From positions 2,948,501 to 3,012,500 of the forward strand of contig NZ_CP146343.1 of assembly GCF_037055275.1 (NCBI RefSeq): 64,000 nt of DNA, given 5' to 3'. Both the position numbers and the translations under genes were made by a program. The number at the start of each line of letters is the position of its first letter. The stretch's first letter is position 1. Shown here piece by piece: positions 1 to 64,000 of this stretch. The stretch is from Pseudomonas sp. ML2-2023-3 (GTDB lineage Bacteria; Pseudomonadota; Gammaproteobacteria; Pseudomonadales; Pseudomonadaceae). Below the pieces are notes generated by a model. The model saw only the letters and a list, made by a program, of their open reading frames with translations. It was not told where the DNA came from and did no database searches.

Positions 1-72
1 GGTTTCGGTACACCTGGGGTACACGTCGTGTGCATAAAAGGTATGCCTCGGGTACTAGTAAATGAACAGTGA

Positions 73-1215
73 GTGAACACGAGCATGGCTTCTTTTCAGC
101 AGCTCCCCAGCGGCAACTGGCGTGTCTTGATCCGAGCCAAAGGCCACAAAACGATCAGCTCGACGTTTTCATCCGAGAAGCTGGCAAAGGCTTTCGCGAA
201 AGAGAAGGGGCGTCAACTTGAAGAAATCAAAGCCACTGGCAGGACATCAGCTCCAAAGGGCTCGACTGTTGGTCATTATATAGACGACTACCTGGATTAC
301 ATACAGCCCGGACGAACGCTTCAGCGGAGCGCTCTCTTCATCTACAGTGCCCTGAAGGATCGATTCGGGAATATCGGGATCGAGCGTCTATCCAAAAGTC
401 ACCTGGATGCTTTCATCGAGGCCAGGAAGAAAGAAGGCGTACAGGGCCAGACCATTGCAGGCGATCTCTCTCTCCTATCGACGGTTCTGCGTTACTGCTA
501 CGACGTAAAGCACTTGGATGTTGATCGGGATATGGCAGACAAGGCTCGCAAAAGCTTGAAGACTAGCCACAAACTGAGGATCAAAAGCCGGGAGGTTGAA
601 TGTGTTCCAACGCAATCGGAGATTGACGCAATCATTGGCGTGTTCGCGACGAAGAAACGCCAAAAAATTGATATGCCCAAGGTGATCAGGTTCGGGTTGT
701 ATACTTCAATGCGACAATCAGAGATATGCAACATCCGAATTGAAGATCTGAGCCATGAAAACAAGACTGTAATTATTCGTGACAGAAAGCACCCGGACGA
801 AAAAATGGGTAACGACGAAACGGTGCCCTTGCTGCCATCAGCTTGGGAGGTTGTTGAAAATTTCATCGGGACTCGTACATCGGGGCCAATATTCCCCTAC
901 AACCCAAAGTCGGTGTCGGTTGCTTTCTCGCGTGCTCGGGCGGAAGCAGGCGTGGCCCGTCCAGTGAGATTCCATGACTTGCGACACAAGGCAATCACGG
1001 ACTTCTTTGGAATTGGATTGAGCGTCCCCCAGGTAGCTTTGATGAGCGGACATCGGGACTGGCAAACACTGAAGCGATACACTCACATCAAGGCCTCTGA
1101 TGTTCATGCTGCTTATAACTCCTTGAACATTAAGCAGCAGGATGCCAAGAATCTTAATGAGCAAATGGCTTGGCTTGTAGAGCAGGTTGGGGTGCTGAGA
1201 GCGGCTCAGGCTTAA
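73..1215 (+). CDS. Tyrosine-type site-specific integrase
   Basis: A phage/island integrase of about 380 residues, the usual length for the family. The N-terminal part (about 1-60) has the look of an arm-binding domain, the middle (about 65-165) of a SAM-like core-binding domain, and the C-terminal half carries the tyrosine recombinase signature. An Arg lies in TSMRQSEI, followed by HDLRH, then GHRDWQTLKRYTH with the nucleophilic Tyr. It would insert or excise an island by strand exchange at an att site. The GTG at 73 and the ATG at 85 (MASFQQLPSGNW) are both possible starts; the ATG gives a more typical N-terminus. The window begins just upstream, so the att site and island polarity cannot be determined. 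It lies beside a run of insertion sequences, as expected for accessory DNA. Confidence 0.93.
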   Translation: MNTSMASFQQLPSGNWRVLIRAKGHKTISSTFSSEKLAKAFAKEKGRQLEEIKATGRTSAPKGSTVGHYIDDYLDYIQPGRTLQRSALFIYSALKDRFGNIGIERLSKSHLDAFIEARKKEGVQGQTIAGDLSLLSTVLRYCYDVKHLDVDRDMADKARKSLKTSHKLRIKSREVECVPTQSEIDAIIGVFATKKRQKIDMPKVIRFGLYTSMRQSEICNIRIEDLSHENKTVIIRDRKHPDEKMGNDETVPLLPSAWEVVENFIGTRTSGPIFPYNPKSVSVAFSRARAEAGVARPVRFHDLRHKAITDFFGIGLSVPQVALMSGHRDWQTLKRYTHIKASDVHAAYNSLNIKQQDAKNLNEQMAWLVEQVGVLRAAQA

Positions 1216-1218
1216 AAG

Positions 1219-1247
1219 AGAGAAAGGGGCCAGCGGCCCCTTTCTCT
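1219..1247. terminator. Hairpin terminator after the integrase
   Basis: A perfect 13-bp inverted repeat (AGAGAAAGGGGCC and its complement) with a 3-nt loop starts 4 bases after the integrase stop. The downstream T-run is weak (CCTATAT), but the opposite strand has TTTTAA, so it may act in both directions. Confidence 0.7.
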
Positions 1248-1324
1248 CCTATATGCACTTCCTAGTGAATTCGTCTTGCCCAGTGTTCATTAATCCGTTA
1301 ATAAATTCTATTAGTGATACCTTG

Positions 1325-2493
1325 GGAAGCTCCGATCAACTTGCCGCAACCGCGCAGTAAGTTGAAAATCCCGCTGAATTTGGCGCTATTGACCGCGAAA
1401 TATCCCGTACGCGCCGCCTTGGCGAGCTTGTCAGCCCATTTCTCCGTGTTACGTGCGTAATTAGCCCATACCCATCAGCTTTTTTCGAGCCATCCATAAA
1501 TTGGACAAGGCAAACAGCGTGGTCAATTGAGCGGTGTTTTTCATCAGGCCGCGAAAGCGCACTTTCACATAACCGAACTGACGTTTGATCACCCGAAATG
1601 GGTGTTCGACCTTGGCCCGTGTCTGGGCCTTGAGGTACTCGATTTTGCGCTTGGCTTTGTACAGCACGCTGCGCTTGTTCAGCTTGGAATAGGTGCTGCG
1701 TCGCGCGGCGATTTGCCAAACCACTTCACGGTTTTCATGCTCTTCGCGCTTCTCGACACCGGTGTAACCAGCATCAGCGTAGACCGCGTTTTCCTCGCCG
1801 TGCAGCAGTTCGGCAACCTGAGTGACATCGGCTACATTCGCCGCGGTGCCGTGAACGTGGTGAACCAGCCCCGACTCAACGTCGGCACCAATATGGGCCT
1901 TCATTCCGAAGAAATATTGATTGCCTTTCTTCGTCTGATGCATCTCTGGATCGCGTTTACCGTGCTCGTTTTTAGTCGAACTGGGCGCGTGGATAATCGT
2001 CGCATCGACGATGGTGCCCTGGCGCAGCGAGAGGCCTTTCTCCTGCAAATAACCGTTGATGACCGCCAGGATCGCCGGCGCCAACTTATGATTCTCTAGC
2101 AGGTGTCGGAAGTTCATGATCGTGGTGTCTTCAGGGATCGGCGCGCTCAGGGTCAAGTGCGCAAACTGGCGCATGGGCGTGATTTCATACAGCGCTTCTT
2201 CCATGGCAGGATCGCTCAGCGAGAACCAGTTTTGCAGCAAGTGAATGCGCAGCATGGTTTCCAGCGGATACGGTTTTCGGCCACCACCAGCCTTCGGATA
2301 ATACGGCTCGATCAACGCCAGTAAACCGCTCCAGGGCACGACCTGATCCATCTCGGCGAGGAACCGTTCGCGGCGTGTTTGCTTGCGCTTGCCCGCGTAT
2401 TCGAAATCGGAAAAGCTCATCTGGCTCATGACGCACTCGGGGCAGGTGGTGAGGCTGTATTTCAGCATACTTGGAGACTTGTTCGGAGTTTCC
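1325..2493 (-). mobile_element. IS5-family insertion sequence
   Basis: The element contains one transposase gene and is bounded by imperfect terminal inverted repeats: GGAAGCTCCGATCAA at the left, and at the right the complement of TTGTTCGGAGTTTCC. The base pairs after the right end are CTAA, a typical YTAR target for the IS5 family. The left flank is CTTG, so no target duplication is visible. This points to a rearrangement or deletion at the left edge after insertion. Confidence 0.85.
1461..2468 (-). CDS. IS5-family transposase (DDE)
   Basis: A 335-residue transposase, full length for the IS5 family. It has an N-terminal DUF772-like segment (about 40-125, with the PMRQFAHL-type motif) followed by a DDE catalytic core. 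The first Asp is in IVDATIIHAP, the second in YADAGYTG, and the Glu in KVEHPFRVIKRQFG, the YREK-like region. The reading frame is uninterrupted, so the enzyme may be active. The first ATG gives MLKYSLTTC; a second in-frame ATG (MSQMSFSDFEYAGK) resembles the usual family N-terminus and may be the true start. Confidence 0.93.
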   Translation of the reverse strand: MLKYSLTTCPECVMSQMSFSDFEYAGKRKQTRRERFLAEMDQVVPWSGLLALIEPYYPKAGGGRKPYPLETMLRIHLLQNWFSLSDPAMEEALYEITPMRQFAHLTLSAPIPEDTTIMNFRHLLENHKLAPAILAVINGYLQEKGLSLRQGTIVDATIIHAPSSTKNEHGKRDPEMHQTKKGNQYFFGMKAHIGADVESGLVHHVHGTAANVADVTQVAELLHGEENAVYADAGYTGVEKREEHENREVVWQIAARRSTYSKLNKRSVLYKAKRKIEYLKAQTRAKVEHPFRVIKRQFGYVKVRFRGLMKNTAQLTTLFALSNLWMARKKLMGMG

Positions 2494-2518
2494 CTAATGA
2501 ACTAACCGCTCGAGACAC
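2494..2518 (+). repeat. 25-bp remnant of the right end of an IS630 element
   Basis: CTAATGAACTAACCGCTCGAG followed by ACAC and TA is identical to the right ends of the two complete IS630 copies ending at 15031 and 16338. It sits directly against the IS5 right end. A third IS630 copy therefore once lay here, was hit by IS5 at its CTAA site, and has lost everything to the left. Confidence 0.85.
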
Positions 2519-2520
2519 TA

Positions 2521-3405
2521 GTTTCGAGCTCGTACTGTCTTTGATTGGACGGATCGGGGGAAGGCGCTTTTGGATCAATTTATATGAAGTCTTATCTGCT
2601 GCTAAAATTTTGCTACAGCAATAATCGTTATTAAAATATATTATTGATTTGTATGAGTTTTTTAATTAAATAGTCACGATCCATCATAGGTGCAACAGAA
2701 AACCTCCTCGATACCGGATTTACTGCTGAGGCTAGGTTTTCTGCGGGTTTCGTGTGCATTCGGGTAGGTCTCGTTCACTACTGTTTAGCCCTTTTAAGCT
2801 CGATTTTGACGGCTTGTCGCTAAAGTGCAGCAACCTCAATCAAGGGCTCAGCATAAAAGGGTTCTATAACTGCTCGCAAGCACAAAAACGGCTCTGTCGC
2901 TTACAGCGCGCAGGTTCGGATCAGGCAGTAAGGCGCCATAGTTTATCAGGAAAGCCAGACGTTCGATGGCAAGGCGAGCGTCCAGGCTTGGAGTCGCGTT
3001 TTTACATTCAAATGTCAGTTCCCGGGCTAAGTGAAAAAGCCAATAGATCCGGCGTCGTGGTCAAGGAAATTATTGGGCAGTTCATTTCCTCCACCAAGCC
3101 CGCCTTTGCTGATGTCGACTCCTCCCTGCGGCCGCTCAAACCTCATACCCAGGCCGCAAAACAGATAACACCATGGGCGTGCGACGCCTCCAAGTAGCAA
3201 GGGGGCGGTCTGATCCAGATCACTGACCGGACCAACTACATGGCATGAGGCACGCGCTGGATGTTGACGTGATAAAGCAGCCCGAACTGCTGGAGAAGCC
3301 ACAGGAAGACTACATGTCAGCGGTAGGTTTCAAGACGCGCAAGGACCTGAATACGCTGGCCATACTTGAAGAGACATGCATTGTTGCACGCCAACGTACG
3401 AGTAC
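2521..3405. other. 885 bp without a confident gene
   Basis: No reading frame here resembles a known protein. The first 180 bp are strongly AT-rich. An imperfect hairpin (AGAAAACCT ... AGGTTTTCT, about 2698-2744) is visible. An open frame at 2754-3197 (147 codons) lacks a convincing ribosome binding site and is not recognised. The stretch looks like decayed DNA at the edge of the IS insertion. Confidence 0.5.
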
Positions 3406-4074
3406 TTATTTCCCGCCGGATGAATATGCCTGCCGCATATCGAGGGCCCAGCCATCGAGCACCGGTTTGAAATCATCCAGAGTCATGACCTGCTTATCAT
3501 TTTCCAGTGGCCGGCCAGTTTCTTTGCGCACTATTTGCGCCACAACGTCTTGGTCGACGGCATCCAGAACAGCCACTTCGGTGGTGATTTCACTGTCCTG
3601 GTCGCGGATGCCGGTAGCAGTGCTGACGCCGGCAGCAAGCAGTGTTACGGGAAGCCACTCATAAAATCGCAAGCTCTGCGTCCTGGCCGCGATAGAGATG
3701 ATGGAGGACCTGATGGTTAGAGTGTCGGGGCCAGGGGTTTCGACGACAGTCATGACTTTGCCCAGTTCGTGTTTTAGGGCGGTATCGTAGTAATGGGTTA
3801 CGGCCGAAAGCGTTGACTGCGGAGCGCGTTCGGTCGGTAGCATTTCTGGATAGAAAAGACTCGGCTCGATATACACACGGGTGTAATGGTGGGTATGCAG
3901 TGTCGGACTCGCCCAAGTCAGCACCTTTTTTCCGGATGGAAGCTTTTTTTCCGTCAGTTGGCTGTAGTCATGCAAGAAGCCCGAATACTCTTCGGGTCTG
4001 ATGGTTTGACTGGTACAAGCAGTGAGTGAAATGGATAGGGTCGCCAATAGCGGTAGCGAGATACTTCTTCCCAT
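3406..4074 (-). CDS. DUF3313-like lipoprotein
   Basis: A 222-residue protein with a lipoprotein signal: a hydrophobic N-terminus ending in a lipobox-like LTAC at about residue 19, so the mature protein would be lipid-anchored. The next residues (EEYSGFLHDYSQL) and a later segment around YTRVYIEPSLFYP match the pattern of DUF3313 lipoproteins, a family of unknown function. A weak hydrophobic stretch (LPVTLLAAGVSTATG, about 142-156) also occurs in the family. The gene is transcribed away from the two-component system, and no partner is evident. Periplasmic or outer-membrane location is inferred from the lipobox only. Confidence 0.7.
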   Translation of the reverse strand: MGRSISLPLLATLSISLTACTSQTIRPEEYSGFLHDYSQLTEKKLPSGKKVLTWASPTLHTHHYTRVYIEPSLFYPEMLPTERAPQSTLSAVTHYYDTALKHELGKVMTVVETPGPDTLTIRSSIISIAARTQSLRFYEWLPVTLLAAGVSTATGIRDQDSEITTEVAVLDAVDQDVVAQIVRKETGRPLENDKQVMTLDDFKPVLDGWALDMRQAYSSGGK

Positions 4075-4120
4075 TTTGTGCGTTCCTGAATCGATTTTAA
4101 ATTAATGGTACTTGCAGCGC

Positions 4121-4405
4121 TCAGTTGCCCGAGCGGCTCTCTGAGTCCTCGATGTTCAGTTCGCCATTAGCCATGATCCATTGAGTGAACTCGCAGACTG
4201 GCACGGAGTAGGAGTATTCCACCCATTGGCCGCTTCCGGGACTGTAGTGCTCGATGTAACGGATCAGGACGATACGTTCACGATCGCTTGAAAGTGTCAT
4301 GCGCGACTCTTGAAAAAGTACTGGATCGTTGTTCCAGACCTTGCTGGTGAGCTGCTTCAGGATTAAAGCGTCGGTGCATGTGTCTTTGCTGCTCAATGTC
4401 TGCAT
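4121..4405 (-). CDS. Small hypothetical protein
   Basis: About 94 residues starting MQTLSSKDTC, with GGAG about 8 bases upstream of the ATG. The frame is open further upstream to a GTG at 4519, but that extension lacks a good ribosome site. I do not recognise the protein. It has one Cys near the N-terminus, one in the PVCEFTQW segment and an acidic tail. It lies between the DUF3313 lipoprotein (same strand, 46 bp gap) and the divergent response regulator. Confidence 0.45.
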   Translation of the reverse strand: MQTLSSKDTCTDALILKQLTSKVWNNDPVLFQESRMTLSSDRERIVLIRYIEHYSPGSGQWVEYSYSVPVCEFTQWIMANGELNIEDSESRSGN

Positions 4406-4568
4406 GGAGGGCGCTCCGGAATAGATTGCGCGCAGCTTGCCTGAGTGTTTTTTCCTGAAGATGTCTGATTTATGTCTGCAAAGCAGAAATGTTTCACGAT
4501 TGAAATAAATGACCGTCACGCCAGAATAGTTTTAGATACCTTCCTTTTTGCACCATGGATCACTGAAT

Positions 4569-5279
4569 GTGAGCAGGTTACTGATCGTCGACGACGATGT
4601 GGAAATCCTATTGCTGCTAGAGAAGTTCTTTCTCATGCATGCCTATGAAGTGGAACTGGCCACCGATGGCAAGGCAATGTGGGCGGCAATCGACCGCAAG
4701 CGTCCGGACCTCATCATTCTCGATCTGATGCTTGCGGGTGAGGGTGGTTTAAGCCTCTGTCAGAAGTTGAGGCTCAATACTCGTATTCCGGTGGTAATGC
4801 TGACTGCTATGGGGGAATTGAGTGATCGTATTGTCGGCCTGGAGTTGGGTGCCGATGATTACTTGACCAAGCCTTTCGACCCTAGAGAGTTACTTGCCCG
4901 GTTACGCGCGGTGCTGCGTCGCGCCAATGATCCTGTACACCCGCGTATCGAAGACGCACGGCTGGTTATCCGTTTCGCTGGCTGGCATCTGGACGTTACG
5001 CGCCGCGAATTGCGTTCGTCCGCAGATGTAATGATTCCGCTCTCTGGCGGTGAATTCGATCTACTGGTGGTCTTTCTTGAGCACCCTGAACGTATCCTTA
5101 CGCGTGAGCAATTGATCGATCTGACGCGTGGGCAGAATCATGAAGCCTTTGATCGAAGCATCGACGTGCAGGTCAGCCGCCTGCGACGAAAAATAGAGCC
5201 AGACAGCAAACGTCCAGATCTGATTCGTACCGTGCGCAATGGTGGGTATATGTTCAACGCCAAGGTGACGCGGACGTGA
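4569..5279 (+). CDS. OmpR-family response regulator
   Basis: A 236-residue two-component transcription factor. The receiver domain (1-120) has the acidic pocket DDD at 8-10, the phosphoacceptor Asp52 in LIILDLMLAGEGG, and the conserved Lys in DYLTKPFDPREL. The C-terminal winged-helix domain (about 135-230) ends with SIDVQVSRLRRKIE and IRTVRNGGYMF, typical of OmpR/PhoB DNA-binding domains. I chose the GTG at 4569 (MSRLLIVDDDV) because it places the receiver strand at the N-terminus; a TTG at 4548 would add seven residues. The stop overlaps the start of the kinase gene by 4 bp, so the two form an operon. The adjacent TonB receptor gene is a plausible target. Confidence 0.93.
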   Translation: MSRLLIVDDDVEILLLLEKFFLMHAYEVELATDGKAMWAAIDRKRPDLIILDLMLAGEGGLSLCQKLRLNTRIPVVMLTAMGELSDRIVGLELGADDYLTKPFDPRELLARLRAVLRRANDPVHPRIEDARLVIRFAGWHLDVTRRELRSSADVMIPLSGGEFDLLVVFLEHPERILTREQLIDLTRGQNHEAFDRSIDVQVSRLRRKIEPDSKRPDLIRTVRNGGYMFNAKVTRT

Positions 5280-6625
5280 TCCGTCTGATTCCGCACATAG
5301 ATACTCTTCGACGCCGGATTGCATTGACCATAGTCGCGGCGATGCTGTCCTCGCTCGTACTCTATGCCCTGTTTGTTCAGGTCGCCGGGGTCTGGGCCAA
5401 ACCCCCGGTGGATCAAATCGGGTTGCTGGACCAGGTCGCTGCTACTACGCGAGTCATCCAGGCGGCACCCCCGGCAATGCGTGCGCAGTTGGCGGGCGCA
5501 GCGAGCAATCCGACACTTGAGGTGCAATGGCGCGAGCGCCGAAGCGGCTTCGAACTGCCTCTGTCTGGTACCTTGTTAGGCCCTGATAGTGCGCCGGTTT
5601 TGCGTGAGTTACTGGGGGAGACACATCACAAAATTGAAGTCTTGCAGCCCGCCAATTGGCCCGCGGATAGCCCGCAAGCTCGCTATGTCATGTTGGTACA
5701 ACTGAGCGACGATAGCTGGTTGTCGTTTACGCCACCGCAACGCAGTTGGGGGGTGAGTGCTGCGTTGCGTTTTGCCATCGTCATTGCCCTCGGCCTGGTT
5801 GCGACTTGGTTGGTCGCCTGGTTCGCCACACGCCAACTGGCTAACCCATTGCAACGCTTCACCAGCGCTGCACAACGCTTTGGTGGGGACCTGCACGCTC
5901 CTCCCATTGATATCGAAGGGCCGTATGAAATTCGCCAAGCGATTATTGCTTACAACACCATGCAAGCGAAAATTCAGCAGTTCATCGCCGAACGCACGCA
6001 CATGCTAGCGTCGATCTCGCACGATCTGCGCGCGCCTCTCACGCGTGTGCGGCTTCGTTGCGAGTTTATTGAAGACATTGAGCAGCAGCGCAAGCTGATC
6101 CGTGACACTGATGAAATGCAATCGATGATCAACTCTGCCCTGGGTTTTTTTCGCGACGAGGCACTACAGGAACAAGCCACCAGTTTTGATCTCTCAGAGC
6201 TGCTGCAAACCGTGATCGATGATTACAGTGATCAGGGTATCGTCGTCGATTTTGCAGGCCCGCCCCATCTGGTGTTTTTCGGCCGCCCGGTAGGCATTAA
6301 AAGGATCACTGCGAATTTGCTGGAAAATGCCGTGAAGTATGCGCAGCTGCCGTGCATACAATTGAGCAGTGACACGTGCTCGGTCCGCATCGAGGTGAGC
6401 GATAAAGGGCCAGGGATTCCTGAATCGGAGCTGGAAAACGTTTTCGCCCCATTCGTCCGACTTGAACCCTCTCGTAACCGTAACTCCGGTGGCGTTGGCC
6501 TGGGCCTGTCCTCGGCTAGGGCCATGGCACGCCAGCACGGCGGAGAGTTGCTATTGAGAAACCGTTGTGGCGGCGGGCTCGTTGCACACGTTGAGTTGCC
6601 CCATGGGTTGTTGAATCGGCCTTAG
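5276..6625 (+). CDS. EnvZ/RstB-type sensor histidine kinase
   Basis: A 449-residue inner-membrane sensor kinase. Transmembrane segments lie at about 15-37 and 163-186 and enclose a periplasmic domain of about 125 residues. A HAMP linker follows (about 187-240), then the HisKA dimerisation motif with phosphoacceptor His249 in SISHDLRAPLTR. The ATPase domain has an N-box (ITANLLENAVKYA), DKGPGIP and GVGLGLSSARAMA. It starts with GTG at 5276, overlapping the regulator stop by 4 bp. The signal is unknown; the downstream TonB receptor suggests a role in iron or siderophore uptake, but this is inference from position only. Confidence 0.93.
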   Translation: MIRLIPHIDTLRRRIALTIVAAMLSSLVLYALFVQVAGVWAKPPVDQIGLLDQVAATTRVIQAAPPAMRAQLAGAASNPTLEVQWRERRSGFELPLSGTLLGPDSAPVLRELLGETHHKIEVLQPANWPADSPQARYVMLVQLSDDSWLSFTPPQRSWGVSAALRFAIVIALGLVATWLVAWFATRQLANPLQRFTSAAQRFGGDLHAPPIDIEGPYEIRQAIIAYNTMQAKIQQFIAERTHMLASISHDLRAPLTRVRLRCEFIEDIEQQRKLIRDTDEMQSMINSALGFFRDEALQEQATSFDLSELLQTVIDDYSDQGIVVDFAGPPHLVFFGRPVGIKRITANLLENAVKYAQLPCIQLSSDTCSVRIEVSDKGPGIPESELENVFAPFVRLEPSRNRNSGGVGLGLSSARAMARQHGGELLLRNRCGGGLVAHVELPHGLLNRP

Positions 6626-6831
6626 CGGGGCGGTTTTGGTCTGGTTCCGGTTAGTGACCCTTTTTACATACTCTCCGGTTGCGTTGGTGTTGGCCAAGCG
6701 ACCGCGACGGACGTTTGATGGCTTCAACAGCGATTGGGTTGAGTATCTCGACAAGTTTTTGTAAAAGATTCCCATTAGCAATTCGTCTCCTGCCTGTGGA
6801 TCACATAATCATCACTAACAGGAGCCGATGG

Positions 6832-9243
6832 ATGTCCGCTTGTTTCTCTTGCCCCCCCTTAAGTCTTCGCAGGGCCGCGTTGGCGTTTAGTTTTTCTGGT
6901 TCGTTATTGGCCAATAGCGCTGTGTGGGCCGCGCCGGTCAGTTACACCATTTCGGCGGGGTCTCTAACCAACGCCATTAATACGTTCGCCAGCACGAGCG
7001 CAGTGAGCGTCCGCTTCAGCAGCGAAGAAACTGCTGGCTTGCTCACTGCTGGGTTGCAGGGGCATTACGAGCCGGAGCAGGGCCTCGCTCTATTGCTGCA
7101 AGGCAGTGGTCTGAAGTTTCAGCAAGTGGGTGACAAGCGCTACAGGCTGACCCGGTCTACCCCATCCAGTTCGATGGAGTTGGCTGCAACGACTGTCTCC
7201 AGCGTGGGCCTCGGCGCCACCACTGAGGAGACGGGCAGCTACACCACGGGCTCGGCCAACACCGCAACCGGTCTACGCCTGTCGGCACGCGAGACGCCGC
7301 AGTCGATCAGTGTAATAACGCGCGAGTTGATTGAAGATCTGAACCTGAACGATGTTACCCAGGTACTTGAGCAGACCCCTGGCGTGGTCGTCGAGAGCAT
7401 GGGGCCCGCCGGTAGCGACGCTAATCACATCTATGTACGAGGCTTTGAAGTCGGCAGTATTCAGGTCGACGGGGTCAATCGACCTGATACCTATGGGTTT
7501 AGCGACGACCTTTCTGACACGGTCACGTTTGACAGGATCGAGGTGGTGCGTGGCGCCACGGGGTTGATGTCGGGGACCGGTGATCCCGGTGCCACCGTCA
7601 ATCTGATTCGCAAAAAACCGACGCTAGAAACAAAACGTACGCTGACGCTCAAGGCGGGCTCTTGGGATAGTTACCGCACCGAACTGGACGTGTCCGGAAA
7701 GTTGTCCGAAAGCGGCAATGTTCGTGGGCGTTTTGTCGCGTCGAGCAGCGATAGCCGGAGTCACATCGACCGCCAGACCCTGAAACGGCAGGTGGGATAC
7801 GGGGTGCTGGAATGGGACGTCACCGATGACACAATGCTGACAGTCGGGGCGGAGTATCAGGACATGGACAACAAAGGGGCTGGCAACCATGGCTTCCCGA
7901 TGTTCACTTCCGATGGTGGTCACTTCAGCTCGTCTCGTTCGTTCAACTCGGCCTCGGACTGGAGTTACCACAAACGTCGAACCAAGACGCTGTTCACCAC
8001 CCTTGATCGCGAACTTGATAACGGCTGGCATATAAAGTTCAACGCTGAGCACAGTCGGCGCAGCTACGACGACGCCTTTGCCACTGCGGCCAACGGCACC
8101 GTGAAGCCCGACGGCAGTGGTATTGGCACGTGGACTGGACGTTGGTCCGGGGAGCCACGACAGACCACGTTCGACCTGTCGGCTACCGGTCCTTTTGAGC
8201 TGTTTACCCGCGAGCACCAACTGTATCTGGGCGTCAGTCACTCCAAGTCGTATTACCGCAACGATGGTTATCCGCTCTGGTCTTTCCAGGACATCAACAA
8301 CATCTACACATGGGATGGCTCGCTGGCCATACCGGATGCCATCTACACCAAGTCGTCAAGAGATGCGCTGGATGAAAAACAGGATGGGTTGGTCGCTTCG
8401 GTTCGCTGGAGTCTGGCGGATGACCTGTCGCTGATTACCGGGGCACGAGTGATCGACTGGAAGCGAGACGAAGTCGCCACCAAACTGTCGACAGGCGATA
8501 TCAAACGCACCTCGCGCAGCGAAACCGGGATCGTGACGCCATACTTGGGCTTGGTCTATGACTTCGACGAAAACTGGTCGGCCTATGCCAGCTACACCAC
8601 TATCTTCAAACCGCAAAATAACAAGGACGTCAATGGGATCTACCTGGACCCTAAAGAAGGCGTGAACTATGAGTTGGGGATCAAGAGTGAGTTCTGGGAA
8701 AAGCGTCTGACTGCTGCTCTCAGTGTCTTCGAGGTGCGCCAAGACAATCTCGCAGTAGCCGATGGCGCTCAACTGGCGCCGGATGGCAACCAAGCCTATC
8801 GCGCTGAGTCGGGCACAAAAACCCGCGGGTTTGAGATGGAAATGGCCGGGGAGATCCTTCCCGATTGGCAGGTCTTGGCCAGCTATACCTATGCCGAGGT
8901 AAAAAACTCGAGTGATAAACGCCTGTTGACCGAAGTGCCTCGCGATACGTTGAAGCTGTTTACCAGCTATCGCCTCGACTCACTCCCGCAATTGAAAGTG
9001 GGCGGAGGTGTGCGCTGGCAAGGTACGGAGTATTACAAAGGCGCCGGGCCTAACAAGGAGACATTCACTCAGGGTGCTTACAGTGTTGTCGATCTGATGG
9101 CCCAGTACGCGTTCACGCCACAAACCAGCGTCTCGCTTAACCTCAACAACGCGCTGGACAAGCGTTATTACACCGCGATCGGTGCTCGTGGATGGTATGG
9201 CACCCCACGAAGCGCTACGGCCACACTGGTCTACGCGTTCTAA
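6832..9243 (+). CDS. TonB-dependent siderophore receptor with N-terminal signalling (STN) domain
   Basis: About 803 residues. The ATG at 6832 has AGGAG 7 bases upstream and begins a signal peptide ending near SAVWAAPVS. The STN secretin/TonB short domain follows (SYTISAGSLTNAINTFAS to about residue 105). The TonB-box region is not sharply defined. The plug has RETPQSISVITRELI and RGATGLMSGTGDPGATVNLIRKKP, and the beta-barrel ends in LVYAF with a terminal Phe. This is the FpvA/FhuE type of outer-membrane ferrisiderophore receptor. STN domains normally signal to a FecR-type anti-sigma factor, yet no sigma/anti-sigma pair adjoins this gene. Its nearest regulators are the upstream two-component genes in the same orientation. 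The substrate is unknown. Confidence 0.92.
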   Translation: MSACFSCPPLSLRRAALAFSFSGSLLANSAVWAAPVSYTISAGSLTNAINTFASTSAVSVRFSSEETAGLLTAGLQGHYEPEQGLALLLQGSGLKFQQVGDKRYRLTRSTPSSSMELAATTVSSVGLGATTEETGSYTTGSANTATGLRLSARETPQSISVITRELIEDLNLNDVTQVLEQTPGVVVESMGPAGSDANHIYVRGFEVGSIQVDGVNRPDTYGFSDDLSDTVTFDRIEVVRGATGLMSGTGDPGATVNLIRKKPTLETKRTLTLKAGSWDSYRTELDVSGKLSESGNVRGRFVASSSDSRSHIDRQTLKRQVGYGVLEWDVTDDTMLTVGAEYQDMDNKGAGNHGFPMFTSDGGHFSSSRSFNSASDWSYHKRRTKTLFTTLDRELDNGWHIKFNAEHSRRSYDDAFATAANGTVKPDGSGIGTWTGRWSGEPRQTTFDLSATGPFELFTREHQLYLGVSHSKSYYRNDGYPLWSFQDINNIYTWDGSLAIPDAIYTKSSRDALDEKQDGLVASVRWSLADDLSLITGARVIDWKRDEVATKLSTGDIKRTSRSETGIVTPYLGLVYDFDENWSAYASYTTIFKPQNNKDVNGIYLDPKEGVNYELGIKSEFWEKRLTAALSVFEVRQDNLAVADGAQLAPDGNQAYRAESGTKTRGFEMEMAGEILPDWQVLASYTYAEVKNSSDKRLLTEVPRDTLKLFTSYRLDSLPQLKVGGGVRWQGTEYYKGAGPNKETFTQGAYSVVDLMAQYAFTPQTSVSLNLNNALDKRYYTAIGARGWYGTPRSATATLVYAF

Positions 9244-9332
9244 GTCGTTTCGCTGCACGTTGTGGCCTTTTCTGCCGTGAGAGAAGCACCTTGAAGCCCG
9301 CGTAACTGCGCAATGCTCCTTACTTTAGAACG

Positions 9333-9369
9333 AAGCACGACCAGCGGTGTGAAGAACTGGTCGTGCTTT
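9333..9369 (+). terminator. Rho-independent terminator after the first receptor
   Basis: Stem AAGCACGACCAG with its complement CTGGTCGTGCTT and a 13-nt loop, followed by TTATT. It lies about 90 bp after the receptor stop. Confidence 0.75.
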
Positions 9370-9702
9370 ATTGCCAAAGATCGTGAGCAAGCTCGCTCTA
9401 ATAAAGTCGGCTTTTACATAAGTGAACAGCATTGTCGCTTTGCGGGTTTTTTTGTGTCCGGCAAGCGGCGCAGCCGGGAGCAAGGCCCATGAGAATTGTA
9501 GCGCGTGAAAGCAGTACTTACTGCCATGACGGTAAGCTGATGTTTTAAGTTAAATGAGCGCAAGGACGTGATCGACTTCAGAGTGATACGACACGCTCGG
9601 ACCTTCATTCTTGCGGGGCTTCAGACTTCGCACAAGCCTGGCGCAGGGCACAGAACCCCCTTTCAAAACTTAATCACTGGCTTGCCAAGGCAAAACAGCG
9701 CC
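9370..9702. other. Intergenic gap between two receptor genes
   Basis: Separates the ends of two convergent receptor genes. No convincing gene or RNA was seen. A partial REP-like stretch (GTGAGCAAGCTCGCTC) occurs near 9382. Confidence 0.4.
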
Positions 9703-12108
9703 TTAGAAACTGTAGCGGGCAGTCAGTTTCATATTGCGTGGATCGCCGTAGATGTCGTACGGATCATAGCCTCCGTTAGCAATGCTGACGTAGTAGGTAC
9801 GGTCGAAGAGGTTGTTTACGTTGAGTTGCAGATCCAGTTGCTCGCTAGCCTTATATCCTGCCACCAGGCCGGCCACCGTGTACGAACCCTGTCGATTTTG
9901 CCATGCCGTGGTACCGCTGCCACCTGAGGTGCGAATCTGGCTCTGCTGGTAGACATCACCACCAATGCGCCAGCGTTGCAGGTCACCGGGCAGGGCATAG
10001 ATGGTGGATAGTTTGAATAGCTGGCGCGGCAGTCTACGGTTGAAATCCTGGCCTTCCAGGGTTGCGTTGGTGTCGCTGACGTATTTCGTCTGGGTGTAGG
10101 TATACCCACCGGCCAGTTGCCAATTTTCGGTCAGGGCACCCTGTAGTTCCAGATCAATACCCCGGCTGCGCACCAGGCCGGAAGCTTCATAGCACGCACT
10201 GATGGCGCTGGTGCCGCAACCTTTGACATCAGGTAATTCCAGGGCTCGGTTTTTCTGATCGATCTGGAAAATCGCCGCGCTGGCGTTGAGTGCGCCATCA
10301 AAGTATTCGCCCTTTATACCCACCTCGTAGTTCTCACCCACGATAGGGACGATCACTTCTGCGCCGATGCCTTTTTCGGTTTGCGGCTTGAAGATATCGG
10401 TGTAGCTGGCATAGACCGAGTAATGGGGGTTCAGGTCATAGACCAGGCCGGCATAGCGGGTCAGATTGCGCGTGACCTTGTAGCTGCTTTCAGGATTTGT
10501 CCTGTTTTCGAATTCATACCAGTCCAGGCGGCCGCCGAGAATCAGCGACAACGGTTCGGTCAAGCGCAGGCGGGTACTGGCATATAAGCTGTCCTGGGTG
10601 GTGGTCTCGGGACGGCCGTTGGGGCCCTTGACGATATCGGGCTTGGCATGACCACGTGGATCCCAGGTGAAGAGATCGGTGCCCTTGTCGATGAACGCTT
10701 CCCAAAGCTTACCGGTACGATAATCCAGCTGGCGCTTACTGACGCCCACCGTCAGGTCATGTTCCTGGCCCAGTAACTGGAAGGGACCGCTGAAGGCCAG
10801 GTCGTAACCGGTTTCCTTCTGCTCCATGGCTTGCGTCCATAGATAGTGACGGTTGTATGCCCATATGGATGAGGCCAGCACATCAGTGTGGGTCGTCGAC
10901 TGCATGGCGGCCATGCGCAGCTTCCAGTCGTTGGCTAGGCCATGTTCCAGAGTCGCGAAATAACCGATGGTGCGGTTGTCCATGTATTCCCAGTCATGCC
11001 CCAGGAATGTGTCGCGTGACAGCCCAAGGTGCCCACCACCTCGGACCATGGGCAAGCCACCCCAGACGTAGTTGGTATGGTCCTTCTGGCGGTAGGCGCC
11101 GAGCGTCAGTGTTGTGCTGTCGCTCAGGTCGGCATCGACCACGCCATAGAACAGATCTGCGTCACTCTCTACAGAATCACGGAAACTGTTGGCGTCTTGC
11201 CGCGAGATCACGGTACGCGCTCGCAGAGTGCCGTTTTCATTGAGCGGACCGCCGATGTCCAGCGTGCTGCTGTAATCGTCCCAACTACCGGCACTGCCAG
11301 TGAGTGTGGCCTGGAACTCATGGGGAGGGCGTTTGCGTATCAGATTGATGGCGCCAGCAGGGCTGCCGGCGCCCTGGGCCAGGCCAGTGGCGCCTCGAAC
11401 GATCTCCACCCGATCATACATGGCCAGGTTAGCTTCGCTGCTGGGCAGGTAAGTGAGGAAGCTAGTGGGAAAGCCGTCGTACATGATGGTGTCGACGTCA
11501 AAACCGCGCGCGCTGAACGTGGGCCGCCCGGCTCCGCCAGAGTTATTAAGGTAAATGCCCGGCGCACTTTGGACCACATCGCTAATGGTGGTCATGGCCT
11601 TGTCGTCCATGCGCTTGCGCGTGACTACGCTGACCGACTGCGGCGTTTCACGCAAGGTCAGGGGTAGCTTGGTGGCGGTCTGCATGGCCCCGGTGGTGTA
11701 TGAACCGGTGTTCTCGGTCACTTCGCCCATCACCCGGCCCTGGATTGAAGTCTCTCCCAATTGCAGAGTGCTTCCCGATTCGGGGGGTTTTTCCAGCATT
11801 ACGCTGTTCCCACCGGTCGCGCGCCATGTCAAGCCGCTGCCTTTCAACACTTCAGCCAGTGCGACCTCTGGCTCTTTGGTACCGACCACCCCGGGGCTGC
11901 TCTTGCCGACGACCAGCGTGCCATCGAATATCACCTGCAAGCCGCTTTGAGCGGCCAGTCGATTCAGCGCGCTCGCCAATGGTTGTTGCGGGATGTTGAA
12001 AGTGTGGGAGTCGGCAACCGCCAGGCAGGACATCAGACCGCAGAGCATTGTTAGCGCAGCGACTGACAACGGTTTGATTCGCAAACCTTCAGGTAACGGA
12101 TGGTGCAT
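9703..12108 (-). CDS. FecA/FpvA-type TonB-dependent siderophore receptor
   Basis: 801 residues with a signal peptide ending near SCLAVADSH, then an STN signalling domain (FNIPQQPLASALNRLAAQSG, about 35-110). The plug has LRETPQSVSVVTRKRM and EIVRGATGLAQGAGSPAGAI, and the beta-barrel ends LTARYSF with a terminal Phe. The start has GGGAGAG 6 bases upstream. It lies downstream of the fecR- and fecI-like genes on the same strand. This is the classical cell-surface signalling set in which ligand binding is relayed from STN domain to FecR to FecI, raising receptor transcription. Substrate not identifiable from sequence; the plug and barrel resemble hydroxamate or pyoverdine-type receptors. Confidence 0.94.
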   Translation of the reverse strand: MHHPLPEGLRIKPLSVAALTMLCGLMSCLAVADSHTFNIPQQPLASALNRLAAQSGLQVIFDGTLVVGKSSPGVVGTKEPEVALAEVLKGSGLTWRATGGNSVMLEKPPESGSTLQLGETSIQGRVMGEVTENTGSYTTGAMQTATKLPLTLRETPQSVSVVTRKRMDDKAMTTISDVVQSAPGIYLNNSGGAGRPTFSARGFDVDTIMYDGFPTSFLTYLPSSEANLAMYDRVEIVRGATGLAQGAGSPAGAINLIRKRPPHEFQATLTGSAGSWDDYSSTLDIGGPLNENGTLRARTVISRQDANSFRDSVESDADLFYGVVDADLSDSTTLTLGAYRQKDHTNYVWGGLPMVRGGGHLGLSRDTFLGHDWEYMDNRTIGYFATLEHGLANDWKLRMAAMQSTTHTDVLASSIWAYNRHYLWTQAMEQKETGYDLAFSGPFQLLGQEHDLTVGVSKRQLDYRTGKLWEAFIDKGTDLFTWDPRGHAKPDIVKGPNGRPETTTQDSLYASTRLRLTEPLSLILGGRLDWYEFENRTNPESSYKVTRNLTRYAGLVYDLNPHYSVYASYTDIFKPQTEKGIGAEVIVPIVGENYEVGIKGEYFDGALNASAAIFQIDQKNRALELPDVKGCGTSAISACYEASGLVRSRGIDLELQGALTENWQLAGGYTYTQTKYVSDTNATLEGQDFNRRLPRQLFKLSTIYALPGDLQRWRIGGDVYQQSQIRTSGGSGTTAWQNRQGSYTVAGLVAGYKASEQLDLQLNVNNLFDRTYYVSIANGGYDPYDIYGDPRNMKLTARYSF

Positions 12109-12120
12109 CGGTACTCTCCC

Positions 12121-12140
12121 AAATACGAAGTATTATCGTT
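12121..12140 (+). promoter_or_regulatory. 20-bp motif upstream of the receptor gene (copy 1)
   Basis: AAATACGAAGTATTATCGTT lies 13 bp before the receptor start. A close relative in inverted orientation is found upstream of the sigma factor gene at 13666-13685. The two share AATACGAAG, 2 variable bases, TTATC, one variable base and TT. Candidate operator (for example Fur-like, GATAAT-related) or FecI-type promoter part; function not established. Confidence 0.4.
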
Positions 12141-12183
12141 CTAGGGAGGAGGACGGACGACACGCCAACAACCATAAAAATAG

Positions 12184-13119
12184 TTACGTTTTGGGTGAAA
12201 CCACCAGCAGGTAGTTTGTGTAGCGCTCGATTTTGATTGGAAAGACGCTCTCCAGCGTCGCTAAGCCTTCATCCAGGTGGTCGAGTTGAAAGGTGCCGCT
12301 GACCTTGAGTGCGCCCAGGCGCGTGTCCCTGATCAGCAGGATGCCCGGACGATAGCGTTCGACCTGCTCAAGCACCTGCGAAAGCGGCGTCAACTCGAAG
12401 ACCAGACGGCCTTGTTCCCAAGCCAGTACCCTGTCGACATCCACGCTCTGCTTCGCGCCCAGCCCGTGGAGATGCGCGCCGACGGCTTCGCCAACACCGA
12501 GCGTGATTTTGTCAGAGCCTTCAGTGACGGCCACACGTCCACGGCGAACCGTAACGTCGATGTTTTCACCCTCACGGCGCACCGCGTAGATCGTGCCAAG
12601 TGCCGTCGCGTTCAAGGCGCCAGCCTGCACACTGAAGGGTCGTTTCGGGTCGGGGTTTACATCGAAAAGAGCTTCTCCTTTGCGCAGGGTAATGCGCCGC
12701 CCATCGGCCGTGAGATTCACATCTACGGCGCTGTTGGCGTTCAGGACGATGCGAGAACCATCATCAAGAACGACCTGCCGACGCTCACCGGTGCCGGTGT
12801 AATAGTCTGCATCCAACGCCATTTGTTGAGCCCATACGAGGCCAAGCCCGAGCACCAACGACGCGGCGATACCCATCTGCCAGATTCGACGTGACGACGG
12901 CCGTGCCGGGGCGTGAGGCTCAGCCAGATGGGCACTTAAACACCACAGACGCCGTGCTTCGACAAACGCTTGTTGATGATCCGGCGCCAGCTCGCACCAA
13001 GCCCGCGCCGCAGCGCGGTCAGAGGGAAGTACGGAGCCAGAGGTAAGGCGAATGACCCACGCGTGGGCTGTGCGCTGAACCTCTGTGACGGACGGGGGAG
13101 GGGTGGGTTGATCGTGCAT
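12184..13119 (-). CDS. FecR-family anti-sigma regulator
   Basis: About 311 residues starting MHDQPTPPP at 13119, 4 bp after the sigma factor stop. The N-terminal cytoplasmic segment has the family signature AHAWVIRLTSGSVLPSDRAA and the Trp/His-rich DHQQAFVEARRLW motif. A single transmembrane helix (about 85-105, MGIAASLVLGLGLVWAQ) precedes the periplasmic FecR domain (YYTGTGERRQVVLDDGSRIVLNANS), and a STN-like C-terminal part follows. It would carry the signal from the receptor's STN domain in the periplasm to the sigma factor in the cytoplasm. Confidence 0.94.
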   Translation of the reverse strand: MHDQPTPPPSVTEVQRTAHAWVIRLTSGSVLPSDRAAARAWCELAPDHQQAFVEARRLWCLSAHLAEPHAPARPSSRRIWQMGIAASLVLGLGLVWAQQMALDADYYTGTGERRQVVLDDGSRIVLNANSAVDVNLTADGRRITLRKGEALFDVNPDPKRPFSVQAGALNATALGTIYAVRREGENIDVTVRRGRVAVTEGSDKITLGVGEAVGAHLHGLGAKQSVDVDRVLAWEQGRLVFELTPLSQVLEQVERYRPGILLIRDTRLGALKVSGTFQLDHLDEGLATLESVFPIKIERYTNYLLVVSPKT

Positions 13120-13123
13120 ATCG

Positions 13124-13630
13124 TTATCGTTGCAGGCATTGACTGAGAAAGTCGAGCGCAATAGCTAATTGTTTTTCCACCGTACTTATCGATACCTGCA
13201 GTTGCGAGGCCACTTCCTTGTGGGGAAGGTTTTGTAGCCGACACAGCGTAAATATGTGCTGGCACTGAACAGGTAAACGGTTCAAGGCGTGGGCCATTGC
13301 CGCTAGATCTTGTTGCGCAACCACAACATCGAATAGCTCGGGGCTTTCACCCGTGACTTCATAAAGGTAGGCGATGCCTTCGTCGAGGTGCTCTCGGGTT
13401 TGGCTGCTGCGCGCGTGGTCAATGACCAGGTTTCGGGCAATTTTAAAGATAAAACCGCGTAAATTCAGCACAGGCTTGCGTGGCGGTTGACGGAGCAGGC
13501 GCAGGTAGGTTTCCTGAGCCAAATCGGCAGCGGTCTCGGGATTGCGCAACTGGCGATGAAGAAAAGAGCGCAACTCTGTTGCATGGGCCCGAAAGGCCAG
13601 CTCAAGCTCTTCGGTGGTCATGCTCGTCAT
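13124..13630 (-). CDS. FecI-type ECF sigma factor
   Basis: 168 residues, normal for ECF sigma factors. Region 2 spans about 10-75 (ETAADLAQETYLRLL and FIFKIARNLVIDHAR), and region 4 spans about 110-165 (LNRLPVQCQHIFTLCRLQNLPHKEVASQLQVSISTVEKQL) with its helix-turn-helix. It is first in a three-gene unit with the FecR-type regulator and the receptor, so it most likely drives the receptor promoter under iron limitation and siderophore presence. A second ATG three codons in is an equally possible start. Confidence 0.94.
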   Translation of the reverse strand: MTSMTTEELELAFRAHATELRSFLHRQLRNPETAADLAQETYLRLLRQPPRKPVLNLRGFIFKIARNLVIDHARSSQTREHLDEGIAYLYEVTGESPELFDVVVAQQDLAAMAHALNRLPVQCQHIFTLCRLQNLPHKEVASQLQVSISTVEKQLAIALDFLSQCLQR

Positions 13631-13665
13631 AAGCAGAGATCACGCAGCGGAAGGTCGCACACTTT

Positions 13666-13685
13666 AATGATAACGCTTCGTATTA
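13666..13685 (-). promoter_or_regulatory. 20-bp motif upstream of the sigma factor gene (copy 2)
   Basis: On the minus strand this reads TAATACGAAGCGTTATCATT, matching the motif at 12121-12140 in 16 of 20 positions. It ends 36 bp before the sigma factor start and is followed by AT-rich DNA. Position fits an iron-responsive operator. Confidence 0.4.
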
Positions 13686-13850
13686 ACAATATTTATTTGG
13701 CTGCCGCCAAAAACAGCCTGTAACTGATTGGTGGCTGCTTTTAGCCCCAGGCAGCTCTTAGTGACAGGGAGCCAGCGGCCCAGAGTGTGTAAAACGCAGA
13801 CACCGTTTGGAAGTCTGCGTTACTACGTAAAATCTGCCAGCGCTTGGCTA

Positions 13851-15031
13851 GTATCGTGAGCGGTTAGTTTATTTTCTAACGTACAACGATATACTGTGCA
13901 CCCCTCGCCCCGAGATGGTTCCAGGCATGCCTCGTCCAATTGCTCCCTTTGCACTGCAGCCCGCCGACGTTCTTACGCTTCAAGGTTGGCTGCGCATGAG
14001 TACGCTGGAGCAGAGCCTTGCTCAGCGGGCGCGGATACTGCTTTTGCTCAATGAAGGGGTGACGCCCATTGCCATCTGTGGGCAATTACTGATCACGACA
14101 CCGACCGTGTTCAAGTGGCGAAAGCGTTATCTGGCGTCGGGCATCGACGGCCTGAACGACCTGCCGCGTAGCGGTCAGCCTTTGAAGCTGGGTGCTGAGA
14201 AAGTCAAAGAAATCCTGACCCTGACAACGCACCGGGTTCCCAAGGAAGCAACGCACTGGAGCGTCCGGTTGATGGCCAAGTACGCTCGCGTTACCACCTG
14301 GCAAGTCCGGCAGATATGGGCTGCGTCGGATCTCAAGCCGCACCGACTGAAGACATTCAAGATCAGCAACGATCCGCACTTCGCTGAGAAGGTCATCGAT
14401 GTGGTCGGGCTGTACCTGAGCCCTCCGGACAACGCCATGGTGCTGTCGGTTGACGAGAAAACTCAGATCCAAGCGCTGGATCGTACTCAGCCAATGCTGC
14501 AACTTCGGCCTGGGCAGATCGAGCGGCGAACCCATGATTACAAGCGCCATGGCACGGCGAGCTTGTACGCCGCGTTCGACATCATGACCGGTGAAGTAAT
14601 GGGCCGGATTACCCCGCGGCACCGGGCCAAGGAGTTCCTGGATTTCCTCCGGCAGATTGATAAGAACACGCCTGCCGAGTTGGATCTCCATGTGATCCTG
14701 GATAACAGTTCGACCCACAAAACCCCAGCGATCAAGGCCTGGCTGGAAAAACATCCGCGCTTCAAGCTGCACTTCACGCCGACCAGTGCGTCCTGGCTAA
14801 ACGCGGTGGAAGGCTGGTTTTCACAGCTGGAGAGACGCGCACTGTATCGAGGTGTCTTCACCAGTGCTACTGATCTGAAAATCACGATCCGCCAGTTCAT
14901 TACTGCTCATAACGAGCATTCAGCCAAGCCGTTCAAGTGGACAAAGACCGCAGCGGCCAACATCAGCTCGGTACATATGGCAAAGCTGAGTGTGATGAAG
15001 AATAAGCTAATGAACTAACCGCTCGAGACAC
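13851..15031 (+). mobile_element. IS630-family insertion sequence, copy 1 (intact)
   Basis: 1181 bp. The left end is GTATCGTGAGCGGTTAGTTTA and the right end, as complement, GTGTCTCGAGCGGTTAGTTCA. Each end is flanked by TA (13849-13850 and 15032-15033), the target duplication of the IS630/Tc1 group. Contains one complete transposase gene. Confidence 0.92.
13915..15018 (+). CDS. IS630-family transposase
   Basis: 367 residues, full length. The N-terminal HTH region (about 20-85, with ILLLLNEGVTPIAICGQL and TVFKWRKRYLASGIDGL) is followed by a winged-helix part. The DDE core has Asp in VLSVDEKTQIQALDR, Asp in LHVILDNSSTHKT and Glu in SWLNAVEGWFSQLERR. These are the standard IS630 catalytic motifs. 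The frame is unbroken, and this copy could also act on the adjacent frameshifted copy. Confidence 0.95.
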   Translation: MVPGMPRPIAPFALQPADVLTLQGWLRMSTLEQSLAQRARILLLLNEGVTPIAICGQLLITTPTVFKWRKRYLASGIDGLNDLPRSGQPLKLGAEKVKEILTLTTHRVPKEATHWSVRLMAKYARVTTWQVRQIWAASDLKPHRLKTFKISNDPHFAEKVIDVVGLYLSPPDNAMVLSVDEKTQIQALDRTQPMLQLRPGQIERRTHDYKRHGTASLYAAFDIMTGEVMGRITPRHRAKEFLDFLRQIDKNTPAELDLHVILDNSSTHKTPAIKAWLEKHPRFKLHFTPTSASWLNAVEGWFSQLERRALYRGVFTSATDLKITIRQFITAHNEHSAKPFKWTKTAAANISSVHMAKLSVMKNKLMN

Positions 15032-15033
15032 TA

Positions 15034-15156
15034 GTCAGCAGACCTGAAAATTGCGTAGGGACGCGATTTTCGTTTTGGTTCTGACCGTAAAACCTGCTCT
15101 AAAACGTTTTTACACAGCCTCGGCCATAAGCCGCCGCTTGGATATATCCACGCATC
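15034..15156. other. 123-bp spacer between the two IS630 copies
   Basis: No gene. It contains CGTTTTTACACA (15105-15116), whose complement TGTGTAAAAACG closely matches TGTGTAAAACG at 13786-13796 just left of IS630 copy 1. These may be ends of an older element that received the IS630 insertion. Confidence 0.35.
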
Positions 15157-15158
15157 TA

Positions 15159-16338
15159 GTGTCGTGAGCGGTTAGTTTATTTTCTAACGTACCACGATAT
15201 ACTGTGCACCCCTCGCCCCGAGATGGTTCCAGGCATGCCTCGTCCAATTGCTCCCTTTGCACTACAGCCCGCCGACGTTCTTACGCTTCAAGGTTGGCTG
15301 CGCATGAGTACGCTGGAGCAGAGCCTTGCTCAGCGGGCGCGGATACTGCTTTTGCTCAATGAAGGGGTGACGCCCATTGCCATCTGTGGGCAATTACTGA
15401 TCACGACACCGACCGTGTTCAAGTGGCGAAAGCGTTATCTGCGTCGGGCATCGACGGCCTGAACGACCTGCCGCGTAGCGGTCAGCCTTTGAAGCTGGGT
15501 GCTGAGAAAGTCAAAGAAATCCTGACCCTGACAACGCACCGGGTTCCCAAGGAAGCAACGCACTGGAGCGTCCGGTTGATGGCCAAGTACGCTCGCGTTA
15601 CCACCTGGCAAGTCCGGCAGATATGGGCTGCGTCGGATCTCAAGCCGCACCGACTGAAGACATTCAAGATCAGCAACGATCCGCACTTCGCTGAGAAGGT
15701 CATCGATGTGGTCGGGCTGTACCTGAGCCCTCCGGACAACGCCATGGTGCTGTCGGTTGACGAGAAAACTCAGATCCAGGCGTTGGATCGTACTCAGCCA
15801 ATGCTGCAACTTCGGCCTGGGCAGATCGAGCGGCGAACCCATGATTACAAGCGCCATGGCACGGCGAGCTTGTACGCCGCGTTCGACATCATGACCGGTG
15901 AAGTAATGGGCCGGATTACCCAGCGGCACCGGGCCAAGGAGTTCCTGGATTTCCTCCGGCAGATTGATAAGAACACGCCTGCCGAGTTGGATCTCCATGT
16001 GATCCTGGATAACAGTTCGACCCACAAAACCCCAGCGATCAAGGCCTGGCTGGAAAAACATCCGCGCTTCAAGCTGCACTTCACGCCGACCAGTGCGTCC
16101 TGGCTAAACGCGGTGGAAGGCTGGTTTTCACAGCTGGAGAGACGCGCACTGTATCGAGGTGTCTTCACCAGTGTTACTGATCTGAAAGTCGCGATCCGCC
16201 AGTTCATTACTGCTCATAACGAGCATTCAGCCAAGCCGTTCAAGTGGACAAAGACCGCAGCGGCCATCATCAGCTCGGTACATATGGCAAAGCTGAGTGT
16301 GATGAAGAATAAGCTAATGAACTAACCGCTCGAGACAC
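15159..16338 (+). mobile_element. IS630-family insertion sequence, copy 2 (defective)
   Basis: 1180 bp, nearly identical to copy 1 and in the same orientation, 127 bp further on. It has the same terminal repeats and its own TA duplications (15157-15158 and 16339-16340), so it arrived by a separate transposition. It is one base shorter than copy 1 because of a deletion in the transposase gene. Confidence 0.92.
15223..16325 (+). pseudogene. Frameshifted IS630 transposase
   Basis: Same gene as in copy 1, but one G is missing near 15440 (GTTATCTGCGTCGG in place of GTTATCTGGCGTCGG). The product ends after 79 residues, while the DDE core continues in another frame from about 15440. A few substitutions also differ from copy 1, including Arg to Gln in the ITPRHRAK segment and changes in KITIRQF. 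The DDE residues survive in the second frame. Confidence 0.9.
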
Positions 16339-16541
16339 TAGGGGCCATTCACAAGGGAATCCAGGCCAGCCTGGACATTGTCTGGCGTGCCGCAGTTGGA
16401 TTTAGAAATTCATGTTATTAGAAACTCGACTATAAGTAATACGGCGACCACTAAGATAGAGGATTAGGTGCTATACCCTGCATTATCAAATTACTGACAA
16501 TAACATTCGACCGTATTATTTCTATGAGCCGATAATTTATA

Positions 16542-17252
16542 ATGATCAAGATAATAGTGATTTTACTAGTAGCACTTTCCGCTGTGGGATGCAATGGCTT
16601 TGTAAAGCCCGATTTGTCGGGAGAATATAATGATTCGTACTTTGTGGTCTTCTCAGGCTTTCCAGCACCGTTTCTATATACGGCCTCGGCAGTGCAGTGG
16701 AACGATGATTACGCCGTAACGACCCGGCATACTCCATTCTTGCCCGATATTGCATACTCCTGCAGTACAGGCTGTGACCTCGCCTTCATCAAGCACAAAG
16801 CAGACGGCAGCTACCCTTCATGGCGAGCACCGTGTCTGGGTGAGGACATAACGGCCGTGGGGGTAAGCCCCTACATGATGACCACAACAGGCAAGGGTAA
16901 GGTGTATCAAACTCCCTTCCTCAATGTAAAAGAAAATAGCGGTGATCTTTATGGCATTCACGATGCCCCAGTGATCAAAGGGATGTCGGGTGGGCCGGTC
17001 ATCGGCGTTGACGGAAGTGTGGTTGGTATTAATGAAGGTTACTACTCGGTCACACCACACGATATACCTGCTCAGACCGATTTAAGAGGTGCTGAGAGGG
17101 TAAGTATCTTTGTCCCTTACTCCATTATTGCGCGTGAGTGGAGATTGTTCCAGGCTCAGCTTAATCACGACACTCGCCCGATAGGGCCGACCCCGAAAAC
17201 TGATTTCTGCCCTGAGTTGGGTTTGAAACCGCTGAACATAAAAGCCAAATAA
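16542..17252 (+). CDS. Trypsin-like serine protease lipoprotein
   Basis: 236 residues with a lipoprotein signal peptide (MIKIIVILLVALSAVGCNG, lipobox AVGC). The mature part has the features of a compact chymotrypsin fold: a candidate His in YAVTTRHTPF, a candidate Asp in GCDLAFIKHK, and the serine motif KGMSGGPVIGVDGSVVGI, equivalent to GNSGGPV. Six Cys residues could form disulfides. It would act as a membrane-anchored periplasmic or surface protease; the target is unknown. Base composition is clearly more AT-rich than the catabolic genes, and it lies alone between IS elements, consistent with horizontal acquisition. Family-level call only. Confidence 0.7.
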   Translation: MIKIIVILLVALSAVGCNGFVKPDLSGEYNDSYFVVFSGFPAPFLYTASAVQWNDDYAVTTRHTPFLPDIAYSCSTGCDLAFIKHKADGSYPSWRAPCLGEDITAVGVSPYMMTTTGKGKVYQTPFLNVKENSGDLYGIHDAPVIKGMSGGPVIGVDGSVVGINEGYYSVTPHDIPAQTDLRGAERVSIFVPYSIIAREWRLFQAQLNHDTRPIGPTPKTDFCPELGLKPLNIKAK

Positions 17253-17290
17253 ATAATAATTTTTATGCCGCCTGCAGCGCAGCGTCATGG

Positions 17291-18168
17291 TGGACACATT
17301 ATGCCCCGTAGTCAGGTTTGTTCACGTCGAACGTTCTTAGAAAGTGATGGCAGAAGTAGACGTCAAAGAGTCCATCTCTTTCAGGGTTGGGCCGTATTGC
17401 GATGTGCTGCCCAACTAAGCCCTTGGCGATGCTGAAATAGCGTTTCTGAAAGCGAAATCGGCTGTGATAAACCTTGGCCAACACATCGTCCGGCCCGTAC
17501 TCAAACTCCGATAACTGCTGCGGATAAGCCCACGGGCTGGAGCGATATCGGTCCATCGGCACTTGGTAGTTCAACGCTTGATGAGGTCGTTGTAGGTTAT
17601 AAACCTCCCGCCATCGATCGAACGCGGATTGAGCCTCCTGGACCGTGGAAAATTGACGTCCATCAAGCACTTCGGCCTTGAGAGAGCGGTGGAAGCGCTC
17701 GATCTTTCCATTGGTTTGAGGGTGGTAAGGGCGGCTGTAGCTGATCCGGATTCCCAAACGAATCAGCCAGATACTCAGCTCGGTGATTTCACCTGGATTG
17801 CGCGGTGAGCCCCATGGCGGGCCGTTATCAACATTGATACGAGCGGGTAATCCGAAGCGCTGGAATACCTCAACCAGCTTGTCCTTCACCGTAGCTCCAC
17901 GCTCGTTATCACAAGCCTGAATAGCTAAATTGAATCGCGAGTGGTCGTCCAACAGTGTCAGGGGATGGCATCGGCCTTCTTGCGTTGAGAAGTGCCCTTT
18001 GAAATCCATCTGCCACAGATCGTTAGGCGCATCGTGTTCAAATCTCAGCTTGGCCTCTTGCTCATTCTGAGCAGGCTGAATCAGTCCGTGCCTGTGCAGG
18101 ACACTGGTCACGGTGCTGGGAGCGATCTGCTTTTTCAAGAGGGTGCTGATTGTGCGTCCACCCCAAAC
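17291..18168 (-). pseudogene. IS481-family transposase, 5'-truncated
   Basis: The C-terminal ~290 residues of an IS481-type transposase (from about WGGRTISTLLKKQ). The rve/DDE core is present, with Asp in DLWQMDFKGHF, Asp in INVDNGPPWG and Glu in NGKIERFHRSLKAE, followed by the usual tail. The N-terminal helix-turn-helix domain (about 80-100 residues) is absent. The frame continues upstream into unrelated acetyltransferase coding DNA, so any product would be a chimera without the DNA-binding domain. One end (GTGTCCACC as complement, near 17289-17297) resembles an IS481 terminus; the other end is missing. Confidence 0.85.
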
Positions 18169-18468
18169 CCTTGCCACGTTCCTTCTCGCTATAGGCATCA
18201 GGGGTGCCGTGATAAGCGTCGAACATCGCTTTACGATGGGTAGATCAGCATTCATTGTCCGGCTGGTGGTCATCAAAAAGCCAGTTACAAACGCGCCGCG
18301 CCGGGCAACGATTAATGGCATCTCTTGCATCATGGCTGCGATACGTGAGCGGGACAGGCTTGCTGAAAGTGACCCGCCACGGGCGGCCTGATTAGCTTCC
18401 TGGAGCTCTAGAATTCCGTCCAGATCGCTCTCGACGGCCTTGCTGACAGTGCATTCATGTTGGGTCAT
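18169..18468 (-). pseudogene. 5' fragment of a GNAT acetyltransferase gene
   Basis: A start (MTQHECTVSKAVESDLDGIL) with GGAG upstream encodes the first ~80 residues of a GNAT-fold protein. A +1 frame then continues with FDAYHGTPDAYSEKERGKGLG, the acetyl-CoA loop region, so a frameshift occurs near 18230. The gene stops at the junction with the truncated IS481 transposase. The C-terminal half is absent from the window. Confidence 0.7.
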
Positions 18469-18564
18469 GGCTTTTTCTCCGCCAGTTCGAAACATCACAA
18501 GCCGAGCTTCAAGGCAAATGGCGATGAGCTAGAATGCCGGGCTCATGGATCTCAAGGACGCGCT

Positions 18565-19047
18565 ATGAAAATACACTACCGGCCTGTGAAAGCGGATGAC
18601 ATCAAAACAGTCTGCGGCCTTCCTCAGGGCGCCCAGGAACTGTTTTATATGTTCCCGAAGGCGCACTACCCACTGACTGAAGCACAAATGGCTGATGTTA
18701 TTGCGCAGCGACTCGATTCAACTATTTTCGAAGCCGAAGATAAAGTCGTTGGTTTTGCCAACTTCTATCGGGCTGATCCAGGCGGGATTTGCTGTATCGG
18801 CAATGTCATCGTTGCTCCGCAGGCGAGATGCAAAGGTGTGGCGAGCTTCATTGTGGAAACGATGACAGCGCTGGCGTTCGACCGACACGACGCCTCTGAA
18901 GTACAGCTCTCGTGTTTCAACGGTAATACTGCAGGTCTGCTGCTTTATCCAAAGCTGGGGTTCTTGCCCTTTGCTATCGAAGAGCGAGCTTCACCGGAGG
19001 GCGACAGATTGGCGCTGATCCATATGACTCGCAGAAGGGCAGGCTGA
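18565..19047 (+). CDS. GNAT-family N-acetyltransferase
   Basis: 160 residues starting MKIHYRPVKADDIKTV, with AAGGA about 7 bases upstream. The fold elements are recognisable: a beta2-4 region (STIFEAEDKVVGFANFY), the acetyl-CoA loop region in IGNVIVAPQARCKGVASFIVETM (a divergent Q/RxxGxG), and the C-terminal FNGNTAGLLLYPKLGFLPF motif typical of GNATs. The first Gly of the P-loop motif is replaced by Cys (RCKGVA). Substrate unknown. It is divergent from the broken GNAT gene and precedes the tRNA. Confidence 0.85.
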   Translation: MKIHYRPVKADDIKTVCGLPQGAQELFYMFPKAHYPLTEAQMADVIAQRLDSTIFEAEDKVVGFANFYRADPGGICCIGNVIVAPQARCKGVASFIVETMTALAFDRHDASEVQLSCFNGNTAGLLLYPKLGFLPFAIEERASPEGDRLALIHMTRRRAG

Positions 19048-19086
19048 AGTCAGCGGCCAGTGTGAAGGCAATGCTGGCAGTACATC

Positions 19087-19173
19087 TGTGGGAGCGAACC
19101 TGCTTGCGAAGATCGGTGTTGACTGGATAGCCGAGGGGCTCGTGAGGTCTTCGCGAGCGGGCTCGGTCCCACA
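19087..19173. repeat. REP-type inverted pair
   Basis: TGTGGGAGCGAACCTGCTTG facing CGAGCGGGCTCGGTCCCACA. A diverged copy of the Pseudomonas REP palindrome seen elsewhere in the window. Confidence 0.8.
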
Positions 19174-19421
19174 GTCGAGGAGTCACGGATTATTAGCGCT
19201 TTGACCCGGAATACGTCCATAAGGGCCTTGTTTTTGCCCCGAATACCACTAAGTAGCTGTTTTTGAATAAATTTATTTAAAAAGTGCTTCCCCAATCCAA
19301 AGAGTGTTGGTATATTTGCGCCCGTTCTTGCAGCGAACCCTTACAGGCTCGCAGCGAATGGAGGCATTTACAGGCTGCAAGCATCAGTAAAAGAGTGCCA
19401 GGCACTCATCGCTACAGATAC

Positions 19422-19496
19422 AGGGGCGTCGCCAAGCGGTAAGGCAGCAGGTTTTGATCCTGCCATGCGTTGGTTCAAATCCAGCCGCCCCTGCCA
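19422..19496 (+). tRNA. tRNA-Gln (anticodon TTG)
   Basis: 75 nt including an encoded CCA. The 7-bp acceptor stem is AGGGGCG with CGCCCCT. The anticodon arm GCAGG-TTTTGAT-CCTGC places TTG as anticodon, reading CAA. The T-arm contains GGTTCAAATCC. It marks the transition from the IS-rich zone to the catabolic operons; tRNA genes are common island integration sites, but no repeated tRNA 3' end was seen in the window. Confidence 0.97.
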
Positions 19497-19648
19497 TTTT
19501 CCAGAGTCCATCCGCACGTGATGGATATCTTCAAGTTCAGCGTCAACGCCATCGGGCCTGACGCGCACTTATCAGCAAACAATCCTTCTGCTTCAACGTC
19601 TTCTGCGTGCCATGCCGGCTCATGCAGCATGGCAACGTTTTGCCCGGA

Positions 19649-21061
19649 TCAGTCCTGGCCGTTTTTCGGCACCAGGGGGTGTGTGGCCGGGAAGTGTTGT
19701 TCATACGCCCGGCAGACCCGCAGCACCTGGTCATCCGCAAACCGCGCAGCCACCACTTGCAACCCCACCGGCAAGCCGTTTTCAGTAAGCCCGCAAGGGA
19801 TTGAAGCCGCCGGCTGCTGAGTCAGGTTGAAGGGGTAGCTGAAGGGCGTCCAGTGCATCCACTCGGTATATGCCGAATCCGGCGGTACGTTATGCCCGGC
19901 GGCAAACGCCGTGATGGGCAGCATCGGCGAGACCAGCACATCGTAGCGCTCATGGAACGCCGCCATCTGTGCCACCAGCGCCGCTCGTGCTTCAAGGGCT
20001 GCGCTGTACTCGCTCAAGGTGATGCGTTCACCCAGTGCCGCAATGCGTTGCAGACCCGGGTCAAGCAGGTCGCGCCGGGCGCTGTCGAGTTGTCCGGCCA
20101 GACGTGCAGCCCCCGCAAACCACAGGGTGTTGAACGTATCCAGCGGATCGCTGAACCCCGGATCAACCTGATCGACATGGGCTCCCAGTTCCACCAGTCG
20201 TTCGACGGCCCGAGCCACCACGCTGGCGACCTGCGGATCGACCTTCACATGGCCGAAGTCCGGGCTGTAGGCGATGCGCAGCCCCTTGAGGCTGTCACCT
20301 TCAGGCAGCCACGGCAGGCTGCGCGGTGCGCCGATCAGGCCATCGCGGACATCCGGCCGGGCCACGGTTTGCAACATCAGCACGGCATCTTCCACCGTGC
20401 GGGTCATCGGTCCCAGGTGGGAGAGGATCGTCATCGAGCTGGCTGGCCACTGGGGCACATAACCAAAAGTGGGCTTGATGCCAAAGGTGCCGGTAAAGGC
20501 ACAGGGGATGCGGATCGAACCGCCCGCGTCGCTGCCCTGGTGCAATACCCCCAGGTTGAGTGACGCGGCTGCGGCTGCACCGCCCGAAGAACCGCCCGCC
20601 GTCAGGCGGGTATCCCACGGGTTGCGGGTGATGCCGTATAGCGGATTGTCGGTGACACCTTTCCAGCCGAATTCCGGTGTGGTGGTTTTGCCCAACAGCA
20701 CGGCGCCAGCCTGGCGCATGAAGGCCGTGAACGGTGCATCCACCTCCCATGGTCCCTGGGGCGATGTGGTGCGCGAACCCTTGCGCGTGGGCATGCCGCG
20801 GGTCAGGGTCAGGTCCTTGATCGATGCCGGCACACCATCCAGCGCGCCGCAGGGCTGGCCTTTCAACCAACGCTGCTCGGATTCCCTGGCAGCCTGCATC
20901 GCACCTTCGTGGTCCACGTGGCAGTAAGCGTTGACCGCCGGGTTGTAGCGCTCGATACGCAGCAAGGCATCTTCGGTGACGTCTACCGGCGACAGGCTCT
21001 TGTCGCGAAAGCGGCTCAGCAGTTCAACCGCGTTCATTTGCCCGATATCAGGGGTGCTCAT
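19649..21061 (-). CDS. Amidase (amidase signature family)
   Basis: 470 residues starting MSTPDIGQMNAVELL. The Ser-cisSer-Lys triad of the family is visible: Lys in VPASIKDLTLTRG, the Gly/Ser-rich [14 protein letters not shown], and the nucleophile Ser in GSDAGGSIRIPCAFTGTFGIKP. The enzyme hydrolyses a carboxamide to acid and ammonia or amine in the cytoplasm; no signal peptide is seen. The ATG overlaps the stop of the upstream M20-type hydrolase (ATGA), so it is the last gene of the importer operon. The pairing with an N-carbamoyl hydrolase suggests step-wise breakdown of an imported amide or ureide. Exact substrate cannot be read from sequence. Confidence 0.92.
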   Translation of the reverse strand: MSTPDIGQMNAVELLSRFRDKSLSPVDVTEDALLRIERYNPAVNAYCHVDHEGAMQAARESEQRWLKGQPCGALDGVPASIKDLTLTRGMPTRKGSRTTSPQGPWEVDAPFTAFMRQAGAVLLGKTTTPEFGWKGVTDNPLYGITRNPWDTRLTAGGSSGGAAAAASLNLGVLHQGSDAGGSIRIPCAFTGTFGIKPTFGYVPQWPASSMTILSHLGPMTRTVEDAVLMLQTVARPDVRDGLIGAPRSLPWLPEGDSLKGLRIAYSPDFGHVKVDPQVASVVARAVERLVELGAHVDQVDPGFSDPLDTFNTLWFAGAARLAGQLDSARRDLLDPGLQRIAALGERITLSEYSAALEARAALVAQMAAFHERYDVLVSPMLPITAFAAGHNVPPDSAYTEWMHWTPFSYPFNLTQQPAASIPCGLTENGLPVGLQVVAARFADDQVLRVCRAYEQHFPATHPLVPKNGQD

Positions 21062-22338
21062 GGTGTAACTCCTGCCTGCGCCGCATTGACCATTGCCCGC
21101 AGCAACACGGCGCAACCGTCAGCCAGATCCTGAGGCGCGGCATTTTCGATTTCGTTATGGCTGATGCCACCTTCGCAGGGTACGAAGATCATCCCGGCGG
21201 GGCCCAGTTCAGCGATGAAAATCGCGTCGTGGCCTGCACCGCTGACAATGTCCATATGGCTCAGGCCCAGCTGTTGCGCACCCTGGCGCACGGCTTCGAT
21301 GCACGCCGGGTTGAAATCCAGCGGCGGGAAATCGGCAGTGGGCGTCAGCTCGAAACTCAACCCATGCTCGCTGCACGCAACTTCGATGGCCTCGCGCACC
21401 TCATCGACCATCGCTTGCAGCCGGTCGCTATGCAAATGCCGCAGGTCAATGGTCATGTGCACCTGGCCAGGAATCACATTGCGCGAGCCCGGGTGCAGGG
21501 TCAGGCAGCCGACAGTGCCGCAGGCGTGGGGCTGATGCTCATGGGCGATACGGTTGACGGCGCTGACCACATGGGCGGCGCCCACCAGCGCATCCTTGCG
21601 CAAATGCATCGGTGTTGGGCCCGCATGGGCTTCGACGCCGGTCAGGGTCAGGTCAAACCACTTCTGCCCCAGGCATCCCATCACCACTCCCAAGGTGATG
21701 TTGCGGTCTTCCAGTACCGGACCTTGCTCGATATGCGCCTCGAAATAGGCCCCCACCGGATGCCCGAGCACGGCTCGGCTGCCGGCGTAACCAATGCGCT
21801 GCAACTCGGCACCCACCGACAGGCCTTGCTCGTCCTCTTTGCTCAGGGTCTCGTCGAGGTCGAACTTACCGGCGAACACGCCGGAACCCATCATGCACGG
21901 CGGGAAGCGCGAACCTTCTTCGTTGGTCCACACCACCACTTCAATGGGGGCCTCGGTGCTGAGCTTCAGGTCATTGAGGGTGCGAATCACCTCAAGCCCG
22001 GCCATGACGCCATAACATCCGTCGAACTTGCCGCCCGTGGGCTGTGTGTCGATATGGCTGCCGGTCATCACCGGCGGCAGGTGCGGCTGGCGACCGGCGC
22101 GACGGGCAAAAATATTGCCGATCCCATCGACCGTGACAGTGCAGCCGGCTTCTTCGCACCAGCGCACAAACAGGTCACGGGCCTGGCGGTCGAGGTCGGT
22201 CAGGGCCAGGCGGCAGACACCGCCCTTGACCGTGGCACCGAGTTGCGCCAGGTCCATCAGCGATTGCCACAAGCGATCGCGATTGATCAATGGCGCGTTG
22301 CTGTTGAAAAGGTCGGATAACAGGATTGGACTGTTCAT
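21058..22338 (-). CDS. M20-family Zn-dependent N-carbamoyl-amino acid hydrolase/ureidoglycolate amidohydrolase-like
   Basis: 426 residues starting MNSPILLSDLF; the ATG has GGGAG about 10 bases upstream. Metal-binding motifs of the AllC/HyuC group are present: TGSHIDTQPTGGKFDG (His-x-Asp), WTNEEGSRFPP (Glu-Glu), and a downstream His in SGAGHDAIF. The family cleaves N-carbamoyl-L-amino acids or ureido acids, releasing CO2 and ammonia. It overlaps the amidase by 4 bp and follows the ABC ATPase by 16 bp, so all share one transcript. A role in nitrogen release from an imported ureide, hydantoin product or similar compound is inferred. Confidence 0.9.
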   Translation of the reverse strand: MNSPILLSDLFNSNAPLINRDRLWQSLMDLAQLGATVKGGVCRLALTDLDRQARDLFVRWCEEAGCTVTVDGIGNIFARRAGRQPHLPPVMTGSHIDTQPTGGKFDGCYGVMAGLEVIRTLNDLKLSTEAPIEVVVWTNEEGSRFPPCMMGSGVFAGKFDLDETLSKEDEQGLSVGAELQRIGYAGSRAVLGHPVGAYFEAHIEQGPVLEDRNITLGVVMGCLGQKWFDLTLTGVEAHAGPTPMHLRKDALVGAAHVVSAVNRIAHEHQPHACGTVGCLTLHPGSRNVIPGQVHMTIDLRHLHSDRLQAMVDEVREAIEVACSEHGLSFELTPTADFPPLDFNPACIEAVRQGAQQLGLSHMDIVSGAGHDAIFIAELGPAGMIFVPCEGGISHNEIENAAPQDLADGCAVLLRAMVNAAQAGVTP

Positions 22339-22354
22339 GGACACGAATCTCCCT

Positions 22355-23050
22355 TCAGGCGCTCAGGGCCAGGTAACGGTTCTTGATGGTCGGGTTGGCA
22401 CGGAAATCGGCGGCACTGCCTTCGTACACCACGCGGCCTTGCTCCAGTACGTAATGACGGTCGGCCAGCTTGTCGCAGACCATCAGGTTCTGCTCCACCA
22501 ACAACACAGGCAGACCATCGTCCTTGATCTTGCGCAGGTTTTTCACCAGCTCGTCCACAATCACCGGGGCCAGGCCCTCTGTGGGTTCATCCAGGATCAG
22601 CAGCTTGGGGTCATTGAGCAGCGCCCGTGCGATGGCGAGCATTTGCTGCTCGCCGCCGGACAACGCGTGGCCGGCATTTTTGCGCCGCTCCTTGAGGCGC
22701 GGGAACATGGTGTACACATCCTCCAGTTGCCAGCGGCTGGTTTTGCGTTGAGCAATGCGCAGGTTTTCCTCGACGCTGAGCAGGCGGAAGATGCCGCGAT
22801 GCTCGGGCACCAGGGCCAGTCCTTCGCGGGCGATCTCGAAAATCTTGCGCCCGACCATGTCCTGGCCGTTGAAGCGGATCTGGCCTTTACGCGGGCAAAT
22901 GATTCCCAGAATGCTGCGCAAGGTGGTGGTTTTACCCGCGCCGTTGCGGCCCAGCAGCGTCACCAGTTCCCCTGGGTTGACCTGCAGTGAGACGCCTTCA
23001 AGGACGTGGCTTTTGTCGTAATAGGAGTGGATGTTCTCGACGGTCAGCAT
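22355..23050 (-). CDS. ABC transporter ATPase, LivF/UrtE type
   Basis: 231 residues with Walker A GRNGAGKTTT, Q-loop, signature ALSGGEQQMLAIARAL and Walker B PKLLILDEPTEGLAP. Sequence and length match LivF/UrtE ATPases of branched-chain amino acid/urea-type importers. Its start overlaps the stop of the LivG-type gene by one base. It energises uptake through the two permeases encoded upstream. Confidence 0.95.
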   Translation of the reverse strand: MLTVENIHSYYDKSHVLEGVSLQVNPGELVTLLGRNGAGKTTTLRSILGIICPRKGQIRFNGQDMVGRKIFEIAREGLALVPEHRGIFRLLSVEENLRIAQRKTSRWQLEDVYTMFPRLKERRKNAGHALSGGEQQMLAIARALLNDPKLLILDEPTEGLAPVIVDELVKNLRKIKDDGLPVLLVEQNLMVCDKLADRHYVLEQGRVVYEGSAADFRANPTIKNRYLALSA

Positions 23051-23808
23051 CAGGCGGCTTCTCCCAGATAGGCGACACGTACGCGCTCATCGGCGCGAAC
23101 GAATTCGGGTGTGCCTTCGACCAGGATCTGGCCGTGGCTCATCACGGTGATGCGCTGGCTGATGGACATGACGATGCTCATGTTGTGCTCGATCAACAGC
23201 ACCGTGTGATCGCGCCCCAGGTCACTGATCAACTGGGTCATGATCGGAATATCGTCAATGCCCATGCCGGACGTTGGCTCGTCGAGCATCAGCAGCTTGG
23301 GTTTGGAGCAGATCGACATGCCCACCTCCAGCACCCGTTGCTGGCCGTGGGACAACTCACCGGCCAGGGTGTCGGCACGCTGGGTCAGTTGCAGGCGCTC
23401 CAGCACCTGATCGGCCATCTCCAGGTGTTCGCGGCGACTGTCCACACGGCGCCAGAAATTCAGGGCCGCCAGACCATCCCGGCCTTGGGCCGCCAGGCGC
23501 AGGTTTTCCCGAACACTGAGGTTTTGAAACAGGCTGGTGAGCTGGAACGAACGGGCCATGCCCAGGCCAACGCGGCCGTGGGACGGCTTCTTGATGATGT
23601 TCTTGCCATCAAACAGGATTGCCCCGCCGGTGGCCTGACGCTCGCCGGTCAGGCAGTGGAACAGGCTGGTCTTGCCCGCGCCGTTGGGGCCGATCACGGT
23701 ATGGATGGTGCCTTGTTCGACGTTGAGGCTGACGCCGTTGACCGCACGAAAGGCGCCATAGGCCAGCTCCAGATTGTCGGTTTGCAGCAGATATTCAGGC
23801 GCGCTCAT
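23050..23808 (-). CDS. ABC transporter ATPase, LivG/UrtD type
   Basis: 252 residues with Walker A GPNGAGKTSLFHCLTG, signature LSHGQQRVLEVGMSIC and Walker B PKLLMLDEPTSGM. The C-terminal extension (VRADERVRVAYLGEAA) is typical of LivG/UrtD. The start overlaps the permease stop by 4 bp. It pairs with the LivF-type ATPase. Confidence 0.95.
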   Translation of the reverse strand: MSAPEYLLQTDNLELAYGAFRAVNGVSLNVEQGTIHTVIGPNGAGKTSLFHCLTGERQATGGAILFDGKNIIKKPSHGRVGLGMARSFQLTSLFQNLSVRENLRLAAQGRDGLAALNFWRRVDSRREHLEMADQVLERLQLTQRADTLAGELSHGQQRVLEVGMSICSKPKLLMLDEPTSGMGIDDIPIMTQLISDLGRDHTVLLIEHNMSIVMSISQRITVMSHGQILVEGTPEFVRADERVRVAYLGEAA

Positions 23809-24815
23809 GGCTGCTCCTCCTGCACGGGCAGGCTGGTTTTACGTTGCCCTTTGATTCGTTCGTACAGGCTCGAGAATCCGCCCCACAAGCCGCCGCGCAT
23901 AAACACCACCACCAGAATCAAAATGACCCCCAGCAGCATCAGCCAGCGTGGCCACAGATCAGACAGGAATTCGCCCAGCAACACGATGGAACCTGCGCCC
24001 AGCAAGGAGCCGAACAAGGACCCGGTACCGCCGACGATGGTCATGATCAGAATGTTTTCCGACATTGCCAGGTCGATATTGGACAGCGGCACAAAGTGCA
24101 GCAGCATGGCGTAAAGCGCTCCGGCAATACCGGTGACGGCGCCCGAGAGCATAAACACCAGGATTTTGAAATGCCGGGTGTCGTAACCAATGGCAGCTGC
24201 GCGGGTTTCGTTTTCGCGGATCGCCATCAGCGTGCTGCCAAAAGGCGAGCTGATAACGCGGCGGGCGCCGATGAAAATCAACAGGAACAACACCGCGACA
24301 AAACCGTAGAAGTAACGTGCGTCGCTCAAGGACATCAGCACGGTGTCACCGATACGGATTTCAGGCCGGGGCACGTTGAGCAGGCCGTTGTCGCCGCCGG
24401 TCCAGTCACTCAGGGTGTAGGTCAGGAAGTACGCCATCTGGCTGAAGGCCAGGGTCAGCATGACGAAATAGATGCCGGTGCGCCGAATGGCCAGGGCGCC
24501 CACCAGAAATGCCAGGAAACCGCCGGCCAGTGCAGCGCCCAGCAAGGCACTGAACAGCCCCAGGTGCAGATGGATCATTAGCAAGGCGGCGCAGTAGGCC
24601 CCGGCGCCAAAGAAGATCCCTTGGCCGAACGACAACAGCCCGGTGTAACCCAGCAGCAGGTTGCAGGCCAGAGCTGCCATGGCGAAGATCAGGATTTCAG
24701 TGGCCAGGGTCGCGGAAGGCAACACCAGTGGCAAACCGACCAGTACCGCCACCACCAACAGCAGCATGGAGCGCGACTGGGTTTTGGCGAAGGGCAGGGG
24801 GTTTTTCTCGCTCAT
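23805..24815 (-). CDS. ABC transporter permease, LivM/UrtC type
   Basis: 336 residues with about 8-10 hydrophobic segments and the BPD_transp_2 signature GYTGLLSFGQGIFFGAGAY and IRENETRAAAIGYDTRHFK, the coupling-loop region. It forms the inner-membrane channel with the neighbouring LivH-type protein. The upstream permease stop is 1 bp away. Confidence 0.94.
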   Translation of the reverse strand: MSEKNPLPFAKTQSRSMLLLVVAVLVGLPLVLPSATLATEILIFAMAALACNLLLGYTGLLSFGQGIFFGAGAYCAALLMIHLHLGLFSALLGAALAGGFLAFLVGALAIRRTGIYFVMLTLAFSQMAYFLTYTLSDWTGGDNGLLNVPRPEIRIGDTVLMSLSDARYFYGFVAVLFLLIFIGARRVISSPFGSTLMAIRENETRAAAIGYDTRHFKILVFMLSGAVTGIAGALYAMLLHFVPLSNIDLAMSENILIMTIVGGTGSLFGSLLGAGSIVLLGEFLSDLWPRWLMLLGVILILVVVFMRGGLWGGFSSLYERIKGQRKTSLPVQEEQP

Positions 24816-24816
24816 G

Positions 24817-25677
24817 TCAGGCTCTCCCGAACAGGCCGTAAGGCCGCAGCAGAATGACCACGGCCATCGCGCCGTAAATCATCAGGCTCGCCCCTTGGGG
24901 CCAGATAGTTGTCATCAGGCTTTGCACCACGCCCACCAACAGGCCGCCCACCAGCGCGCCGCTGAATGAACCCATGCCGCCGATCACCACCACCACAAAA
25001 GCCACCCCGAGAATTTCCGGGCCGACAAAGGGCTGGGCGCCGCGCAATGGCGCAAACAGCACACCGGCCACACCGGCGAGTCCAGCGCCCAGGGCGAACG
25101 TCATGGAAAACAGGCGGAAAATATTGGTGCCCAATAGCGATACGGTTTCCGTGCTTTCACTGCCGGCGCGCACCAGGGCGCCAAAGCGCGTGCGCTCCAG
25201 CAGCAGCCACAGACCGAATCCCACCAGGGCTGAAAACACAATCAGGAACAGGCGATAGTAGGGATAGACAAAGTCGCCGATCACCAGCACGCCGCGCAGC
25301 AACTGCGGTACGGCAACGCTTTTGCCCACCGGGCCCCAGATCATCACGCTGGCTTCCTGGATGATCAGCGCGATCCCCAGGGTCACCAGAATCTGGAACA
25401 TGTGGGGCAAGTGATAAATCCGCTGGATCAGCAATCGCTCAATCACCCAGGCCAGTGCGGCGACGAGCAAGGGCGCAAGCAGCAGCGACAGCCAAAAATT
25501 GCCGGTCAGGCTGACCGCGGTGTAGCAGATGTAAGCGCCCAGCAGGAAAAACGCGCCGTGGGCGAAGTTGACGAAGTTCAGCAGGCCGAAAATGATCGTC
25601 AGTCCGACGGCAATCAGAAAGTAGATCATCCCCAGGCCAAGGCCGTTGAGAATCTGAAACAGGTAGAGTTCGAGCAT
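24817..25677 (-). CDS. ABC transporter permease, LivH/UrtB type
   Basis: 286 residues, multi-spanning. The signatures GLNFVNFAHGAFFLLGAY-like (LLNFVNFAHGAFFLLGAYI) and the conserved ERTRFGALVRAGSE coupling loop are present. The order binding protein - LivH - LivM - LivG - LivF is standard for the hydrophobic amino acid/urea/amide importer class. It lies 69 bp after the binding-protein gene. Confidence 0.94.
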   Translation of the reverse strand: MLELYLFQILNGLGLGMIYFLIAVGLTIIFGLLNFVNFAHGAFFLLGAYICYTAVSLTGNFWLSLLLAPLLVAALAWVIERLLIQRIYHLPHMFQILVTLGIALIIQEASVMIWGPVGKSVAVPQLLRGVLVIGDFVYPYYRLFLIVFSALVGFGLWLLLERTRFGALVRAGSESTETVSLLGTNIFRLFSMTFALGAGLAGVAGVLFAPLRGAQPFVGPEILGVAFVVVVIGGMGSFSGALVGGLLVGVVQSLMTTIWPQGASLMIYGAMAVVILLRPYGLFGRA

Positions 25678-25746
25678 GCAGATACCCTCTGCAGGCGATC
25701 ACGGGTGATCGGCTGCCAGTAGCAAAAGCTGAAGAAGTGCCGGGGC

Positions 25747-26949
25747 TCAGCCCAGAACGCAGCCGGTGTCTTGTACCGGGGCAAACGACTGACCGGAGCT
25801 GACCACTTGGGCGAGGTCGTCCTTGTCACTCATTTGGTCAGCCGGTTTGCCGACCAGCAGGTAGTAATCCTTGATCACCTGATGGTCACCGGCGCGGATC
25901 GATTCGGGGCCGGTCGGGCCTTCGTAGCTCAAGCCCTGCATGGCTTTGGCCACTGTGGGGCCATCGAAACTGCCGGTGGCAGCGATGGTGTCGAGCATGA
26001 CCTTGGTACTGATGTAGTCGGCGGCCAGGGGGTAGGTGGGGTTGATCCCGTATTTGGCCTTGGTGATCTTGACCAGTTCGCGGTTGAGCGGAGTATCCAC
26101 CTGATGCCAGTACTGGGCGCCGAGGTAAACGCCTTCCAGAATGTCGCTGCCCAGTTCCTGGAATTGATCCAGGCCAGCCGACCACACCAGCAGGACGTTC
26201 ATTCGTTCCTTGATCCCGAAATTCACCGCCTGGCGAAGGGTGTTGGACGACTGGCTGCCAAAGTTGAGCAGCACCAGCACATCGGGCCTGGCAGCAATGG
26301 CATTGGTCAGGTAGCCGGAGAATTCCTGTTCCTGCAGGGAGTGATAGCTGTTGCCGACATGTTCCAGGCCATGCTCCTTCAGCACCTCTTTGGTGCCCTC
26401 GAGCAGTGCTTCGCCGAATACATATTGCGGGGTGATGGTGTACCAGCGCTTGGCCTCGGGCAATCGCTTGATCAGCGGCACCAGGGTTTCGCGCACGGCG
26501 CCGTAGGTGGGCACCGACCAGCGAAACGTCGCCTTGTTGCAGTCCTTGCCGGTCACTTCGTCGGCACCCACGGGGGTCATGAAGACACCGCCTGCCTTGT
26601 CCACTTCCTTTGCGACGGCCAGTGCTGAAGACGACAAGGTACAGCCCTGAAAGAAGCGCGCACCGTCCTGGGCAATTGCCTCCTGTACCTTGCGCACTGC
26701 CTTGCCGGCGTTGCCCTCGGTGTCGATCACCTTGTAGTTCAGGGGTCTGCCCAGCAACTGCGGATACTGCTCCACCGCCAGGCGCGAGCCCATGTCGGCG
26801 AACTTGCCGTAACTGGCAAAGGCACCGGACATGGACTTGAGGCCATAGAAGGTAAAGGGTTCGGAGGCGAAGGCATGGCGCATGCCCAGCGGAAGGCTCA
26901 GAGCACTGGCAGCGGCCAGGCTTGCTTTCAACAAAGTGCGACGTTGCAT
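25747..26949 (-). CDS. Periplasmic substrate-binding protein of the Liv/Urt class
   Basis: 400 residues. The N-terminus MQRRTLLKASLAAASAL... ends with HAFASEP and has a twin-arginine followed by a hydrophobic stretch, so export by Tat is likely. The rest is a type-I periplasmic binding fold (Peripla_BP_6), with the segment PLNYKVIDTEGNAGKAVRKV typical of UrtA/AmiC/LivJ relatives. Context with an amidase and an N-carbamoyl hydrolase suggests an amide or ureide ligand rather than leucine. Ligand not proven. Confidence 0.9.
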   Translation of the reverse strand: MQRRTLLKASLAAASALSLPLGMRHAFASEPFTFYGLKSMSGAFASYGKFADMGSRLAVEQYPQLLGRPLNYKVIDTEGNAGKAVRKVQEAIAQDGARFFQGCTLSSSALAVAKEVDKAGGVFMTPVGADEVTGKDCNKATFRWSVPTYGAVRETLVPLIKRLPEAKRWYTITPQYVFGEALLEGTKEVLKEHGLEHVGNSYHSLQEQEFSGYLTNAIAARPDVLVLLNFGSQSSNTLRQAVNFGIKERMNVLLVWSAGLDQFQELGSDILEGVYLGAQYWHQVDTPLNRELVKITKAKYGINPTYPLAADYISTKVMLDTIAATGSFDGPTVAKAMQGLSYEGPTGPESIRAGDHQVIKDYYLLVGKPADQMSDKDDLAQVVSSGQSFAPVQDTGCVLG

Positions 26950-27043
26950 GGGGAAACTCCCTGGTTTGATTAGTTATTGGCAGGAGTAGCAATGGCAAAC
27001 GGCGGATCATGGCCTGTGGGCAGGCCTTTTATTGGCACAGCGA

Positions 27044-27814
27044 TTAGTGGTTGTGATCGAATTCCAGCAGGAAATGCGGGCTGACCTGGCCCTCAAGGGC
27101 GGTCATATGATGTTCGGCGTCGCACATGTGTTCGTGCATCAGGCTGCGCACAGAGGCTTCGTCCTCTGCTTGCAAGGCAATCAGCAGTTGCTTGTGATAG
27201 TCGAGGTTGGCGGCGTCGAACTGCTTGCGCTTGGGTTTGTAGGCTTTCTTCAGCACCACCAGGTCGCGCAGCAGATCGTTGAGAAATTGTGCCATGAAAC
27301 TCAGCAGTGGATTGGGGCATGCCCGTGCCAGCAGGTTATGGAATTCCAGCTCTGCCAGCCGCTGCTCCCGTTGTCCGGCTTCACTGTCTTCGGGCGCGCT
27401 GCAAAAATCCACGTTGGCCTGCAGGGCCAGATAGTCCTCGGCACTCAGGCGGCCAATCACCGACACCGCGAGTTCGACTTCGATCACCTTGCGTAACTGG
27501 TAGACCTGTTCGCCATCCAGGTGCTGAAAGTGCAGGTAGTTGCGCAGGGCGCGACTGGCGGGCTCGGTCCCGGCCTGATTCAGGTAGGCGCCGCCGCTGG
27601 GGCCGGTGCGGGTGTTGACCAGGCCTTCGACTTCCAGCGCCTTGAGTGCTTCGCGGGCAGAGCCCTTGGAGCACTGAAAGCTCTCCATCAGCTCCCGTTC
27701 CGTGGGCAACCGGTCACCGGGCTTGAGTGCGTCGGTGACGATCGAGCGCTTGACCGACTCGACAATCACATCGGAGAGCTTCTGGCGTTTACGGTGCAGG
27801 GGGCGACTGAGCAT
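27044..27814 (-). CDS. GntR/FadR-family transcriptional regulator
   Basis: 256 residues. The N-terminal winged helix (about 10-80) has LPTERELMESFQCSKGSAREALKALEVEGLV, the GntR signature. The C-terminal all-helical FCD domain (about 95-240) has conserved metal/ligand His residues (RLAELEFHNLLARAC and ANLDYHKQLLIAL). It is first in the operon with the importer and hydrolases. A large palindrome directly upstream makes autoregulation likely, with the amide/ureide substrate or a product as possible effector. Confidence 0.94.
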   Translation of the reverse strand: MLSRPLHRKRQKLSDVIVESVKRSIVTDALKPGDRLPTERELMESFQCSKGSAREALKALEVEGLVNTRTGPSGGAYLNQAGTEPASRALRNYLHFQHLDGEQVYQLRKVIEVELAVSVIGRLSAEDYLALQANVDFCSAPEDSEAGQREQRLAELEFHNLLARACPNPLLSFMAQFLNDLLRDLVVLKKAYKPKRKQFDAANLDYHKQLLIALQAEDEASVRSLMHEHMCDAEHHMTALEGQVSPHFLLEFDHNH

Positions 27815-27819
27815 ATTTT

Positions 27820-27858
27820 CTATTTATCGTATTAATGCGGATTAATAGTAATAAATAG
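27820..27858. promoter_or_regulatory. AT-rich palindromic operator upstream of the GntR gene
   Basis: Nested inverted repeats: CTATTTAT with ATAAATAG outside, and TATTAAT with ATTAATA inside, around a GCGG centre. The palindrome ends 6 bp before the regulator's start codon, where a repressor would block transcription or translation initiation of the whole operon. Confidence 0.7.
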
Positions 27859-27964
27859 CGCCGAGCCCGATGAGTCAACAACAGGCCCGGGGAGGTGTCG
27901 CTTTCAATGGAAAAGGGTCGGTAACGGATAAGAAACGGCAAGGCGGGGTACTGTGGTGATGCCA

Positions 27965-27987
27965 TCGCGAGCAAGCCCGCTCCCACA
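27965..27987 (-). repeat. Single REP half-element
   Basis: TCGCGAGCAAGCCCGCTCCC followed by ACA: one arm of the REP palindrome, in the gap between the GntR gene and the next gene's end. Confidence 0.75.
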
Positions 27988-28003
27988 TCCTTCGCTCGAC
28001 GTG

Positions 28004-28861
28004 TCAGCCGATGGCCTGGGAAACCAGTGCGAACTGGCGTACGAAGTCGCCAGGCTGCGGGGGCGTACCCAGAGCCATCTGGGTTACGCGGTCCACCGGT
28101 TCAAGGCCCGCCAGGGTCAGCCATTCACACAGGCCGCTGTCCATCGGTACGTCGATGCGCGCAAATTGGTTGGGGATCCGGGCGAGCAGGGTGGCGATCA
28201 GGTGCCTGGCCTGGCGGGTATTTTGTGCAATGACAGGGCCAATGCAGTGACCGCGTCCGGCCCGGCGCAACAGGGCAAACGCCTGTAGCTGACCCTCGCG
28301 TACGATCCCCACCGAGTGCACGATCGTGTCATGCAACTGCTCGAAGAGGGCGCTTCGGTCCAGCCCGCTGCCGGCGTTGGCCAGCAACAGTTGCCGGGCC
28401 TGATCCTGTTCGCAGAGGTCACGCAGTTGCTCATCTTGTGCAAGGGGTTCAAGTGTCACGGTCTGGGCCAGGCCCTGGCGCTGTTCAATGGTGCCGAACT
28501 CGACAAAGCCCTGGCTCAGGTACAGCGGGGCGCCAGCAACGGAGGCATTGAGGATCGGAGTGCCTGGCTGGCAAGCGTCGAGTGCCCGTTCCATCAGCAG
28601 GCGGCCAATGCCCTGGCCCTGAAAGTCGGGGCTGACCACCACCAGGCCAATGGTTGCAAAGTCGCCCTGGGGGCAGGCAAATGCCGTACCGATCAAACGG
28701 TCATCGACCGTCGCTACAAATCCTTTGAAGACCCGCTGCAACAGGCCCCAGTCTTCCAGTCGGTGGGGCCAGTCCAGTTGCGAGGACAGCCCGTGGGCTG
28801 CGGGTAAATCGGCCTGGGTCATGGGACGATAAATACAGGCACTCGTGTGCAGCGCGGACAT
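28004..28861 (-). CDS. Tandem GNAT-family acetyltransferase
   Basis: 285 residues starting MSALHTSACIYRPMTQADL, with GGAG 7 bases upstream. The N-terminal GNAT domain (about 10-140) has IGLVVVSPDFQGQGIGRLLMERAL, the acetyl-CoA Q-G-x-G-I/L-G motif. The second half (about 150-285) is a weaker GNAT_C-like repeat (YRVR-type region CIGPVIAQNTRQARHLIATLLAR). Two-domain GNATs of this kind are common in Pseudomonas; the acceptor is unknown. No operon partner is obvious beyond the adjacent L,D-transpeptidase gene upstream on the same strand. Confidence 0.85.
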   Translation of the reverse strand: MSALHTSACIYRPMTQADLPAAHGLSSQLDWPHRLEDWGLLQRVFKGFVATVDDRLIGTAFACPQGDFATIGLVVVSPDFQGQGIGRLLMERALDACQPGTPILNASVAGAPLYLSQGFVEFGTIEQRQGLAQTVTLEPLAQDEQLRDLCEQDQARQLLLANAGSGLDRSALFEQLHDTIVHSVGIVREGQLQAFALLRRAGRGHCIGPVIAQNTRQARHLIATLLARIPNQFARIDVPMDSGLCEWLTLAGLEPVDRVTQMALGTPPQPGDFVRQFALVSQAIG

Positions 28862-28914
28862 GGTGAATCTCCTTGGACATGTACGCACTATGTACCGGCA
28901 TTGCGCCTTCGCTT

Positions 28915-29634
28915 TCAACCCCCGGGCATGACCTCATGCCTGGCTGACACAATGCTTGCCACCTGCCGTGGCTGGCAGTTGAGGTAGGCCGAGGATTGCA
29001 GCCAGCGCTTGTCGGGGTACCAGGCGAACATGAACTGGCCATTCTTGAGCTTGTCGACTACCTTGCGCGCCACTTGCGGGCGTACTGCCGGGCAGCCAAG
29101 GCTGCGGCCGATACGGCCCTGGGTCTTGCTCCACAGCGGATTAACGTAATCGGCGGGGTGGATCACGATCGCCCGTTCGCGGGCCTGATCATTGATGCCC
29201 GGCTCCAGGCCGTCCATGCGCAACGAATAGCCGTGGCTGCCGACATAGCTTTCCTGCGTACTGAACAGCCCAAGGCTGGACTGGTTGCTGCCTTCGGTGT
29301 TGGAGAAACTGGTGGCGAAGTTCTCGCCGGATTCTTTTCCGTGGGCCACCAGATCTCGTAGAACCAACGTCTTGCGGTTCAGGTCAAAGATCCAGAGACG
29401 TCGTGCCGTTGAAGGCTGGGAGAAGTCGATCACGGCCAGGTGCTGGGCCTGCTTGGCACCATTGTTGACCGCGCATTGCATGGCACTCAGGGCGCTTTTC
29501 AGGGCCTGCGGGTTGAGTTCGGGGGCGGCATGGCTGAGTTTGCTGAGCAGTTGAGGATTGGCAGCGTATGCAGTGCTGCAGGTTGCAGCCAGTGCGAGGG
29601 CTGCGAAACAAAAGCGACGTAAAAAGATAAGCAT
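28915..29634 (-). CDS. YkuD-type murein L,D-transpeptidase family protein
   Basis: 239 residues with a signal peptide (cleavage near STAYAANP). The catalytic segment has a conserved His in VGSHGYSLRMDGLEP and the Cys in RSLGCPAVRPQVA, the SxGC motif of L,D-transpeptidases in the shorter 'catalytic domain family' branch. It would work in the periplasm on peptidoglycan peptides, forming 3-3 links or attaching proteins. It is divergent from a second L,D-transpeptidase gene, so the two may be functionally linked. Confidence 0.88.
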   Translation of the reverse strand: MLIFLRRFCFAALALAATCSTAYAANPQLLSKLSHAAPELNPQALKSALSAMQCAVNNGAKQAQHLAVIDFSQPSTARRLWIFDLNRKTLVLRDLVAHGKESGENFATSFSNTEGSNQSSLGLFSTQESYVGSHGYSLRMDGLEPGINDQARERAIVIHPADYVNPLWSKTQGRIGRSLGCPAVRPQVARKVVDKLKNGQFMFAWYPDKRWLQSSAYLNCQPRQVASIVSARHEVMPGG

Positions 29635-29778
29635 AAATAGCGTGTTCTCGATGATGTCAGGCCGGCAATCCTGCGCCGATAACTTGGCGATCCTGCGTTA
29701 GATGCTAGCCTGTGGGTTTACCGTAACTGCAGATTCAGTTGTTGTACCTGGTGACGGCCCTTAATTGGAGTTAAGCAG

Positions 29779-31338
29779 TTGTTCAAAAAACGCGCATTTT
29801 ACTTGAGCATTGTCCTGCTGACTGCGCCATTGGTCGCTGTAGCCGATCCCCTACCTGCGGGTTCCCTGAGTCCGGTTCAGCAGGCACTCAGTCAACTGCC
29901 CCAGGACTGCCCGGGCCTGGCGGCGCGAGTCAATGGGGCTGCCAAGCAACTGCTGCAGGGTTTTTATCTGGGGCAAAACGATCAATTGGTCTGGACCGAC
30001 AACCAACGCCTGAGCGCCTTGCAGTCGGCACTGGGGCAGTTGGCGGATGACGGTCTGAACCCTGACAACGACAAGCTGCCAGCCACTCGGGACGTGTGCG
30101 CCGATATCGAGATCAGCCAGCAGTACCTTCAGGCATTGCAGGATCTGCACTATGGGCGTCTGCCCCAGTCGCAGTTTGAGCCGGTATGGCATGCCAGCGA
30201 GGTGCCGCAAGACCGTCAGGCGCGGATTCTGGCCCTGGCAGGGCCGGGACTGAACGATATTCCCCGGGCCTTTGCCCAGGCGCGTCCCCAAGGCGAGTTG
30301 TATCAGAACTTGCGCCGGGTCTATGCCCGCCAGCGTCTGCAACCACTGCCACAATGGCAGCCCCTGGCCAGTGGCCCCTTGTTGCGGCCCGGCATGCAGG
30401 ATGCCCGGGTGCCCGAACTGGCCCGACGGCTGCTCAACGAAGGCTACCTGAACCACCTGCCGGCTTCTGTCGATCACACCTACACCAATGAGCTGGCGGC
30501 AGCCGTGAAGAGCTTTCAGCTTGATCACTCGTTGCAGGCCGACGGTGTGATCGGGGCCGGGACCTTGAAAGAGCTGAACATCAGCCCCCGGGATCGGCTC
30601 GAACAGCTGCGCATCAACCTTGAGCGTTTTCGCTGGATAGCCCAGGACTTTGAGCCTGACAGCCTGCTGGTCAATGTGCCTGCTGCACAATTGACCGTGT
30701 ACCAGAATGGCGTGCCCGTGTGGCAGACCCGCACCCAGGTTGGTCGTGCCGAGCGTCAGACGCCGTTGCTCAAATCCAGGGTGAATCGCTTGACCCTGAA
30801 TCCGACCTGGACCATCCCGCCGACCATTTTCCGCGAAGACAAACTGCCGCAGATCCGCCGCGATCCGTCTTTCCTCAGCCGCCAGGACCTGCAGATAGTG
30901 GACAGCAATGGCCAGCCGCTGGCGGCCCAGGACATCGACTGGGACCGCCCGGGCAATATCCTTCTGCGTCAGGGCGCGGGGCCGAGAAACCCCCTGGGCC
31001 GAATTGCCATCCGGTTTCCCAACCCGTTCTCGGTGTACTTGCACGACACCCCTAGCCAGGCGTTGTTCAGCAAGGGACCGCGGGCTTTCAGTTCGGGCTG
31101 TGTGCGGGTTGAGTCGGTCTTCCAGCTGCGTGACTTGCTGGTGACCCCGGCCGAGAAGGCCCGTACCGAAGAGCTGTTGAGTACGGGGTTGACCCATGAA
31201 TTCAGATTGTCCCGGCCGATGCCGATCTTGATGACCTACTGGACGGCCCAGGCGAACAAGGATGGAAAAGTGACCTATGCGCCAGACATCTACAACCATG
31301 ACCCGGCTTTGATTGCGGCGTTGGCTGGCAAGAAATAG
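29779..31338 (+). CDS. L,D-transpeptidase of the YcbB/LdtD type
   Basis: 519 residues starting with TTG at 29779 (GGAG about 8 bases upstream), with a signal peptide cleaved near AVADP. The domain order fits YcbB: an N-terminal scaffold (about 30-190), a peptidoglycan-binding domain (about 210-270, ELARRLLNEGYL ... FQLDHSLQADGVIGAGTL) and a YkuD catalytic domain (about 295-460) with His in VYLHDTPSQ and nucleophile Cys in AFSSGCVRVES. It catalyses 3-3 crosslinks in peptidoglycan. Probably core genome; no unusual feature. Confidence 0.93.
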   Translation: MFKKRAFYLSIVLLTAPLVAVADPLPAGSLSPVQQALSQLPQDCPGLAARVNGAAKQLLQGFYLGQNDQLVWTDNQRLSALQSALGQLADDGLNPDNDKLPATRDVCADIEISQQYLQALQDLHYGRLPQSQFEPVWHASEVPQDRQARILALAGPGLNDIPRAFAQARPQGELYQNLRRVYARQRLQPLPQWQPLASGPLLRPGMQDARVPELARRLLNEGYLNHLPASVDHTYTNELAAAVKSFQLDHSLQADGVIGAGTLKELNISPRDRLEQLRINLERFRWIAQDFEPDSLLVNVPAAQLTVYQNGVPVWQTRTQVGRAERQTPLLKSRVNRLTLNPTWTIPPTIFREDKLPQIRRDPSFLSRQDLQIVDSNGQPLAAQDIDWDRPGNILLRQGAGPRNPLGRIAIRFPNPFSVYLHDTPSQALFSKGPRAFSSGCVRVESVFQLRDLLVTPAEKARTEELLSTGLTHEFRLSRPMPILMTYWTAQANKDGKVTYAPDIYNHDPALIAALAGKK

Positions 31339-31352
31339 CGTCCGGTTTGGTG

Positions 31353-31545
31353 CGCCACTGCGTGCTCGAACGCAGCCTCGTTCTACTCGTCAGCGGCTAC
31401 AAGGGTAGGTGGCGATCTGTAGTCGCTGACGAGCCGTGCGAGGCTGCGTCCGGCTGCGCAGCAGTCGTAAAATCGGCTTCCTCGGTTAATCAGGTATACC
31501 GCGTGACCGCTTCGTCGCAGTGGCGCACCATCTCGAACAAGGCTG
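31353..31545. repeat. Dispersed intergenic repeat (family B), copy 1
   Basis: Contains GAACGCAGCCTCG...ACTCGTCAGCGGCTAC and, inverted, GTAGTCGCTGACGAG...GCGAGGCTGCG, followed by GCAGTCGTAAAATCGGC and GGTTAATCAGGTA. The same blocks recur at 49955-50140 and in diverged form near 49636 and 56785-56940. Confidence 0.7.
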
Positions 31546-31603
31546 CGCCTTCGCAAGCCAGCCGCTAGTATTGGCATCCCGATCATTACCCGTGAGTGCC
31601 CTC

Positions 31604-32686
31604 ATGAGCTGCTGGCCCGATTCTCGCCTTATCGACTTGCTCGGCATCACCCATCCCATCATCCAGGCCCCCATGCTGGGCGCTGGCGCCGATATGATGA
31701 TCGGTGTCGCCAAGGCCGGTGGCCTGGGCTCTCTGGCCTGTGCCACGTTGAACCTTGAATCGATTCGCGCCGAAGTGGCGGCCTTTCGGGCCGAGAGCAA
31801 GCAGCCCCTGAACCTGAATTTTTTCTGCCATCAAGCCCCTGCTTACGATGAAGCCGCGATCGAGCACTGGAAGTCGTTGTTCAAGTCCTACTACACCGAG
31901 CTTGGGGCCGACTATGACGCGCCCACGCCCGTGTCGAGCCGCGCACCCTTTGACGAAGCCACCTGTGCCCTGGTCGAAGCGTTGCGCCCCGAAGTGGTGA
32001 GTTTTCACTTCGGTCTGCCTGCCCCGGAGCTGGTGGCCAGGGTCAAGGCCTGCGGAGCAAAAATCCTCAGTTCAGCCACCACGGTCGAAGAGGCCCGATG
32101 GCTGGAACGCCACGGCTGTGACGCGATCATCGCCATGGGCTACGAAGCTGGCGGGCATCGGGCAATGTTCTTGAGTCGTGAGCTGACCACCCAAATCGGT
32201 ACCTTTGCCCTGGTCCCGCAAATCGTCGATGCCGTGGACATACCGGTCATTGCCGCAGGCGGCATCGCCGATGCACGGGGTATTGCGGCGGCGTTTGCGC
32301 TGGGGGCCAGCGCCGTGCAAATCGGCACTGCCTACCTGTTTTGCCCGCAGGCAAAACTGGCCACACCCCATCACCGTGCCTTGCGCGAAGCCGACGCCAG
32401 TGACACCGCGCTCACCAACCTGTTTACCGGACGACCGGCCCGCGGCATCGTCAATCGTGTGATGCGCGAACTGGGCCCGATCAATACGCAGGCACCTGCC
32501 TTCCCGCTGGCGGGCGGTGTGTTATTACCGCTCAAGGCCAAATCCGACCCTGGCTGCGCAGACTTCATCAACCTGTGGGCGGGCCAGGGCTTCCCCTTGA
32601 GCCCCGGACGCACGGCCGAGCTGTCGTCCTATGAGCTGACCCGCACATTTGTCGATGACTATGCCGCCCGCTCCGCCGCTAAATAA
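31604..32686 (+). CDS. Nitronate monooxygenase (2-nitropropane dioxygenase family)
   Basis: 360 residues starting MSCWPDSRLIDLLG; a GTG four codons earlier is also possible. FMN-binding TIM-barrel with the class I motifs PIIQAPMLGAGADMMIGVAKAGGLGSL, MGYEAGGHRAMF (catalytic His) and AAGGIADARGIAAAFALGA. The enzyme oxidises toxic alkyl nitronates such as propionate 3-nitronate. It converges with the MFS gene, the two stop regions overlapping by 28 bp. IpdC of steroid pathways belongs to the same superfamily, but these motifs match genuine nitronate monooxygenase, so I do not assign it to the steroid set. Confidence 0.88.
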   Translation: MSCWPDSRLIDLLGITHPIIQAPMLGAGADMMIGVAKAGGLGSLACATLNLESIRAEVAAFRAESKQPLNLNFFCHQAPAYDEAAIEHWKSLFKSYYTELGADYDAPTPVSSRAPFDEATCALVEALRPEVVSFHFGLPAPELVARVKACGAKILSSATTVEEARWLERHGCDAIIAMGYEAGGHRAMFLSRELTTQIGTFALVPQIVDAVDIPVIAAGGIADARGIAAAFALGASAVQIGTAYLFCPQAKLATPHHRALREADASDTALTNLFTGRPARGIVNRVMRELGPINTQAPAFPLAGGVLLPLKAKSDPGCADFINLWAGQGFPLSPGRTAELSSYELTRTFVDDYAARSAAK

Positions 32687-33972
32687 TGGGTGTGTGCAGC
32701 ATGGGTGGAGGTGCGGATCAGCAACACGACCGCACCGGCTACCGGCAGACTCACCAGCAATAACGCGTAGCGCAGGGATTCAACGCCGAAGGCCGGTTGC
32801 AAGGCATCACTGAACAAGCCGGCCAGCAAAGGACCCACCCCAACCCCCAACAATGTGGAGATGATGGTCTGCAAGGCCATGGCCGTGCCTCGGCGGTTGG
32901 CCGGGACCAGTTGGGTGACCAGGTTGTATGACGGCGCCACCCACCACACCACAAAAAAACTGTACAGCGCGCACCACAGCATCGAGCTGGGGACAGGCAC
33001 GCTGCCCAGTTGCGTCCACACCGTGTCTGGCCACAGCAGATAGGCGAACAGCGCAGCCAGCGCGGCCACATTGCCGATCACCGGAATACCCACTTGCCAG
33101 TGCGGGTTGCGTGGCGTCAGGTGGTCGCTCAGCCAACCGCTGAATAACGCGCCGATCCCGGCAAAACCACCACAGATGAAACCTGCCAGCAGCCCTGCAT
33201 GTTGCAGTGACAACCCGTGGGAGCGCACCAGAAAACTGGTGTTCCACATGCCGATCGCATAGGAGCCCAGCGTGGTCAGGCCGCCCGCCATGACCAGGCA
33301 GCGGTAGGCGGGCAGGGCCCAGAGTTTGCGGGCCTCACTGCCCATGCTTTGCAGGGGATGGGCAGCATGGGCGCTGGCCAGGTCCCAACGGCCCCGGGCC
33401 GGGTCTTTTGCGATAAAGGCCAGCAGCGTGGAGAACAACAGCGCGGGCAAGCCGATCACGATGAATGCCGTGCGCCAGCCATACTGCTCGACCACCCATG
33501 CCCCCAGGCTCAGGCCGATGACGGCGGAAAAGGTCGGGGCGGCCGTGAAGCAACTGATGGCAAACGAGCGGCGATGTGGCGGGTACAAATCGGCAATGAT
33601 CGACATCGACGCCGAGGTGGTCGGCGACTCGCTCACGGCAACCGCCATGCGCGCCACGGCCAGCATCCAGAAACTGACCGCCAGGCCACAGATCATGGTC
33701 GCCACCGCCCATAACAGGCAGGCAATTGCCAGCAGGCGGGTACGGGACATGCGATCTGCCAGCCGCCCGGCAGGCAAGGCGAGGAGGGCGTAGATCCCGG
33801 CAAATGCCAGGCCCGAAATCAGCCCCATCGCCGTATCACTGACCCCGAACTCTGCCTTGATCGGTTCAATCATCACCGCCAGAATCTGACGGCCGACAAA
33901 ATTGTCGGCAAACATGGCCGCCAGCAACAACAGCAAAGCATGGCTGCGCCAGCCGACCTGAGCATTGGGCAT
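32659..33972 (-). CDS. MFS transporter
   Basis: 437 residues with about 12 hydrophobic segments. The ATG at 33972 has AGGAA 8 bases upstream (MPNAQVGWRSHAL). The loop 2-3 motif is GRLADRMSRTRLLAIA, and the N-terminal FADNFVGRQILAVMIEPIKAEF resembles the spinster-like/organic-acid MFS group. It is the last gene of the left arm of the first steroid-type divergent unit, after the aldolase. Uptake of a steroid acid or intermediate, or efflux, is possible; the substrate cannot be told from sequence. Confidence 0.88.
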   Translation of the reverse strand: MPNAQVGWRSHALLLLLAAMFADNFVGRQILAVMIEPIKAEFGVSDTAMGLISGLAFAGIYALLALPAGRLADRMSRTRLLAIACLLWAVATMICGLAVSFWMLAVARMAVAVSESPTTSASMSIIADLYPPHRRSFAISCFTAAPTFSAVIGLSLGAWVVEQYGWRTAFIVIGLPALLFSTLLAFIAKDPARGRWDLASAHAAHPLQSMGSEARKLWALPAYRCLVMAGGLTTLGSYAIGMWNTSFLVRSHGLSLQHAGLLAGFICGGFAGIGALFSGWLSDHLTPRNPHWQVGIPVIGNVAALAALFAYLLWPDTVWTQLGSVPVPSSMLWCALYSFFVVWWVAPSYNLVTQLVPANRRGTAMALQTIISTLLGVGVGPLLAGLFSDALQPAFGVESLRYALLLVSLPVAGAVVLLIRTSTHAAHTHYLAAERAA

Positions 33973-34002
33973 GGTTGAATTCCTGTCAGATGGAAACGCC
34001 AA

Positions 34003-34025
34003 GGGCGCTGATCAGGTCAGCGCCC
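34003..34025 (-). terminator. Hairpin between aldolase and MFS genes
   Basis: Stem GGGCGCTGA/TCAGCGCCC with a 5-nt loop, without a strong T-run. It may reduce read-through into the MFS gene or protect the upstream mRNA. Confidence 0.5.
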
Positions 34026-34043
34026 CTGGCAAGGAACAAAGCC

Positions 34044-35066
34044 TCAGGCCCGCAGGCGGGCCAGGGTCATGGCAGTGTCTTCGATCATGTCTTCCTGACC
34101 GCCGACCATGCCGCGACGTCCCATCTCGACGAGAATTTCCCGTGCCGGTACGCCGTATTTTTTCTCGGCGCGCTTGGCGAACAGCAGGAACGAGCCATAC
34201 ACCCCGGCATAGCCCATGGTCAGGGCATCACGATCGCTACGGATCGGGAAGTCCATGATCGGTACGACGAGATCCTCAGCCACATCTTGAATACCGAACA
34301 CGCTGACCCCGGTCTCAATGCCCATGCGGTCGCACACCGCCACTAGGATTTCCATCGGCGTATTACCCGCACCTGCGCCCAGCCCGGCTGCGGCGGCGTC
34401 GATGCGTGTGGCACCGGCTTCGATGGCAGCGATGGAGTTGGACACGCCCATGGACAGGTTGTGATGGCCGTGAAAGCCGATCTCGGTGTCCGGGTGCAGC
34501 GCCGCACGCAGGGCCTCGACCCGGGCCTTGATGTCGTGGGGCAGCATGTAACCGGCCGAGTCGGTGAGGTACACGCAGTTGGCGCCGAAGCTCTCCATCA
34601 GCTTGCCCTGCTTCACCAGGCCTTCGGGTGAGTTCATATGGGCCATCATCAGGAACCCCACAGTGTCCATGCCCAGCTTGCGTGCATAGGATATGTGCTG
34701 CTCAGACACGTCGGCCTCGGTGCAATGGGTCGCTACGCGGATTGTATTGACCCCCAGCTCATAAGCCATTTGCAGATGGTCCACGGTGCCGATACCGGGT
34801 AGCAGCAGAGCCGAAACCTTGGCCTGTTTCATCATCGGGATCACGGCCGACAGGTACTGCTCGTCGGTGTGCGCCGGGAACCCGTAGTTCACCGAGCTGC
34901 CGCCCAGGCCGTCGCCGTGGGTGACTTCAATCAGGGGCACACCGGCGGCGTCCAGGCCACAGGCGATGTCTTTCATCTGTTGCAGGCTGATCTGGTGACG
35001 CTTGGGGTGCATGCCGTCGCGCAGGCACATGTCATGCACGGTAATTTTTTTGCCGCGAAGATCCAT
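34044..35066 (-). CDS. 4-hydroxy-2-oxovalerate (oxohexanoate) aldolase
   Basis: 340 residues starting [20 protein letters not shown], with AAGGAG 8 bases upstream. DmpG/BphI/HsaF-type aldolase: metal and catalytic residues in [12 protein letters not shown], the [12 protein letters not shown] loop, and [13 protein letters not shown] (metal His pair), with a C-terminal communication domain. It splits 4-hydroxy-2-oxoacids to pyruvate and an aldehyde that is channelled to the partner dehydrogenase. The partner gene lies directly upstream (stop to start 10 bp), as in all meta-cleavage pathways. In steroid catabolism the same step (HsaF) yields pyruvate and propanal. Confidence 0.95.
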
Positions 35067-35076
35067 GGTCGACTCC

Positions 35077-36006
35077 TTAAGCGAGGGCAGGTTGAGGGGC
35101 GGATGCCTTGAGGTGCAGTTCACCCTTGAGGATTTCCTCGGCGAACATCTCTGCGGTGCGCGCAGCGGCGGCAGTCATGATGTCCAGGTTGCCGGCGTAC
35201 TTGGGCAGGTAGTCGCCCAGGCCTTCGACCTCCATGAAAATCGACACGCGGTTGCCATCAAACACCGGCCCGTTGACCAGCTTGTAACCCGGGACGTACT
35301 GCTGTACCTGCTCGATCATGTTGGCAATGGCCAGGCTGATCGCGGCTTGATCCGGTTCGGTTTCAGTCAGGCAGTGCACGGTGTCGCGCATGATCAGCGG
35401 CGGCTCGGCCGGGTTGACGATAATGATCGCCTTGCCTTTTTTGGCGCCGCCCACCTGTTCGATGGCACTGGCGGTGGTGCGGGTGAACTCGTCGATATTC
35501 TTGCGCGTGCCCGGGCCGACCGATTTGGACGCCGCCGTGGCAACGATCTCGGCATACGCCACCGGTTGCACGCTGCTGACGGCCGCCACCAGAGGAATGG
35601 TGGCCTGGCCGCCGCACGTGACCATATTGACGTTCATCGCGCCGCGCTTGAGGTTGGCCTTGAGGTTGACCGGGGGCACGCAGTACGGGCCGATGGCGGC
35701 GGGGGTCAAGTCAATCATCAGTACGCCCAGCTCATTGAGCTTGCGGCTGTTTTCGGCGTGAACGTAAGCCGACGTGGCATCGAAGGCAATCTGGATATTG
35801 TCGGCCAGCACATGGGGCAACAGCCCGTCGACCCCGTCACTGGTGGTCTTGAGGCCCATCTCGCGGGCACGGCTCAGGCCTTCGGAGGTGGCGTCGATGC
35901 CCACCATCCAGACCGGTTCCAGTACGTCACTGCGCAGCAACTTGTAGAGCAGGTCGGTGCCGATATTGCCCGGCCCGATCAGGGCACATTTGATCTTTTT
36001 GGTCAT
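35077..36006 (-). CDS. Acylating acetaldehyde/propanal dehydrogenase
   Basis: 309 residues. The NAD-binding N-terminus has [17 protein letters not shown], and the catalytic Cys lies in [14 protein letters not shown], both hallmarks of DmpF/BphJ/HsaG. It converts the aldehyde made by the aldolase to acetyl-CoA or propionyl-CoA in a channelled complex. It sits between the hydratase and aldolase genes with short gaps (21 and 10 bp). The trio is common to aromatic and steroid meta-cleavage pathways; assignment to steroid catabolism rests on its neighbours. Confidence 0.95.
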
Positions 36007-36027
36007 GGGAAAGGTCTCGAACAGGGG

Positions 36028-36819
36028 TTAGGGCACGAAGCGCAGGCGGGCTGAGCCCAGGCCGCTGAGGGTCAGGCTGACCTCATCGCCGGGTTGCACC
36101 GGCACCAGCGGCGCCAAGGCTCCGGAAAGGATGATTTCACCCTTGCGAAACGGGATGTCGAACTTGCCCAGGGTATTGGCCAGCCAGGCCACGGCGGCGC
36201 AGGGGTGGCCCTGTACTGCCGAGCCGAAACCGTTACCGGCTGGCTGTCCGTTTTTCAGCATGTGCAGTTCGACCTTGGCCAGGTCCAGTTCGCGGGGGTT
36301 GATACGTTGCTCACCCAAGGCGAACACGCCGCACGAAGCGTTGTCGGCCACCGTGTCCTGAATGCGGATTTTCCAGTCGGCGATACGCGAGTCGACAATC
36401 TCGAAACACGGCGCCACCCAAAGGCTGGCAGCCATGACGTCTTCAGCGGTAATGCCGGGGCCGTGCAGGTCTTCGCCGAGAATAAAAGCGATCTCGCCTT
36501 CGGCCCGTGGTTGCACCAACTGGTGGGCGGCGAAGCTCACATCGCTGTTGTCCGGGACCTGCATGGAATCGGTCAAGAAACCGAAATCGGGCTGATGCAC
36601 ATCCAGCATTTCCTGCACGGCACGGCTGGTGACGCCGATTTTCTTGCCAATCACCAGCTCGCCCAACGCCTGGCGGCGTTGCAAAAAGCGCAGGGAAATC
36701 CGGTACGCCATGTCCAGCGTCAAGTCCGGGTAACGCTGGGTCAGTGGCTGCAGGCTGCGGCGCTCGCGCAACGCATGAAACAGCTCATCGCCCAGGGCTT
36801 CAATCAACTGTGTGTCCAT
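36028..36819 (-). CDS. 2-hydroxypenta(hexa)-2,4-dienoate hydratase
   Basis: 263 residues starting MDTQLIEALGDELFHAL; the frame is open further upstream only through REP DNA. Fumarylacetoacetase-fold hydratase of the MhpD/DmpE/HsaE type: GKKIGVTSRAVQEML, PRAEGEIAFILGEDL (metal-binding Glu residues) and the C-terminal LSGALAPLVPVQPGDEV. It adds water to the dienoate released by ring-fission hydrolysis, giving the substrate for the downstream aldolase. A REP pair sits between it and the SDR gene. Confidence 0.94.
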   Translation of the reverse strand: MDTQLIEALGDELFHALRERRSLQPLTQRYPDLTLDMAYRISLRFLQRRQALGELVIGKKIGVTSRAVQEMLDVHQPDFGFLTDSMQVPDNSDVSFAAHQLVQPRAEGEIAFILGEDLHGPGITAEDVMAASLWVAPCFEIVDSRIADWKIRIQDTVADNASCGVFALGEQRINPRELDLAKVELHMLKNGQPAGNGFGSAVQGHPCAAVAWLANTLGKFDIPFRKGEIILSGALAPLVPVQPGDEVSLTLSGLGSARLRFVP

Positions 36820-36849
36820 AAATACGCTCTCTTGAAACTGAAAAACCCC

Positions 36850-36932
36850 TTGTGGGAGCGGGCTTGCTCGCGATGGAATCACTGCGCGCTGCCAGACAGA
36901 CCGCATCGCCTGTATCGCGAGCACGCTCCCAC
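36850..36932. repeat. REP inverted pair
   Basis: GTGGGAGCGGGCTTGCTCGC facing TCGCGAGCACGCTCCCAC with a 40-nt centre. It lies inside an operon, between the SDR and hydratase genes, where it may act as an mRNA stabilising hairpin. Confidence 0.85.
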
Positions 36933-36950
36933 CGTTGGTTGTGCCGTGAA

Positions 36951-37724
36951 CTAGCCCGGCCAGACACTCGACTCGGCCCCGCCGTCCACTTCCAGGATCT
37001 TGCCGGTGACCCATCGTGAAGCCGGGGAGGCCAGGTACAGCGCCGCTGCCGCGATGTCTTCAACCTCGCCCAGGCTTTGCAGCGGGGTGGCTTTGATCAT
37101 GCCTTCGCGCATGGCAACCGGCAGGACACGGTTCAAGGCGTCGGTCAGTACCGGGCCGGGGGCAATCCCGTTGACCCGCACCAGTGGGGCGAAATCCTGG
37201 GCCAGCAAACGGGTCATGTGGCTGAGCGCAGCCTTGGCGGTGCCATAGGCGCTGAATTGGGTTTGGGCATAGCGCGCCGCGCCCGAGGTGATATTGATGA
37301 TGTTGCCGCTGCCCGCGTCGCGCATGTGCGGCACGCACAGCTGGCTCAGGTGATAGGCCGAGGACACGTTGAAACGCATGATTTCTTCGAAGCGCTCGAC
37401 ACTCAGGGTCAGCGGATCGTTGGGGCCTGCGCCGCCTGCGTTGTTCACCAGATGGGTGATACGGCCCATGTGCTCCCGGGCCTGGGTGACCACCGCGCTG
37501 CGCTGCTCGGCGTCAGTCACGTCGCAGCTCAGGGCCAGGGCGCGGCGTCCCAGGCGGCGAACTTCTTCGGCCACCGCTTCAACGTCGCTCAAGGTACGGG
37601 CTGCCAGTACCACATCGGCGCCTGCCTCGGCGCAGGCCAGGGCGATACCGCGGCCAATGCCGCGCCCGCCGCCGGTGATGACGGCCACGCTGCCGGTCAG
37701 GTTGAAGCGCTGAATAATGTTCAT
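36951..37724 (-). CDS. Short-chain dehydrogenase, 7alpha-hydroxysteroid dehydrogenase-like
   Basis: 257 residues starting MNIIQRFNLTGSVAVITGGG. Classical SDR: cofactor motif TGGGRGIGRG, NNAGG, catalytic Ser in NIINITSGAA, and Tyr/Lys in FSAYGTAKAA. Several stretches recall E. coli HdhA: NNAGGAGP, YHLSQLCVPHM, and RVNGIAPGPVLTDAL...PLQSLGEVEDIAAAALYLASPASRWVTG split over the C-terminal third. Oxidation of a ring hydroxyl of a bile-acid-like steroid is therefore a reasonable guess. Other SDRs share parts of this pattern, so substrate assignment is moderate. It is co-transcribed with the flavin reductase gene. Confidence 0.8.
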   Translation of the reverse strand: MNIIQRFNLTGSVAVITGGGRGIGRGIALACAEAGADVVLAARTLSDVEAVAEEVRRLGRRALALSCDVTDAEQRSAVVTQAREHMGRITHLVNNAGGAGPNDPLTLSVERFEEIMRFNVSSAYHLSQLCVPHMRDAGSGNIINITSGAARYAQTQFSAYGTAKAALSHMTRLLAQDFAPLVRVNGIAPGPVLTDALNRVLPVAMREGMIKATPLQSLGEVEDIAAAALYLASPASRWVTGKILEVDGGAESSVWPG

Positions 37725-37749
37725 AAAGGGTCCGGTTCCTTCAAGGGGA

Positions 37750-38730
37750 TTAGCGGGGCGCCCACAGATCGGGCAAGCCGGGATCACTGGCCGTAATCAG
37801 GCGCTTGAGCAGCACTTTAAGGGCCTGGGCATCGCCGGGAGCGAGCCTGGCCGACACGTTTTCCTCCACGGCCTTGGCCAGTGCCACCTGTTGCAGCGAC
37901 GCCTCACGGCCCGTGGCGGTCAGCACATAGCGCGGTGCCTGCTGGCTGCCTTCGAGGGCGACCAGGTTCTGTTTTTCGAGAAAACGCATGCTTGCCACAG
38001 ACACCACATGCCCGGTGTAACTGACGAAGTGATTGATTTCATCCAGGGTCAGGTTGTCGCGAATACACAGGACCGAAAGGATAAAGAAAGCATGCTCGTC
38101 CAGCTGCTGATTGCTCAGCAGGCGGTGCAGGGCGTCGAGCAACTGGTAATGGGCGCGGCCCAGCAGGTACCCGAGCAAGTCCTCGGTGTAGCTGCACTCC
38201 GGTGGTGGCGGAGTGGTTGCCAGGCGCAGCTCGCTGCGTGGTTTACGGGTTGCCAGGGCATATTGGCCGCTTTGAAAGGCCAGCGGTGCGCGGTCGCTGT
38301 GATCGAAGGCGAGCACTTCACCGACAAAAATCACATGGTCGCCGCCTTCATATTGAAAGGCCGTGCGGCACTGAAACCTGGCGGTGCAGTCCTGTAACAG
38401 CGGTGCTTCGCTAATGCCGTTGTCGAGTTCGATTTCGGCAAACTTGTTCTCGCCCTGCATCGCAAAACGTCCGGACAGAGGTTCCTGTTCGGTCGACAGC
38501 ACATGCACGTTCCAGTGCTTTCCGGAACTGAACACCGGCAGGCTGCGAGCGGACTTGGCCAGACTCCACAGCACCAGCGGCGGGTTAAGCGACACCGAGT
38601 TGAAACTATTGGCAGTAATGCCGATGGGCGAGCCATCTTCAGCCTGGGTGGTGATGATCGTCACCCCGGTGGTAAAGGTGCCCAGCGCGGTACGGAATGC
38701 CTGCGGGTCGAAACTGCTTTGCATTGCCAT
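37750..38730 (-). CDS. Flavin reductase with C-terminal MarR-like domain (HsaB/C1-HpaH type)
   Basis: About 326 residues starting MAMQSSFDPQAFR. The N-terminal flavin-reductase domain (about 5-160) has FRTALGTFTTGVTIITT, GITANSFNSVSLNPPLVLWS and GDHVIFVGEVLAF. The C-terminal part (about 185-320) is a MarR-like helical/winged domain (LDEINHFVSYTGHVVSVASMRFLEKQNLV). This architecture is known from the reductase (C1) of two-component p-hydroxyphenylacetate hydroxylase in Acinetobacter, where the tail is regulatory. Here it would supply reduced flavin to the HsaA-like hydroxylase at 42215. It is first in the left arm of the divergent unit. Confidence 0.9.
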   Translation of the reverse strand: MAMQSSFDPQAFRTALGTFTTGVTIITTQAEDGSPIGITANSFNSVSLNPPLVLWSLAKSARSLPVFSSGKHWNVHVLSTEQEPLSGRFAMQGENKFAEIELDNGISEAPLLQDCTARFQCRTAFQYEGGDHVIFVGEVLAFDHSDRAPLAFQSGQYALATRKPRSELRLATTPPPPECSYTEDLLGYLLGRAHYQLLDALHRLLSNQQLDEHAFFILSVLCIRDNLTLDEINHFVSYTGHVVSVASMRFLEKQNLVALEGSQQAPRYVLTATGREASLQQVALAKAVEENVSARLAPGDAQALKVLLKRLITASDPGLPDLWAPR

Positions 38731-38791
38731 GACGAACCTCATGGATTGGATTTTCGTGCTGGCAGTATTCGCCCCGAAGCGGTGCGCTACA

Positions 38792-38850
38792 TCGTCTTAA
38801 TGGACTAACGAATACAGCCGATTATCGTCCGATTGGACGAGGCTAATCGG
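38792..38850. promoter_or_regulatory. Tandem palindromic operators in divergent control region 1
   Basis: The main site TCGTC-CGATTG-GACGA (38825-38840) is nested in longer arms CCGATTA (38818-38824) and TAATCGG (38844-38850). A weaker copy TCGTC-TTAATG-GACTA lies at 38792-38807, exactly 33 bp away, about three helical turns. The region lies between divergent flavin reductase and aldehyde dehydrogenase genes. The same 5-6-5 palindrome occurs in the second divergent region at 50998-51013. Confidence 0.72.
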
Positions 38851-38903
38851 GGTGCTATTCACTAGGGTCAGCTCATTGAACCGATGTATCAGAGGACTCA
38901 TCC

Positions 38904-40340
38904 ATGACGTTCAGCAGCACTGCTCCAGAACAGCTGTCCAGCCTGTTGGCGGCGCAAAAACAAGCCTTTGTCGATGCCGGGCACGTCAGCGCAGAACTGC
39001 GCCGGGCCCGCATTCAGCGCGTGATAGAGCTCGTAGTGCGCTATCAGCAGCCACTGATCGAGGCCATGGATGAAGACTTTGGCGGTCGGCCCCAGGGCTT
39101 TTCGTTGATGAATGACGTTCTGGGTTCGCTGGCATCACTCAAATATGCTCGCGATCACCTTGCCCACTGGGTCGAAGACGAGCCGCGACAGGTGTTTTCG
39201 CCCTATGACCAACTGGGTGCCAAAGCCTGGGTGATGCACCAGCCCAAGGGCTCCATCGGCATTCTGGGCACCTGGAATGCGCCGCTGTTCACCTTGCTCA
39301 GCCCTTTGGCCTGCGTACTGGCAGCGGGCAACCGCGCCATTCTCAAACCGTCCGAAGTAGTGCCCCGCACCGCCCGGGTTCTGGCCCAGGCCTTTGCCGA
39401 CGTGTTTGATCCACTTGAAGTCGGTGTAGTAACCGGAGATGCCGGGCTGGCGCAGGTCTTCACCTCGCAACCCTTCGACCATCTGGTGTTTACCGGCAGC
39501 ACCGCAGTGGCGCGTTCGGTCATGCGCAATGCGGCTGAAAATCTGGTGCCATTGACCCTGGAACTGGGAGGCAAGTCCCCGGTGATCATTTCCCGCAGCG
39601 CAGATCTGGCCAAGGCGGCCTTCAGCATTGCGGTGGCCAAAGCCAATAACGGTGGGCAAATCTGCATCAACCCGGACGTGGTGTATGTGCCGCGCGAGCT
39701 GATGGAAGATTTTATCGGCCTGCTGGGTGCTGCCTACAGCGAATTGCTTCCCACCACGGACGACAATCCGGATGTGGTGGCAGTGGTCAATGCCCGTCAT
39801 GTGCAACGCATCGACGGCTACGTGCAGGATGCCCGCGAGCGGGGCGCCCGGATCGAAAGCTTCCCGCAGGCACCCGAGGCTGACGCCCGAACTCGTCGGC
39901 GTGCGCTGCACGTAGTGATCAACCCGCCTCGCGACAGCCAGATCATGCATGAAGAAATCTTCGGCCCGGCGCTGGTGTTGCTGCCTTATGAACAGATTGA
40001 TCGGGCGCTGGGCGACATCAATTCTCGTGAGCGCCCGCTGGCGCTGTATTACTTTGGCCAGAGTGAAGAAGAGCAGCGCCATGTGCTGCAGCACACGATT
40101 TCCGGTGGCGTGAGCATCAATGATGTGATGATGCATGCGGCTCTGCACGACGCACCGTTTGGCGGGATCGGCGCCTCGGGCATGGGGCATTATCACGGCC
40201 GTGAAGGCTTCCTGGAATTCAGCCATATGCGCACCGTTTACAAGGCCCCGGCCCATGACCCGCGGCGTGAGTGGGGCCTGCTGCCACCGTATGGCGAGCA
40301 CTTTTTGCCCACCATGCAATCGATGGTCACGGCTGACTGA
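38904..40340 (+). CDS. Aldehyde dehydrogenase (coniferyl-aldehyde dehydrogenase-like)
   Basis: 478 residues. NAD(P)-dependent ALDH of the ALDH3-like branch: GTWNAPLF near the cofactor fold, LVFTGSTAVARSV, catalytic Glu in LTLELGGKSPVII, and catalytic Cys in NNGGQICINPD. C-terminal residues lack a membrane anchor. In proteobacterial bile-acid catabolism an aldehyde dehydrogenase (Sad) oxidises the side-chain aldehyde released by retro-aldol cleavage. Position in this cluster, together with the Ltp2-like aldolase at 54430, fits that role, but the substrate is inferred. First gene of the right arm; start has AGAGGA upstream. Confidence 0.88.
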   Translation: MTFSSTAPEQLSSLLAAQKQAFVDAGHVSAELRRARIQRVIELVVRYQQPLIEAMDEDFGGRPQGFSLMNDVLGSLASLKYARDHLAHWVEDEPRQVFSPYDQLGAKAWVMHQPKGSIGILGTWNAPLFTLLSPLACVLAAGNRAILKPSEVVPRTARVLAQAFADVFDPLEVGVVTGDAGLAQVFTSQPFDHLVFTGSTAVARSVMRNAAENLVPLTLELGGKSPVIISRSADLAKAAFSIAVAKANNGGQICINPDVVYVPRELMEDFIGLLGAAYSELLPTTDDNPDVVAVVNARHVQRIDGYVQDARERGARIESFPQAPEADARTRRRALHVVINPPRDSQIMHEEIFGPALVLLPYEQIDRALGDINSRERPLALYYFGQSEEEQRHVLQHTISGGVSINDVMMHAALHDAPFGGIGASGMGHYHGREGFLEFSHMRTVYKAPAHDPRREWGLLPPYGEHFLPTMQSMVTAD

Positions 40341-40351
40341 AACACGCAGTG

Positions 40352-40435
40352 CAGGAGCGGGGTTGCTCGCGATGCTGTCGACCCGGCGCCTTCATGGGCC
40401 GCATTGATGCAATCGCGAGCAAGCCCGCTCCCACA
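40352..40435. repeat. REP inverted pair
   Basis: CAGGAGCGGGGTTGCTCGCG facing TCGCGAGCAAGCCCGCTCCC plus ACA. Located between the aldehyde dehydrogenase and amidase genes. Confidence 0.85.
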
Positions 40436-40462
40436 GGACCCTGGCGCCTAAAACAACACGAA

Positions 40463-42046
40463 ATGTTCTGGAGATTGACCTTGCACAACCCTGCTCAAAC
40501 ACCTGAAGAATCCACCGGCTGGCAGCGTCGACACGTACTCAAGGCCGGTGCCCTGGCCGTGGGTGCCGGTCTGCTGGGACGTTTTGCCCATGCCGACAGC
40601 ACGGGCGCGCTGTCGTCTGGCGAGTACCTGGCGATGGACGCCACTGACATGGCCCGTGCCATACACAAAGGCGAACTCAGCCCGCAAAACCTGCTCGCGG
40701 CGGCCATGGCCCGATGTGATGCGATCAATCCCAGGGTCAATGCGGTCAACATGCGCCATGACGACTACGCCAATGCGCTGCTCAAGGCCCGTGCTGCCAG
40801 CGGTGCGTCGACCACGGGCCCTCTGGCCGGGGTGCCGATCCTGATCAAGGACCTCAATACCTACCTGGAAGGCACCCGCACCACCAATGGTTGCCGCCTC
40901 TACAAAGATGCGCCGCTGGCCCACCATACCAGCACCCTGATTGCCCGTTATCAGGCGGCCGGTGCCGTGCCGTTTGGCAAGACCACCTGCCCGGAATTCG
41001 GATTGACCACCACCACCGAATCCCTGCTGTGGGGGCAAACCCGCAACCCGTGGAATCTGGCAAAAAGCGCGGGCGGCTCATCCGGTGGGGCGGCTGCGGC
41101 CGTTGCAGCGGGGATTGTTCCCGTGGCCCACGCCACGGACGGCGGCGGTTCGATCCGGATTCCGGCGTCTTACTGCGGCCTGGTCGGGCTCAAGCCGACG
41201 CGTTACCGAACCCCCAGCGGCCCGGGAAAATATGAGGGCTGGTTTGGGGCCAGCGTAGGCAACGTGGTGTCGCGCAATGTACGCGATATGGCGTTGTTCA
41301 TGGATGCCGGGCAGGGGCACGAGGCCGGCAGCCCGTACTGGGCCAAGCCGCTGGTACGCCCTTATGTCGAAGAACTGCGCACGGCCCCCGGTCGCTTGCG
41401 CATCGGCGTGGTGCGTGACTCGCTGACCGGCGCACCGCTGGACCCGGAGGTGGCGAGGGTGCTGGACGACACCGCCAAACGCCTCGCAGCCCAGGGGCAT
41501 GACGTTGAAGAGCTGCGCCTGAATGTCGATCCGAGGCAGTTGTTCGGTGCCCATGGTTCGGTGATTGGCGATGCATTGCTGACGATGGTTCACGATCGCG
41601 AGCAAGTGCTGGGGCGAAGCGCAACGGCCGATGACTACGAGCGCATCACCCAGGTGGTGCTGGGCAATGCCCAAAAAGTCACTGGAGAAGGCCTGTACCG
41701 TGCGCGCCAGTCGTTCGAAACCATCGGCGGCTACATGGAAGATCAGTTCCAGACGTTTGACGTGATCCTGTCGCCGGTGACGGCCAATGTCACGCCGGAC
41801 CTGGGGCTCTTGAGCCTCAATCAGCCCTGGGAGAGCTATGCCCACAACGCGATGGGCAGCGCGTCCTTTACCGTATTGGCCAACGTCAGCGGCCAGCCGG
41901 CCATTTCCTTGCCGGTGGGCATGAGCGACAAGGGCCTGCCCATCGGCATGATGTTCACCGGGCCATTGGGCGGCGAAGACGTGTTGCTGCGCCTGAGTGC
42001 GCAGATTGAACAGGCGCGGCCATTCGCGGCACTGCCGATCCTCTGA
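40463..42046 (+). CDS. Tat-exported amidase (amidase signature family)
   Basis: About 527 residues. The N-terminus carries a twin-arginine signal ([20 protein letters not shown], cleavage near FAHAD), so the enzyme is probably periplasmic. The mature part has the amidase triad: Lys in [25 protein letters not shown], and Ser in [20 protein letters not shown]. Starts: ATG 40463 or TTG 40481; the latter has GGAG 7 bases upstream. It lies inside the steroid-type cluster and has no counterpart that I know in steroid catabolic clusters. Hydrolysis of a conjugated (amide-linked) substrate such as a bile-salt conjugate before uptake is an attractive but untested idea. Confidence 0.88.
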
Positions 42047-42050
42047 AACG

Positions 42051-42090
42051 GTGGGAGCGGGCTTGCTCGCGATGCAAGCCCGCTCCCACA
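42051..42090. repeat. Compact REP palindrome
   Basis: GTGGGAGCGGGCTTGCTCGC followed almost directly by GCAAGCCCGCTCCCACA, a near-perfect hairpin 5 bp after the amidase stop. Confidence 0.85.
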
Positions 42091-42214
42091 CAAGTTCAGT
42101 GTGATGCCGTGTGCCTAGTCCGCTTTGACGATGAACCACAGCGTTACAGGCCGGATTATTCGTCATACACCGCCCGCGCATTCGCGCAGCGAGAGACTGA
42201 CGGAGAACACACGG

Positions 42215-43402
42215 ATGGATCAGATACGAGAGAAAAGTCCGATTGAGCTTGAGCTGCTGCAACGTGCGCGCAATCTGATTCCTGCGCTCAAAAGCCGTTC
42301 AGCCCAGGCGGACAAAGACTGCAAACTGCCCGACGAAACCATTCGTGACATGCAAGAAGCCGGTTTGTTTCGTGCCCTGCAGCCCAAGATCTGGGGCGGT
42401 CATGAAGTCGATCTGCGCACCTTTTTTGAAATCCAGATGACCTTGGCTGAAGGCTGTATGTCCACGGCCTGGGTCTTTGGCGTGGTGGGTGTGCATCCGT
42501 GGCAACTGGCGCGTTACCCGATGGAGGCCCAGCGTGATGTCTGGGGCGAGGACAGCTCCGTGCTGGTGGCTTCCACCTACATGCCGGTGGCCAAGGTCAC
42601 GCCGGTCAAGGGTGGTTTTCAGGTCAGCGGACGCTGGGGTTTTTCCAGTGGCAGCCAGCATGCACAGTGGTGCCTGCTCGGGGGCATCGTGCCGCAAGAC
42701 GAAACGGGCCCTACCGAACACGGCACCTTCCTGATTCCGGCCAGCGACTATCGCATCGAACAGAACTGGGACGTGCTGGGCCTGCGTGGCAGCGGCAGCC
42801 ACGACATCGTTGTCGAAGACGTTTTTGTCCCGGCCCACCGGGTCCAGCGCACCAATAACTTCAGCATCGAAGCTACGCCGGGGCGCCTGGTCAATACCAA
42901 CCCGATGTACTCGATCCCGTTTGCCCAGGTGTTTGCCCGCGCCGTATCGACGTCGGCCCTTGGTGCCTTGCAAGGGGCCATCAACGAGTTTCGCGATAAC
43001 GCGGCAAAGCACATTGGCAAGCACGGCGCCAAAACCGCCGAAGACCCGGCGGCCCAGGCGGCCGTGGCCGAAGCAATCATCACCGTCGACTCGCTCAAGC
43101 TGGTGCTGATGCGCAACTACGGGCACCTGCTGGCACTGGCCGCAGCCGGGGAATACCCGGATGTCGAGACCCGTCTGTTGTATCGCTATCAGTCCTCCCA
43201 CGTGACCAACGTCTGCGCCGATCGGGTCAGTGACCTGCTGCGCTGCATGGCCGCTTCGGGCTTGTACAACACCAATCCGGTGGCGCGTTACTTCCGTGAC
43301 CTGCACCAGGCTCGCGGGCATATCGCCAACAACGAGGCGGCTTACCGCCGCAGTTACGGTCTTGTACAGCTGGGCATGCCCAACGCGGACCCTTTTGTCT
43401 GA
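42215..43402 (+). CDS. HsaA-like flavin-dependent hydroxylase (acyl-CoA dehydrogenase fold)
   Basis: 395 residues starting MDQIREKSPIELELL, with GGAG 9 bases upstream. Acyl-CoA dehydrogenase-like monooxygenase of the HsaA/C2-HpaH group: KLPDETIRDMQEAGLFRALQP, STAWVFGVVGVHPWQLA, VSGRWGFSSGSQHAQW and GLRGSGSHDIVVEDVFVPAHR. The fold uses reduced flavin and O2 rather than acyl-CoA. HsaA hydroxylates the opened steroid ring (3-HSA) ortho to the phenol, creating a catechol. The cognate reductase is encoded divergently at 37750-38730. Length equals HsaA (about 394). The extradiol dioxygenase expected next is not in the window. Confidence 0.88.
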   Translation: MDQIREKSPIELELLQRARNLIPALKSRSAQADKDCKLPDETIRDMQEAGLFRALQPKIWGGHEVDLRTFFEIQMTLAEGCMSTAWVFGVVGVHPWQLARYPMEAQRDVWGEDSSVLVASTYMPVAKVTPVKGGFQVSGRWGFSSGSQHAQWCLLGGIVPQDETGPTEHGTFLIPASDYRIEQNWDVLGLRGSGSHDIVVEDVFVPAHRVQRTNNFSIEATPGRLVNTNPMYSIPFAQVFARAVSTSALGALQGAINEFRDNAAKHIGKHGAKTAEDPAAQAAVAEAIITVDSLKLVLMRNYGHLLALAAAGEYPDVETRLLYRYQSSHVTNVCADRVSDLLRCMAASGLYNTNPVARYFRDLHQARGHIANNEAAYRRSYGLVQLGMPNADPFV

Positions 43403-43403
43403 T

Positions 43404-43423
43404 CGGGTCAATTCTGTGACCCG
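43404..43423. other. Hairpin between hydroxylase and KstD genes
   Basis: Inverted repeat CGGGTCA-ATTCTG-TGACCCG placed one base after the hydroxylase stop. It has no T-run. Could be an mRNA processing/stability hairpin or an internal operator. Confidence 0.4.
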
Positions 43424-43461
43424 GTAATCAACCTCTGACCTCAGCGCAAGGCATAACAATA

Positions 43462-45207
43462 ATGACGGCTCACGATCAGTCTCAGTCCAGCTATGACGTA
43501 ATTGTTGTCGGCTCCGGCGCCGGCGCCATGACCTCGGCCCTGTTTGCGGCTGATCAGGGCCTGTCGGTTCTGATTGTCGAAAAAAGCGATAAATATGGCG
43601 GCACCTCGGCGATTTCCGGCGGCGGTATCTGGATCCCGAACAACCATTATTTTGCCGCCATTGGCGGGCAGGACAGCCCTGAGCTGTCCCTGCAATACCT
43701 CAAGGCCGCCACCGGCGAGCACGGTGATCCACAGCGGTTGCAGGCGTATCTGGACAACGCCGCGCCGATGATCAAAAAGCTCACCGACAACAGCCGCGTG
43801 CGTTACGCCGTGGCCGATAAATACCCCGATTACTACCCGCAACTGCCCGGCGCCTTGCCAGGTGGTCGCACCCTGGACCCGGAGCTATTCGACACCAGCC
43901 TGCTGGCTGAAGAGCTGCCCAACCTGCGCAAGCCTTCGCCGTCGACCCTGCTGATGGGGCGCATTGCCTGGACGGCCCGCGACGCGCACAAGGCCATGGC
44001 CCGCAGTTTTGGTTGGCAATGGCTGATTTTCAGGCTGATGGCCCGCTACAAACTCGACTTCAAATGGCGCCGCAAAAGCAAATACGACCGCCGCGCCGCA
44101 CTGGGCAGCTCCCTGGTGGCGTCGTTGCGCCGTTCCCTGATGGATCGCAACGTGCCGTTATGGCTCAACACTGACTTTCAGGACGTGTTGCTCGACGGTG
44201 ATCGGGTCAGCGGGATCAAGGTTGCAACGGGTGGCAAAGTCCTGGAACTCAAGGCCCGCCGTGGGGTGATTTTTGGCTCCGGCGGCTTTGAGCAGAATCA
44301 AACCCTGCGCGAGAAATACCTGCCGCAACCCACCCGGGCCAGCTGGAGCGCTACGCCACCGGGCAACAACACCGGGGCCGCACTTGAGGCGGGACTCAAT
44401 ATCGGTGCGGCCACGGCGCTGATGGACTGGGCCTGGTGGGCTCCCACCATTGCCGTGCCAGGCGAGGAAAAACCCCGTGGCGTGTTTGCCGAACGGGCGT
44501 TTCCGGGGGCCATTGTGGTCAACAGCCTGGGGCATCGCTTTGTCAACGAAGCGGCGCCGTACCTGGAGTTCGTCGACGCCATGTACACAGACAACCGCAA
44601 GACTGGCGGCCGCTCGGTGCCGTCGTGGGTGATCTTCGATGGTCACTTCCGTTTTCACTACGCCATGGGCCCGTTGATGCCGGCCCAGGTGGTCCCCGAC
44701 AGCCGTCTGCGCAAGGAATGGCTCAATACCGTGTACTGGAAGGCCGACAGCCTGGACGCGCTGGCCATGCAAATCGGGGTCGATGCCCAGGGCTTGAGCA
44801 GCACCGTGCAAAAAATCAACAGCTACGCCCAAACCGGGGTCGATCTTGACTTCGATCGCGGTGGCAACGTGTTCGATCGCTACTATGGCGATAGCAATAT
44901 CAAGCCCAACCCGTGCCTGGCACCGTTACGCAAAGGCCCGTATTACGCCATGCGCCTGGATGCCGGAGATATCGGCACCAAGGGCGGATTGCTGACCAAC
45001 CAGCACGCTCAGGTCGTACGAGAAGACGGCCAGCCAATCCCTGGCCTGTATGCCATCGGCAACTGCTCGGCATCGGTGATGGGCATCAGCTACCCCGGTG
45101 CCGGTGGCACCCTGGGCCCGGCAATGACTTTCGGCTACATCGCTGCCAACCATATCGCCAGCAGCGTGTCGGCAACCGCCAGCGCCCGGGTACGGGCACT
45201 GTCATGA
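43462..45207 (+). CDS. 3-ketosteroid delta-1-dehydrogenase-like flavoprotein
   Basis: 581 residues. FAD-binding N-terminus VIVVGSGAGAMTSALFAADQG and EKSDKYGGTSAISGGGIWIP. Near the C-terminus GPYYAMRLDAGDIGTKGGLLTN and ISYPGAGGTLGPAMTFGYIA are characteristic of KstD; the Tyr and Gly of YPGAG correspond to the proton-abstraction/keto-binding pair known in KstD1 of Rhodococcus. An internal Tyr (HFRFHYAMGP) may be the other catalytic Tyr. KstD introduces a 1,2 double bond into ring A of 3-ketosteroids, needed for ring B opening. Its stop overlaps the next gene's start (ATGA). No signal peptide; cytoplasmic. Confidence 0.88.
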   Translation: MTAHDQSQSSYDVIVVGSGAGAMTSALFAADQGLSVLIVEKSDKYGGTSAISGGGIWIPNNHYFAAIGGQDSPELSLQYLKAATGEHGDPQRLQAYLDNAAPMIKKLTDNSRVRYAVADKYPDYYPQLPGALPGGRTLDPELFDTSLLAEELPNLRKPSPSTLLMGRIAWTARDAHKAMARSFGWQWLIFRLMARYKLDFKWRRKSKYDRRAALGSSLVASLRRSLMDRNVPLWLNTDFQDVLLDGDRVSGIKVATGGKVLELKARRGVIFGSGGFEQNQTLREKYLPQPTRASWSATPPGNNTGAALEAGLNIGAATALMDWAWWAPTIAVPGEEKPRGVFAERAFPGAIVVNSLGHRFVNEAAPYLEFVDAMYTDNRKTGGRSVPSWVIFDGHFRFHYAMGPLMPAQVVPDSRLRKEWLNTVYWKADSLDALAMQIGVDAQGLSSTVQKINSYAQTGVDLDFDRGGNVFDRYYGDSNIKPNPCLAPLRKGPYYAMRLDAGDIGTKGGLLTNQHAQVVREDGQPIPGLYAIGNCSASVMGISYPGAGGTLGPAMTFGYIAANHIASSVSATASARVRALS

Positions 45208-46964
45208 GCCGGGCGCAGAGCAGCTCCAGCAACAGCAAGATCCTCGCGCCCTTGCAGGCCGAACGACTGACCGCGCGGGACTGGCAAGACACCTGCGACG
45301 TGCTGGTGATCGGCTGGGGCGCGGCAGGCGCCTGCGCCGCGCTGGAGGCCATAAGCAATGGCGCCCATGTGATCGTGGCCGACCGCTTTACCGGTGGCGG
45401 TGCCAGTGCCAAGAGTGGAGGCGTGGTGTATGCAGGCGGTGGGACTCGGCACCAGCAGGCCGCAGGGTTCAACGACAGCACGCAAGCGATGTTCGACTAC
45501 CTCAAGCACGAAACCCGGGGTGTGATCAGCGATGCCACCCTGCAAAAATTTTGCGACGACAGCGTCAGCAACCTCGATTGGCTTGAGAGTCACGGTGCCC
45601 GCTACGGCCATAGCATGCCGCCGGGGGGCAAGACCTCATACCCGTCCGATGGCTACTTCCTGTATTACTCGGGCAATGAGCTGGTGCCCTCCCACGGCGG
45701 TGATCAACCCCCGGCGCCACGGGGTCATCGCACCGTAGGCAAGGGCCAGTGCGGCGCGGTGTTGTACGCCCACTTGAAAGCCGCCTGCCTGCGTGACGGA
45801 GTGCAACCCTTGCTGCAATCCGCTGCCCGGCGTTTGGTGGTGGATGCCAGCGGGCGCGTGGTTGGCGCCGAGTTCTGGAGCTTGCCCGAGGGCAGTCGCG
45901 AAGCGCGCTTGCATGCACGCCTGGCGGCACGGGCCGAGCGCCTGCAAAATTTCGCCCCCGGCTACTGCGATCGCCTGCGGCAAAAAGTCAGCCAGCTGGA
46001 GCGCGATCATGGGCAGCCGGTGCTGATCCGGGCCAGGCGCGCCGTCATTCTCAGTACCGGGGGGTTTATCTTCAACCGCGGACTGATCCGCGATTATGCG
46101 CCCAACTTTCGCCGCAATTTCAAGGTCGGCGCGACCGGTTGCGATGGTAGCGGCCTGCTGCTGGGGCAGTCGGTGGGTGCCAGAAGCGAGCGTTTGAGCC
46201 GGGTATCGGCCTGGCGCTTTATCAACCCGCCGCACTGTTGGCCCAAGGGCATCGTGGTCAACACCCTCGGCCAACGGTTTTGCAACGAAGAAGTCTACGG
46301 CGCCACCCTAGGCCAGCCTTTATGCGAAGAGCAGGGGGGGCAGGCCTGGCTGGTAATGGATGCGCGCTTGCGCAAACAGGCGATCCGCCAGGCGCTGTTT
46401 GGGGGCTATTGGTGGTTCCAGACCTTGCCGGCGCTGGCCTTGATGCTGCTCAAGGTCCGCAAGGGCGACAACCCTGACCAGTTGGCGACGGCCTGTGGCA
46501 TGCAGGCCGGGGAGTTGAGTGGTGCATTGCGCGCCTACAACGCCGGTGCCCGAGGCGACGCACCGGATCCCTTTGGCAAGTCTGAAGGCAGCCGTCAGGT
46601 GCTGGACAAAGGGCCGTTTTATGCCTGCGATATCAGCGTTGGCAACCCGATATTCCCCTTGGGGGCGCTGACGTTGGGCGGCCTTAAGGTGGATGAATCA
46701 AATGGCGCAGTCCTGGACGCACAAGGCCAGCCGATTGCGGGCCTGTTCAGTGCGGGGCGCACAGCCATCGGCGTGGCGTCACACCTCTACATCAGCGGAC
46801 TGTCGCTGGCTGACTGCGTGTTTTCGGGCCGCCGTGCGGGGCTGGCTGCCTCGTGTGGGAGCGGGCTTGTGCGCGATACAGGCGGCGCGGTTTCCATCGA
46901 TGAGCGCAGTGATGCCATCGCGAGCAAGCCCGCTCCCACAGAAACCACCAAGGTGACCCCATGA
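45204..46964 (+). CDS. Second KstD-like FAD-dependent dehydrogenase
   Basis: 586 residues starting MSRAQSSSSNSK, overlapping the first KstD gene by 4 bp. FAD fold CDVLVIGWGAAGACAALEA and RFTGGGASAKSGGVVYAGGG; C-terminal GALTLGGLKVDESNGAVLD and GLFSAGRTAIGVASHLYISGLSLADCVFSGRRAG. It belongs to the fumarate reductase/KstD flavoprotein family but lacks the YPGxG motif, having a Tyr in SHLYISGLSL at the equivalent place. It may be a delta-4(5alpha) or ring-specific dehydrogenase of the pathway. The last ~35 residues (from about ASCGSGLV) are encoded by a REP pair and are probably non-functional tail. Confidence 0.85.
   Translation: MSRAQSSSSNSKILAPLQAERLTARDWQDTCDVLVIGWGAAGACAALEAISNGAHVIVADRFTGGGASAKSGGVVYAGGGTRHQQAAGFNDSTQAMFDYLKHETRGVISDATLQKFCDDSVSNLDWLESHGARYGHSMPPGGKTSYPSDGYFLYYSGNELVPSHGGDQPPAPRGHRTVGKGQCGAVLYAHLKAACLRDGVQPLLQSAARRLVVDASGRVVGAEFWSLPEGSREARLHARLAARAERLQNFAPGYCDRLRQKVSQLERDHGQPVLIRARRAVILSTGGFIFNRGLIRDYAPNFRRNFKVGATGCDGSGLLLGQSVGARSERLSRVSAWRFINPPHCWPKGIVVNTLGQRFCNEEVYGATLGQPLCEEQGGQAWLVMDARLRKQAIRQALFGGYWWFQTLPALALMLLKVRKGDNPDQLATACGMQAGELSGALRAYNAGARGDAPDPFGKSEGSRQVLDKGPFYACDISVGNPIFPLGALTLGGLKVDESNGAVLDAQGQPIAGLFSAGRTAIGVASHLYISGLSLADCVFSGRRAGLAASCGSGLVRDTGGAVSIDERSDAIASKPAPTETTKVTP
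46854..46940. repeat. REP inverted pair inside the 3' end of a coding region
   Basis: TGTGGGAGCGGGCTTGTGCG facing GCGAGCAAGCCCGCTCCCAC. It is translated in frame as the C-terminal tail of the second KstD-like protein. Confidence 0.85.
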
Positions 46965-46997
46965 GCGCAAGTAGCCCGTTTGTGATGAGTATCTGAT

Positions 46998-48029
46998 ATG
47001 ACCCAACCTGCGTATTTCTCCCTGCGTGTGGCGCAAGTCGTGACTGAAACGGCGGACTCCAGATCCCTGGTGTTCGACGTTCCGTTGGCCCTGCGTGAAC
47101 AGTTTGCCTACAAGCCCGGGCAGTTCTTGACCTTGCGCGTACCCTTCGAAGGCGGCTGGTTGCCGCGTTGCTATTCGCTGTCGAGCACGCCGCTGCAAGA
47201 CGAACCGTTGCGCGTAACGATCAAGCAAGTCCGGGACGGGCGTGCTTCCAACTGGTTGTGCGAGCACGTGCGCGAAGGCGATCAACTTGAGGTGCTGGCC
47301 CCGGCCGGGGTGTTTGTCCCTCGGCATTTTGACGATGACTTTGTGCTGTTTGGTGGCGGCAGCGGGGTGACTCCGGTGCTGTCGATCCTGCGCTCGGCCT
47401 TGATTGCCGGTACAGGCCGGATTCTGCTGGTTTACGCCAACCGTGATGAAGCGTCGGTGATTTTTGCGGCTGAGCTCAAAGCCCTGGCCAGTGCCTACCC
47501 CCAGCGCTTGCAGGTGATTCACTGGCTGGACTCGGTACAGGGTATTCCTGGCGTGGCGCAACTTGCGCAGATGGCCCTGCCATTTGTTCATGCCCAGGCC
47601 TATATCTGCGGGCCTGGCCCGTTCATGGACGCTGCTGTCAGCGCCTTGCATGACATCGGCATGGACCACGGGCGCATCCACGTCGAGCGGTTTGTGTCGT
47701 TGCCTGAAGAAGGCAGCGTGGCGGCCCCGGGCCCGGTCAACACCGATGTGATTGGCAGCCAGCTTTCGGTTCGCCTTGACGGTGAAGAGTTCGAAGTACC
47801 CTGTGCTGAAGGCGAAACGCTGCTCAACGCCATGCAGCGCGCGGGGTTGAAACCGCCCAGTTCATGCCTGGTGGGTTCCTGCGCGACCTGCATGTGTACG
47901 GTTGAGCGCGGCAGTGTAGAGATGCTGCGCAACGATGCCCTTGACCAACAAGAACTGAACGACGGCTGGGTGCTGGCGTGCCAATCAGTGCCCAACAGCG
48001 AACAACTGCGTGTGTGCTTTCCCGAATAA
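46998..48029 (+). CDS. KshB/PaaE-type oxygenase reductase
   Basis: 343 residues. FAD-binding ferredoxin-reductase domain (1-100; LPRCYSLSSTPLQDEPLRVTIK), NAD-binding domain (about 105-230; FGGGSGVTPVLSILRSAL and YICGPGPFMDA) and a C-terminal plant-type [2Fe-2S] domain (about 255-343) with C-x4-C-x2-C in SSCLVGSCATCMC and the fourth Cys in VLACQS. This order matches KshB, the reductase of 3-ketosteroid 9alpha-hydroxylase, and also PaaE. The partner Rieske oxygenase KshA is not in the window. It sits between the KstD-like and ligase genes, which favours the KshB role. Confidence 0.88.
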   Translation: MTQPAYFSLRVAQVVTETADSRSLVFDVPLALREQFAYKPGQFLTLRVPFEGGWLPRCYSLSSTPLQDEPLRVTIKQVRDGRASNWLCEHVREGDQLEVLAPAGVFVPRHFDDDFVLFGGGSGVTPVLSILRSALIAGTGRILLVYANRDEASVIFAAELKALASAYPQRLQVIHWLDSVQGIPGVAQLAQMALPFVHAQAYICGPGPFMDAAVSALHDIGMDHGRIHVERFVSLPEEGSVAAPGPVNTDVIGSQLSVRLDGEEFEVPCAEGETLLNAMQRAGLKPPSSCLVGSCATCMCTVERGSVEMLRNDALDQQELNDGWVLACQSVPNSEQLRVCFPE

Positions 48030-48048
48030 TCTGCCAGACGAGTGCCTG

Positions 48049-49635
48049 ATGACTTCCAGCCTGCAACAGATCCTGCCCTGCTCGATTCCACAATTACTGC
48101 TCAGTGCCGCGCAGCACCATGCCGGGCGTACCGCCATTGAAGAGCATGGGACCTGCACCGACTACAGCGAACTGCCGGGCCTGGCCCTGGCCGTAACCCG
48201 CAGCCTGATGGCCCAGGGCATCGGCAAGGGCGATCGGGTGGCGATATGGGCACCTAACGGGCGGGACTGGATCATCGCTGCATTGGGCATCCACTGTGCG
48301 GGCGCGGTGATGGTGCCGATCAACACCCGCATGAAAGGCAGTGAAGCTGCGGATATCCTGCAGCGTAGCGGGGCAAGGGTGTTATTCGTGCAGCCGCAGT
48401 TTCTGGGGACTGATTATCTGGCGATGCTGGCGCCCTGTCGTCCGGCGAGCCTTGAGTGTCTGGTCCTGCTGGGCGAAACCACGGCTGGCAGTTCCCAGGG
48501 CCTGAACTGGAACGGCTTTCTGGCCCTGGGTACGGCCATCAGTGAATCGGCAGCGCTGTTGCGGGCATCCGGGGTGGGCGCTGATGATCTGAGCGACTTG
48601 CTGTTCACTTCCGGCACCACCGGCAAGCCAAAGGGCGTGATGAGCGCTCACGGGCAGAATATCCGGGCCTTTAGCGAGTACGTGAAAGTGATCGGTCTGC
48701 AGGCCGGTGACCGATACCTGGTGATCAACCCGTTTTTTCATGCCTTTGGCTACAAGGCGGGCTGGCTGACGTGCCTGCTGGCGGGCGCGACGATCCTGCC
48801 CCATCCGGTGTTCGATGCCGAAGCGGTGTTCCAGCGTATTGCGGCTGAGCGCATCAGCGTGCTGCCGGGGCCGCCGACCTTGTACCTGTCGATGCTGGCC
48901 CATCCCAAGCTGGCTGAAACCGATCTGTCGAGCCTGCGCATTGCCGTCACGGGCGCGGCGACCATTCCACCGATCCTGATCGAGCGCATGCGTCGCGAAC
49001 TGGGCTTCTCGGTCGTCACCACCGCCTATGGCCTCACTGAGTGCGGCGGCCTGGCGACCATCTGTGACCCGGGCGACGCTGCGACGGTTATTGCCGGCAC
49101 CAGTGGCCGGGCGATCCCGGGGACCGAAGTGAGCATTCGCGACCCGCAAAACCGGGCATTGCCGGCGGGCAGTACGGGGGAAATCTGCCTGCGTGGTTTT
49201 CACGTGATGAAGGGGTATTTCGAAGACCCGCACGCCACGGCTGAAACCATCGACAGTGAAGGCTGGTTGCACACAGGCGACATTGGCGAGCAGGACGCGT
49301 CGGGCAACTTGCGCATCACCGACCGGCTCAAAGACATGTTTATCGTGGGCGGATTCAATTGCTACCCGGCGGAAATCGAAGCCGGGTTGATAGAGCATTC
49401 GGCGATTGCCCAGGTGGCGGTGATCGGAGTACCTGACGAGCGCATGGGGGAGGTGGGGTGTGCCTGCGTGGTGTTGCGTCATGGTCAGGCGCTGGATGAA
49501 GCCGGGCTGATCCTGTGGGCCCGTGAGCATATGGCCAACTACAAGGTTCCCAGGATGGTGCGGTTTTATGAGGCGCTGCCGGTGAATGCGTCGAACAAAG
49601 TGGCGAAGAATGAGTTGCGGGCGGGGTTGCTGTAG
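48049..49635 (+). CDS. Acyl-CoA synthetase, FadD3-like
   Basis: 528 residues starting MTSSLQQILPCSIPQ. ANL-superfamily ligase: P-loop LLFTSGTTGKPKGV, TAYGLTECGG, GWLHTGDIG and C-terminal catalytic Lys in NASNKVAKNEL. Several stretches recall FadD3, the CoA ligase that activates the HIP (ring C/D) propionate of steroids: NPFFHAFGYKAGWLTCLLAGAT and DLSSLRIAVTGAATIPP (each recognised from memory). Consistent with a pathway reaching the last two rings. Final gene of the right arm of the first unit; a repeat region follows. Confidence 0.85.
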   Translation: MTSSLQQILPCSIPQLLLSAAQHHAGRTAIEEHGTCTDYSELPGLALAVTRSLMAQGIGKGDRVAIWAPNGRDWIIAALGIHCAGAVMVPINTRMKGSEAADILQRSGARVLFVQPQFLGTDYLAMLAPCRPASLECLVLLGETTAGSSQGLNWNGFLALGTAISESAALLRASGVGADDLSDLLFTSGTTGKPKGVMSAHGQNIRAFSEYVKVIGLQAGDRYLVINPFFHAFGYKAGWLTCLLAGATILPHPVFDAEAVFQRIAAERISVLPGPPTLYLSMLAHPKLAETDLSSLRIAVTGAATIPPILIERMRRELGFSVVTTAYGLTECGGLATICDPGDAATVIAGTSGRAIPGTEVSIRDPQNRALPAGSTGEICLRGFHVMKGYFEDPHATAETIDSEGWLHTGDIGEQDASGNLRITDRLKDMFIVGGFNCYPAEIEAGLIEHSAIAQVAVIGVPDERMGEVGCACVVLRHGQALDEAGLILWAREHMANYKVPRMVRFYEALPVNASNKVAKNELRAGLL

Positions 49636-50140
49636 GCGTCCTGCGCAGCCTCGTTTCACTCGTCAGCTGACATATCGAATGGATATGGACTCGGCATAGG
49701 TGCGGGTGCATCGCAAAACAACTGGCACACGGGGTACATATCCGGCATTTGCGGTTAACTGAAATGATGGTTTCGCTCCGTGGGCCCGCCGTGACGGGCC
49801 ATCCCTGGCCCAACACGGCTCTCCCGGTATCCATGCCGATCGACCCACTGCGCAGAACCTCCACTCGGCCTCCCGAAGGGGCGGGCAGATCAAAAGCACT
49901 GCCCGCCGAGGCGGCCGACCGGCCGGCCTGCGGCCGGCCTGGTTGGTGGGTTGCATTCACGACCTGTAGTCGCTGACGAGTCGTGCGAGGCTGCGTTCGG
50001 CTTGGTGCGCCATTGCGACGTAGCAGTCGTGAAATCGGCCTGCACGGTTAATCAGGCACTGCGCGTGTACCTGTTTTGCGACCGCTGTGCGATCGAACGC
50101 AGCCTCGCACGACTCGTCAGCGACTACAGGGGCGCGCCGC
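49636..50140. repeat. Intergenic region with dispersed repeat (family B), copy 2
   Basis: No gene. It contains a short diverged piece (GCGCAGCCTCG...ACTCGTCAGC, 49643-49672) and a near-complete copy at 49955-50140 with outward arms GTAGTCGCTGACGAG-TCGTGCGAGGC and GCCTCGCACGACTCGTCAGC-GACTAC forming a large inverted repeat. The middle (about 49680-49950) shows nothing recognisable apart from a GC-rich GGCCGACCGGCCGGC stretch at 49913-49937. Confidence 0.7.
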
Positions 50141-50926
50141 TCAATGCCCTTCAAACCGCGCTGCACGTTTCTCGATAAATGCCTGCATCCCTTCTTTTTG
50201 ATCCCTGGATGCAAACAGCAGCGCATTGGCCTTGCGCTCAAGGGCCAGCCCGGTCTCCAGCGGTGCGTCCACGCCCGCCAGTATCACTTCCTTGATTTGC
50301 TCGGCAGCCAGCGGGGGCATAGCGGCGATCAACTGGGCCATCTCCAGGGCATAAGCCTGTACCTGGTCATCATCGACCACGTTACTCACCAACCCCGAAA
50401 CCCAGGCCTCTTCAGCCGTAATTGGCTGCCCGGTCAGGGCCATGCGCATCGCCTTGGCCTTGCCCACGGCACGTACCAGCCGCTGGGTGCCGCCGATGCC
50501 CGGCATGATGCCGATGCGTATCTCGGGCTGGCAAAACTTGGCACTGCGCCCGGCCACGATGATGTCGGCCAGCATCGCCAGCTCGCAACCACCGCCATAG
50601 GCATAGCCGCACACCGCAGCAATGACCGGTTTGGGGCAATGCTGAATCGGCGCCCAGACCCGCTCGGTATGGCGCTGGTAAATATCAATCGGGCCGACCC
50701 CGGCCATGCTGTTGATGTCGCCGCCAGCGGCAAACACTTTGTCACCGCCAGTCAGCAGGATGCAGCGCACGTCAGGGTTGTGCGCCAGTTCCGTGAAATA
50801 GCGTGACAACAACCCTTGCAACTCAAGGCTCAGGGCGTTGGTGGCCTGGGGGCGATTAAGGCGCAGCAAGGCCACGCCCGGGGTCGGGAATTCAAGCAAT
50901 ACCGGCGCGGCAGATGGGTCTGACAT
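50141..50926 (-). CDS. Enoyl-CoA hydratase (crotonase family)
   Basis: 261 residues. Oxyanion-hole motif KVFAAGGDINSMA and the GYAYGGGCELAMLADI region, with Glu at both usual catalytic positions (GCELAM and PEIRIGIMPGIGG). This suggests a true hydratase rather than a hydrolase or isomerase. Divergent from the SDR of the second steroid-type unit and sharing its operator region. Candidate roles are hydration of a side-chain enoyl-CoA or a step of HIP-CoA breakdown (EchA-like). It is a single-gene left arm followed by repeats. Confidence 0.92.
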   Translation of the reverse strand: MSDPSAAPVLLEFPTPGVALLRLNRPQATNALSLELQGLLSRYFTELAHNPDVRCILLTGGDKVFAAGGDINSMAGVGPIDIYQRHTERVWAPIQHCPKPVIAAVCGYAYGGGCELAMLADIIVAGRSAKFCQPEIRIGIMPGIGGTQRLVRAVGKAKAMRMALTGQPITAEEAWVSGLVSNVVDDDQVQAYALEMAQLIAAMPPLAAEQIKEVILAGVDAPLETGLALERKANALLFASRDQKEGMQAFIEKRAARFEGH

Positions 50927-50997
50927 GGGGTTCCTCGTTAACAGGGGCTGTCACCACAGCGTGCGCTGGATTGTTGCGTTCACCCGGTTGCGCTTCA

Positions 50998-51013
50998 TCG
51001 TCCGTTCAGACGA
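50998..51013. promoter_or_regulatory. Palindromic operator in divergent control region 2
   Basis: TCGTC-CGTTCA-GACGA, the same 5-6-5 palindrome as at 38825-38840. It lies between the crotonase gene (start 50926) and the SDR gene (start 51070). Shared position and sequence point to one regulator controlling both units. Confidence 0.72.
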
Positions 51014-51069
51014 CGAGCAGCCCCCGGATTGCCCCTAGAGTGGCTCCATCAGTAGAAAAGGAGCATGTC

Positions 51070-51843
51070 ATGGGCCAACTCTCAGGGCTGGACTACAGCG
51101 GTAAAGTGGTGCTGGTCACCGGCGGTACAAAAGGCATCGGCGCCGGTATCGCCCGCAGCTTTCTGCAAGCCGGGGCACAGGTGATTGTGTGTGGCAGGAC
51201 AACACCTGAAATGTTGCCCGGGGCAGGCTCGACGCAGGCGATTTTCATGGCGTGCGATGTGCGCGACCAGGAATCGCTCAAGGCATTGTTCGAGGGCATT
51301 CGCGCTGACTTCGGTCGTCTCGATGTGGTGATCAACAATGCCGGGGGCAGCCCGCCAGCAGAGGCTGGCAGCGCTTCGCCACGTTTCCACGAAGGCATTA
51401 TTCGCCTCAATCTCATCGCCCCCTTGAATGTTGCGCAACAGGCCAACGCCTTGATGCAGCAACAGGCCGAAGGCGGCTGCATCGTGTTTATCGGCAGCAT
51501 CAGCGCCTTGCGCGCATCCCCTGGCACCGCGGCTTATGGCGCGGCCAAGGCCGGGGTATTGGCGCTGGTGCAATCCCTTGCCGTGGAGTGGGCGCCCAAG
51601 GTGCGGGTGGTCGCGGTCAGTCCGGGGCTGGTACGCACCGAACAGGCGCATCTGCATTACGGCGACGAACAAGGCATCGCAGCCGTCAGTGCCGGTATTC
51701 CGGCCGGGCGCATGGCGTTGCCGGAAGACATCGGCAACGCCTGCCTGTTTATCGCCTCGCCCATGGCCGGCTATGCCAGCGGCTGCAATCTGTTGTTGCA
51801 CGGCGGCGGCGAACGGCCGGCATTTCTGAGCGCTGCGCATTGA
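51070..51843 (+). CDS. Short-chain dehydrogenase/reductase
   Basis: 257 residues starting MGQLSGLDYSGKVVLVTGG, with AGGAG 6 bases upstream. Cofactor motif TGGTKGIGAG, NNAGG, Ser in CIVFIGSISALR, Tyr/Lys in AAYGAAKAG, and the C-terminal ERPAFLSAAH. First gene of the right arm of the second steroid-type unit and followed by side-chain degradation genes, so it may oxidise a beta-hydroxyacyl-CoA or a ring hydroxyl. It differs from the 7alpha-HSDH-like SDR at 36951. Confidence 0.88.
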   Translation: MGQLSGLDYSGKVVLVTGGTKGIGAGIARSFLQAGAQVIVCGRTTPEMLPGAGSTQAIFMACDVRDQESLKALFEGIRADFGRLDVVINNAGGSPPAEAGSASPRFHEGIIRLNLIAPLNVAQQANALMQQQAEGGCIVFIGSISALRASPGTAAYGAAKAGVLALVQSLAVEWAPKVRVVAVSPGLVRTEQAHLHYGDEQGIAAVSAGIPAGRMALPEDIGNACLFIASPMAGYASGCNLLLHGGGERPAFLSAAH

Positions 51844-51896
51844 CGACCTTCAGCGGCGACCACCGGGTTGCTGCACTTGACACGCAGGAGACGAAC

Positions 51897-52874
51897 TTGG
51901 CTGATTCTCAATTGCTAACCGACGTGCGCGCCCTGGTGGGGCGTGAGTATGGTCGCGTCTACGCCTGGGACGAAGTCAACGCCCCGATGATCCGCCAATG
52001 GTGCGAGATCATGGGCGTGGACAACCCGCTTTACACCGATCCGGCCTTTGCCGCCATCAGCGCTCAGGACGGGCTGGTGGCACCGCCTGCGATGTTGCAG
52101 GTGTGGTGCATGGAAGGCTTCCACCTGAACAACTACGCACCGGGCTCGACCACCGAAAACCCCTATGAAGTGCTCAAGCTGATTGAGTCTTATGGCTATG
52201 CATCCGTGGTCGCGGTGAACTCCGAGCTGACCTTCGAACGCAATCTGCGTCCGGGGGAAAAACTCTACTACACCACCCGGCTGGACTCGGTAGGCGACGA
52301 GAAAACCACCGGCCTGGGCACAGGTTTTTTCGTCACCCTGGTGATGAACTACTTCGTTGAACACAAAAGTGGCGACGAAGCGGTGGGGCAGTTGCTGTTT
52401 CGCGTATTCAAGTTCCGTCCGGCCAACAACCACGCGGCCAAAGAAGCACCGGCCAAGGTCGAGGCAGCCCCGGCAGTCAAGCGTCCCAAGCCGGGCATGA
52501 GTGATGACACCCGTTTCTTCTGGGAAGGCTGTGATGCGGGCAAGTTGCTGATCCAGCGCTGCACCCAGTGCCAGACTCTGCGCCATCCTCCTGCTCCCGT
52601 GTGCATCGAATGCCACTCGTTCGATTGGGACAGCGTGCAGGCCAGCGGCCGTGCCAGCCTCTATTCGTTTGTGATCATGCATTACCCCGAAGTGGCACCG
52701 TTCGACCATCCCAACCCGATCGGCCTGATCGAGCTGGAAGAGGGCGTGCGTCTGGTGGCCGGGCTTACAGGCGTCAAGCGCGAAGAGCTGAGTATTGGCC
52801 AGCCCTTGCAGCTTGAATTCCAGACCTTCGACGGCGAGCTGACCTTGCCCATGTTCCGGCCTGTGGTCGAGTAA
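51897..52874 (+). CDS. MaoC-DUF35 fusion, ChsH2-like
   Basis: 325 residues starting with TTG at 51897, GGAG 6 bases upstream (MADSQLLTDVRALVG). The N-terminal MaoC-like hot-dog domain (about 1-160) is followed by a DUF35/OB-fold domain (about 185-320) with a zinc-binding rubredoxin-like knuckle: Cys pairs in QRCTQCQTL and VCIECHSF. This fusion is the arrangement of ChsH2, the partner of ChsH1 in the steroid side-chain enoyl-CoA hydratase, where the DUF35 domain also docks the aldolase Ltp2. The ChsH1-like gene (53992) and Ltp2-like gene (54430) follow. Confidence 0.85.
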   Translation: MADSQLLTDVRALVGREYGRVYAWDEVNAPMIRQWCEIMGVDNPLYTDPAFAAISAQDGLVAPPAMLQVWCMEGFHLNNYAPGSTTENPYEVLKLIESYGYASVVAVNSELTFERNLRPGEKLYYTTRLDSVGDEKTTGLGTGFFVTLVMNYFVEHKSGDEAVGQLLFRVFKFRPANNHAAKEAPAKVEAAPAVKRPKPGMSDDTRFFWEGCDAGKLLIQRCTQCQTLRHPPAPVCIECHSFDWDSVQASGRASLYSFVIMHYPEVAPFDHPNPIGLIELEEGVRLVAGLTGVKREELSIGQPLQLEFQTFDGELTLPMFRPVVE

Positions 52875-52886
52875 GGGGAGGGCAGC

Positions 52887-54020
52887 ATGGATTTCGAATT
52901 CACCGAAGACCAAGGCGCCATCGCAGAAATGGCCGGCAGTGTGTTTGCCGACTATTGCACCGATGACCGCTTGCGTCAGTTCGACACCCGCGAGCAGGCC
53001 TACATGGAGCCGCTGTGGCAGCTGTGTGTAGAGACCGGCCTGCAAGCCCTGGCCATCCCTGAAGCGCAGGGTGGCAGCGGACTGGGCATGACCGAGTTGA
53101 TGCTCGTACTGCAGGCCCAGGGTCAGGCGTTGGGGCAAGTGCCGTTGTGGCGTCATCAACTGGCGGCCGCCACGCTGGCGCAATTTGCCGACCCTTCCTT
53201 GCAGTCGTGGGCGGTTGACGCTGCAGCGGGCAAGGCGCTGCTGACCCTGGACTTGAGTGGTTTGTACAACGCCCGGGGCATTGGGTTGCACGCTCAATCT
53301 GTGGACGGCGGATGGTGCTTGAGCGGTCATGTCGGTGCGCTGGCGCTGGCTGAACAGTCGCAAGCGGCCCTGCTGCTGGTGACGGTCGAAGGGCAAGCCC
53401 GGCTGGCGTTGGTCGAACTGGCAAACAAAGCCGTCAAGCCTGTACCCGGTCGCATGACTCACGGTGAGGCGGTTGCCGATTTACACATCGACGGGCTGCT
53501 GATCAGCACCGGGCAATTGCTCCCCGCAGCCGCACTCGGCTGGCTGGAGCCACGGGCCATCGCCTCGCTGGCTGCGCTGCAACTGGGGGTCAGCGCCGAA
53601 CAGATCCGCCGCACCGTGGAGTACGTCACCGAGCGTCGTCAGTTTGAACGCAGCATCGGCAGCTTTCAGGCCGTGCAAATGAGCATGGCCAACGCCCATA
53701 TCGCCCTCGAAGCCCTGCGCAGCTGCCTGTGGCAATTGTGCTACCGCCTGGATGCCGGTCTGCCTGCGCCGAGCGAAGCACTGGCCACCGCCTGGCAGGC
53801 CTGTGAAGCGGGGCATGTGATTGGGCACAACGCCCAGCACGTACACGGCGGTATCGGCGTCGACCTGACGTACCCGATGCATCGCTTTCTCTACTGGAGC
53901 CGCGCTTTGGGCTGTGCCCTGGGAGGATCGCCAGCCTGCCTGGAACGCCTCGGCGACTGGCTGAGCCATAACGACAAGCTGGGATGGAAATATGACCTTG
54001 CAGAACACCAAGCGCTTTGA
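52887..54020 (+). CDS. Acyl-CoA dehydrogenase, ChsE1 (FadE28)-like subunit
   Basis: 377 residues starting MDFEFTEDQGAIAEMA. The N-terminal and C-terminal ACAD helical domains are recognisable, with a weak middle beta domain. The C-terminal VHGGIGVDLTYPMHRFLYW closely resembles the FadE28 segment known from mycobacteria (HGGxGVDxTYPMHR). The family forms alpha2beta2 heterotetramers in which one subunit lacks the catalytic Glu; this subunit would pair with the FadE29-like protein at 55609. It overlaps the next gene by 29 bp and follows ChsH2-like by 12 bp. Confidence 0.85.
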   Translation: MDFEFTEDQGAIAEMAGSVFADYCTDDRLRQFDTREQAYMEPLWQLCVETGLQALAIPEAQGGSGLGMTELMLVLQAQGQALGQVPLWRHQLAAATLAQFADPSLQSWAVDAAAGKALLTLDLSGLYNARGIGLHAQSVDGGWCLSGHVGALALAEQSQAALLLVTVEGQARLALVELANKAVKPVPGRMTHGEAVADLHIDGLLISTGQLLPAAALGWLEPRAIASLAALQLGVSAEQIRRTVEYVTERRQFERSIGSFQAVQMSMANAHIALEALRSCLWQLCYRLDAGLPAPSEALATAWQACEAGHVIGHNAQHVHGGIGVDLTYPMHRFLYWSRALGCALGGSPACLERLGDWLSHNDKLGWKYDLAEHQAL

Positions 54021-54411
54021 CGACGTGCGCCCCGGCGAAACCCTGCCGGAACTGGCGATCCCGATCACCGTGGGCCTGGTCACCGGCGGCGCTATCGCCA
54101 CCCGCGACTACTTCCCCGGCCACCATGACCTGAACGCCGCTCAGGCCCTGGGCTCACCGCACATCTTCATGAACATCCTCACCACCAATGGGCTGGTGCA
54201 GCGGTATGTCGAAGGTTGGGCTGGCCCTGAGGCACGTTTTGCCTCGCTGAAAATCAAGCTTGGCGCGCCGAACTACCCCGGCGACAGCATGACGTTCAAT
54301 GGCGCGGTTACCGGCCTGGACGCCGCCACCCGCACGGTGGAAATCACCCTCAGCGGCAAAAATTCCATGGGCAACCACGTGACCGGAACGGTCGCGCTGG
54401 TTCTGCCCTGA
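53992..54411 (+). CDS. MaoC-like hydratase, ChsH1-like
   Basis: 139 residues, a single hot-dog domain. The dehydratase/hydratase dyad region is ATRDYFPGHHDLNAAQ (Asp and His), with FMNILTTNGLVQRYVEGWAGP, a stretch recalling ChsH1. It would form the hydratase with the ChsH2-like protein and hydrate the C22-enoyl-CoA side chain. Its start lies within the 3' end of the ChsE1-like gene (29-bp overlap), so translation is probably coupled. Confidence 0.85.
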   Translation: MTLQNTKRFDDVRPGETLPELAIPITVGLVTGGAIATRDYFPGHHDLNAAQALGSPHIFMNILTTNGLVQRYVEGWAGPEARFASLKIKLGAPNYPGDSMTFNGAVTGLDAATRTVEITLSGKNSMGNHVTGTVALVLP

Positions 54412-54429
54412 TCGCGGGAGACAGCACAC

Positions 54430-55608
54430 ATGACGCAATCGACACTTTCCGGCAGCGCTGCCATCGTTGGCCTGGGCGCGACCGAATTTTCGAAAAACTC
54501 CGGGCGCACCGAATTGCGCCTGGCGCTTGAAGCCACGTTGGCTGCGTTGAAAGACGCGGGTATCGACCCGTCCGAGGTTGAGGGTTTCAGCTCGTACTCG
54601 GTGGACAAAGTCCCGGAATACGAGATCGCCCGCTTGCTGGGTTGCAAGGACGTCAAATTCTTCTCCCAGGTACCCCACGGTGGTGGTGCGGCCTGCGCGC
54701 CGATCATGCACGCGGCCATGGCCGTCGCCACAGGTGTGGCCAAAGTGGTGGTGGTCTACCGCGCCATGAACGAGCGCTCGTGGTATCGCTTCGGCAGCGG
54801 CAGCTACGGCTTTGCTTCCACGCCGATCTTCGAAAACGTCAACTACGGCTGGTACATGCCCCACGGCCTGCACACCCCGGCTTCATGGGTCGGCATGTTT
54901 GCCCAGCGCTACATGCACACCTACGGCGCCACCTCTGAAGACTTCGGTCGCGTGGCGGTGGCGGTGCGTGACTTTGCCGCCACCAACCCGGCGGCGTTCT
55001 TTTACGGCAAGCCGATCACTCTGGAAGAACACCAGGCCTCGCGCTGGATCTGCGAGCCGTTGCATTTGCTCGATTGCTGCCAGGAATCCGATGGTGCGGT
55101 GGCGATGGTGATTACCTCGGCCGAGCGTGCCAAGGACCTGCGCCAGAAGCCGGTGATGATCAAGGCCGGCTCCCAGGGGATCACGTCGGGCCAGCAGATC
55201 ATGACCTCCTTCTACCGCGACGACATTACCGGGCTACCGGAAATGGGCGTGGTCGCCAAGGAGCTGTATCGCCAGTCGGGCCTGGGCCCGGAGGCGCTGC
55301 AAACCGCGGTCATCTACGACCACTTCACCCCGTTTGTACTGCCGCAGCTCGAAGAGTTCGGCCTGTGCGAGCGTGGCGAAGCCAAGGAATTCATCCGAGC
55401 CGGGCACCATGCCCGTGGCGGCAAGTTCCCGATCAATACCCACGGCGGGCAACTGGGCGAGGCTTATATCCACGGCATGAACGGCGTGGCTGAAGCGGTG
55501 CGCCAGGTGCGTGGCAGTGCGGTCAACCAGGTCGACAATGTGGAAAACGTGCTGGTGACTGCTGGCACGGGTGTTCCTACCAGCGGCCTGATTCTGGGAG
55601 CAGCCTGA
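54430..55608 (+). CDS. Thiolase-fold aldolase, Ltp2-like
   Basis: 392 residues. Thiolase-like lipid-transfer protein (SCPx-type) fold with SGSAAIVGLGATEFSKNSGRT at the N-terminus, HGGGAACAPIMHAAMAV, and VIYDHFTPFVLPQLEEFGLC; the Tyr in the latter is equivalent to a catalytic Tyr in Ltp2. In the steroid pathway Ltp2 with ChsH2 performs retro-aldol cleavage of the hydroxylated side chain, releasing propanoyl-CoA or acetyl-CoA and a 17-ketosteroid. It has GGAG 12 bases upstream and adjoins ChsH1- and ChsE2-like genes. Confidence 0.85.
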   Translation: MTQSTLSGSAAIVGLGATEFSKNSGRTELRLALEATLAALKDAGIDPSEVEGFSSYSVDKVPEYEIARLLGCKDVKFFSQVPHGGGAACAPIMHAAMAVATGVAKVVVVYRAMNERSWYRFGSGSYGFASTPIFENVNYGWYMPHGLHTPASWVGMFAQRYMHTYGATSEDFGRVAVAVRDFAATNPAAFFYGKPITLEEHQASRWICEPLHLLDCCQESDGAVAMVITSAERAKDLRQKPVMIKAGSQGITSGQQIMTSFYRDDITGLPEMGVVAKELYRQSGLGPEALQTAVIYDHFTPFVLPQLEEFGLCERGEAKEFIRAGHHARGGKFPINTHGGQLGEAYIHGMNGVAEAVRQVRGSAVNQVDNVENVLVTAGTGVPTSGLILGAA

Positions 55609-56778
55609 ATGTTCGTCGACCTCACGCCTGAACAACACGCCCTGCGCCTGAAGGTGCGGGACTACTTCCAAAACCTGATGACCCCGCAGTTGCGTGAGCA
55701 ATTGCGTGGCAAAGAGGGCGGCGAACTGTACCGCGACACCATCCGCCAGATGGGGCGCGACGGCTGGCTGGCCGTGGGCTGGCCCAAGGAGCACGGCGGG
55801 CAGGGCTACGGCCCCACCGAGCAGTTCATCTTCTTTGAAGAAGCGAACATTGCCGGGGCGCCGCTGCCGTTTGTGACCATCAGCACTGTTGGGCCTGCGC
55901 TGATGGCTCACGGCACCGAATTGCAAAAGGCCAAATTCTTGCCGGGCATCGCTGCGGGCGAAATCATCTTTGCCATCGGCTACTCCGAACAGGATGCGGG
56001 CAGCGACCTGGCGGTGCTCAAAACCACGGCCCGCCTTGAAGGCGACAGTTTTGTGGTCAATGGCAACAAGCTCTGGACCTCGGGTGCCGAGTCGGCGGAT
56101 TACATCTGGCTGGCGGCGCGTACCGATCCAGAACGACCACGGCACAAGGGCGTGTCGATCCTGATTCTCGACACCCAGGCGCAAGGCTTCTCGACCACGG
56201 TGATCCCGACCACGAGCAACCCGACTGCGGCTACCTACTACGATAACGTCCGGGTGCCCCAAGACATGCTGGTGGGCGAGCTGAACGGTGGCTGGAAGCT
56301 GATCACCGCCCAACTGAACCACGAGCGGCTGGGCCTGGGTGCCTGGTCGGACAAGGTTGTCGGGCTGTTTCGCCGGGTGCTGATGTGGGCCAGGGAAACG
56401 GATGAAAACGGCGTGCGTGCCACCGATAAAGCCTGGGTGCGCGCAGGTCTGGCGCAGTGTTACGCAAGGCTGGAAGCCATGCGCCTGATCAACCTGCGCA
56501 TTGCCGCTGATCTTGAGCGTGAGCGCATGGACGTGGCGCTGGCCTCGACCACCAAGGTCTACGGCTCCGAATCGGCGATCGAGATTCTGCGCCTGTTGAG
56601 CAACATCGTAGGTGCCAATGGTCTGGTGCGCGGCGGTTCGGCGGCGTCGTTGTTGCAGGGCGACCTGGAGTACGAAGTACGTGCCAGCGTGACCCTGACG
56701 TTTGGTGGCGGCACCAATGAAATCCAGCGCGAGCTGATAGCCCAATTCGGCCTGGGCATGCCCCGTACCCAGCGTTAA
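55609..56778 (+). CDS. Acyl-CoA dehydrogenase, ChsE2 (FadE29)-like subunit
   Basis: 389 residues, equal to FadE29. MFVDLTPEQHALRLKVRDYF, QMGRDGWLAVGWPKEHGGQG, IIFAIGYSEQDAGSDLAVL and DYIWLAARTDPE all recall FadE29 from memory. The middle domain has the FAD-stacking residues and the C-terminus has LTFGGGTNEIQREL. It would form the ChsE1-ChsE2 complex with the protein at 52887, oxidising the C3 (propionyl-CoA) steroid side chain. The start immediately follows the Ltp2-like stop. Confidence 0.88.
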   Translation: MFVDLTPEQHALRLKVRDYFQNLMTPQLREQLRGKEGGELYRDTIRQMGRDGWLAVGWPKEHGGQGYGPTEQFIFFEEANIAGAPLPFVTISTVGPALMAHGTELQKAKFLPGIAAGEIIFAIGYSEQDAGSDLAVLKTTARLEGDSFVVNGNKLWTSGAESADYIWLAARTDPERPRHKGVSILILDTQAQGFSTTVIPTTSNPTAATYYDNVRVPQDMLVGELNGGWKLITAQLNHERLGLGAWSDKVVGLFRRVLMWARETDENGVRATDKAWVRAGLAQCYARLEAMRLINLRIAADLERERMDVALASTTKVYGSESAIEILRLLSNIVGANGLVRGGSAASLLQGDLEYEVRASVTLTFGGGTNEIQRELIAQFGLGMPRTQR

Positions 56779-56784
56779 TAGAGG

Positions 56785-56940
56785 TCTTGTAGCAGCGGAC
56801 GAGTTGAACGAGGCCGCGTCCGGCTGCGAAGCGGCCGCAAAACCATTCAACACGGTGTTTCAGATACATCGAGTGTGCAGGGTTGACGAGGACTTCGTCC
56901 CCGGACGCAGCCTCGCGCAGCTCTGCAGCTGCTACGGGGA
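56785..56940. repeat. Diverged intergenic repeat (family B), copy 3
   Basis: Blocks GTAGCAGCGGACGAG...GAGGCCGCGTCCGGCTGCG and inverted CCGGACGCAGCCTCGCGCAG...GCAGCTGCTAC. It separates the ChsE2-like gene from two further acyl-CoA dehydrogenase genes. Confidence 0.6.
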
Positions 56941-56963
56941 TCTTTATTTACAGGTGAAATAAC

Positions 56964-58154
56964 ATGAACACCATTGACCAGTTCAGAGAGCAAACCCGCA
57001 GCTGGCTTGAGGCCAACTGTCCACCCTCCCAGCGCAAGGCGATTCCTGAAGGCGAGTTGGTATGGGGTGCAAGGGATGTCGAGTTCCCCAATGCCGATGC
57101 CCAGCTGTGGTTTGAGCGCATGCGCGACAAGGGCTGGTTCTGCCCGGACTGGCCTGCCGAATATGGCGGTGCAGGGCTGAGCGCGGAATATAACGCCGTG
57201 CTCGAAAGTGAGCTGCGCCGCCTGAAGTGCCGCCCGCCACAAATCAATCTGGGCATCTGGATGCTTGGCCCGGTGCTGCTGGAGTTCGGCAGCGAAGCGC
57301 AAAAGAAAGACCTGCTCACCCCGATGACTCGCGGTGAAGTGCGCTGGTGCCAGGGCTTCTCCGAGCCCAATGCCGGCTCTGACCTGGCGAGCCTGAAAAC
57401 CGCCGCCCGGGATGCTGGCGATCATTTTGTAGTTGATGGCAGCAAAATCTGGACCTCGTACGGAGACAAGTCGGACTGGATGTATGCGTTGGTCCGCACC
57501 AATCCCGCCGCCAGCAAGCACGCGGGCATCAGCCTGATCGTGCTCGACATGAAAAGCCCCGGGGTGAGCGTTGCGCCGATTGATTTGATCAGCGGCAAAT
57601 CTGCGTTCTGCCAGGTGTTCTTCGATGCAGTCAAAGTCCCGAAAAGCCAGCTGATTGGCCCGTTGCACGGCGGCTGGAACTTGGCCAAGCGCCTGTTGCA
57701 GCACGAACGCAAAGCCATGTCCAAATTCGGCGAGTTCAGCCTGCCGACGCACTTTCACTTGTTGTCGTTGGTCGGCCAGTACTTGCCCGAACCTGCGGGG
57801 CAAAGCGAATCGGCGCTGGTGGCGCGGGCTGTGGCCTGTGCCATGGACGAGCACAGCTACAACCTGACCGTACAGCGCATGGGTGAAGAAGCCCGCGCCG
57901 GGCAAGACGTCAGTGGGCTGATGTCGATCATGAAACTGGTCCACACCGAACAGGAACGGGACAAGTTCGAAGTGCTGTTGGATGTCATGGGTTATCACGC
58001 ATTGGGCTGGGACAAGGAGGCGTTCAGCCCCCAGGAGCAGGCCATCACCCGTGGCTGGCTCAACAGCTTCGCCCTGACCATTTCTGGCGGTGCCTCAGAA
58101 ATCCAGCTCAACGTGATTGCCAAGCGGGTCCTCGGCCTGCCTGATGTGAAGTAA
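56964..58154 (+). CDS. Acyl-CoA dehydrogenase (FadE26/FadE34-like family, subunit A)
   Basis: 396 residues. Complete ACAD: DKGWFCPDWPAEYGGAGLS, RWCQGFSEPNAGSDLASLKTAARDAGD, KIWTSYGDKSDWMYALVRT and the C-terminal SGGASEIQLNVIAKRVLGLP. It is followed by a second ACAD gene 11 bp downstream; such pairs form alpha2beta2 steroid acyl-CoA dehydrogenases. Role could be an earlier side-chain cycle (C5 chain) or HIP-CoA ring oxidation. Start has AGGTGAAATAAC upstream, weak ribosome site. Confidence 0.88.
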   Translation: MNTIDQFREQTRSWLEANCPPSQRKAIPEGELVWGARDVEFPNADAQLWFERMRDKGWFCPDWPAEYGGAGLSAEYNAVLESELRRLKCRPPQINLGIWMLGPVLLEFGSEAQKKDLLTPMTRGEVRWCQGFSEPNAGSDLASLKTAARDAGDHFVVDGSKIWTSYGDKSDWMYALVRTNPAASKHAGISLIVLDMKSPGVSVAPIDLISGKSAFCQVFFDAVKVPKSQLIGPLHGGWNLAKRLLQHERKAMSKFGEFSLPTHFHLLSLVGQYLPEPAGQSESALVARAVACAMDEHSYNLTVQRMGEEARAGQDVSGLMSIMKLVHTEQERDKFEVLLDVMGYHALGWDKEAFSPQEQAITRGWLNSFALTISGGASEIQLNVIAKRVLGLPDVK

Positions 58155-58165
58155 GGAAACCCACC

Positions 58166-59311
58166 ATGAACCTGCTTTATAACGATGATCAACGGATGTT
58201 GGCCGACAGCGCCCGCGAGTTCCTGGCGGCGCGCAGCCCGGTGTCCCGCCAGCGCGCCTTGCGCGATGAGCCCCAGCCCGATGGTTTTGACTCGCGACTG
58301 TGGCAAGACGCAGTGGCGTTGGGCTGGAGCGCTATACCGTTCCCCGAAAACCTCGGCGGGCTGGACTTCGGTTGCATGGGCCTGGGCCCTGTCTTTGAAT
58401 CCATCGGTTGCACGCTCAGCGCCTCGCCGCTGCTCTCCAGCGTAGTGCTCAGCGGTTCCTTGCTGCACCTGCAGGGCAATGCCGAGCAACAGGATTGCTG
58501 GCTGTCGACGACCATCAGCGGTGAGCGGCGCTTGGCGCTGGCGCTGGACGAAAACGCGCGTCACAACCCGCAAAAGGTCTCGTTGCAAGCCGTGCCCAAT
58601 GGCGATGGCTACAGCCTGACCGGGGATAAATATTGTGTGATCGACGGGCTCGGTGCCGACGGTTATCTGGTGGCAGCACGCACGGGCACCCAGGGTATCA
58701 GCCTGTTTCTGATACCGGCCGACGCTGCGGGCCTCACTGTGGTTGCGTTACCGCTGATTGACTCGCGCAACCATGCACGGTTGCAGCTGGATCAGGTACA
58801 GGTCGGGCCGCAAGCACTGCTCGGCGAGGCCGGATCTGCCATGCCTGCGTTGATTATTGCGCTGGATCGCGGTCGAGTGTGCCTGGCTGCCGAGATGCTC
58901 GGCATGTCTGAAAAACTCTTCGCGATGACCCTCGATTACCTCAAGACCCGCGTCCAGTTTGATGTGGCCATTGGCTCTTTCCAGACCCTGCAACACCGTG
59001 CGGCGCAGCTGTATGTCGACCTGGCACTGGCGCGCAGCGCGGTGATGGCCGGGCTGGCAGCGCTGGACGATACACGCCTGAGCGAGGTCGAGCGTCAGCG
59101 CCTGGCCAGTCTGGCGAAGTGGAAGGCCGGGCAGACGGCGATCAAGGTCGCGAATGAAGCGGTGCAGATGCACGGCGGCATTGGCGTCACCGATGAGCTG
59201 GATGTGGGCTTGTACCTCAAGCGTATCCGGGTGGCTCAGGCAACCCTGGGCGATGCCGATTTTCACTGCGAGCGCTATGGCGCCCTGGAACTGGCGCACG
59301 CGCACGCTTGA
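58166..59311 (+). CDS. Acyl-CoA dehydrogenase (subunit B of pair)
   Basis: 381 residues starting MNLLYNDDQRMLADSAREFL, with AAGGAAACCCACC upstream. ACAD fold with GWSAIPFPENLGGLDFGCMG and the C-terminal MHGGIGVTDELDVGLYLKRIRV. The middle domain is less conserved, which is common for the beta subunits of paired steroid ACADs. Probably forms a heteromer with the protein at 56964. Confidence 0.88.
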   Translation: MNLLYNDDQRMLADSAREFLAARSPVSRQRALRDEPQPDGFDSRLWQDAVALGWSAIPFPENLGGLDFGCMGLGPVFESIGCTLSASPLLSSVVLSGSLLHLQGNAEQQDCWLSTTISGERRLALALDENARHNPQKVSLQAVPNGDGYSLTGDKYCVIDGLGADGYLVAARTGTQGISLFLIPADAAGLTVVALPLIDSRNHARLQLDQVQVGPQALLGEAGSAMPALIIALDRGRVCLAAEMLGMSEKLFAMTLDYLKTRVQFDVAIGSFQTLQHRAAQLYVDLALARSAVMAGLAALDDTRLSEVERQRLASLAKWKAGQTAIKVANEAVQMHGGIGVTDELDVGLYLKRIRVAQATLGDADFHCERYGALELAHAHA

Positions 59312-59348
59312 GCCTGTTGTGAACGGTTCGAGTCAGGAGAATAACAAG

Positions 59349-61037
59349 ATGAAACTTGAGCAATGGCAGAGCGCCTGGCAGCAGTTGGTGGGGGTGGGCT
59401 CGCCTTTTGAAGTCGTCACGCCGCCAGAAGGCGGGCCGAAGTATTTTCGACACACAGCAGCCAGCGTCTGGGCCGCCATCGACAGTGGCCGGGTGCATGC
59501 TGACCGCGAGTTTCTGGTGTGGGAGCAGCAGCGACTGACGTTCAGTCAGTTTTTCGATCAGGTGGATCGACTGGCCGGGCAGTTGGTGCAGCGCTTTGGT
59601 CTGCACAAAGGCGATCGCGTCGCGATTGCCATGCGTAATCAGCCCTCCTGGCTGGTCGCGTTTGCAGCCATCCAGCGATGCGGTGCGGTGTGTGTGCCGC
59701 TCAACAGCTGGGGGCTGCGTGACGAGCTGTTTCATGGCCTGCAGGACAGCGGTGCGTGCTTGTTGCTGTGCGACGAGCCTCGCTTGCAATTGCTTGCCGC
59801 TGACCTGCGTGATCAAGGGCTGGCAACCATTGTGGTTGGCCTGCGTGAAGACGCGCCGCTGGAGGAACACTGCCAGCGCCTGGAAGACCTGCTGGCTGCA
59901 CCCGCGTTGAGTACGCCCGTGCAACCCGTCAGTGCCAGCGACCCGGCCATGATTCTCTACACCTCGGGCACGACCAGTCTGGCCAAGGGCGTGCTGTCGA
60001 CCCACGGCGCAGTCTGTCAGGCGCTGGTGGCGCTGGAGTTCCAGGGTGCGTTTTGCGCGCTCAGTTCACCGCAGCGCATCAGTGTGGTGATTAACAGCGG
60101 TTATGCGCCCACCACCTTGATGGCAGTCCCGCTGTTCCATGTCAGTGGCTTGCATGCGCAGTTTTTGCTGGCCTTGCGCAGCGGTCGACGCCTGCTGCTG
60201 ATGTACAAGTGGGACGTGGAAAAAGCCTTCGATCTGATCCGCGATGAGCACTGCACCCAGTTCAACGGCGCACCGGTGATGATGCAGCAACTGCTGACGT
60301 CGCCACGCTTTGGCAGCCCTGACACGGCCAGCCTGTTTGGTCTGGGGCTGGGGGGTGCGGCACCGTCCAGCAGCCTGCTGGAACACCTGACCCAGCGCAA
60401 ACCCGAGGCAATCGGCGGCAGTGGTTATGGGCTGACCGAAAGCAACGGCATCTGCGCAGCCATTGGCGGTGATCAGTTTGTCTACAAACCAGCGTCTGCA
60501 GGCTGGCCCTTGCCAATTGTCGAGGTGCGCATCGGCGACAGTCCGGATCGACCACTGCCCGTCGGTGTCAGTGGATTGATCTGGGTGCGCTCGCCAACGC
60601 TGATGAGCGCGTACTGGAACCTGCCCGAGGCCAGCGCACAGACCCTGCGCGATGGCTGGCTCGACACCGGCGATATCGGGCTGCTGGATGATGAAGGTTT
60701 CCTCTACATCACGGATCGCGCGAAGGATTTGATCAATCGCGGCGGCGAGAAGATTTCCGCTGCCGAGGTCGAGTCCTGCGCCTGTGAGATGCCCGGTGTG
60801 ATTGAAGCCGCAGCCTTTGCCGTCCCTGACGATGTGCTGGGCGAAGTGGTGTTTTTGGTGGTGCGTGGCGACCCGGCCTCAACCCCGGACCGGGATACGG
60901 TGCGGGGGTTTATCGCCCAGCGTCTGGCGAGCTTCAAGGTCCCTGCGCAGATCCATATCCAGCACACGCCGTTTGCCCGTAATGCGTCGGGCAAGATGCT
61001 TAAAAGCTTGCTCAAAGAGCTGTTGGTAACGGCCTGA
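59349..61037 (+). CDS. Acyl-CoA synthetase (steroid/fatty acid type)
   Basis: 562 residues starting MKLEQWQSAWQQLVGVG, with GGAG upstream. ANL ligase: P-loop MILYTSGTTSLAKGV, SGYGLTESNG, GWLDTGDIG, and catalytic Lys in NASGKMLKSLL. The Thr-Ser stretch differs slightly from FadD3-type ligase at 48049, implying a different substrate, for example the steroid side-chain acid. Follows the ACAD pair and precedes the DUF1329 gene. Confidence 0.9.
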   Translation: MKLEQWQSAWQQLVGVGSPFEVVTPPEGGPKYFRHTAASVWAAIDSGRVHADREFLVWEQQRLTFSQFFDQVDRLAGQLVQRFGLHKGDRVAIAMRNQPSWLVAFAAIQRCGAVCVPLNSWGLRDELFHGLQDSGACLLLCDEPRLQLLAADLRDQGLATIVVGLREDAPLEEHCQRLEDLLAAPALSTPVQPVSASDPAMILYTSGTTSLAKGVLSTHGAVCQALVALEFQGAFCALSSPQRISVVINSGYAPTTLMAVPLFHVSGLHAQFLLALRSGRRLLLMYKWDVEKAFDLIRDEHCTQFNGAPVMMQQLLTSPRFGSPDTASLFGLGLGGAAPSSSLLEHLTQRKPEAIGGSGYGLTESNGICAAIGGDQFVYKPASAGWPLPIVEVRIGDSPDRPLPVGVSGLIWVRSPTLMSAYWNLPEASAQTLRDGWLDTGDIGLLDDEGFLYITDRAKDLINRGGEKISAAEVESCACEMPGVIEAAAFAVPDDVLGEVVFLVVRGDPASTPDRDTVRGFIAQRLASFKVPAQIHIQHTPFARNASGKMLKSLLKELLVTA

Positions 61038-61125
61038 ATAGTCTTTGTGGACGATGTACTCGCCTGTGAATGGCGAAGAATGGACGCATACCCCTCAGCA
61101 AGCTTATTCGCGTAGGAGGCAATAC

Positions 61126-62508
61126 ATGAAAATAACAAGAACAGGCGTAATGCTCGCAGCCGCCATAGCCGTCAATGTGGCGGCCATCGGCACGGCATCC
61201 GCCCAGGTATCTCCCGCAGAAGCGGCCAAACTGGGTAAAGAGCTGACCTGTGTAGGTGCAGAACAGGCAGGTAACGCCGCGGGCACTATCCCGCCCTACA
61301 CCGGCAAGTACCTGGGCGAAGTTCCGGGCTGGAACCATGTGAAGTTCTCGGGCGACCAACCGGTTGATCCCTACGCTGCAGAGAAGCCGATCCTGGTGAT
61401 CACTGCGCAAAACATGGCGCAGTACGAAGACAAGCTGACCGAGGGCCAGAAAGCGCTGCTCAAGCGTTATCCGACCACTTACAAGATGAACATCTACACC
61501 GGTCATCGTGATTTCCGCTACCCGGACTACGTGTGCCGCCGCGTCATGAGCAACGCCTTGAATGCCAAGCTGGTGAACGATGGCATGGGCATCGAAGGGT
61601 TGGGCCAGGTGCCGTTCCCGATCCCTAAAAGCGGCATGGAAGTGCTGTGGAACCACCAGCTCCCGGCGCGCGCCTGGACCGAAGAAAAAACCAGTGACCT
61701 GGCGTCCGTACTGCCCAATGGCAGCATTGGGTGGGGCCGTGCCTATGCGCGAGGCCTGTCACAGGCCAACTCCCCGACGGTGGAGCCAAAAACTGAAGAC
61801 AAGATTCAGGCAATGGGCAACAACACGACGCTCAAACCTGCCCGTGACAACGGCGTGATCAGCATTTCCCACGAACCCTACGACTTTCAGACCAACCCGC
61901 GTCAGGCCTGGAGCTACAGCCCGTCCACCCGTCGCGTTCGCTTGCTGCCTGGCTACGGCTATGACCAGCCGATGATTGGCACCAACGGCACCATGACCGT
62001 CGACGAAGACCGTTTGTTCAACGGTTCGCCAGAGCGCTTCGACTGGAAATTGATCGGCAAGCGTGAGGTTTACATCCCGGCCAACGCCTACAAGCCCAAC
62101 GCAGGCACGGTGAAGTACGCAGACATGCTCACGCCCAACCATCCCAACCCTGACCTGATGCGTTATGAACTGCGTCGTGTGTGGGTGCTGGAAGGGGACC
62201 TGAAAGAAGGCTATCGCCACGTGTACGGCAAGCGTGTGCTGTTTATCGATGAGGACACCTGGAACTCGGTGATGGCAGACAACTACGATGCCCGTGGGCA
62301 GCTGTGGAAACACGCCATGATCAACTACTACTACCATCCGGACATGAGCGCCTGGCAGGCGGGTTCGCAGTTCTTCATGGACTTGAACTCGGGGCAGTAC
62401 ACCGGCTACGGCATGACCAACGAAGCCAAGAAAGGCCCGATCCTCAACGAAGGCAAGTTCACGCCTGACCAGTACACCGCGGATGCGGCACGGGCGATGG
62501 GACGGTAA
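61126..62508 (+). CDS. DUF1329 exported protein
   Basis: 460 residues starting MKITRTGVMLAAAIAVN, with AGGAGG 5 bases upstream and a Sec signal peptide cleaved near ASAQVSP. DUF1329 proteins of this length are found with hydrophobic-compound degradation genes (aromatic, steroid and PHA contexts), usually next to a DUF1302 outer-membrane protein. Function is unknown; cell-envelope role in uptake of a hydrophobic substrate is suspected. No DUF1302 partner is encoded here. It closes the second unit and is followed by a strong terminator. Confidence 0.88.
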   Translation: MKITRTGVMLAAAIAVNVAAIGTASAQVSPAEAAKLGKELTCVGAEQAGNAAGTIPPYTGKYLGEVPGWNHVKFSGDQPVDPYAAEKPILVITAQNMAQYEDKLTEGQKALLKRYPTTYKMNIYTGHRDFRYPDYVCRRVMSNALNAKLVNDGMGIEGLGQVPFPIPKSGMEVLWNHQLPARAWTEEKTSDLASVLPNGSIGWGRAYARGLSQANSPTVEPKTEDKIQAMGNNTTLKPARDNGVISISHEPYDFQTNPRQAWSYSPSTRRVRLLPGYGYDQPMIGTNGTMTVDEDRLFNGSPERFDWKLIGKREVYIPANAYKPNAGTVKYADMLTPNHPNPDLMRYELRRVWVLEGDLKEGYRHVYGKRVLFIDEDTWNSVMADNYDARGQLWKHAMINYYYHPDMSAWQAGSQFFMDLNSGQYTGYGMTNEAKKGPILNEGKFTPDQYTADAARAMGR

Positions 62509-62539
62509 ACGCCAGGCTGCACGTTTTGAGCAACAAGCA

Positions 62540-62576
62540 AAAGCCCCGTCGGTGTTGCGCCGACGGGGCTTTTTTC
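62540..62576 (+). terminator. Rho-independent terminator
   Basis: Stem AAAGCCCCGTCGG with CCGACGGGGCTTT around TGTTGCG, followed by TTTTTC. Ends the DUF1329 transcript and, because of the A-rich 5' side, could also terminate the convergent VOC gene. Confidence 0.92.
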
Positions 62577-62580
62577 GGAG

Positions 62581-62943
62581 TTATTTGTTTGCCGACCAGA
62601 CCGCCAGTTCGTAGCCGTCCAGGTCGGTGAAGTGAAAACGGCTGCCCCCCGGGAACTTGAATTCGGGCTGGGTGATTTTGCCTCCGGCGTCAACGATTGC
62701 CTGCTGTGCACGGGGCAGGTCGTCGGCATACACAATGATCAGCGGGCCACCCGGGCGCACGTCCTCGCCAGTGGTGAAACCGCCGCTCAGGCGGCCATCG
62801 CTGAACTCGGTGTAGGTGGGGCCATAGTCAGTGAAAGTCCAGCCAAATACGGCGCCATAAAACCCTTTGCTGCGCGCGATGTCGTGGACGTTGAATTCGA
62901 TGTTGTTGATGGTGTTGTGGTGGTTTTGTGTGGTCACGGGCAT
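62581..62943 (-). CDS. VOC (glyoxalase/bleomycin resistance) family protein
   Basis: About 120 residues. VOC fold: NNIEFNVHDIARSKGFYGAVFGWTFTDYGPTYTEF in two beta-alpha-beta-beta-beta halves, and KFPGGSRFHFTDLDGYELAVWS at the C-terminus with the metal-ligand-like Glu. The ATG at 62943 has AGGAG directly abutting it, so the GTG two codons later (62937), 6 bases from the AGGAG, may be the actual start. Substrate unknown; not a ring-cleaving extradiol dioxygenase, being too short. Confidence 0.88.
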   Translation of the reverse strand: MPVTTQNHHNTINNIEFNVHDIARSKGFYGAVFGWTFTDYGPTYTEFSDGRLSGGFTTGEDVRPGGPLIIVYADDLPRAQQAIVDAGGKITQPEFKFPGGSRFHFTDLDGYELAVWSANK

Positions 62944-63165
62944 CTCCTTATGTGCGTGAAATATAGATAGCAGCAGGGATAAACGCCACCTGGCTGCCGG
63001 TTGCGATCTCTGGGACTGAGGCGCGTTCGGGCAAGATCGCGCATTGGCCAAAGCAGTCATTCAGCTTGAGCGGTTTGACCATTGTTGCAGAGCCTTCCCA
63101 GGGCGATTATCAACAGGATTGTTCACGGTTCCCATCCTAAAAATAAAGACCGAGGGATTCTGCTG

Positions 63166-64000
63166 ATGCGCGACTATCTGACCGCGATGACTGATTTCGA
63201 CTACCAACGCACGGTGACGGGCGCCCTGGACGGCCACCTGGAGGCCGTCAATGCCTGTGTCGAGTGCTGTGACCGGCATGCCTTGCCGGGCCGCATTGCG
63301 TTGTTCTGGGAAGGGCGCGATGCCAGCAGCGCAACGTATACCTTCACCCAGTTACAGGATCAGGCTGCACGCTTTGCCAACTTTCTGTTGGCCCAGGGCG
63401 TAAAACGCGGCGACAAGGTGGCAGGTTTGCTGCCGCGCAATGTCGAATTGTTGATTGTGGCGTTTGCCACCTGGCGCATTGGTGCCATCTACCAACCACT
63501 GTTTACCGCATTCGGCCCCAAGGCCATCGAACACCGGCTCAACAGTTCCGGCGCCGCGCTGGTGGTCACTGATGGGGTGAACCGGGTCAAACTCAATGAA
63601 GTCAACGACTGCCCGGCGATTGTCACCGTGGCCGGCCCCAAAGGGCAGGGCCTGGTACGCGGCGATTTCAGCTTCTGGGCCGAACTGGACAACTACACGG
63701 CGGACTGTGAGCCGGTCATGCTCACCGGCGAAGACCCGTTTTTGCTGATGTTTACTTCGGGCACCACAGGCCCGGCCAAACCGCTGCTGGTGCCGCTCAA
63801 GGCAATTGTCGCGTTCCAGAGCTATACCCGTGATGCGGTGGGGCTGCGTCCTGAGGATTCGTTCTGGAACCTGGCTGATCCGGGTTGGGCCTACGGAATC
63901 TATTTCGGGATCACCGGGCCTTTGTCCATGGGCCATCCGATCACGTTGTACGATGGCCCGTTTACGGTTGAAAGCACCTGTCGGGTGATCAAGAAATACG
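63166..64000 (+). CDS. Acetyl-CoA synthetase-like acyl-CoA ligase (partial)
   Basis: The N-terminal 278 residues of an ANL ligase that runs off the window. Starts MRDYLTAMTDFDYQRTV. The P-loop LLMFTSGTTGPAKPL and the DPGWAYGIYFGITGPL motif are characteristic of the AcsA/propionyl-CoA synthetase or medium-chain acyl-CoA synthetase group. Possible use of acetate/propionate, for example from the pathways to the left, but it is separated by a terminator and the VOC gene. The 3' end is beyond the window. Confidence 0.88.
   Translation, partial: MRDYLTAMTDFDYQRTVTGALDGHLEAVNACVECCDRHALPGRIALFWEGRDASSATYTFTQLQDQAARFANFLLAQGVKRGDKVAGLLPRNVELLIVAFATWRIGAIYQPLFTAFGPKAIEHRLNSSGAALVVTDGVNRVKLNEVNDCPAIVTVAGPKGQGLVRGDFSFWAELDNYTADCEPVMLTGEDPFLLMFTSGTTGPAKPLLVPLKAIVAFQSYTRDAVGLRPEDSFWNLADPGWAYGIYFGITGPLSMGHPITLYDGPFTVESTCRVIKKY

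Follow-up and report, generated by a model that had tools for sequence, protein, structure and literature searches.

What a steroid-type gene set is doing in a Pseudomonas chromosome, which substrate it serves and whether it forms part of a whole pathway, are the questions raised by positions 32659 to 62508 of the 64,000-nucleotide stretch of DNA analysed here (the window). We consider it probable, at roughly 0.87 as judged from sequence, that this genome encodes the whole of an aerobic 9,10-seco pathway for bile acids, of the type known from Pseudomonas Chol1. The window would contribute the A/B-ring and side-chain part of it, and the strain would probably grow on bile salts. In our best reading the host is a strain of the P. 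fragi/psychrophila group, with the predicted pathway spread over four chromosomal loci.

Gene content of the window

The open reading frames between 32659 and 62508 are present, open and contiguous (Table 1). Profile and domain searches recovered every gene type that a preliminary description had named for this region, namely HsaF, HsaG, HsaE, HsaB, HsaA, KstD, KshB-type, FadD3, ChsE1/E2, ChsH1/H2 and Ltp2 proteins, an acyl-CoA dehydrogenase (ACAD) pair, a ligase, a crotonase and SDRs. To this list we add a second KstD-type flavoprotein, an aldehyde dehydrogenase, an amidase, a DUF1329 protein and an MFS transporter.

Table 1. Features of the window, with position, strand and the match or context behind each assignment (scores in bits)
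Feature	Position	Strand	Basis
MFS transporter, candidate steroid uptake	32659..34002	-	NCBIfam MFS models only, under cut-offs
HsaF-like 4-hydroxy-2-oxovalerate aldolase	34044..35123	-	TIGR03217 558.6 > cut-off 286
HsaG-like acylating acetaldehyde dehydrogenase	35077..36006	-	TIGR03215 471.4 > cut-off 282.25
HsaE-like 2-hydroxypenta-2,4-dienoate hydratase	36028..37014	-	TIGR03220 370.9 < cut-off 408.8; match = ORF residues 71-326
SDR1, hydroxysteroid-dehydrogenase-like	36951..37787	-	NF005873 305 < cut-off 346
HsaB-like flavin reductase, C-terminal extension	37750..38742	-	PF01613 at residues 21-162 of 330
Aldehyde dehydrogenase at Chol1 Sad (steroid aldehyde dehydrogenase) position	38904..40340	+	ALDH family; among 25 models listed, none at cut-off
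Amidase at Chol1 bile-salt amidase position	40349..42046	+	Amidase models, best 355.8 < 418
HsaA-like seco-steroid 4-hydroxylase, oxygenase subunit	42125..43402	+	HsaA model 373.7 (< 450) vs HPAH 226.9
KstD1, 3-ketosteroid delta1-dehydrogenase	43462..45207	+	Best solved chain 7p18 (3-oxosteroid 1-dehydrogenase), 727, residues 9-568 of 581
KstD2, delta4-dehydrogenase-type flavoprotein	45204..46964	+	NF005511 723.9 > 466
SDR-gene deletion scar; relatives keep SDR before kshB	46961..46996	+	First and last codons match ends of the SDR gene of related locus L003
KshB-type ferredoxin reductase	46998..48029	+	FAD_binding_6, NAD_binding_1 and Fer2 domains
FadD3/StdA3-type CoA ligase	48049..49635	+	NF005801 FadD3 717.8 > 657 (scan start 48010)
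Crotonase, positional candidate ScdH (7alpha-dehydratase)	50141..50926	-	NF006007 413.9 > 355
SDR2, positional candidate ScdB (C9-hydrogenase)	51070..51843	+	NF005893 391.3 > 255 (scan start 50914)
ChsH2/Shy2-like, MaoC-type domain fused to DUF35	51855..52874	+	PF01796, PF12172, PF13452
ChsE2/Scd2B-like ACAD	52887..54020	+	ACAD, best model IpdE2 82.6 < 450; Chol1 position
ChsH1-like MaoC hydratase	53992..54411	+	PF01575 26.1, slightly below gathering 27; HadB-type models under cut-off
Ltp2/Sal2 aldolase, C3 side chain	54430..55608	+	NF005892 682.5 > 469
ChsE1/Scd2A-like ACAD	55609..56778	+	pimC-type 183.6, below cut-off; Chol1 position
Scd1A-like ACAD	56964..58154	+	pimC-type 232.8, below cut-off; Chol1 position
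Scd1B-like ACAD	58166..59311	+	pimD-type 222.2, below cut-off; Chol1 position
StdA1/CasG-like steroid-24-oyl-CoA ligase	59349..61037	+	CasG top model, 356.8 < 750; Chol1 position
DUF1329 envelope protein	61126..62508	+	PF07044 391 (scan start 61045)

The view of these genes as a steroid catabolic set is supported by family and structure matches, together with genome candidates for the steps that are absent from the window. HsaA, KstD, Ltp2 and ChsH2, whose relatives might have fallen in non-steroid families, all have steroid enzymes as their nearest solved structures. The HsaA-like protein matches 2rfq best ('3-HSA hydroxylase, oxygenase', 281.1 bits), followed by 3afe ('Hydroxylase, putative'), which we take to be HsaA of M. 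tuberculosis; Ltp2 reaches 545.8 bits with 6ok1, and the alignment shows that both catalytic tyrosines are retained; and the ChsH2-like protein scores 130.9 bits with ChsH2(DUF35) and 105.4 bits with the hydratase ChsH2. Profile checks gave a more divided picture: FadD3 and Ltp2 meet their NCBIfam cut-offs, while HsaA and KstD1 (576.8 against 788) miss theirs, though their nearest structures are steroid enzymes.

Several other assignments are less specific. For KstD2, the nearest solved structure is the delta4-5alpha-dehydrogenase 4at0 (193.4 bits). The HsaB-like reductase is matched better by the NCBIfam model for p-hydroxyphenylacetate hydroxylase (HPAH) reductase (214.8, cut-off 340) than by that for HsaB (130.4, cut-off 230). 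The KshB-type reductase scores best with the PaaE model (254.3, below the cut-off of 420.8), and we name it KshB because of its position and the presence of a KshA candidate in the genome. SDR1 and HsaE occur together in 43 of 53 named related loci, and the amidase has, by eye, a twin-arginine-like leader. An SDR gene retained in many relatives is deleted in this genome, which we count against a complete pathway.

Candidates for the remaining steps elsewhere in the chromosome

The pathway could not be run from the window genes alone, a point that the preliminary description did not raise; KshA, HsaC, HsaD and C/D-ring genes are all missing from the window. Three further loci contain candidates for what is lacking: a C/D-ring set at 2.82 Mb; HsaC, an HsaD-like protein, IpdAB, a C5 aldolase and 12-hydroxyl genes at 3.06-3.09 Mb; and KshA at 3.83 Mb. 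The KshA candidate (C1:3827681-3828715) matches three solved KshA sequences at 328-350 bits (best 349.8), compared with 82.6 for the best non-KshA chain; its NCBIfam matches include no KshA model, only 4beta-methylsterol monooxygenase at 61.5 (cut-off 600). For the HsaC candidate at 3.08 Mb, the HsaC model is best with 285.7 (cut-off 450), ahead of a likewise sub-cut-off biphenyl-diol dioxygenase model (266.1), and the best structure is 2zi8 (233.6 bits; titled BphC), presumably HsaC of M. tuberculosis. HsaD has two candidates, both below the cut-off of 400: one in the steroid locus (185.1 bits), the other at 3.94 Mb (266.6 bits), where it adjoins the HsaE/HsaG homologues of another locus. Sal/Shy-like genes are among the candidates too. 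The IpdA-like, crotonase and NMO-type (IpdC-like) candidates and the C/D-ring set were assigned by family-level match and position. The protein at the IpdB position has no NCBIfam match at E 1e-10, and IpdE2 models score under cut-off on the C/D-ring candidates. For handling of the 12-hydroxyl group, SnoaL-type, OYE and SDR genes are found in Chol1 order.

Side-chain aldolases and the predicted substrate

The accessible part of a published account of side-chain aldolases (PMC12329534) gives YDHF as the signature of C3 aldolases and YDCY as that of the bile-acid C5 aldolase, places Gln352 of CtSal, which stands for the second tyrosine in the C5 type, 50 residues after Tyr302, and describes the zinc finger of Shy as Cys3His1. 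This genome has the two of them: YDHF, with the second tyrosine, in the Ltp2 of the window, and YDCY, at residue 301, in the aldolase at 3.08 Mb. The latter has Gln351 50 residues on, as in CtSal, a glutamine placed by spacing only; in a pairwise alignment with the window aldolase, its Ser354 stands opposite the window enzyme's tyrosine. It is followed by a DUF35-type protein with a MaoC-like C-terminal half, assigned by reading. Set against the CtSal/CtShy (C5) and TcLtp2/ChsH2 (C3) complexes, as far as that part of the account describes them, the genome agrees in holding both aldolase motifs and differs in its Shy-like protein, in which we did not find the Cys3His1 pattern and, by eye, saw C-x2-C-x10-C-x2-C instead.

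Genes, families, gene order, the signature residues of the aldolases and co-occurrence across the genus were observed directly. Ltp2 occurs in 38 of 398 genus genomes, and close KstD1, HsaC and KshA matches accompany it in all 38, one KshA (in genome G385) being in two pieces. This co-occurrence is more than chance, but the carriers are related and do not represent 38 independent events. The earlier statement that most Pseudomonas lack such genes thus holds for these four markers. A further 28 of the 398 genomes carry a diverged KstD1/HsaC/KshA trio without Ltp2 at E 1e-60, so that the ring set seems to exist in the genus without this side-chain block.

Those 28 genomes are what speaks for a pathway for C19 steroids such as testosterone, with accessory side-chain genes. 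We regard this as improbable, since testosterone would presumably not call for much that this genome encodes: two distinct DUF35-partnered aldolases, a ligase of the CasG type, ACAD pairs, an aldehyde dehydrogenase at the Sad position, an amidase and 12-hydroxyl-type genes. A decayed or partial pathway, taking bile salts only as far as androstadienedione-like end products, would be in keeping with the dispersal over four loci, the SDR deletion and the uncertainty of HsaD and IpdB; we think it very improbable given the open reading frames, the retained KshA, HsaC and C/D-ring candidates, and the marker matches in every Ltp2 genome. The substrates proposed earlier (bile acids, sterols or a related terpenoid) narrow to bile acids. 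In favour of sterols, the ChsE/ChsH/Ltp2 names originate in cholesterol catabolism, and a P450 search leaves aside proteobacterial sterol routes that work without one, but a cholesterol or phytosterol pathway is hardly credible with a YDCY aldolase of the bile-acid C5 type and a genome without a P450 of the CYP125/CYP142 type (no matches to PF00067; the same search was positive in 7 of 14 control genomes), which speaks against the usual aerobic hydroxylation of sterol side chains. Against the bile-acid pathway itself we count the several missed NCBIfam cut-offs, the two reductases that fit HPAH and PaaE models best, the stronger HsaD match at another locus, the IpdB-position protein that matches no model, the zinc pattern of the Shy-like protein and the lack of a single cluster.

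Proposed route

We infer all substrates and all steps of the following bile-acid route. The amidase would free conjugated bile salts, and the 3-hydroxyl group and ring A would be oxidised by a 3alpha-HSD-like SDR (3.83 Mb), KstD2 and KstD1. The C5 side chain would be activated by CasG/StdA1 and desaturated by Scd1AB; Sal/Shy (3.08 Mb) would then hydrate it and split off acetyl-CoA, leaving an aldehyde for the Sad-type enzyme to oxidise. After activation by a ligase at 3.07 Mb, the C3 remnant would undergo desaturation, hydration and cleavage by ChsE1E2/ChsH1H2/Ltp2, yielding propionyl-CoA. KshA (3.83 Mb) and KshB would open ring B; hydroxylation by HsaAB would precede ring A cleavage by HsaC (3.08 Mb), and an HsaD-type hydrolase would release HIP and a dienoate, the latter consumed by HsaEFG. 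Beta-oxidation of the C/D rings would start with FadD3, SDR2 and the crotonase and finish with enzymes from 2.82 and 3.08 Mb.

Comparison with known clusters

The closest parallel is the bile-acid cluster of Pseudomonas stutzeri Chol1 (C211_RS10975-RS11300), which we compared through its tabulated gene positions (Table 1 of PMC8399759), not its DNA. The gene types are the same, and within the HsaB-StdA1 and TesD-IpdC segments most assigned genes stand in the same order. Chol1, however, has one cluster where this genome has four separate chromosomal loci. Its delta4-5alpha-KSTD (RS11110) has no counterpart at that place, where 185 bp separate the ACADs, and the delta4-type enzyme adjoins kstD1 instead. 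The order of HsaF and HsaG differs from the tags in the Chol1 table, and two C/D-ring-type ACAD pairs are found here at 2.83 Mb. With Comamonas testosteroni TA441, according to the accessible part of PMC13101464, the tes/scd/ste/chs gene types are shared; there, scdH/scdB adjoin chsE/chsH/ltp2, as do the crotonase and SDR here, matched by position and not by sequence, and a single 120-kb cluster contrasts with the split arrangement in this genome.

With candidates for nearly every step, our reading would add the P. fragi/psychrophila group to the bacteria that have this well-studied bile-acid route; our literature search, made mostly from paper listings, found no published report of it in that group. 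More tentatively, and at slightly less than even odds, an ancestral contiguous pseudomonad bile-acid cluster may have been broken into unlinked modules in this group, four of them here, by repeat-mediated rearrangement with the whole pathway kept, which would make these meat- and milk-associated psychrotrophs unrecognised bile-salt mineralisers. If so, the modules would need co-regulation at a distance. The four loci provide a natural experiment on how co-regulation of a usually single-cluster pathway persists after scattering. They also illustrate that a pathway may be wrongly judged incomplete from a window that contains only one half of it.

A homologue of the MFS transporter (43%) adjoins the HsaD-like gene at 3.068 Mb, and DUF1302 proteins, the usual partners of DUF1329, are found at the 3.08 Mb locus (L073) and, read by eye, at 2.82 Mb.

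Completeness of the pathway

The cluster in the window comprises 24 catabolic or transport ORFs within 32659-62508. The preliminary description had taken it for a steroid-type catabolic gene set acting on bile acids, sterols or a polycyclic terpenoid, and it was right; a search of the genome bore it out further than the window on its own allows. HsaA, KstD, Ltp2 and ChsH2 have their best matches among solved steroid enzymes and not in non-steroid families. Generic aromatic degradation is ruled out as an explanation of the cluster, since plasmid matches, among those listed (20 of 47 records), were confined to query positions 1398-3352, that is to hsaF and hsaG, and since KshA, like these four proteins, matches steroid enzymes best. 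NCBIfam cut-offs were passed by FadD3, Ltp2, KstD2, SDR2, the crotonase, HsaF and HsaG; HsaA, HsaB, HsaE, KstD1, the KshB-type reductase and CasG missed theirs, which we read, without regarding it as proven, as divergence from the models. KstD1 carries Tyr, Tyr, Tyr and Gly at positions aligned, with a presumed chain offset of 20 residues, to the active-site residues of Rhodococcus KstD1.

HsaC, HsaD, KshA and IpdAB are not among the cluster ORFs, and an early reading had the pathway incomplete, lacking KshA, HsaC and the C/D-ring genes. We dropped it because the search of the whole genome (5.41 Mb in four contigs, with the window at C1:2948501-3012500) located candidates for the missing genes at other loci. 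KshA is one among seven Rieske-domain matches; it scores 328-350 bits with the sequences of three solved KshA structures, versus 82.6 with the next structure; one of the SDRs beside it resembles a 3alpha-HSD. The gene set very probably forms a complete aerobic 9,10-seco bile-acid pathway of the type found in Pseudomonas stutzeri Chol1, split over four loci.

The four steroid loci and selected proteins of the window cluster (C1, contig coordinates; otherwise window coordinates; MMPL, DUF and MaoC labels of locus 1 read from translations; locus 3 proteins without a profile scan labelled by eye)
Feature	Position	Strand	Content or nearest solved structure
Locus 1	C1:2822131-2839509		MMPL, DUF1329, DUF1302, two ACAD pairs, crotonase, two thiolases, two SDRs, MaoC protein
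Locus 2 (window cluster)	C1:2981159-3011008		
Locus 2, first block of 32659-62508		minus	MFS, hsaF, hsaG, hsaE, SDR1, hsaB
Locus 2, after hsaB		plus	ALDH, amidase, hsaA, kstD1, kstD2, kshB, fadD3
Locus 2, after fadD3		minus	crotonase
Locus 2, after crotonase		plus	SDR2, chsH2, chsE2, chsH1, ltp2, chsE1, ACAD pair, CasG-like ligase, DUF1329
HsaA	42125-43402		3-HSA hydroxylase
KstD1	43462-45207		3-oxosteroid 1-dehydrogenase, 727 bits; next 302.8, again a 3-ketosteroid dehydrogenase
KstD2	45204-46964		3-ketosteroid delta4-5alpha-dehydrogenase
ChsH2	51855-52874		ChsH2 and the DUF35 half of ChsH2
Ltp2	54430-55608		Ltp2 of 6ok1, 545.8 bits; next 171
Locus 3, first half	C1:3062457-3088000 (whole locus)		CoA-transferase pair, FadH-type OYE, HsaD-like hydrolase, MFS, two SDRs, SnoaL-type protein, OYE, ligase
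Locus 3, second half	C1:3062457-3088000 (whole locus)		DUF1302, YDCY aldolase, DUF35-type protein, HsaC-like dioxygenase, IpdA-like, IpdB-position, crotonase, NMO-type, SDR
Locus 4	C1:3825379-3836000		AraC regulator, MFS, KshA, two SDRs, LuxR-type regulator, MMPL protein

Bile acids as the probable substrate

According to the text extract of PMC12329534, catalysis by the C3 aldolase TcLtp2 relies on Tyr294, within a YDHF motif, and on Tyr344, while the bile-acid C5 aldolase CtSal has YDCY and carries Gln352 in place of Tyr344. The window aldolase is like TcLtp2, with YDHF at residue 296 and with the second Tyr preserved, and the locus 3 aldolase is like CtSal, with YDCY at residue 301. Gln351 of the latter equals CtSal Gln352 in spacing, yet in a pairwise alignment a Ser lies opposite the Tyr of the window aldolase; the protein that partners the locus 3 aldolase shows, by eye, no Cys3His1 pattern such as is reported for Shy. 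The genome search returned no P450 match. An amidase and an SDR/SnoaL/OYE block occupy the places of the bile-salt amidase and 12-hydroxyl genes described for Chol1 (PMC8399759, extract).

Gene order compared with Chol1 and TA441

By locus tag, the Chol1 cluster runs HsaG, HsaF, HsaE, HsaB, Sad, amidase, HsaA, KstD, KshB, StdA3, Scd3A, Scd3B, hydratase, Shy2, Scd2B, second hydratase, Sal2, Scd2A, delta4-5alpha-KSTD, Scd1A, Scd1B, StdA1 (Table 1 of PMC8399759), and the window cluster HsaF, HsaG, HsaE, SDR1, HsaB, ALDH, amidase, HsaA, KstD1, KstD2, KshB, FadD3, crotonase, SDR2, ChsH2, ChsE2, ChsH1, Ltp2, ACAD1, ACAD2, ACAD3, CasG-like. As far as that table goes, the two differ in the order of HsaF and HsaG (as tagged), in where the delta4 enzyme sits and in what lies between FadD3 and Shy2. 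Locus 3, in Chol1 terms assigned by family and position, reads TesD, SteA, SteB, Hsh1, Sor1, StdA2, Sal1, Shy1, HsaC, IpdA, IpdB, IpdC, with the MFS gene and others intervening. In the mega-cluster of Comamonas testosteroni TA441, scdB (an SDR, C9-hydrogenase) and scdH (a crotonase, 7alpha-dehydratase) adjoin chsE1E2H1H2ltp2 (PMC13101464, extract). SDR2 and the crotonase of the window occupy this place and are, by position, candidate counterparts of ScdB and ScdH.

Distribution in the genus

We scored the best 3-5 candidates per genome in 398 genomes of the genus, 385 of them with at least 90% completeness and at most 5% contamination. Ltp2 was found in 38 genomes (E 1e-60), KshA and HsaC in 68 each and KstD1 in 67 (E 1e-120). 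At an identity gap, where we placed the split ourselves, the latter three fall into a close class (KshA 71-100%, HsaC 68-100%, KstD1 69-100%; 40, 40 and 39 genomes, counted from match coordinates) and a diverged class (45-55%, 48-62% and 43-56%, best matches about 45-62%; 28 genomes each, counted by genome name, excluding two weak second matches of 40-43% in genome G151). All 38 Ltp2 genomes carry close-class KshA, HsaC and KstD1, and the diverged forms occur in an identical list of 28 genomes, none of which has Ltp2. Thus the four genes are inherited as a set, as expected of components of a single pathway, even though they occupy different loci in this genome. Close-class KshA, HsaC and KstD1 occur without Ltp2 in one genome (G285), KshA alone in a genome 78% complete (G316) and HsaC alone in one 73% complete (G223). 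In another genome (G385:C1:1770918-1771932) the KshA match is broken into two pieces that overlap, as a frameshift would produce.

Dispersal of the loci

Steroid pathways spread over several loci have been described in other genera (PMC8399759, extract), so the split as such is not new. Eleven genomes have Ltp2 at 96% identity or more and are here called the fragi-type group; in six of them KshA shares a contig with Ltp2, at 825, 748, 706, 326, 261 and 39 kb; for the other Ltp2 genomes this holds in 18 of 27, at 6-90 kb. Within the group, the distance from HsaC to Ltp2 is 24-25 kb in four genomes, 78 kb in the present one, and 152 and 621 kb in two more; the remaining four have HsaC on a separate contig. 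Splits also occur outside the group, with KstD1 and Ltp2 1320 kb apart in one genome (G245) and 352 kb in G385. Ordinary genes, including, by resemblance, apparent gacA/uvrY, uvrC and pgsA, fill the 50 kb that separate the window cluster from locus 3, and we therefore read this separation as a rearrangement.

A palindromic repeat, here with perfect arms of 37 nt, has copies at 31355-31505, 49963-50130 and 56783-56940. The genome has 159 matches at no fewer than 40 distinct sites, a lower bound obtained from 68 rows after most mirror and half-length rows were dropped, and 27 of the 40 counted sites lie between 2.7 and 3.96 Mb. The repeat was considered as a possible cause of the splitting. All four steroid loci have a copy inside them or within 1.5 kb, a distance chosen after the data were seen. 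In sets of 5000 random trials, this outcome arose 2 times when sites were placed uniformly, 25 times when they were rotated, but 141 times when the loci were instead shifted within 2.7-4.0 Mb.

Arrangements in related loci

Our scan for relatives yielded 53 loci, 46 titled Pseudomonas; the closest named ones belong to P. psychrophila, P. fragi, P. bubulae, P. saxonica, P. helleri, P. paraversuta and P. lundensis (HsaA 87-96% identical). The locus of P. psychrophila DSM 17535 is 86-99% identical over 14 genes, on a contig that stops short of the side-chain block. KstD1 or KstD2 lies near HsaA in 23 loci. A second arrangement, common in Pseudomonas, has HsaA, KshB and FadD3, mostly with HsaFGE and SDR1, but no KstD match in the fetched stretch; it occurs in 28 loci (e.g. 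L022), a count separate from that of the 28 diverged-class genomes. L022, the one scanned among these, also has a DUF1302 and a LuxR-type gene. Since ChsH2 or Ltp2 was present within the fetched 10 kb in only four loci (L003, L011, L012, L052), a side-chain block directly after fadD3 is not the rule among relatives.

Seventeen fetched loci have an SDR gene (54-100% identical to the L003 copy), immediately upstream of kshB in the maps drawn. At 46961-46996 of the window this gene is deleted, with its first and last codons remaining; L004, L008, L011 and L012 likewise lack it, with differing remnants. In L004, from Pseudomonas sp. NKUCC02_KPG, the interval between the crotonase and a glyoxalase gene also lacks the block from SDR2 to DUF1329, which in the window lies between these two. 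A 3-kb contig titled Mycobacterium sp. MBM (L010), whose HsaA is 89% identical to that of the window, is probably contamination.

Previous reports and further features of the window

The gene set represents a known pathway and is ordinary in kind; its particulars are the four-locus layout and a lineage for which we found no report. The open-licence literature yielded no paper on steroid degradation in P. fragi, and none of the open-licence matches listed connects steroids or bile to P. fragi, P. psychrophila or P. lundensis, or steroid degradation to spoilage. In extracts of the respective papers, P. psychrophila is mentioned for sulfamethoxazole, with bile or cholate absent (PMC11446756), 'fragi' is not mentioned (PMC5790920), and Pseudomonas is among the predicted degraders, with KshA and HsaC among the key enzymes (PMC4810484).

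Rfam models matched one tRNA and nothing else. Inside the cluster, the REP-like GTGGGAGCGGGCTTGCTCGCGATG and its complement recur at 36851-36933, 40351-40441, 42051-42093 and 46854-46946, partly read into ORF ends. Positions 1-19500 of the window, with 50-59% G+C in 2-kb steps versus 58-64% elsewhere, contain an integrase, transposases, a histidine kinase and two TonB receptors and end near a tRNA-Gln (19422-19496); this stretch is likely a mobile island.
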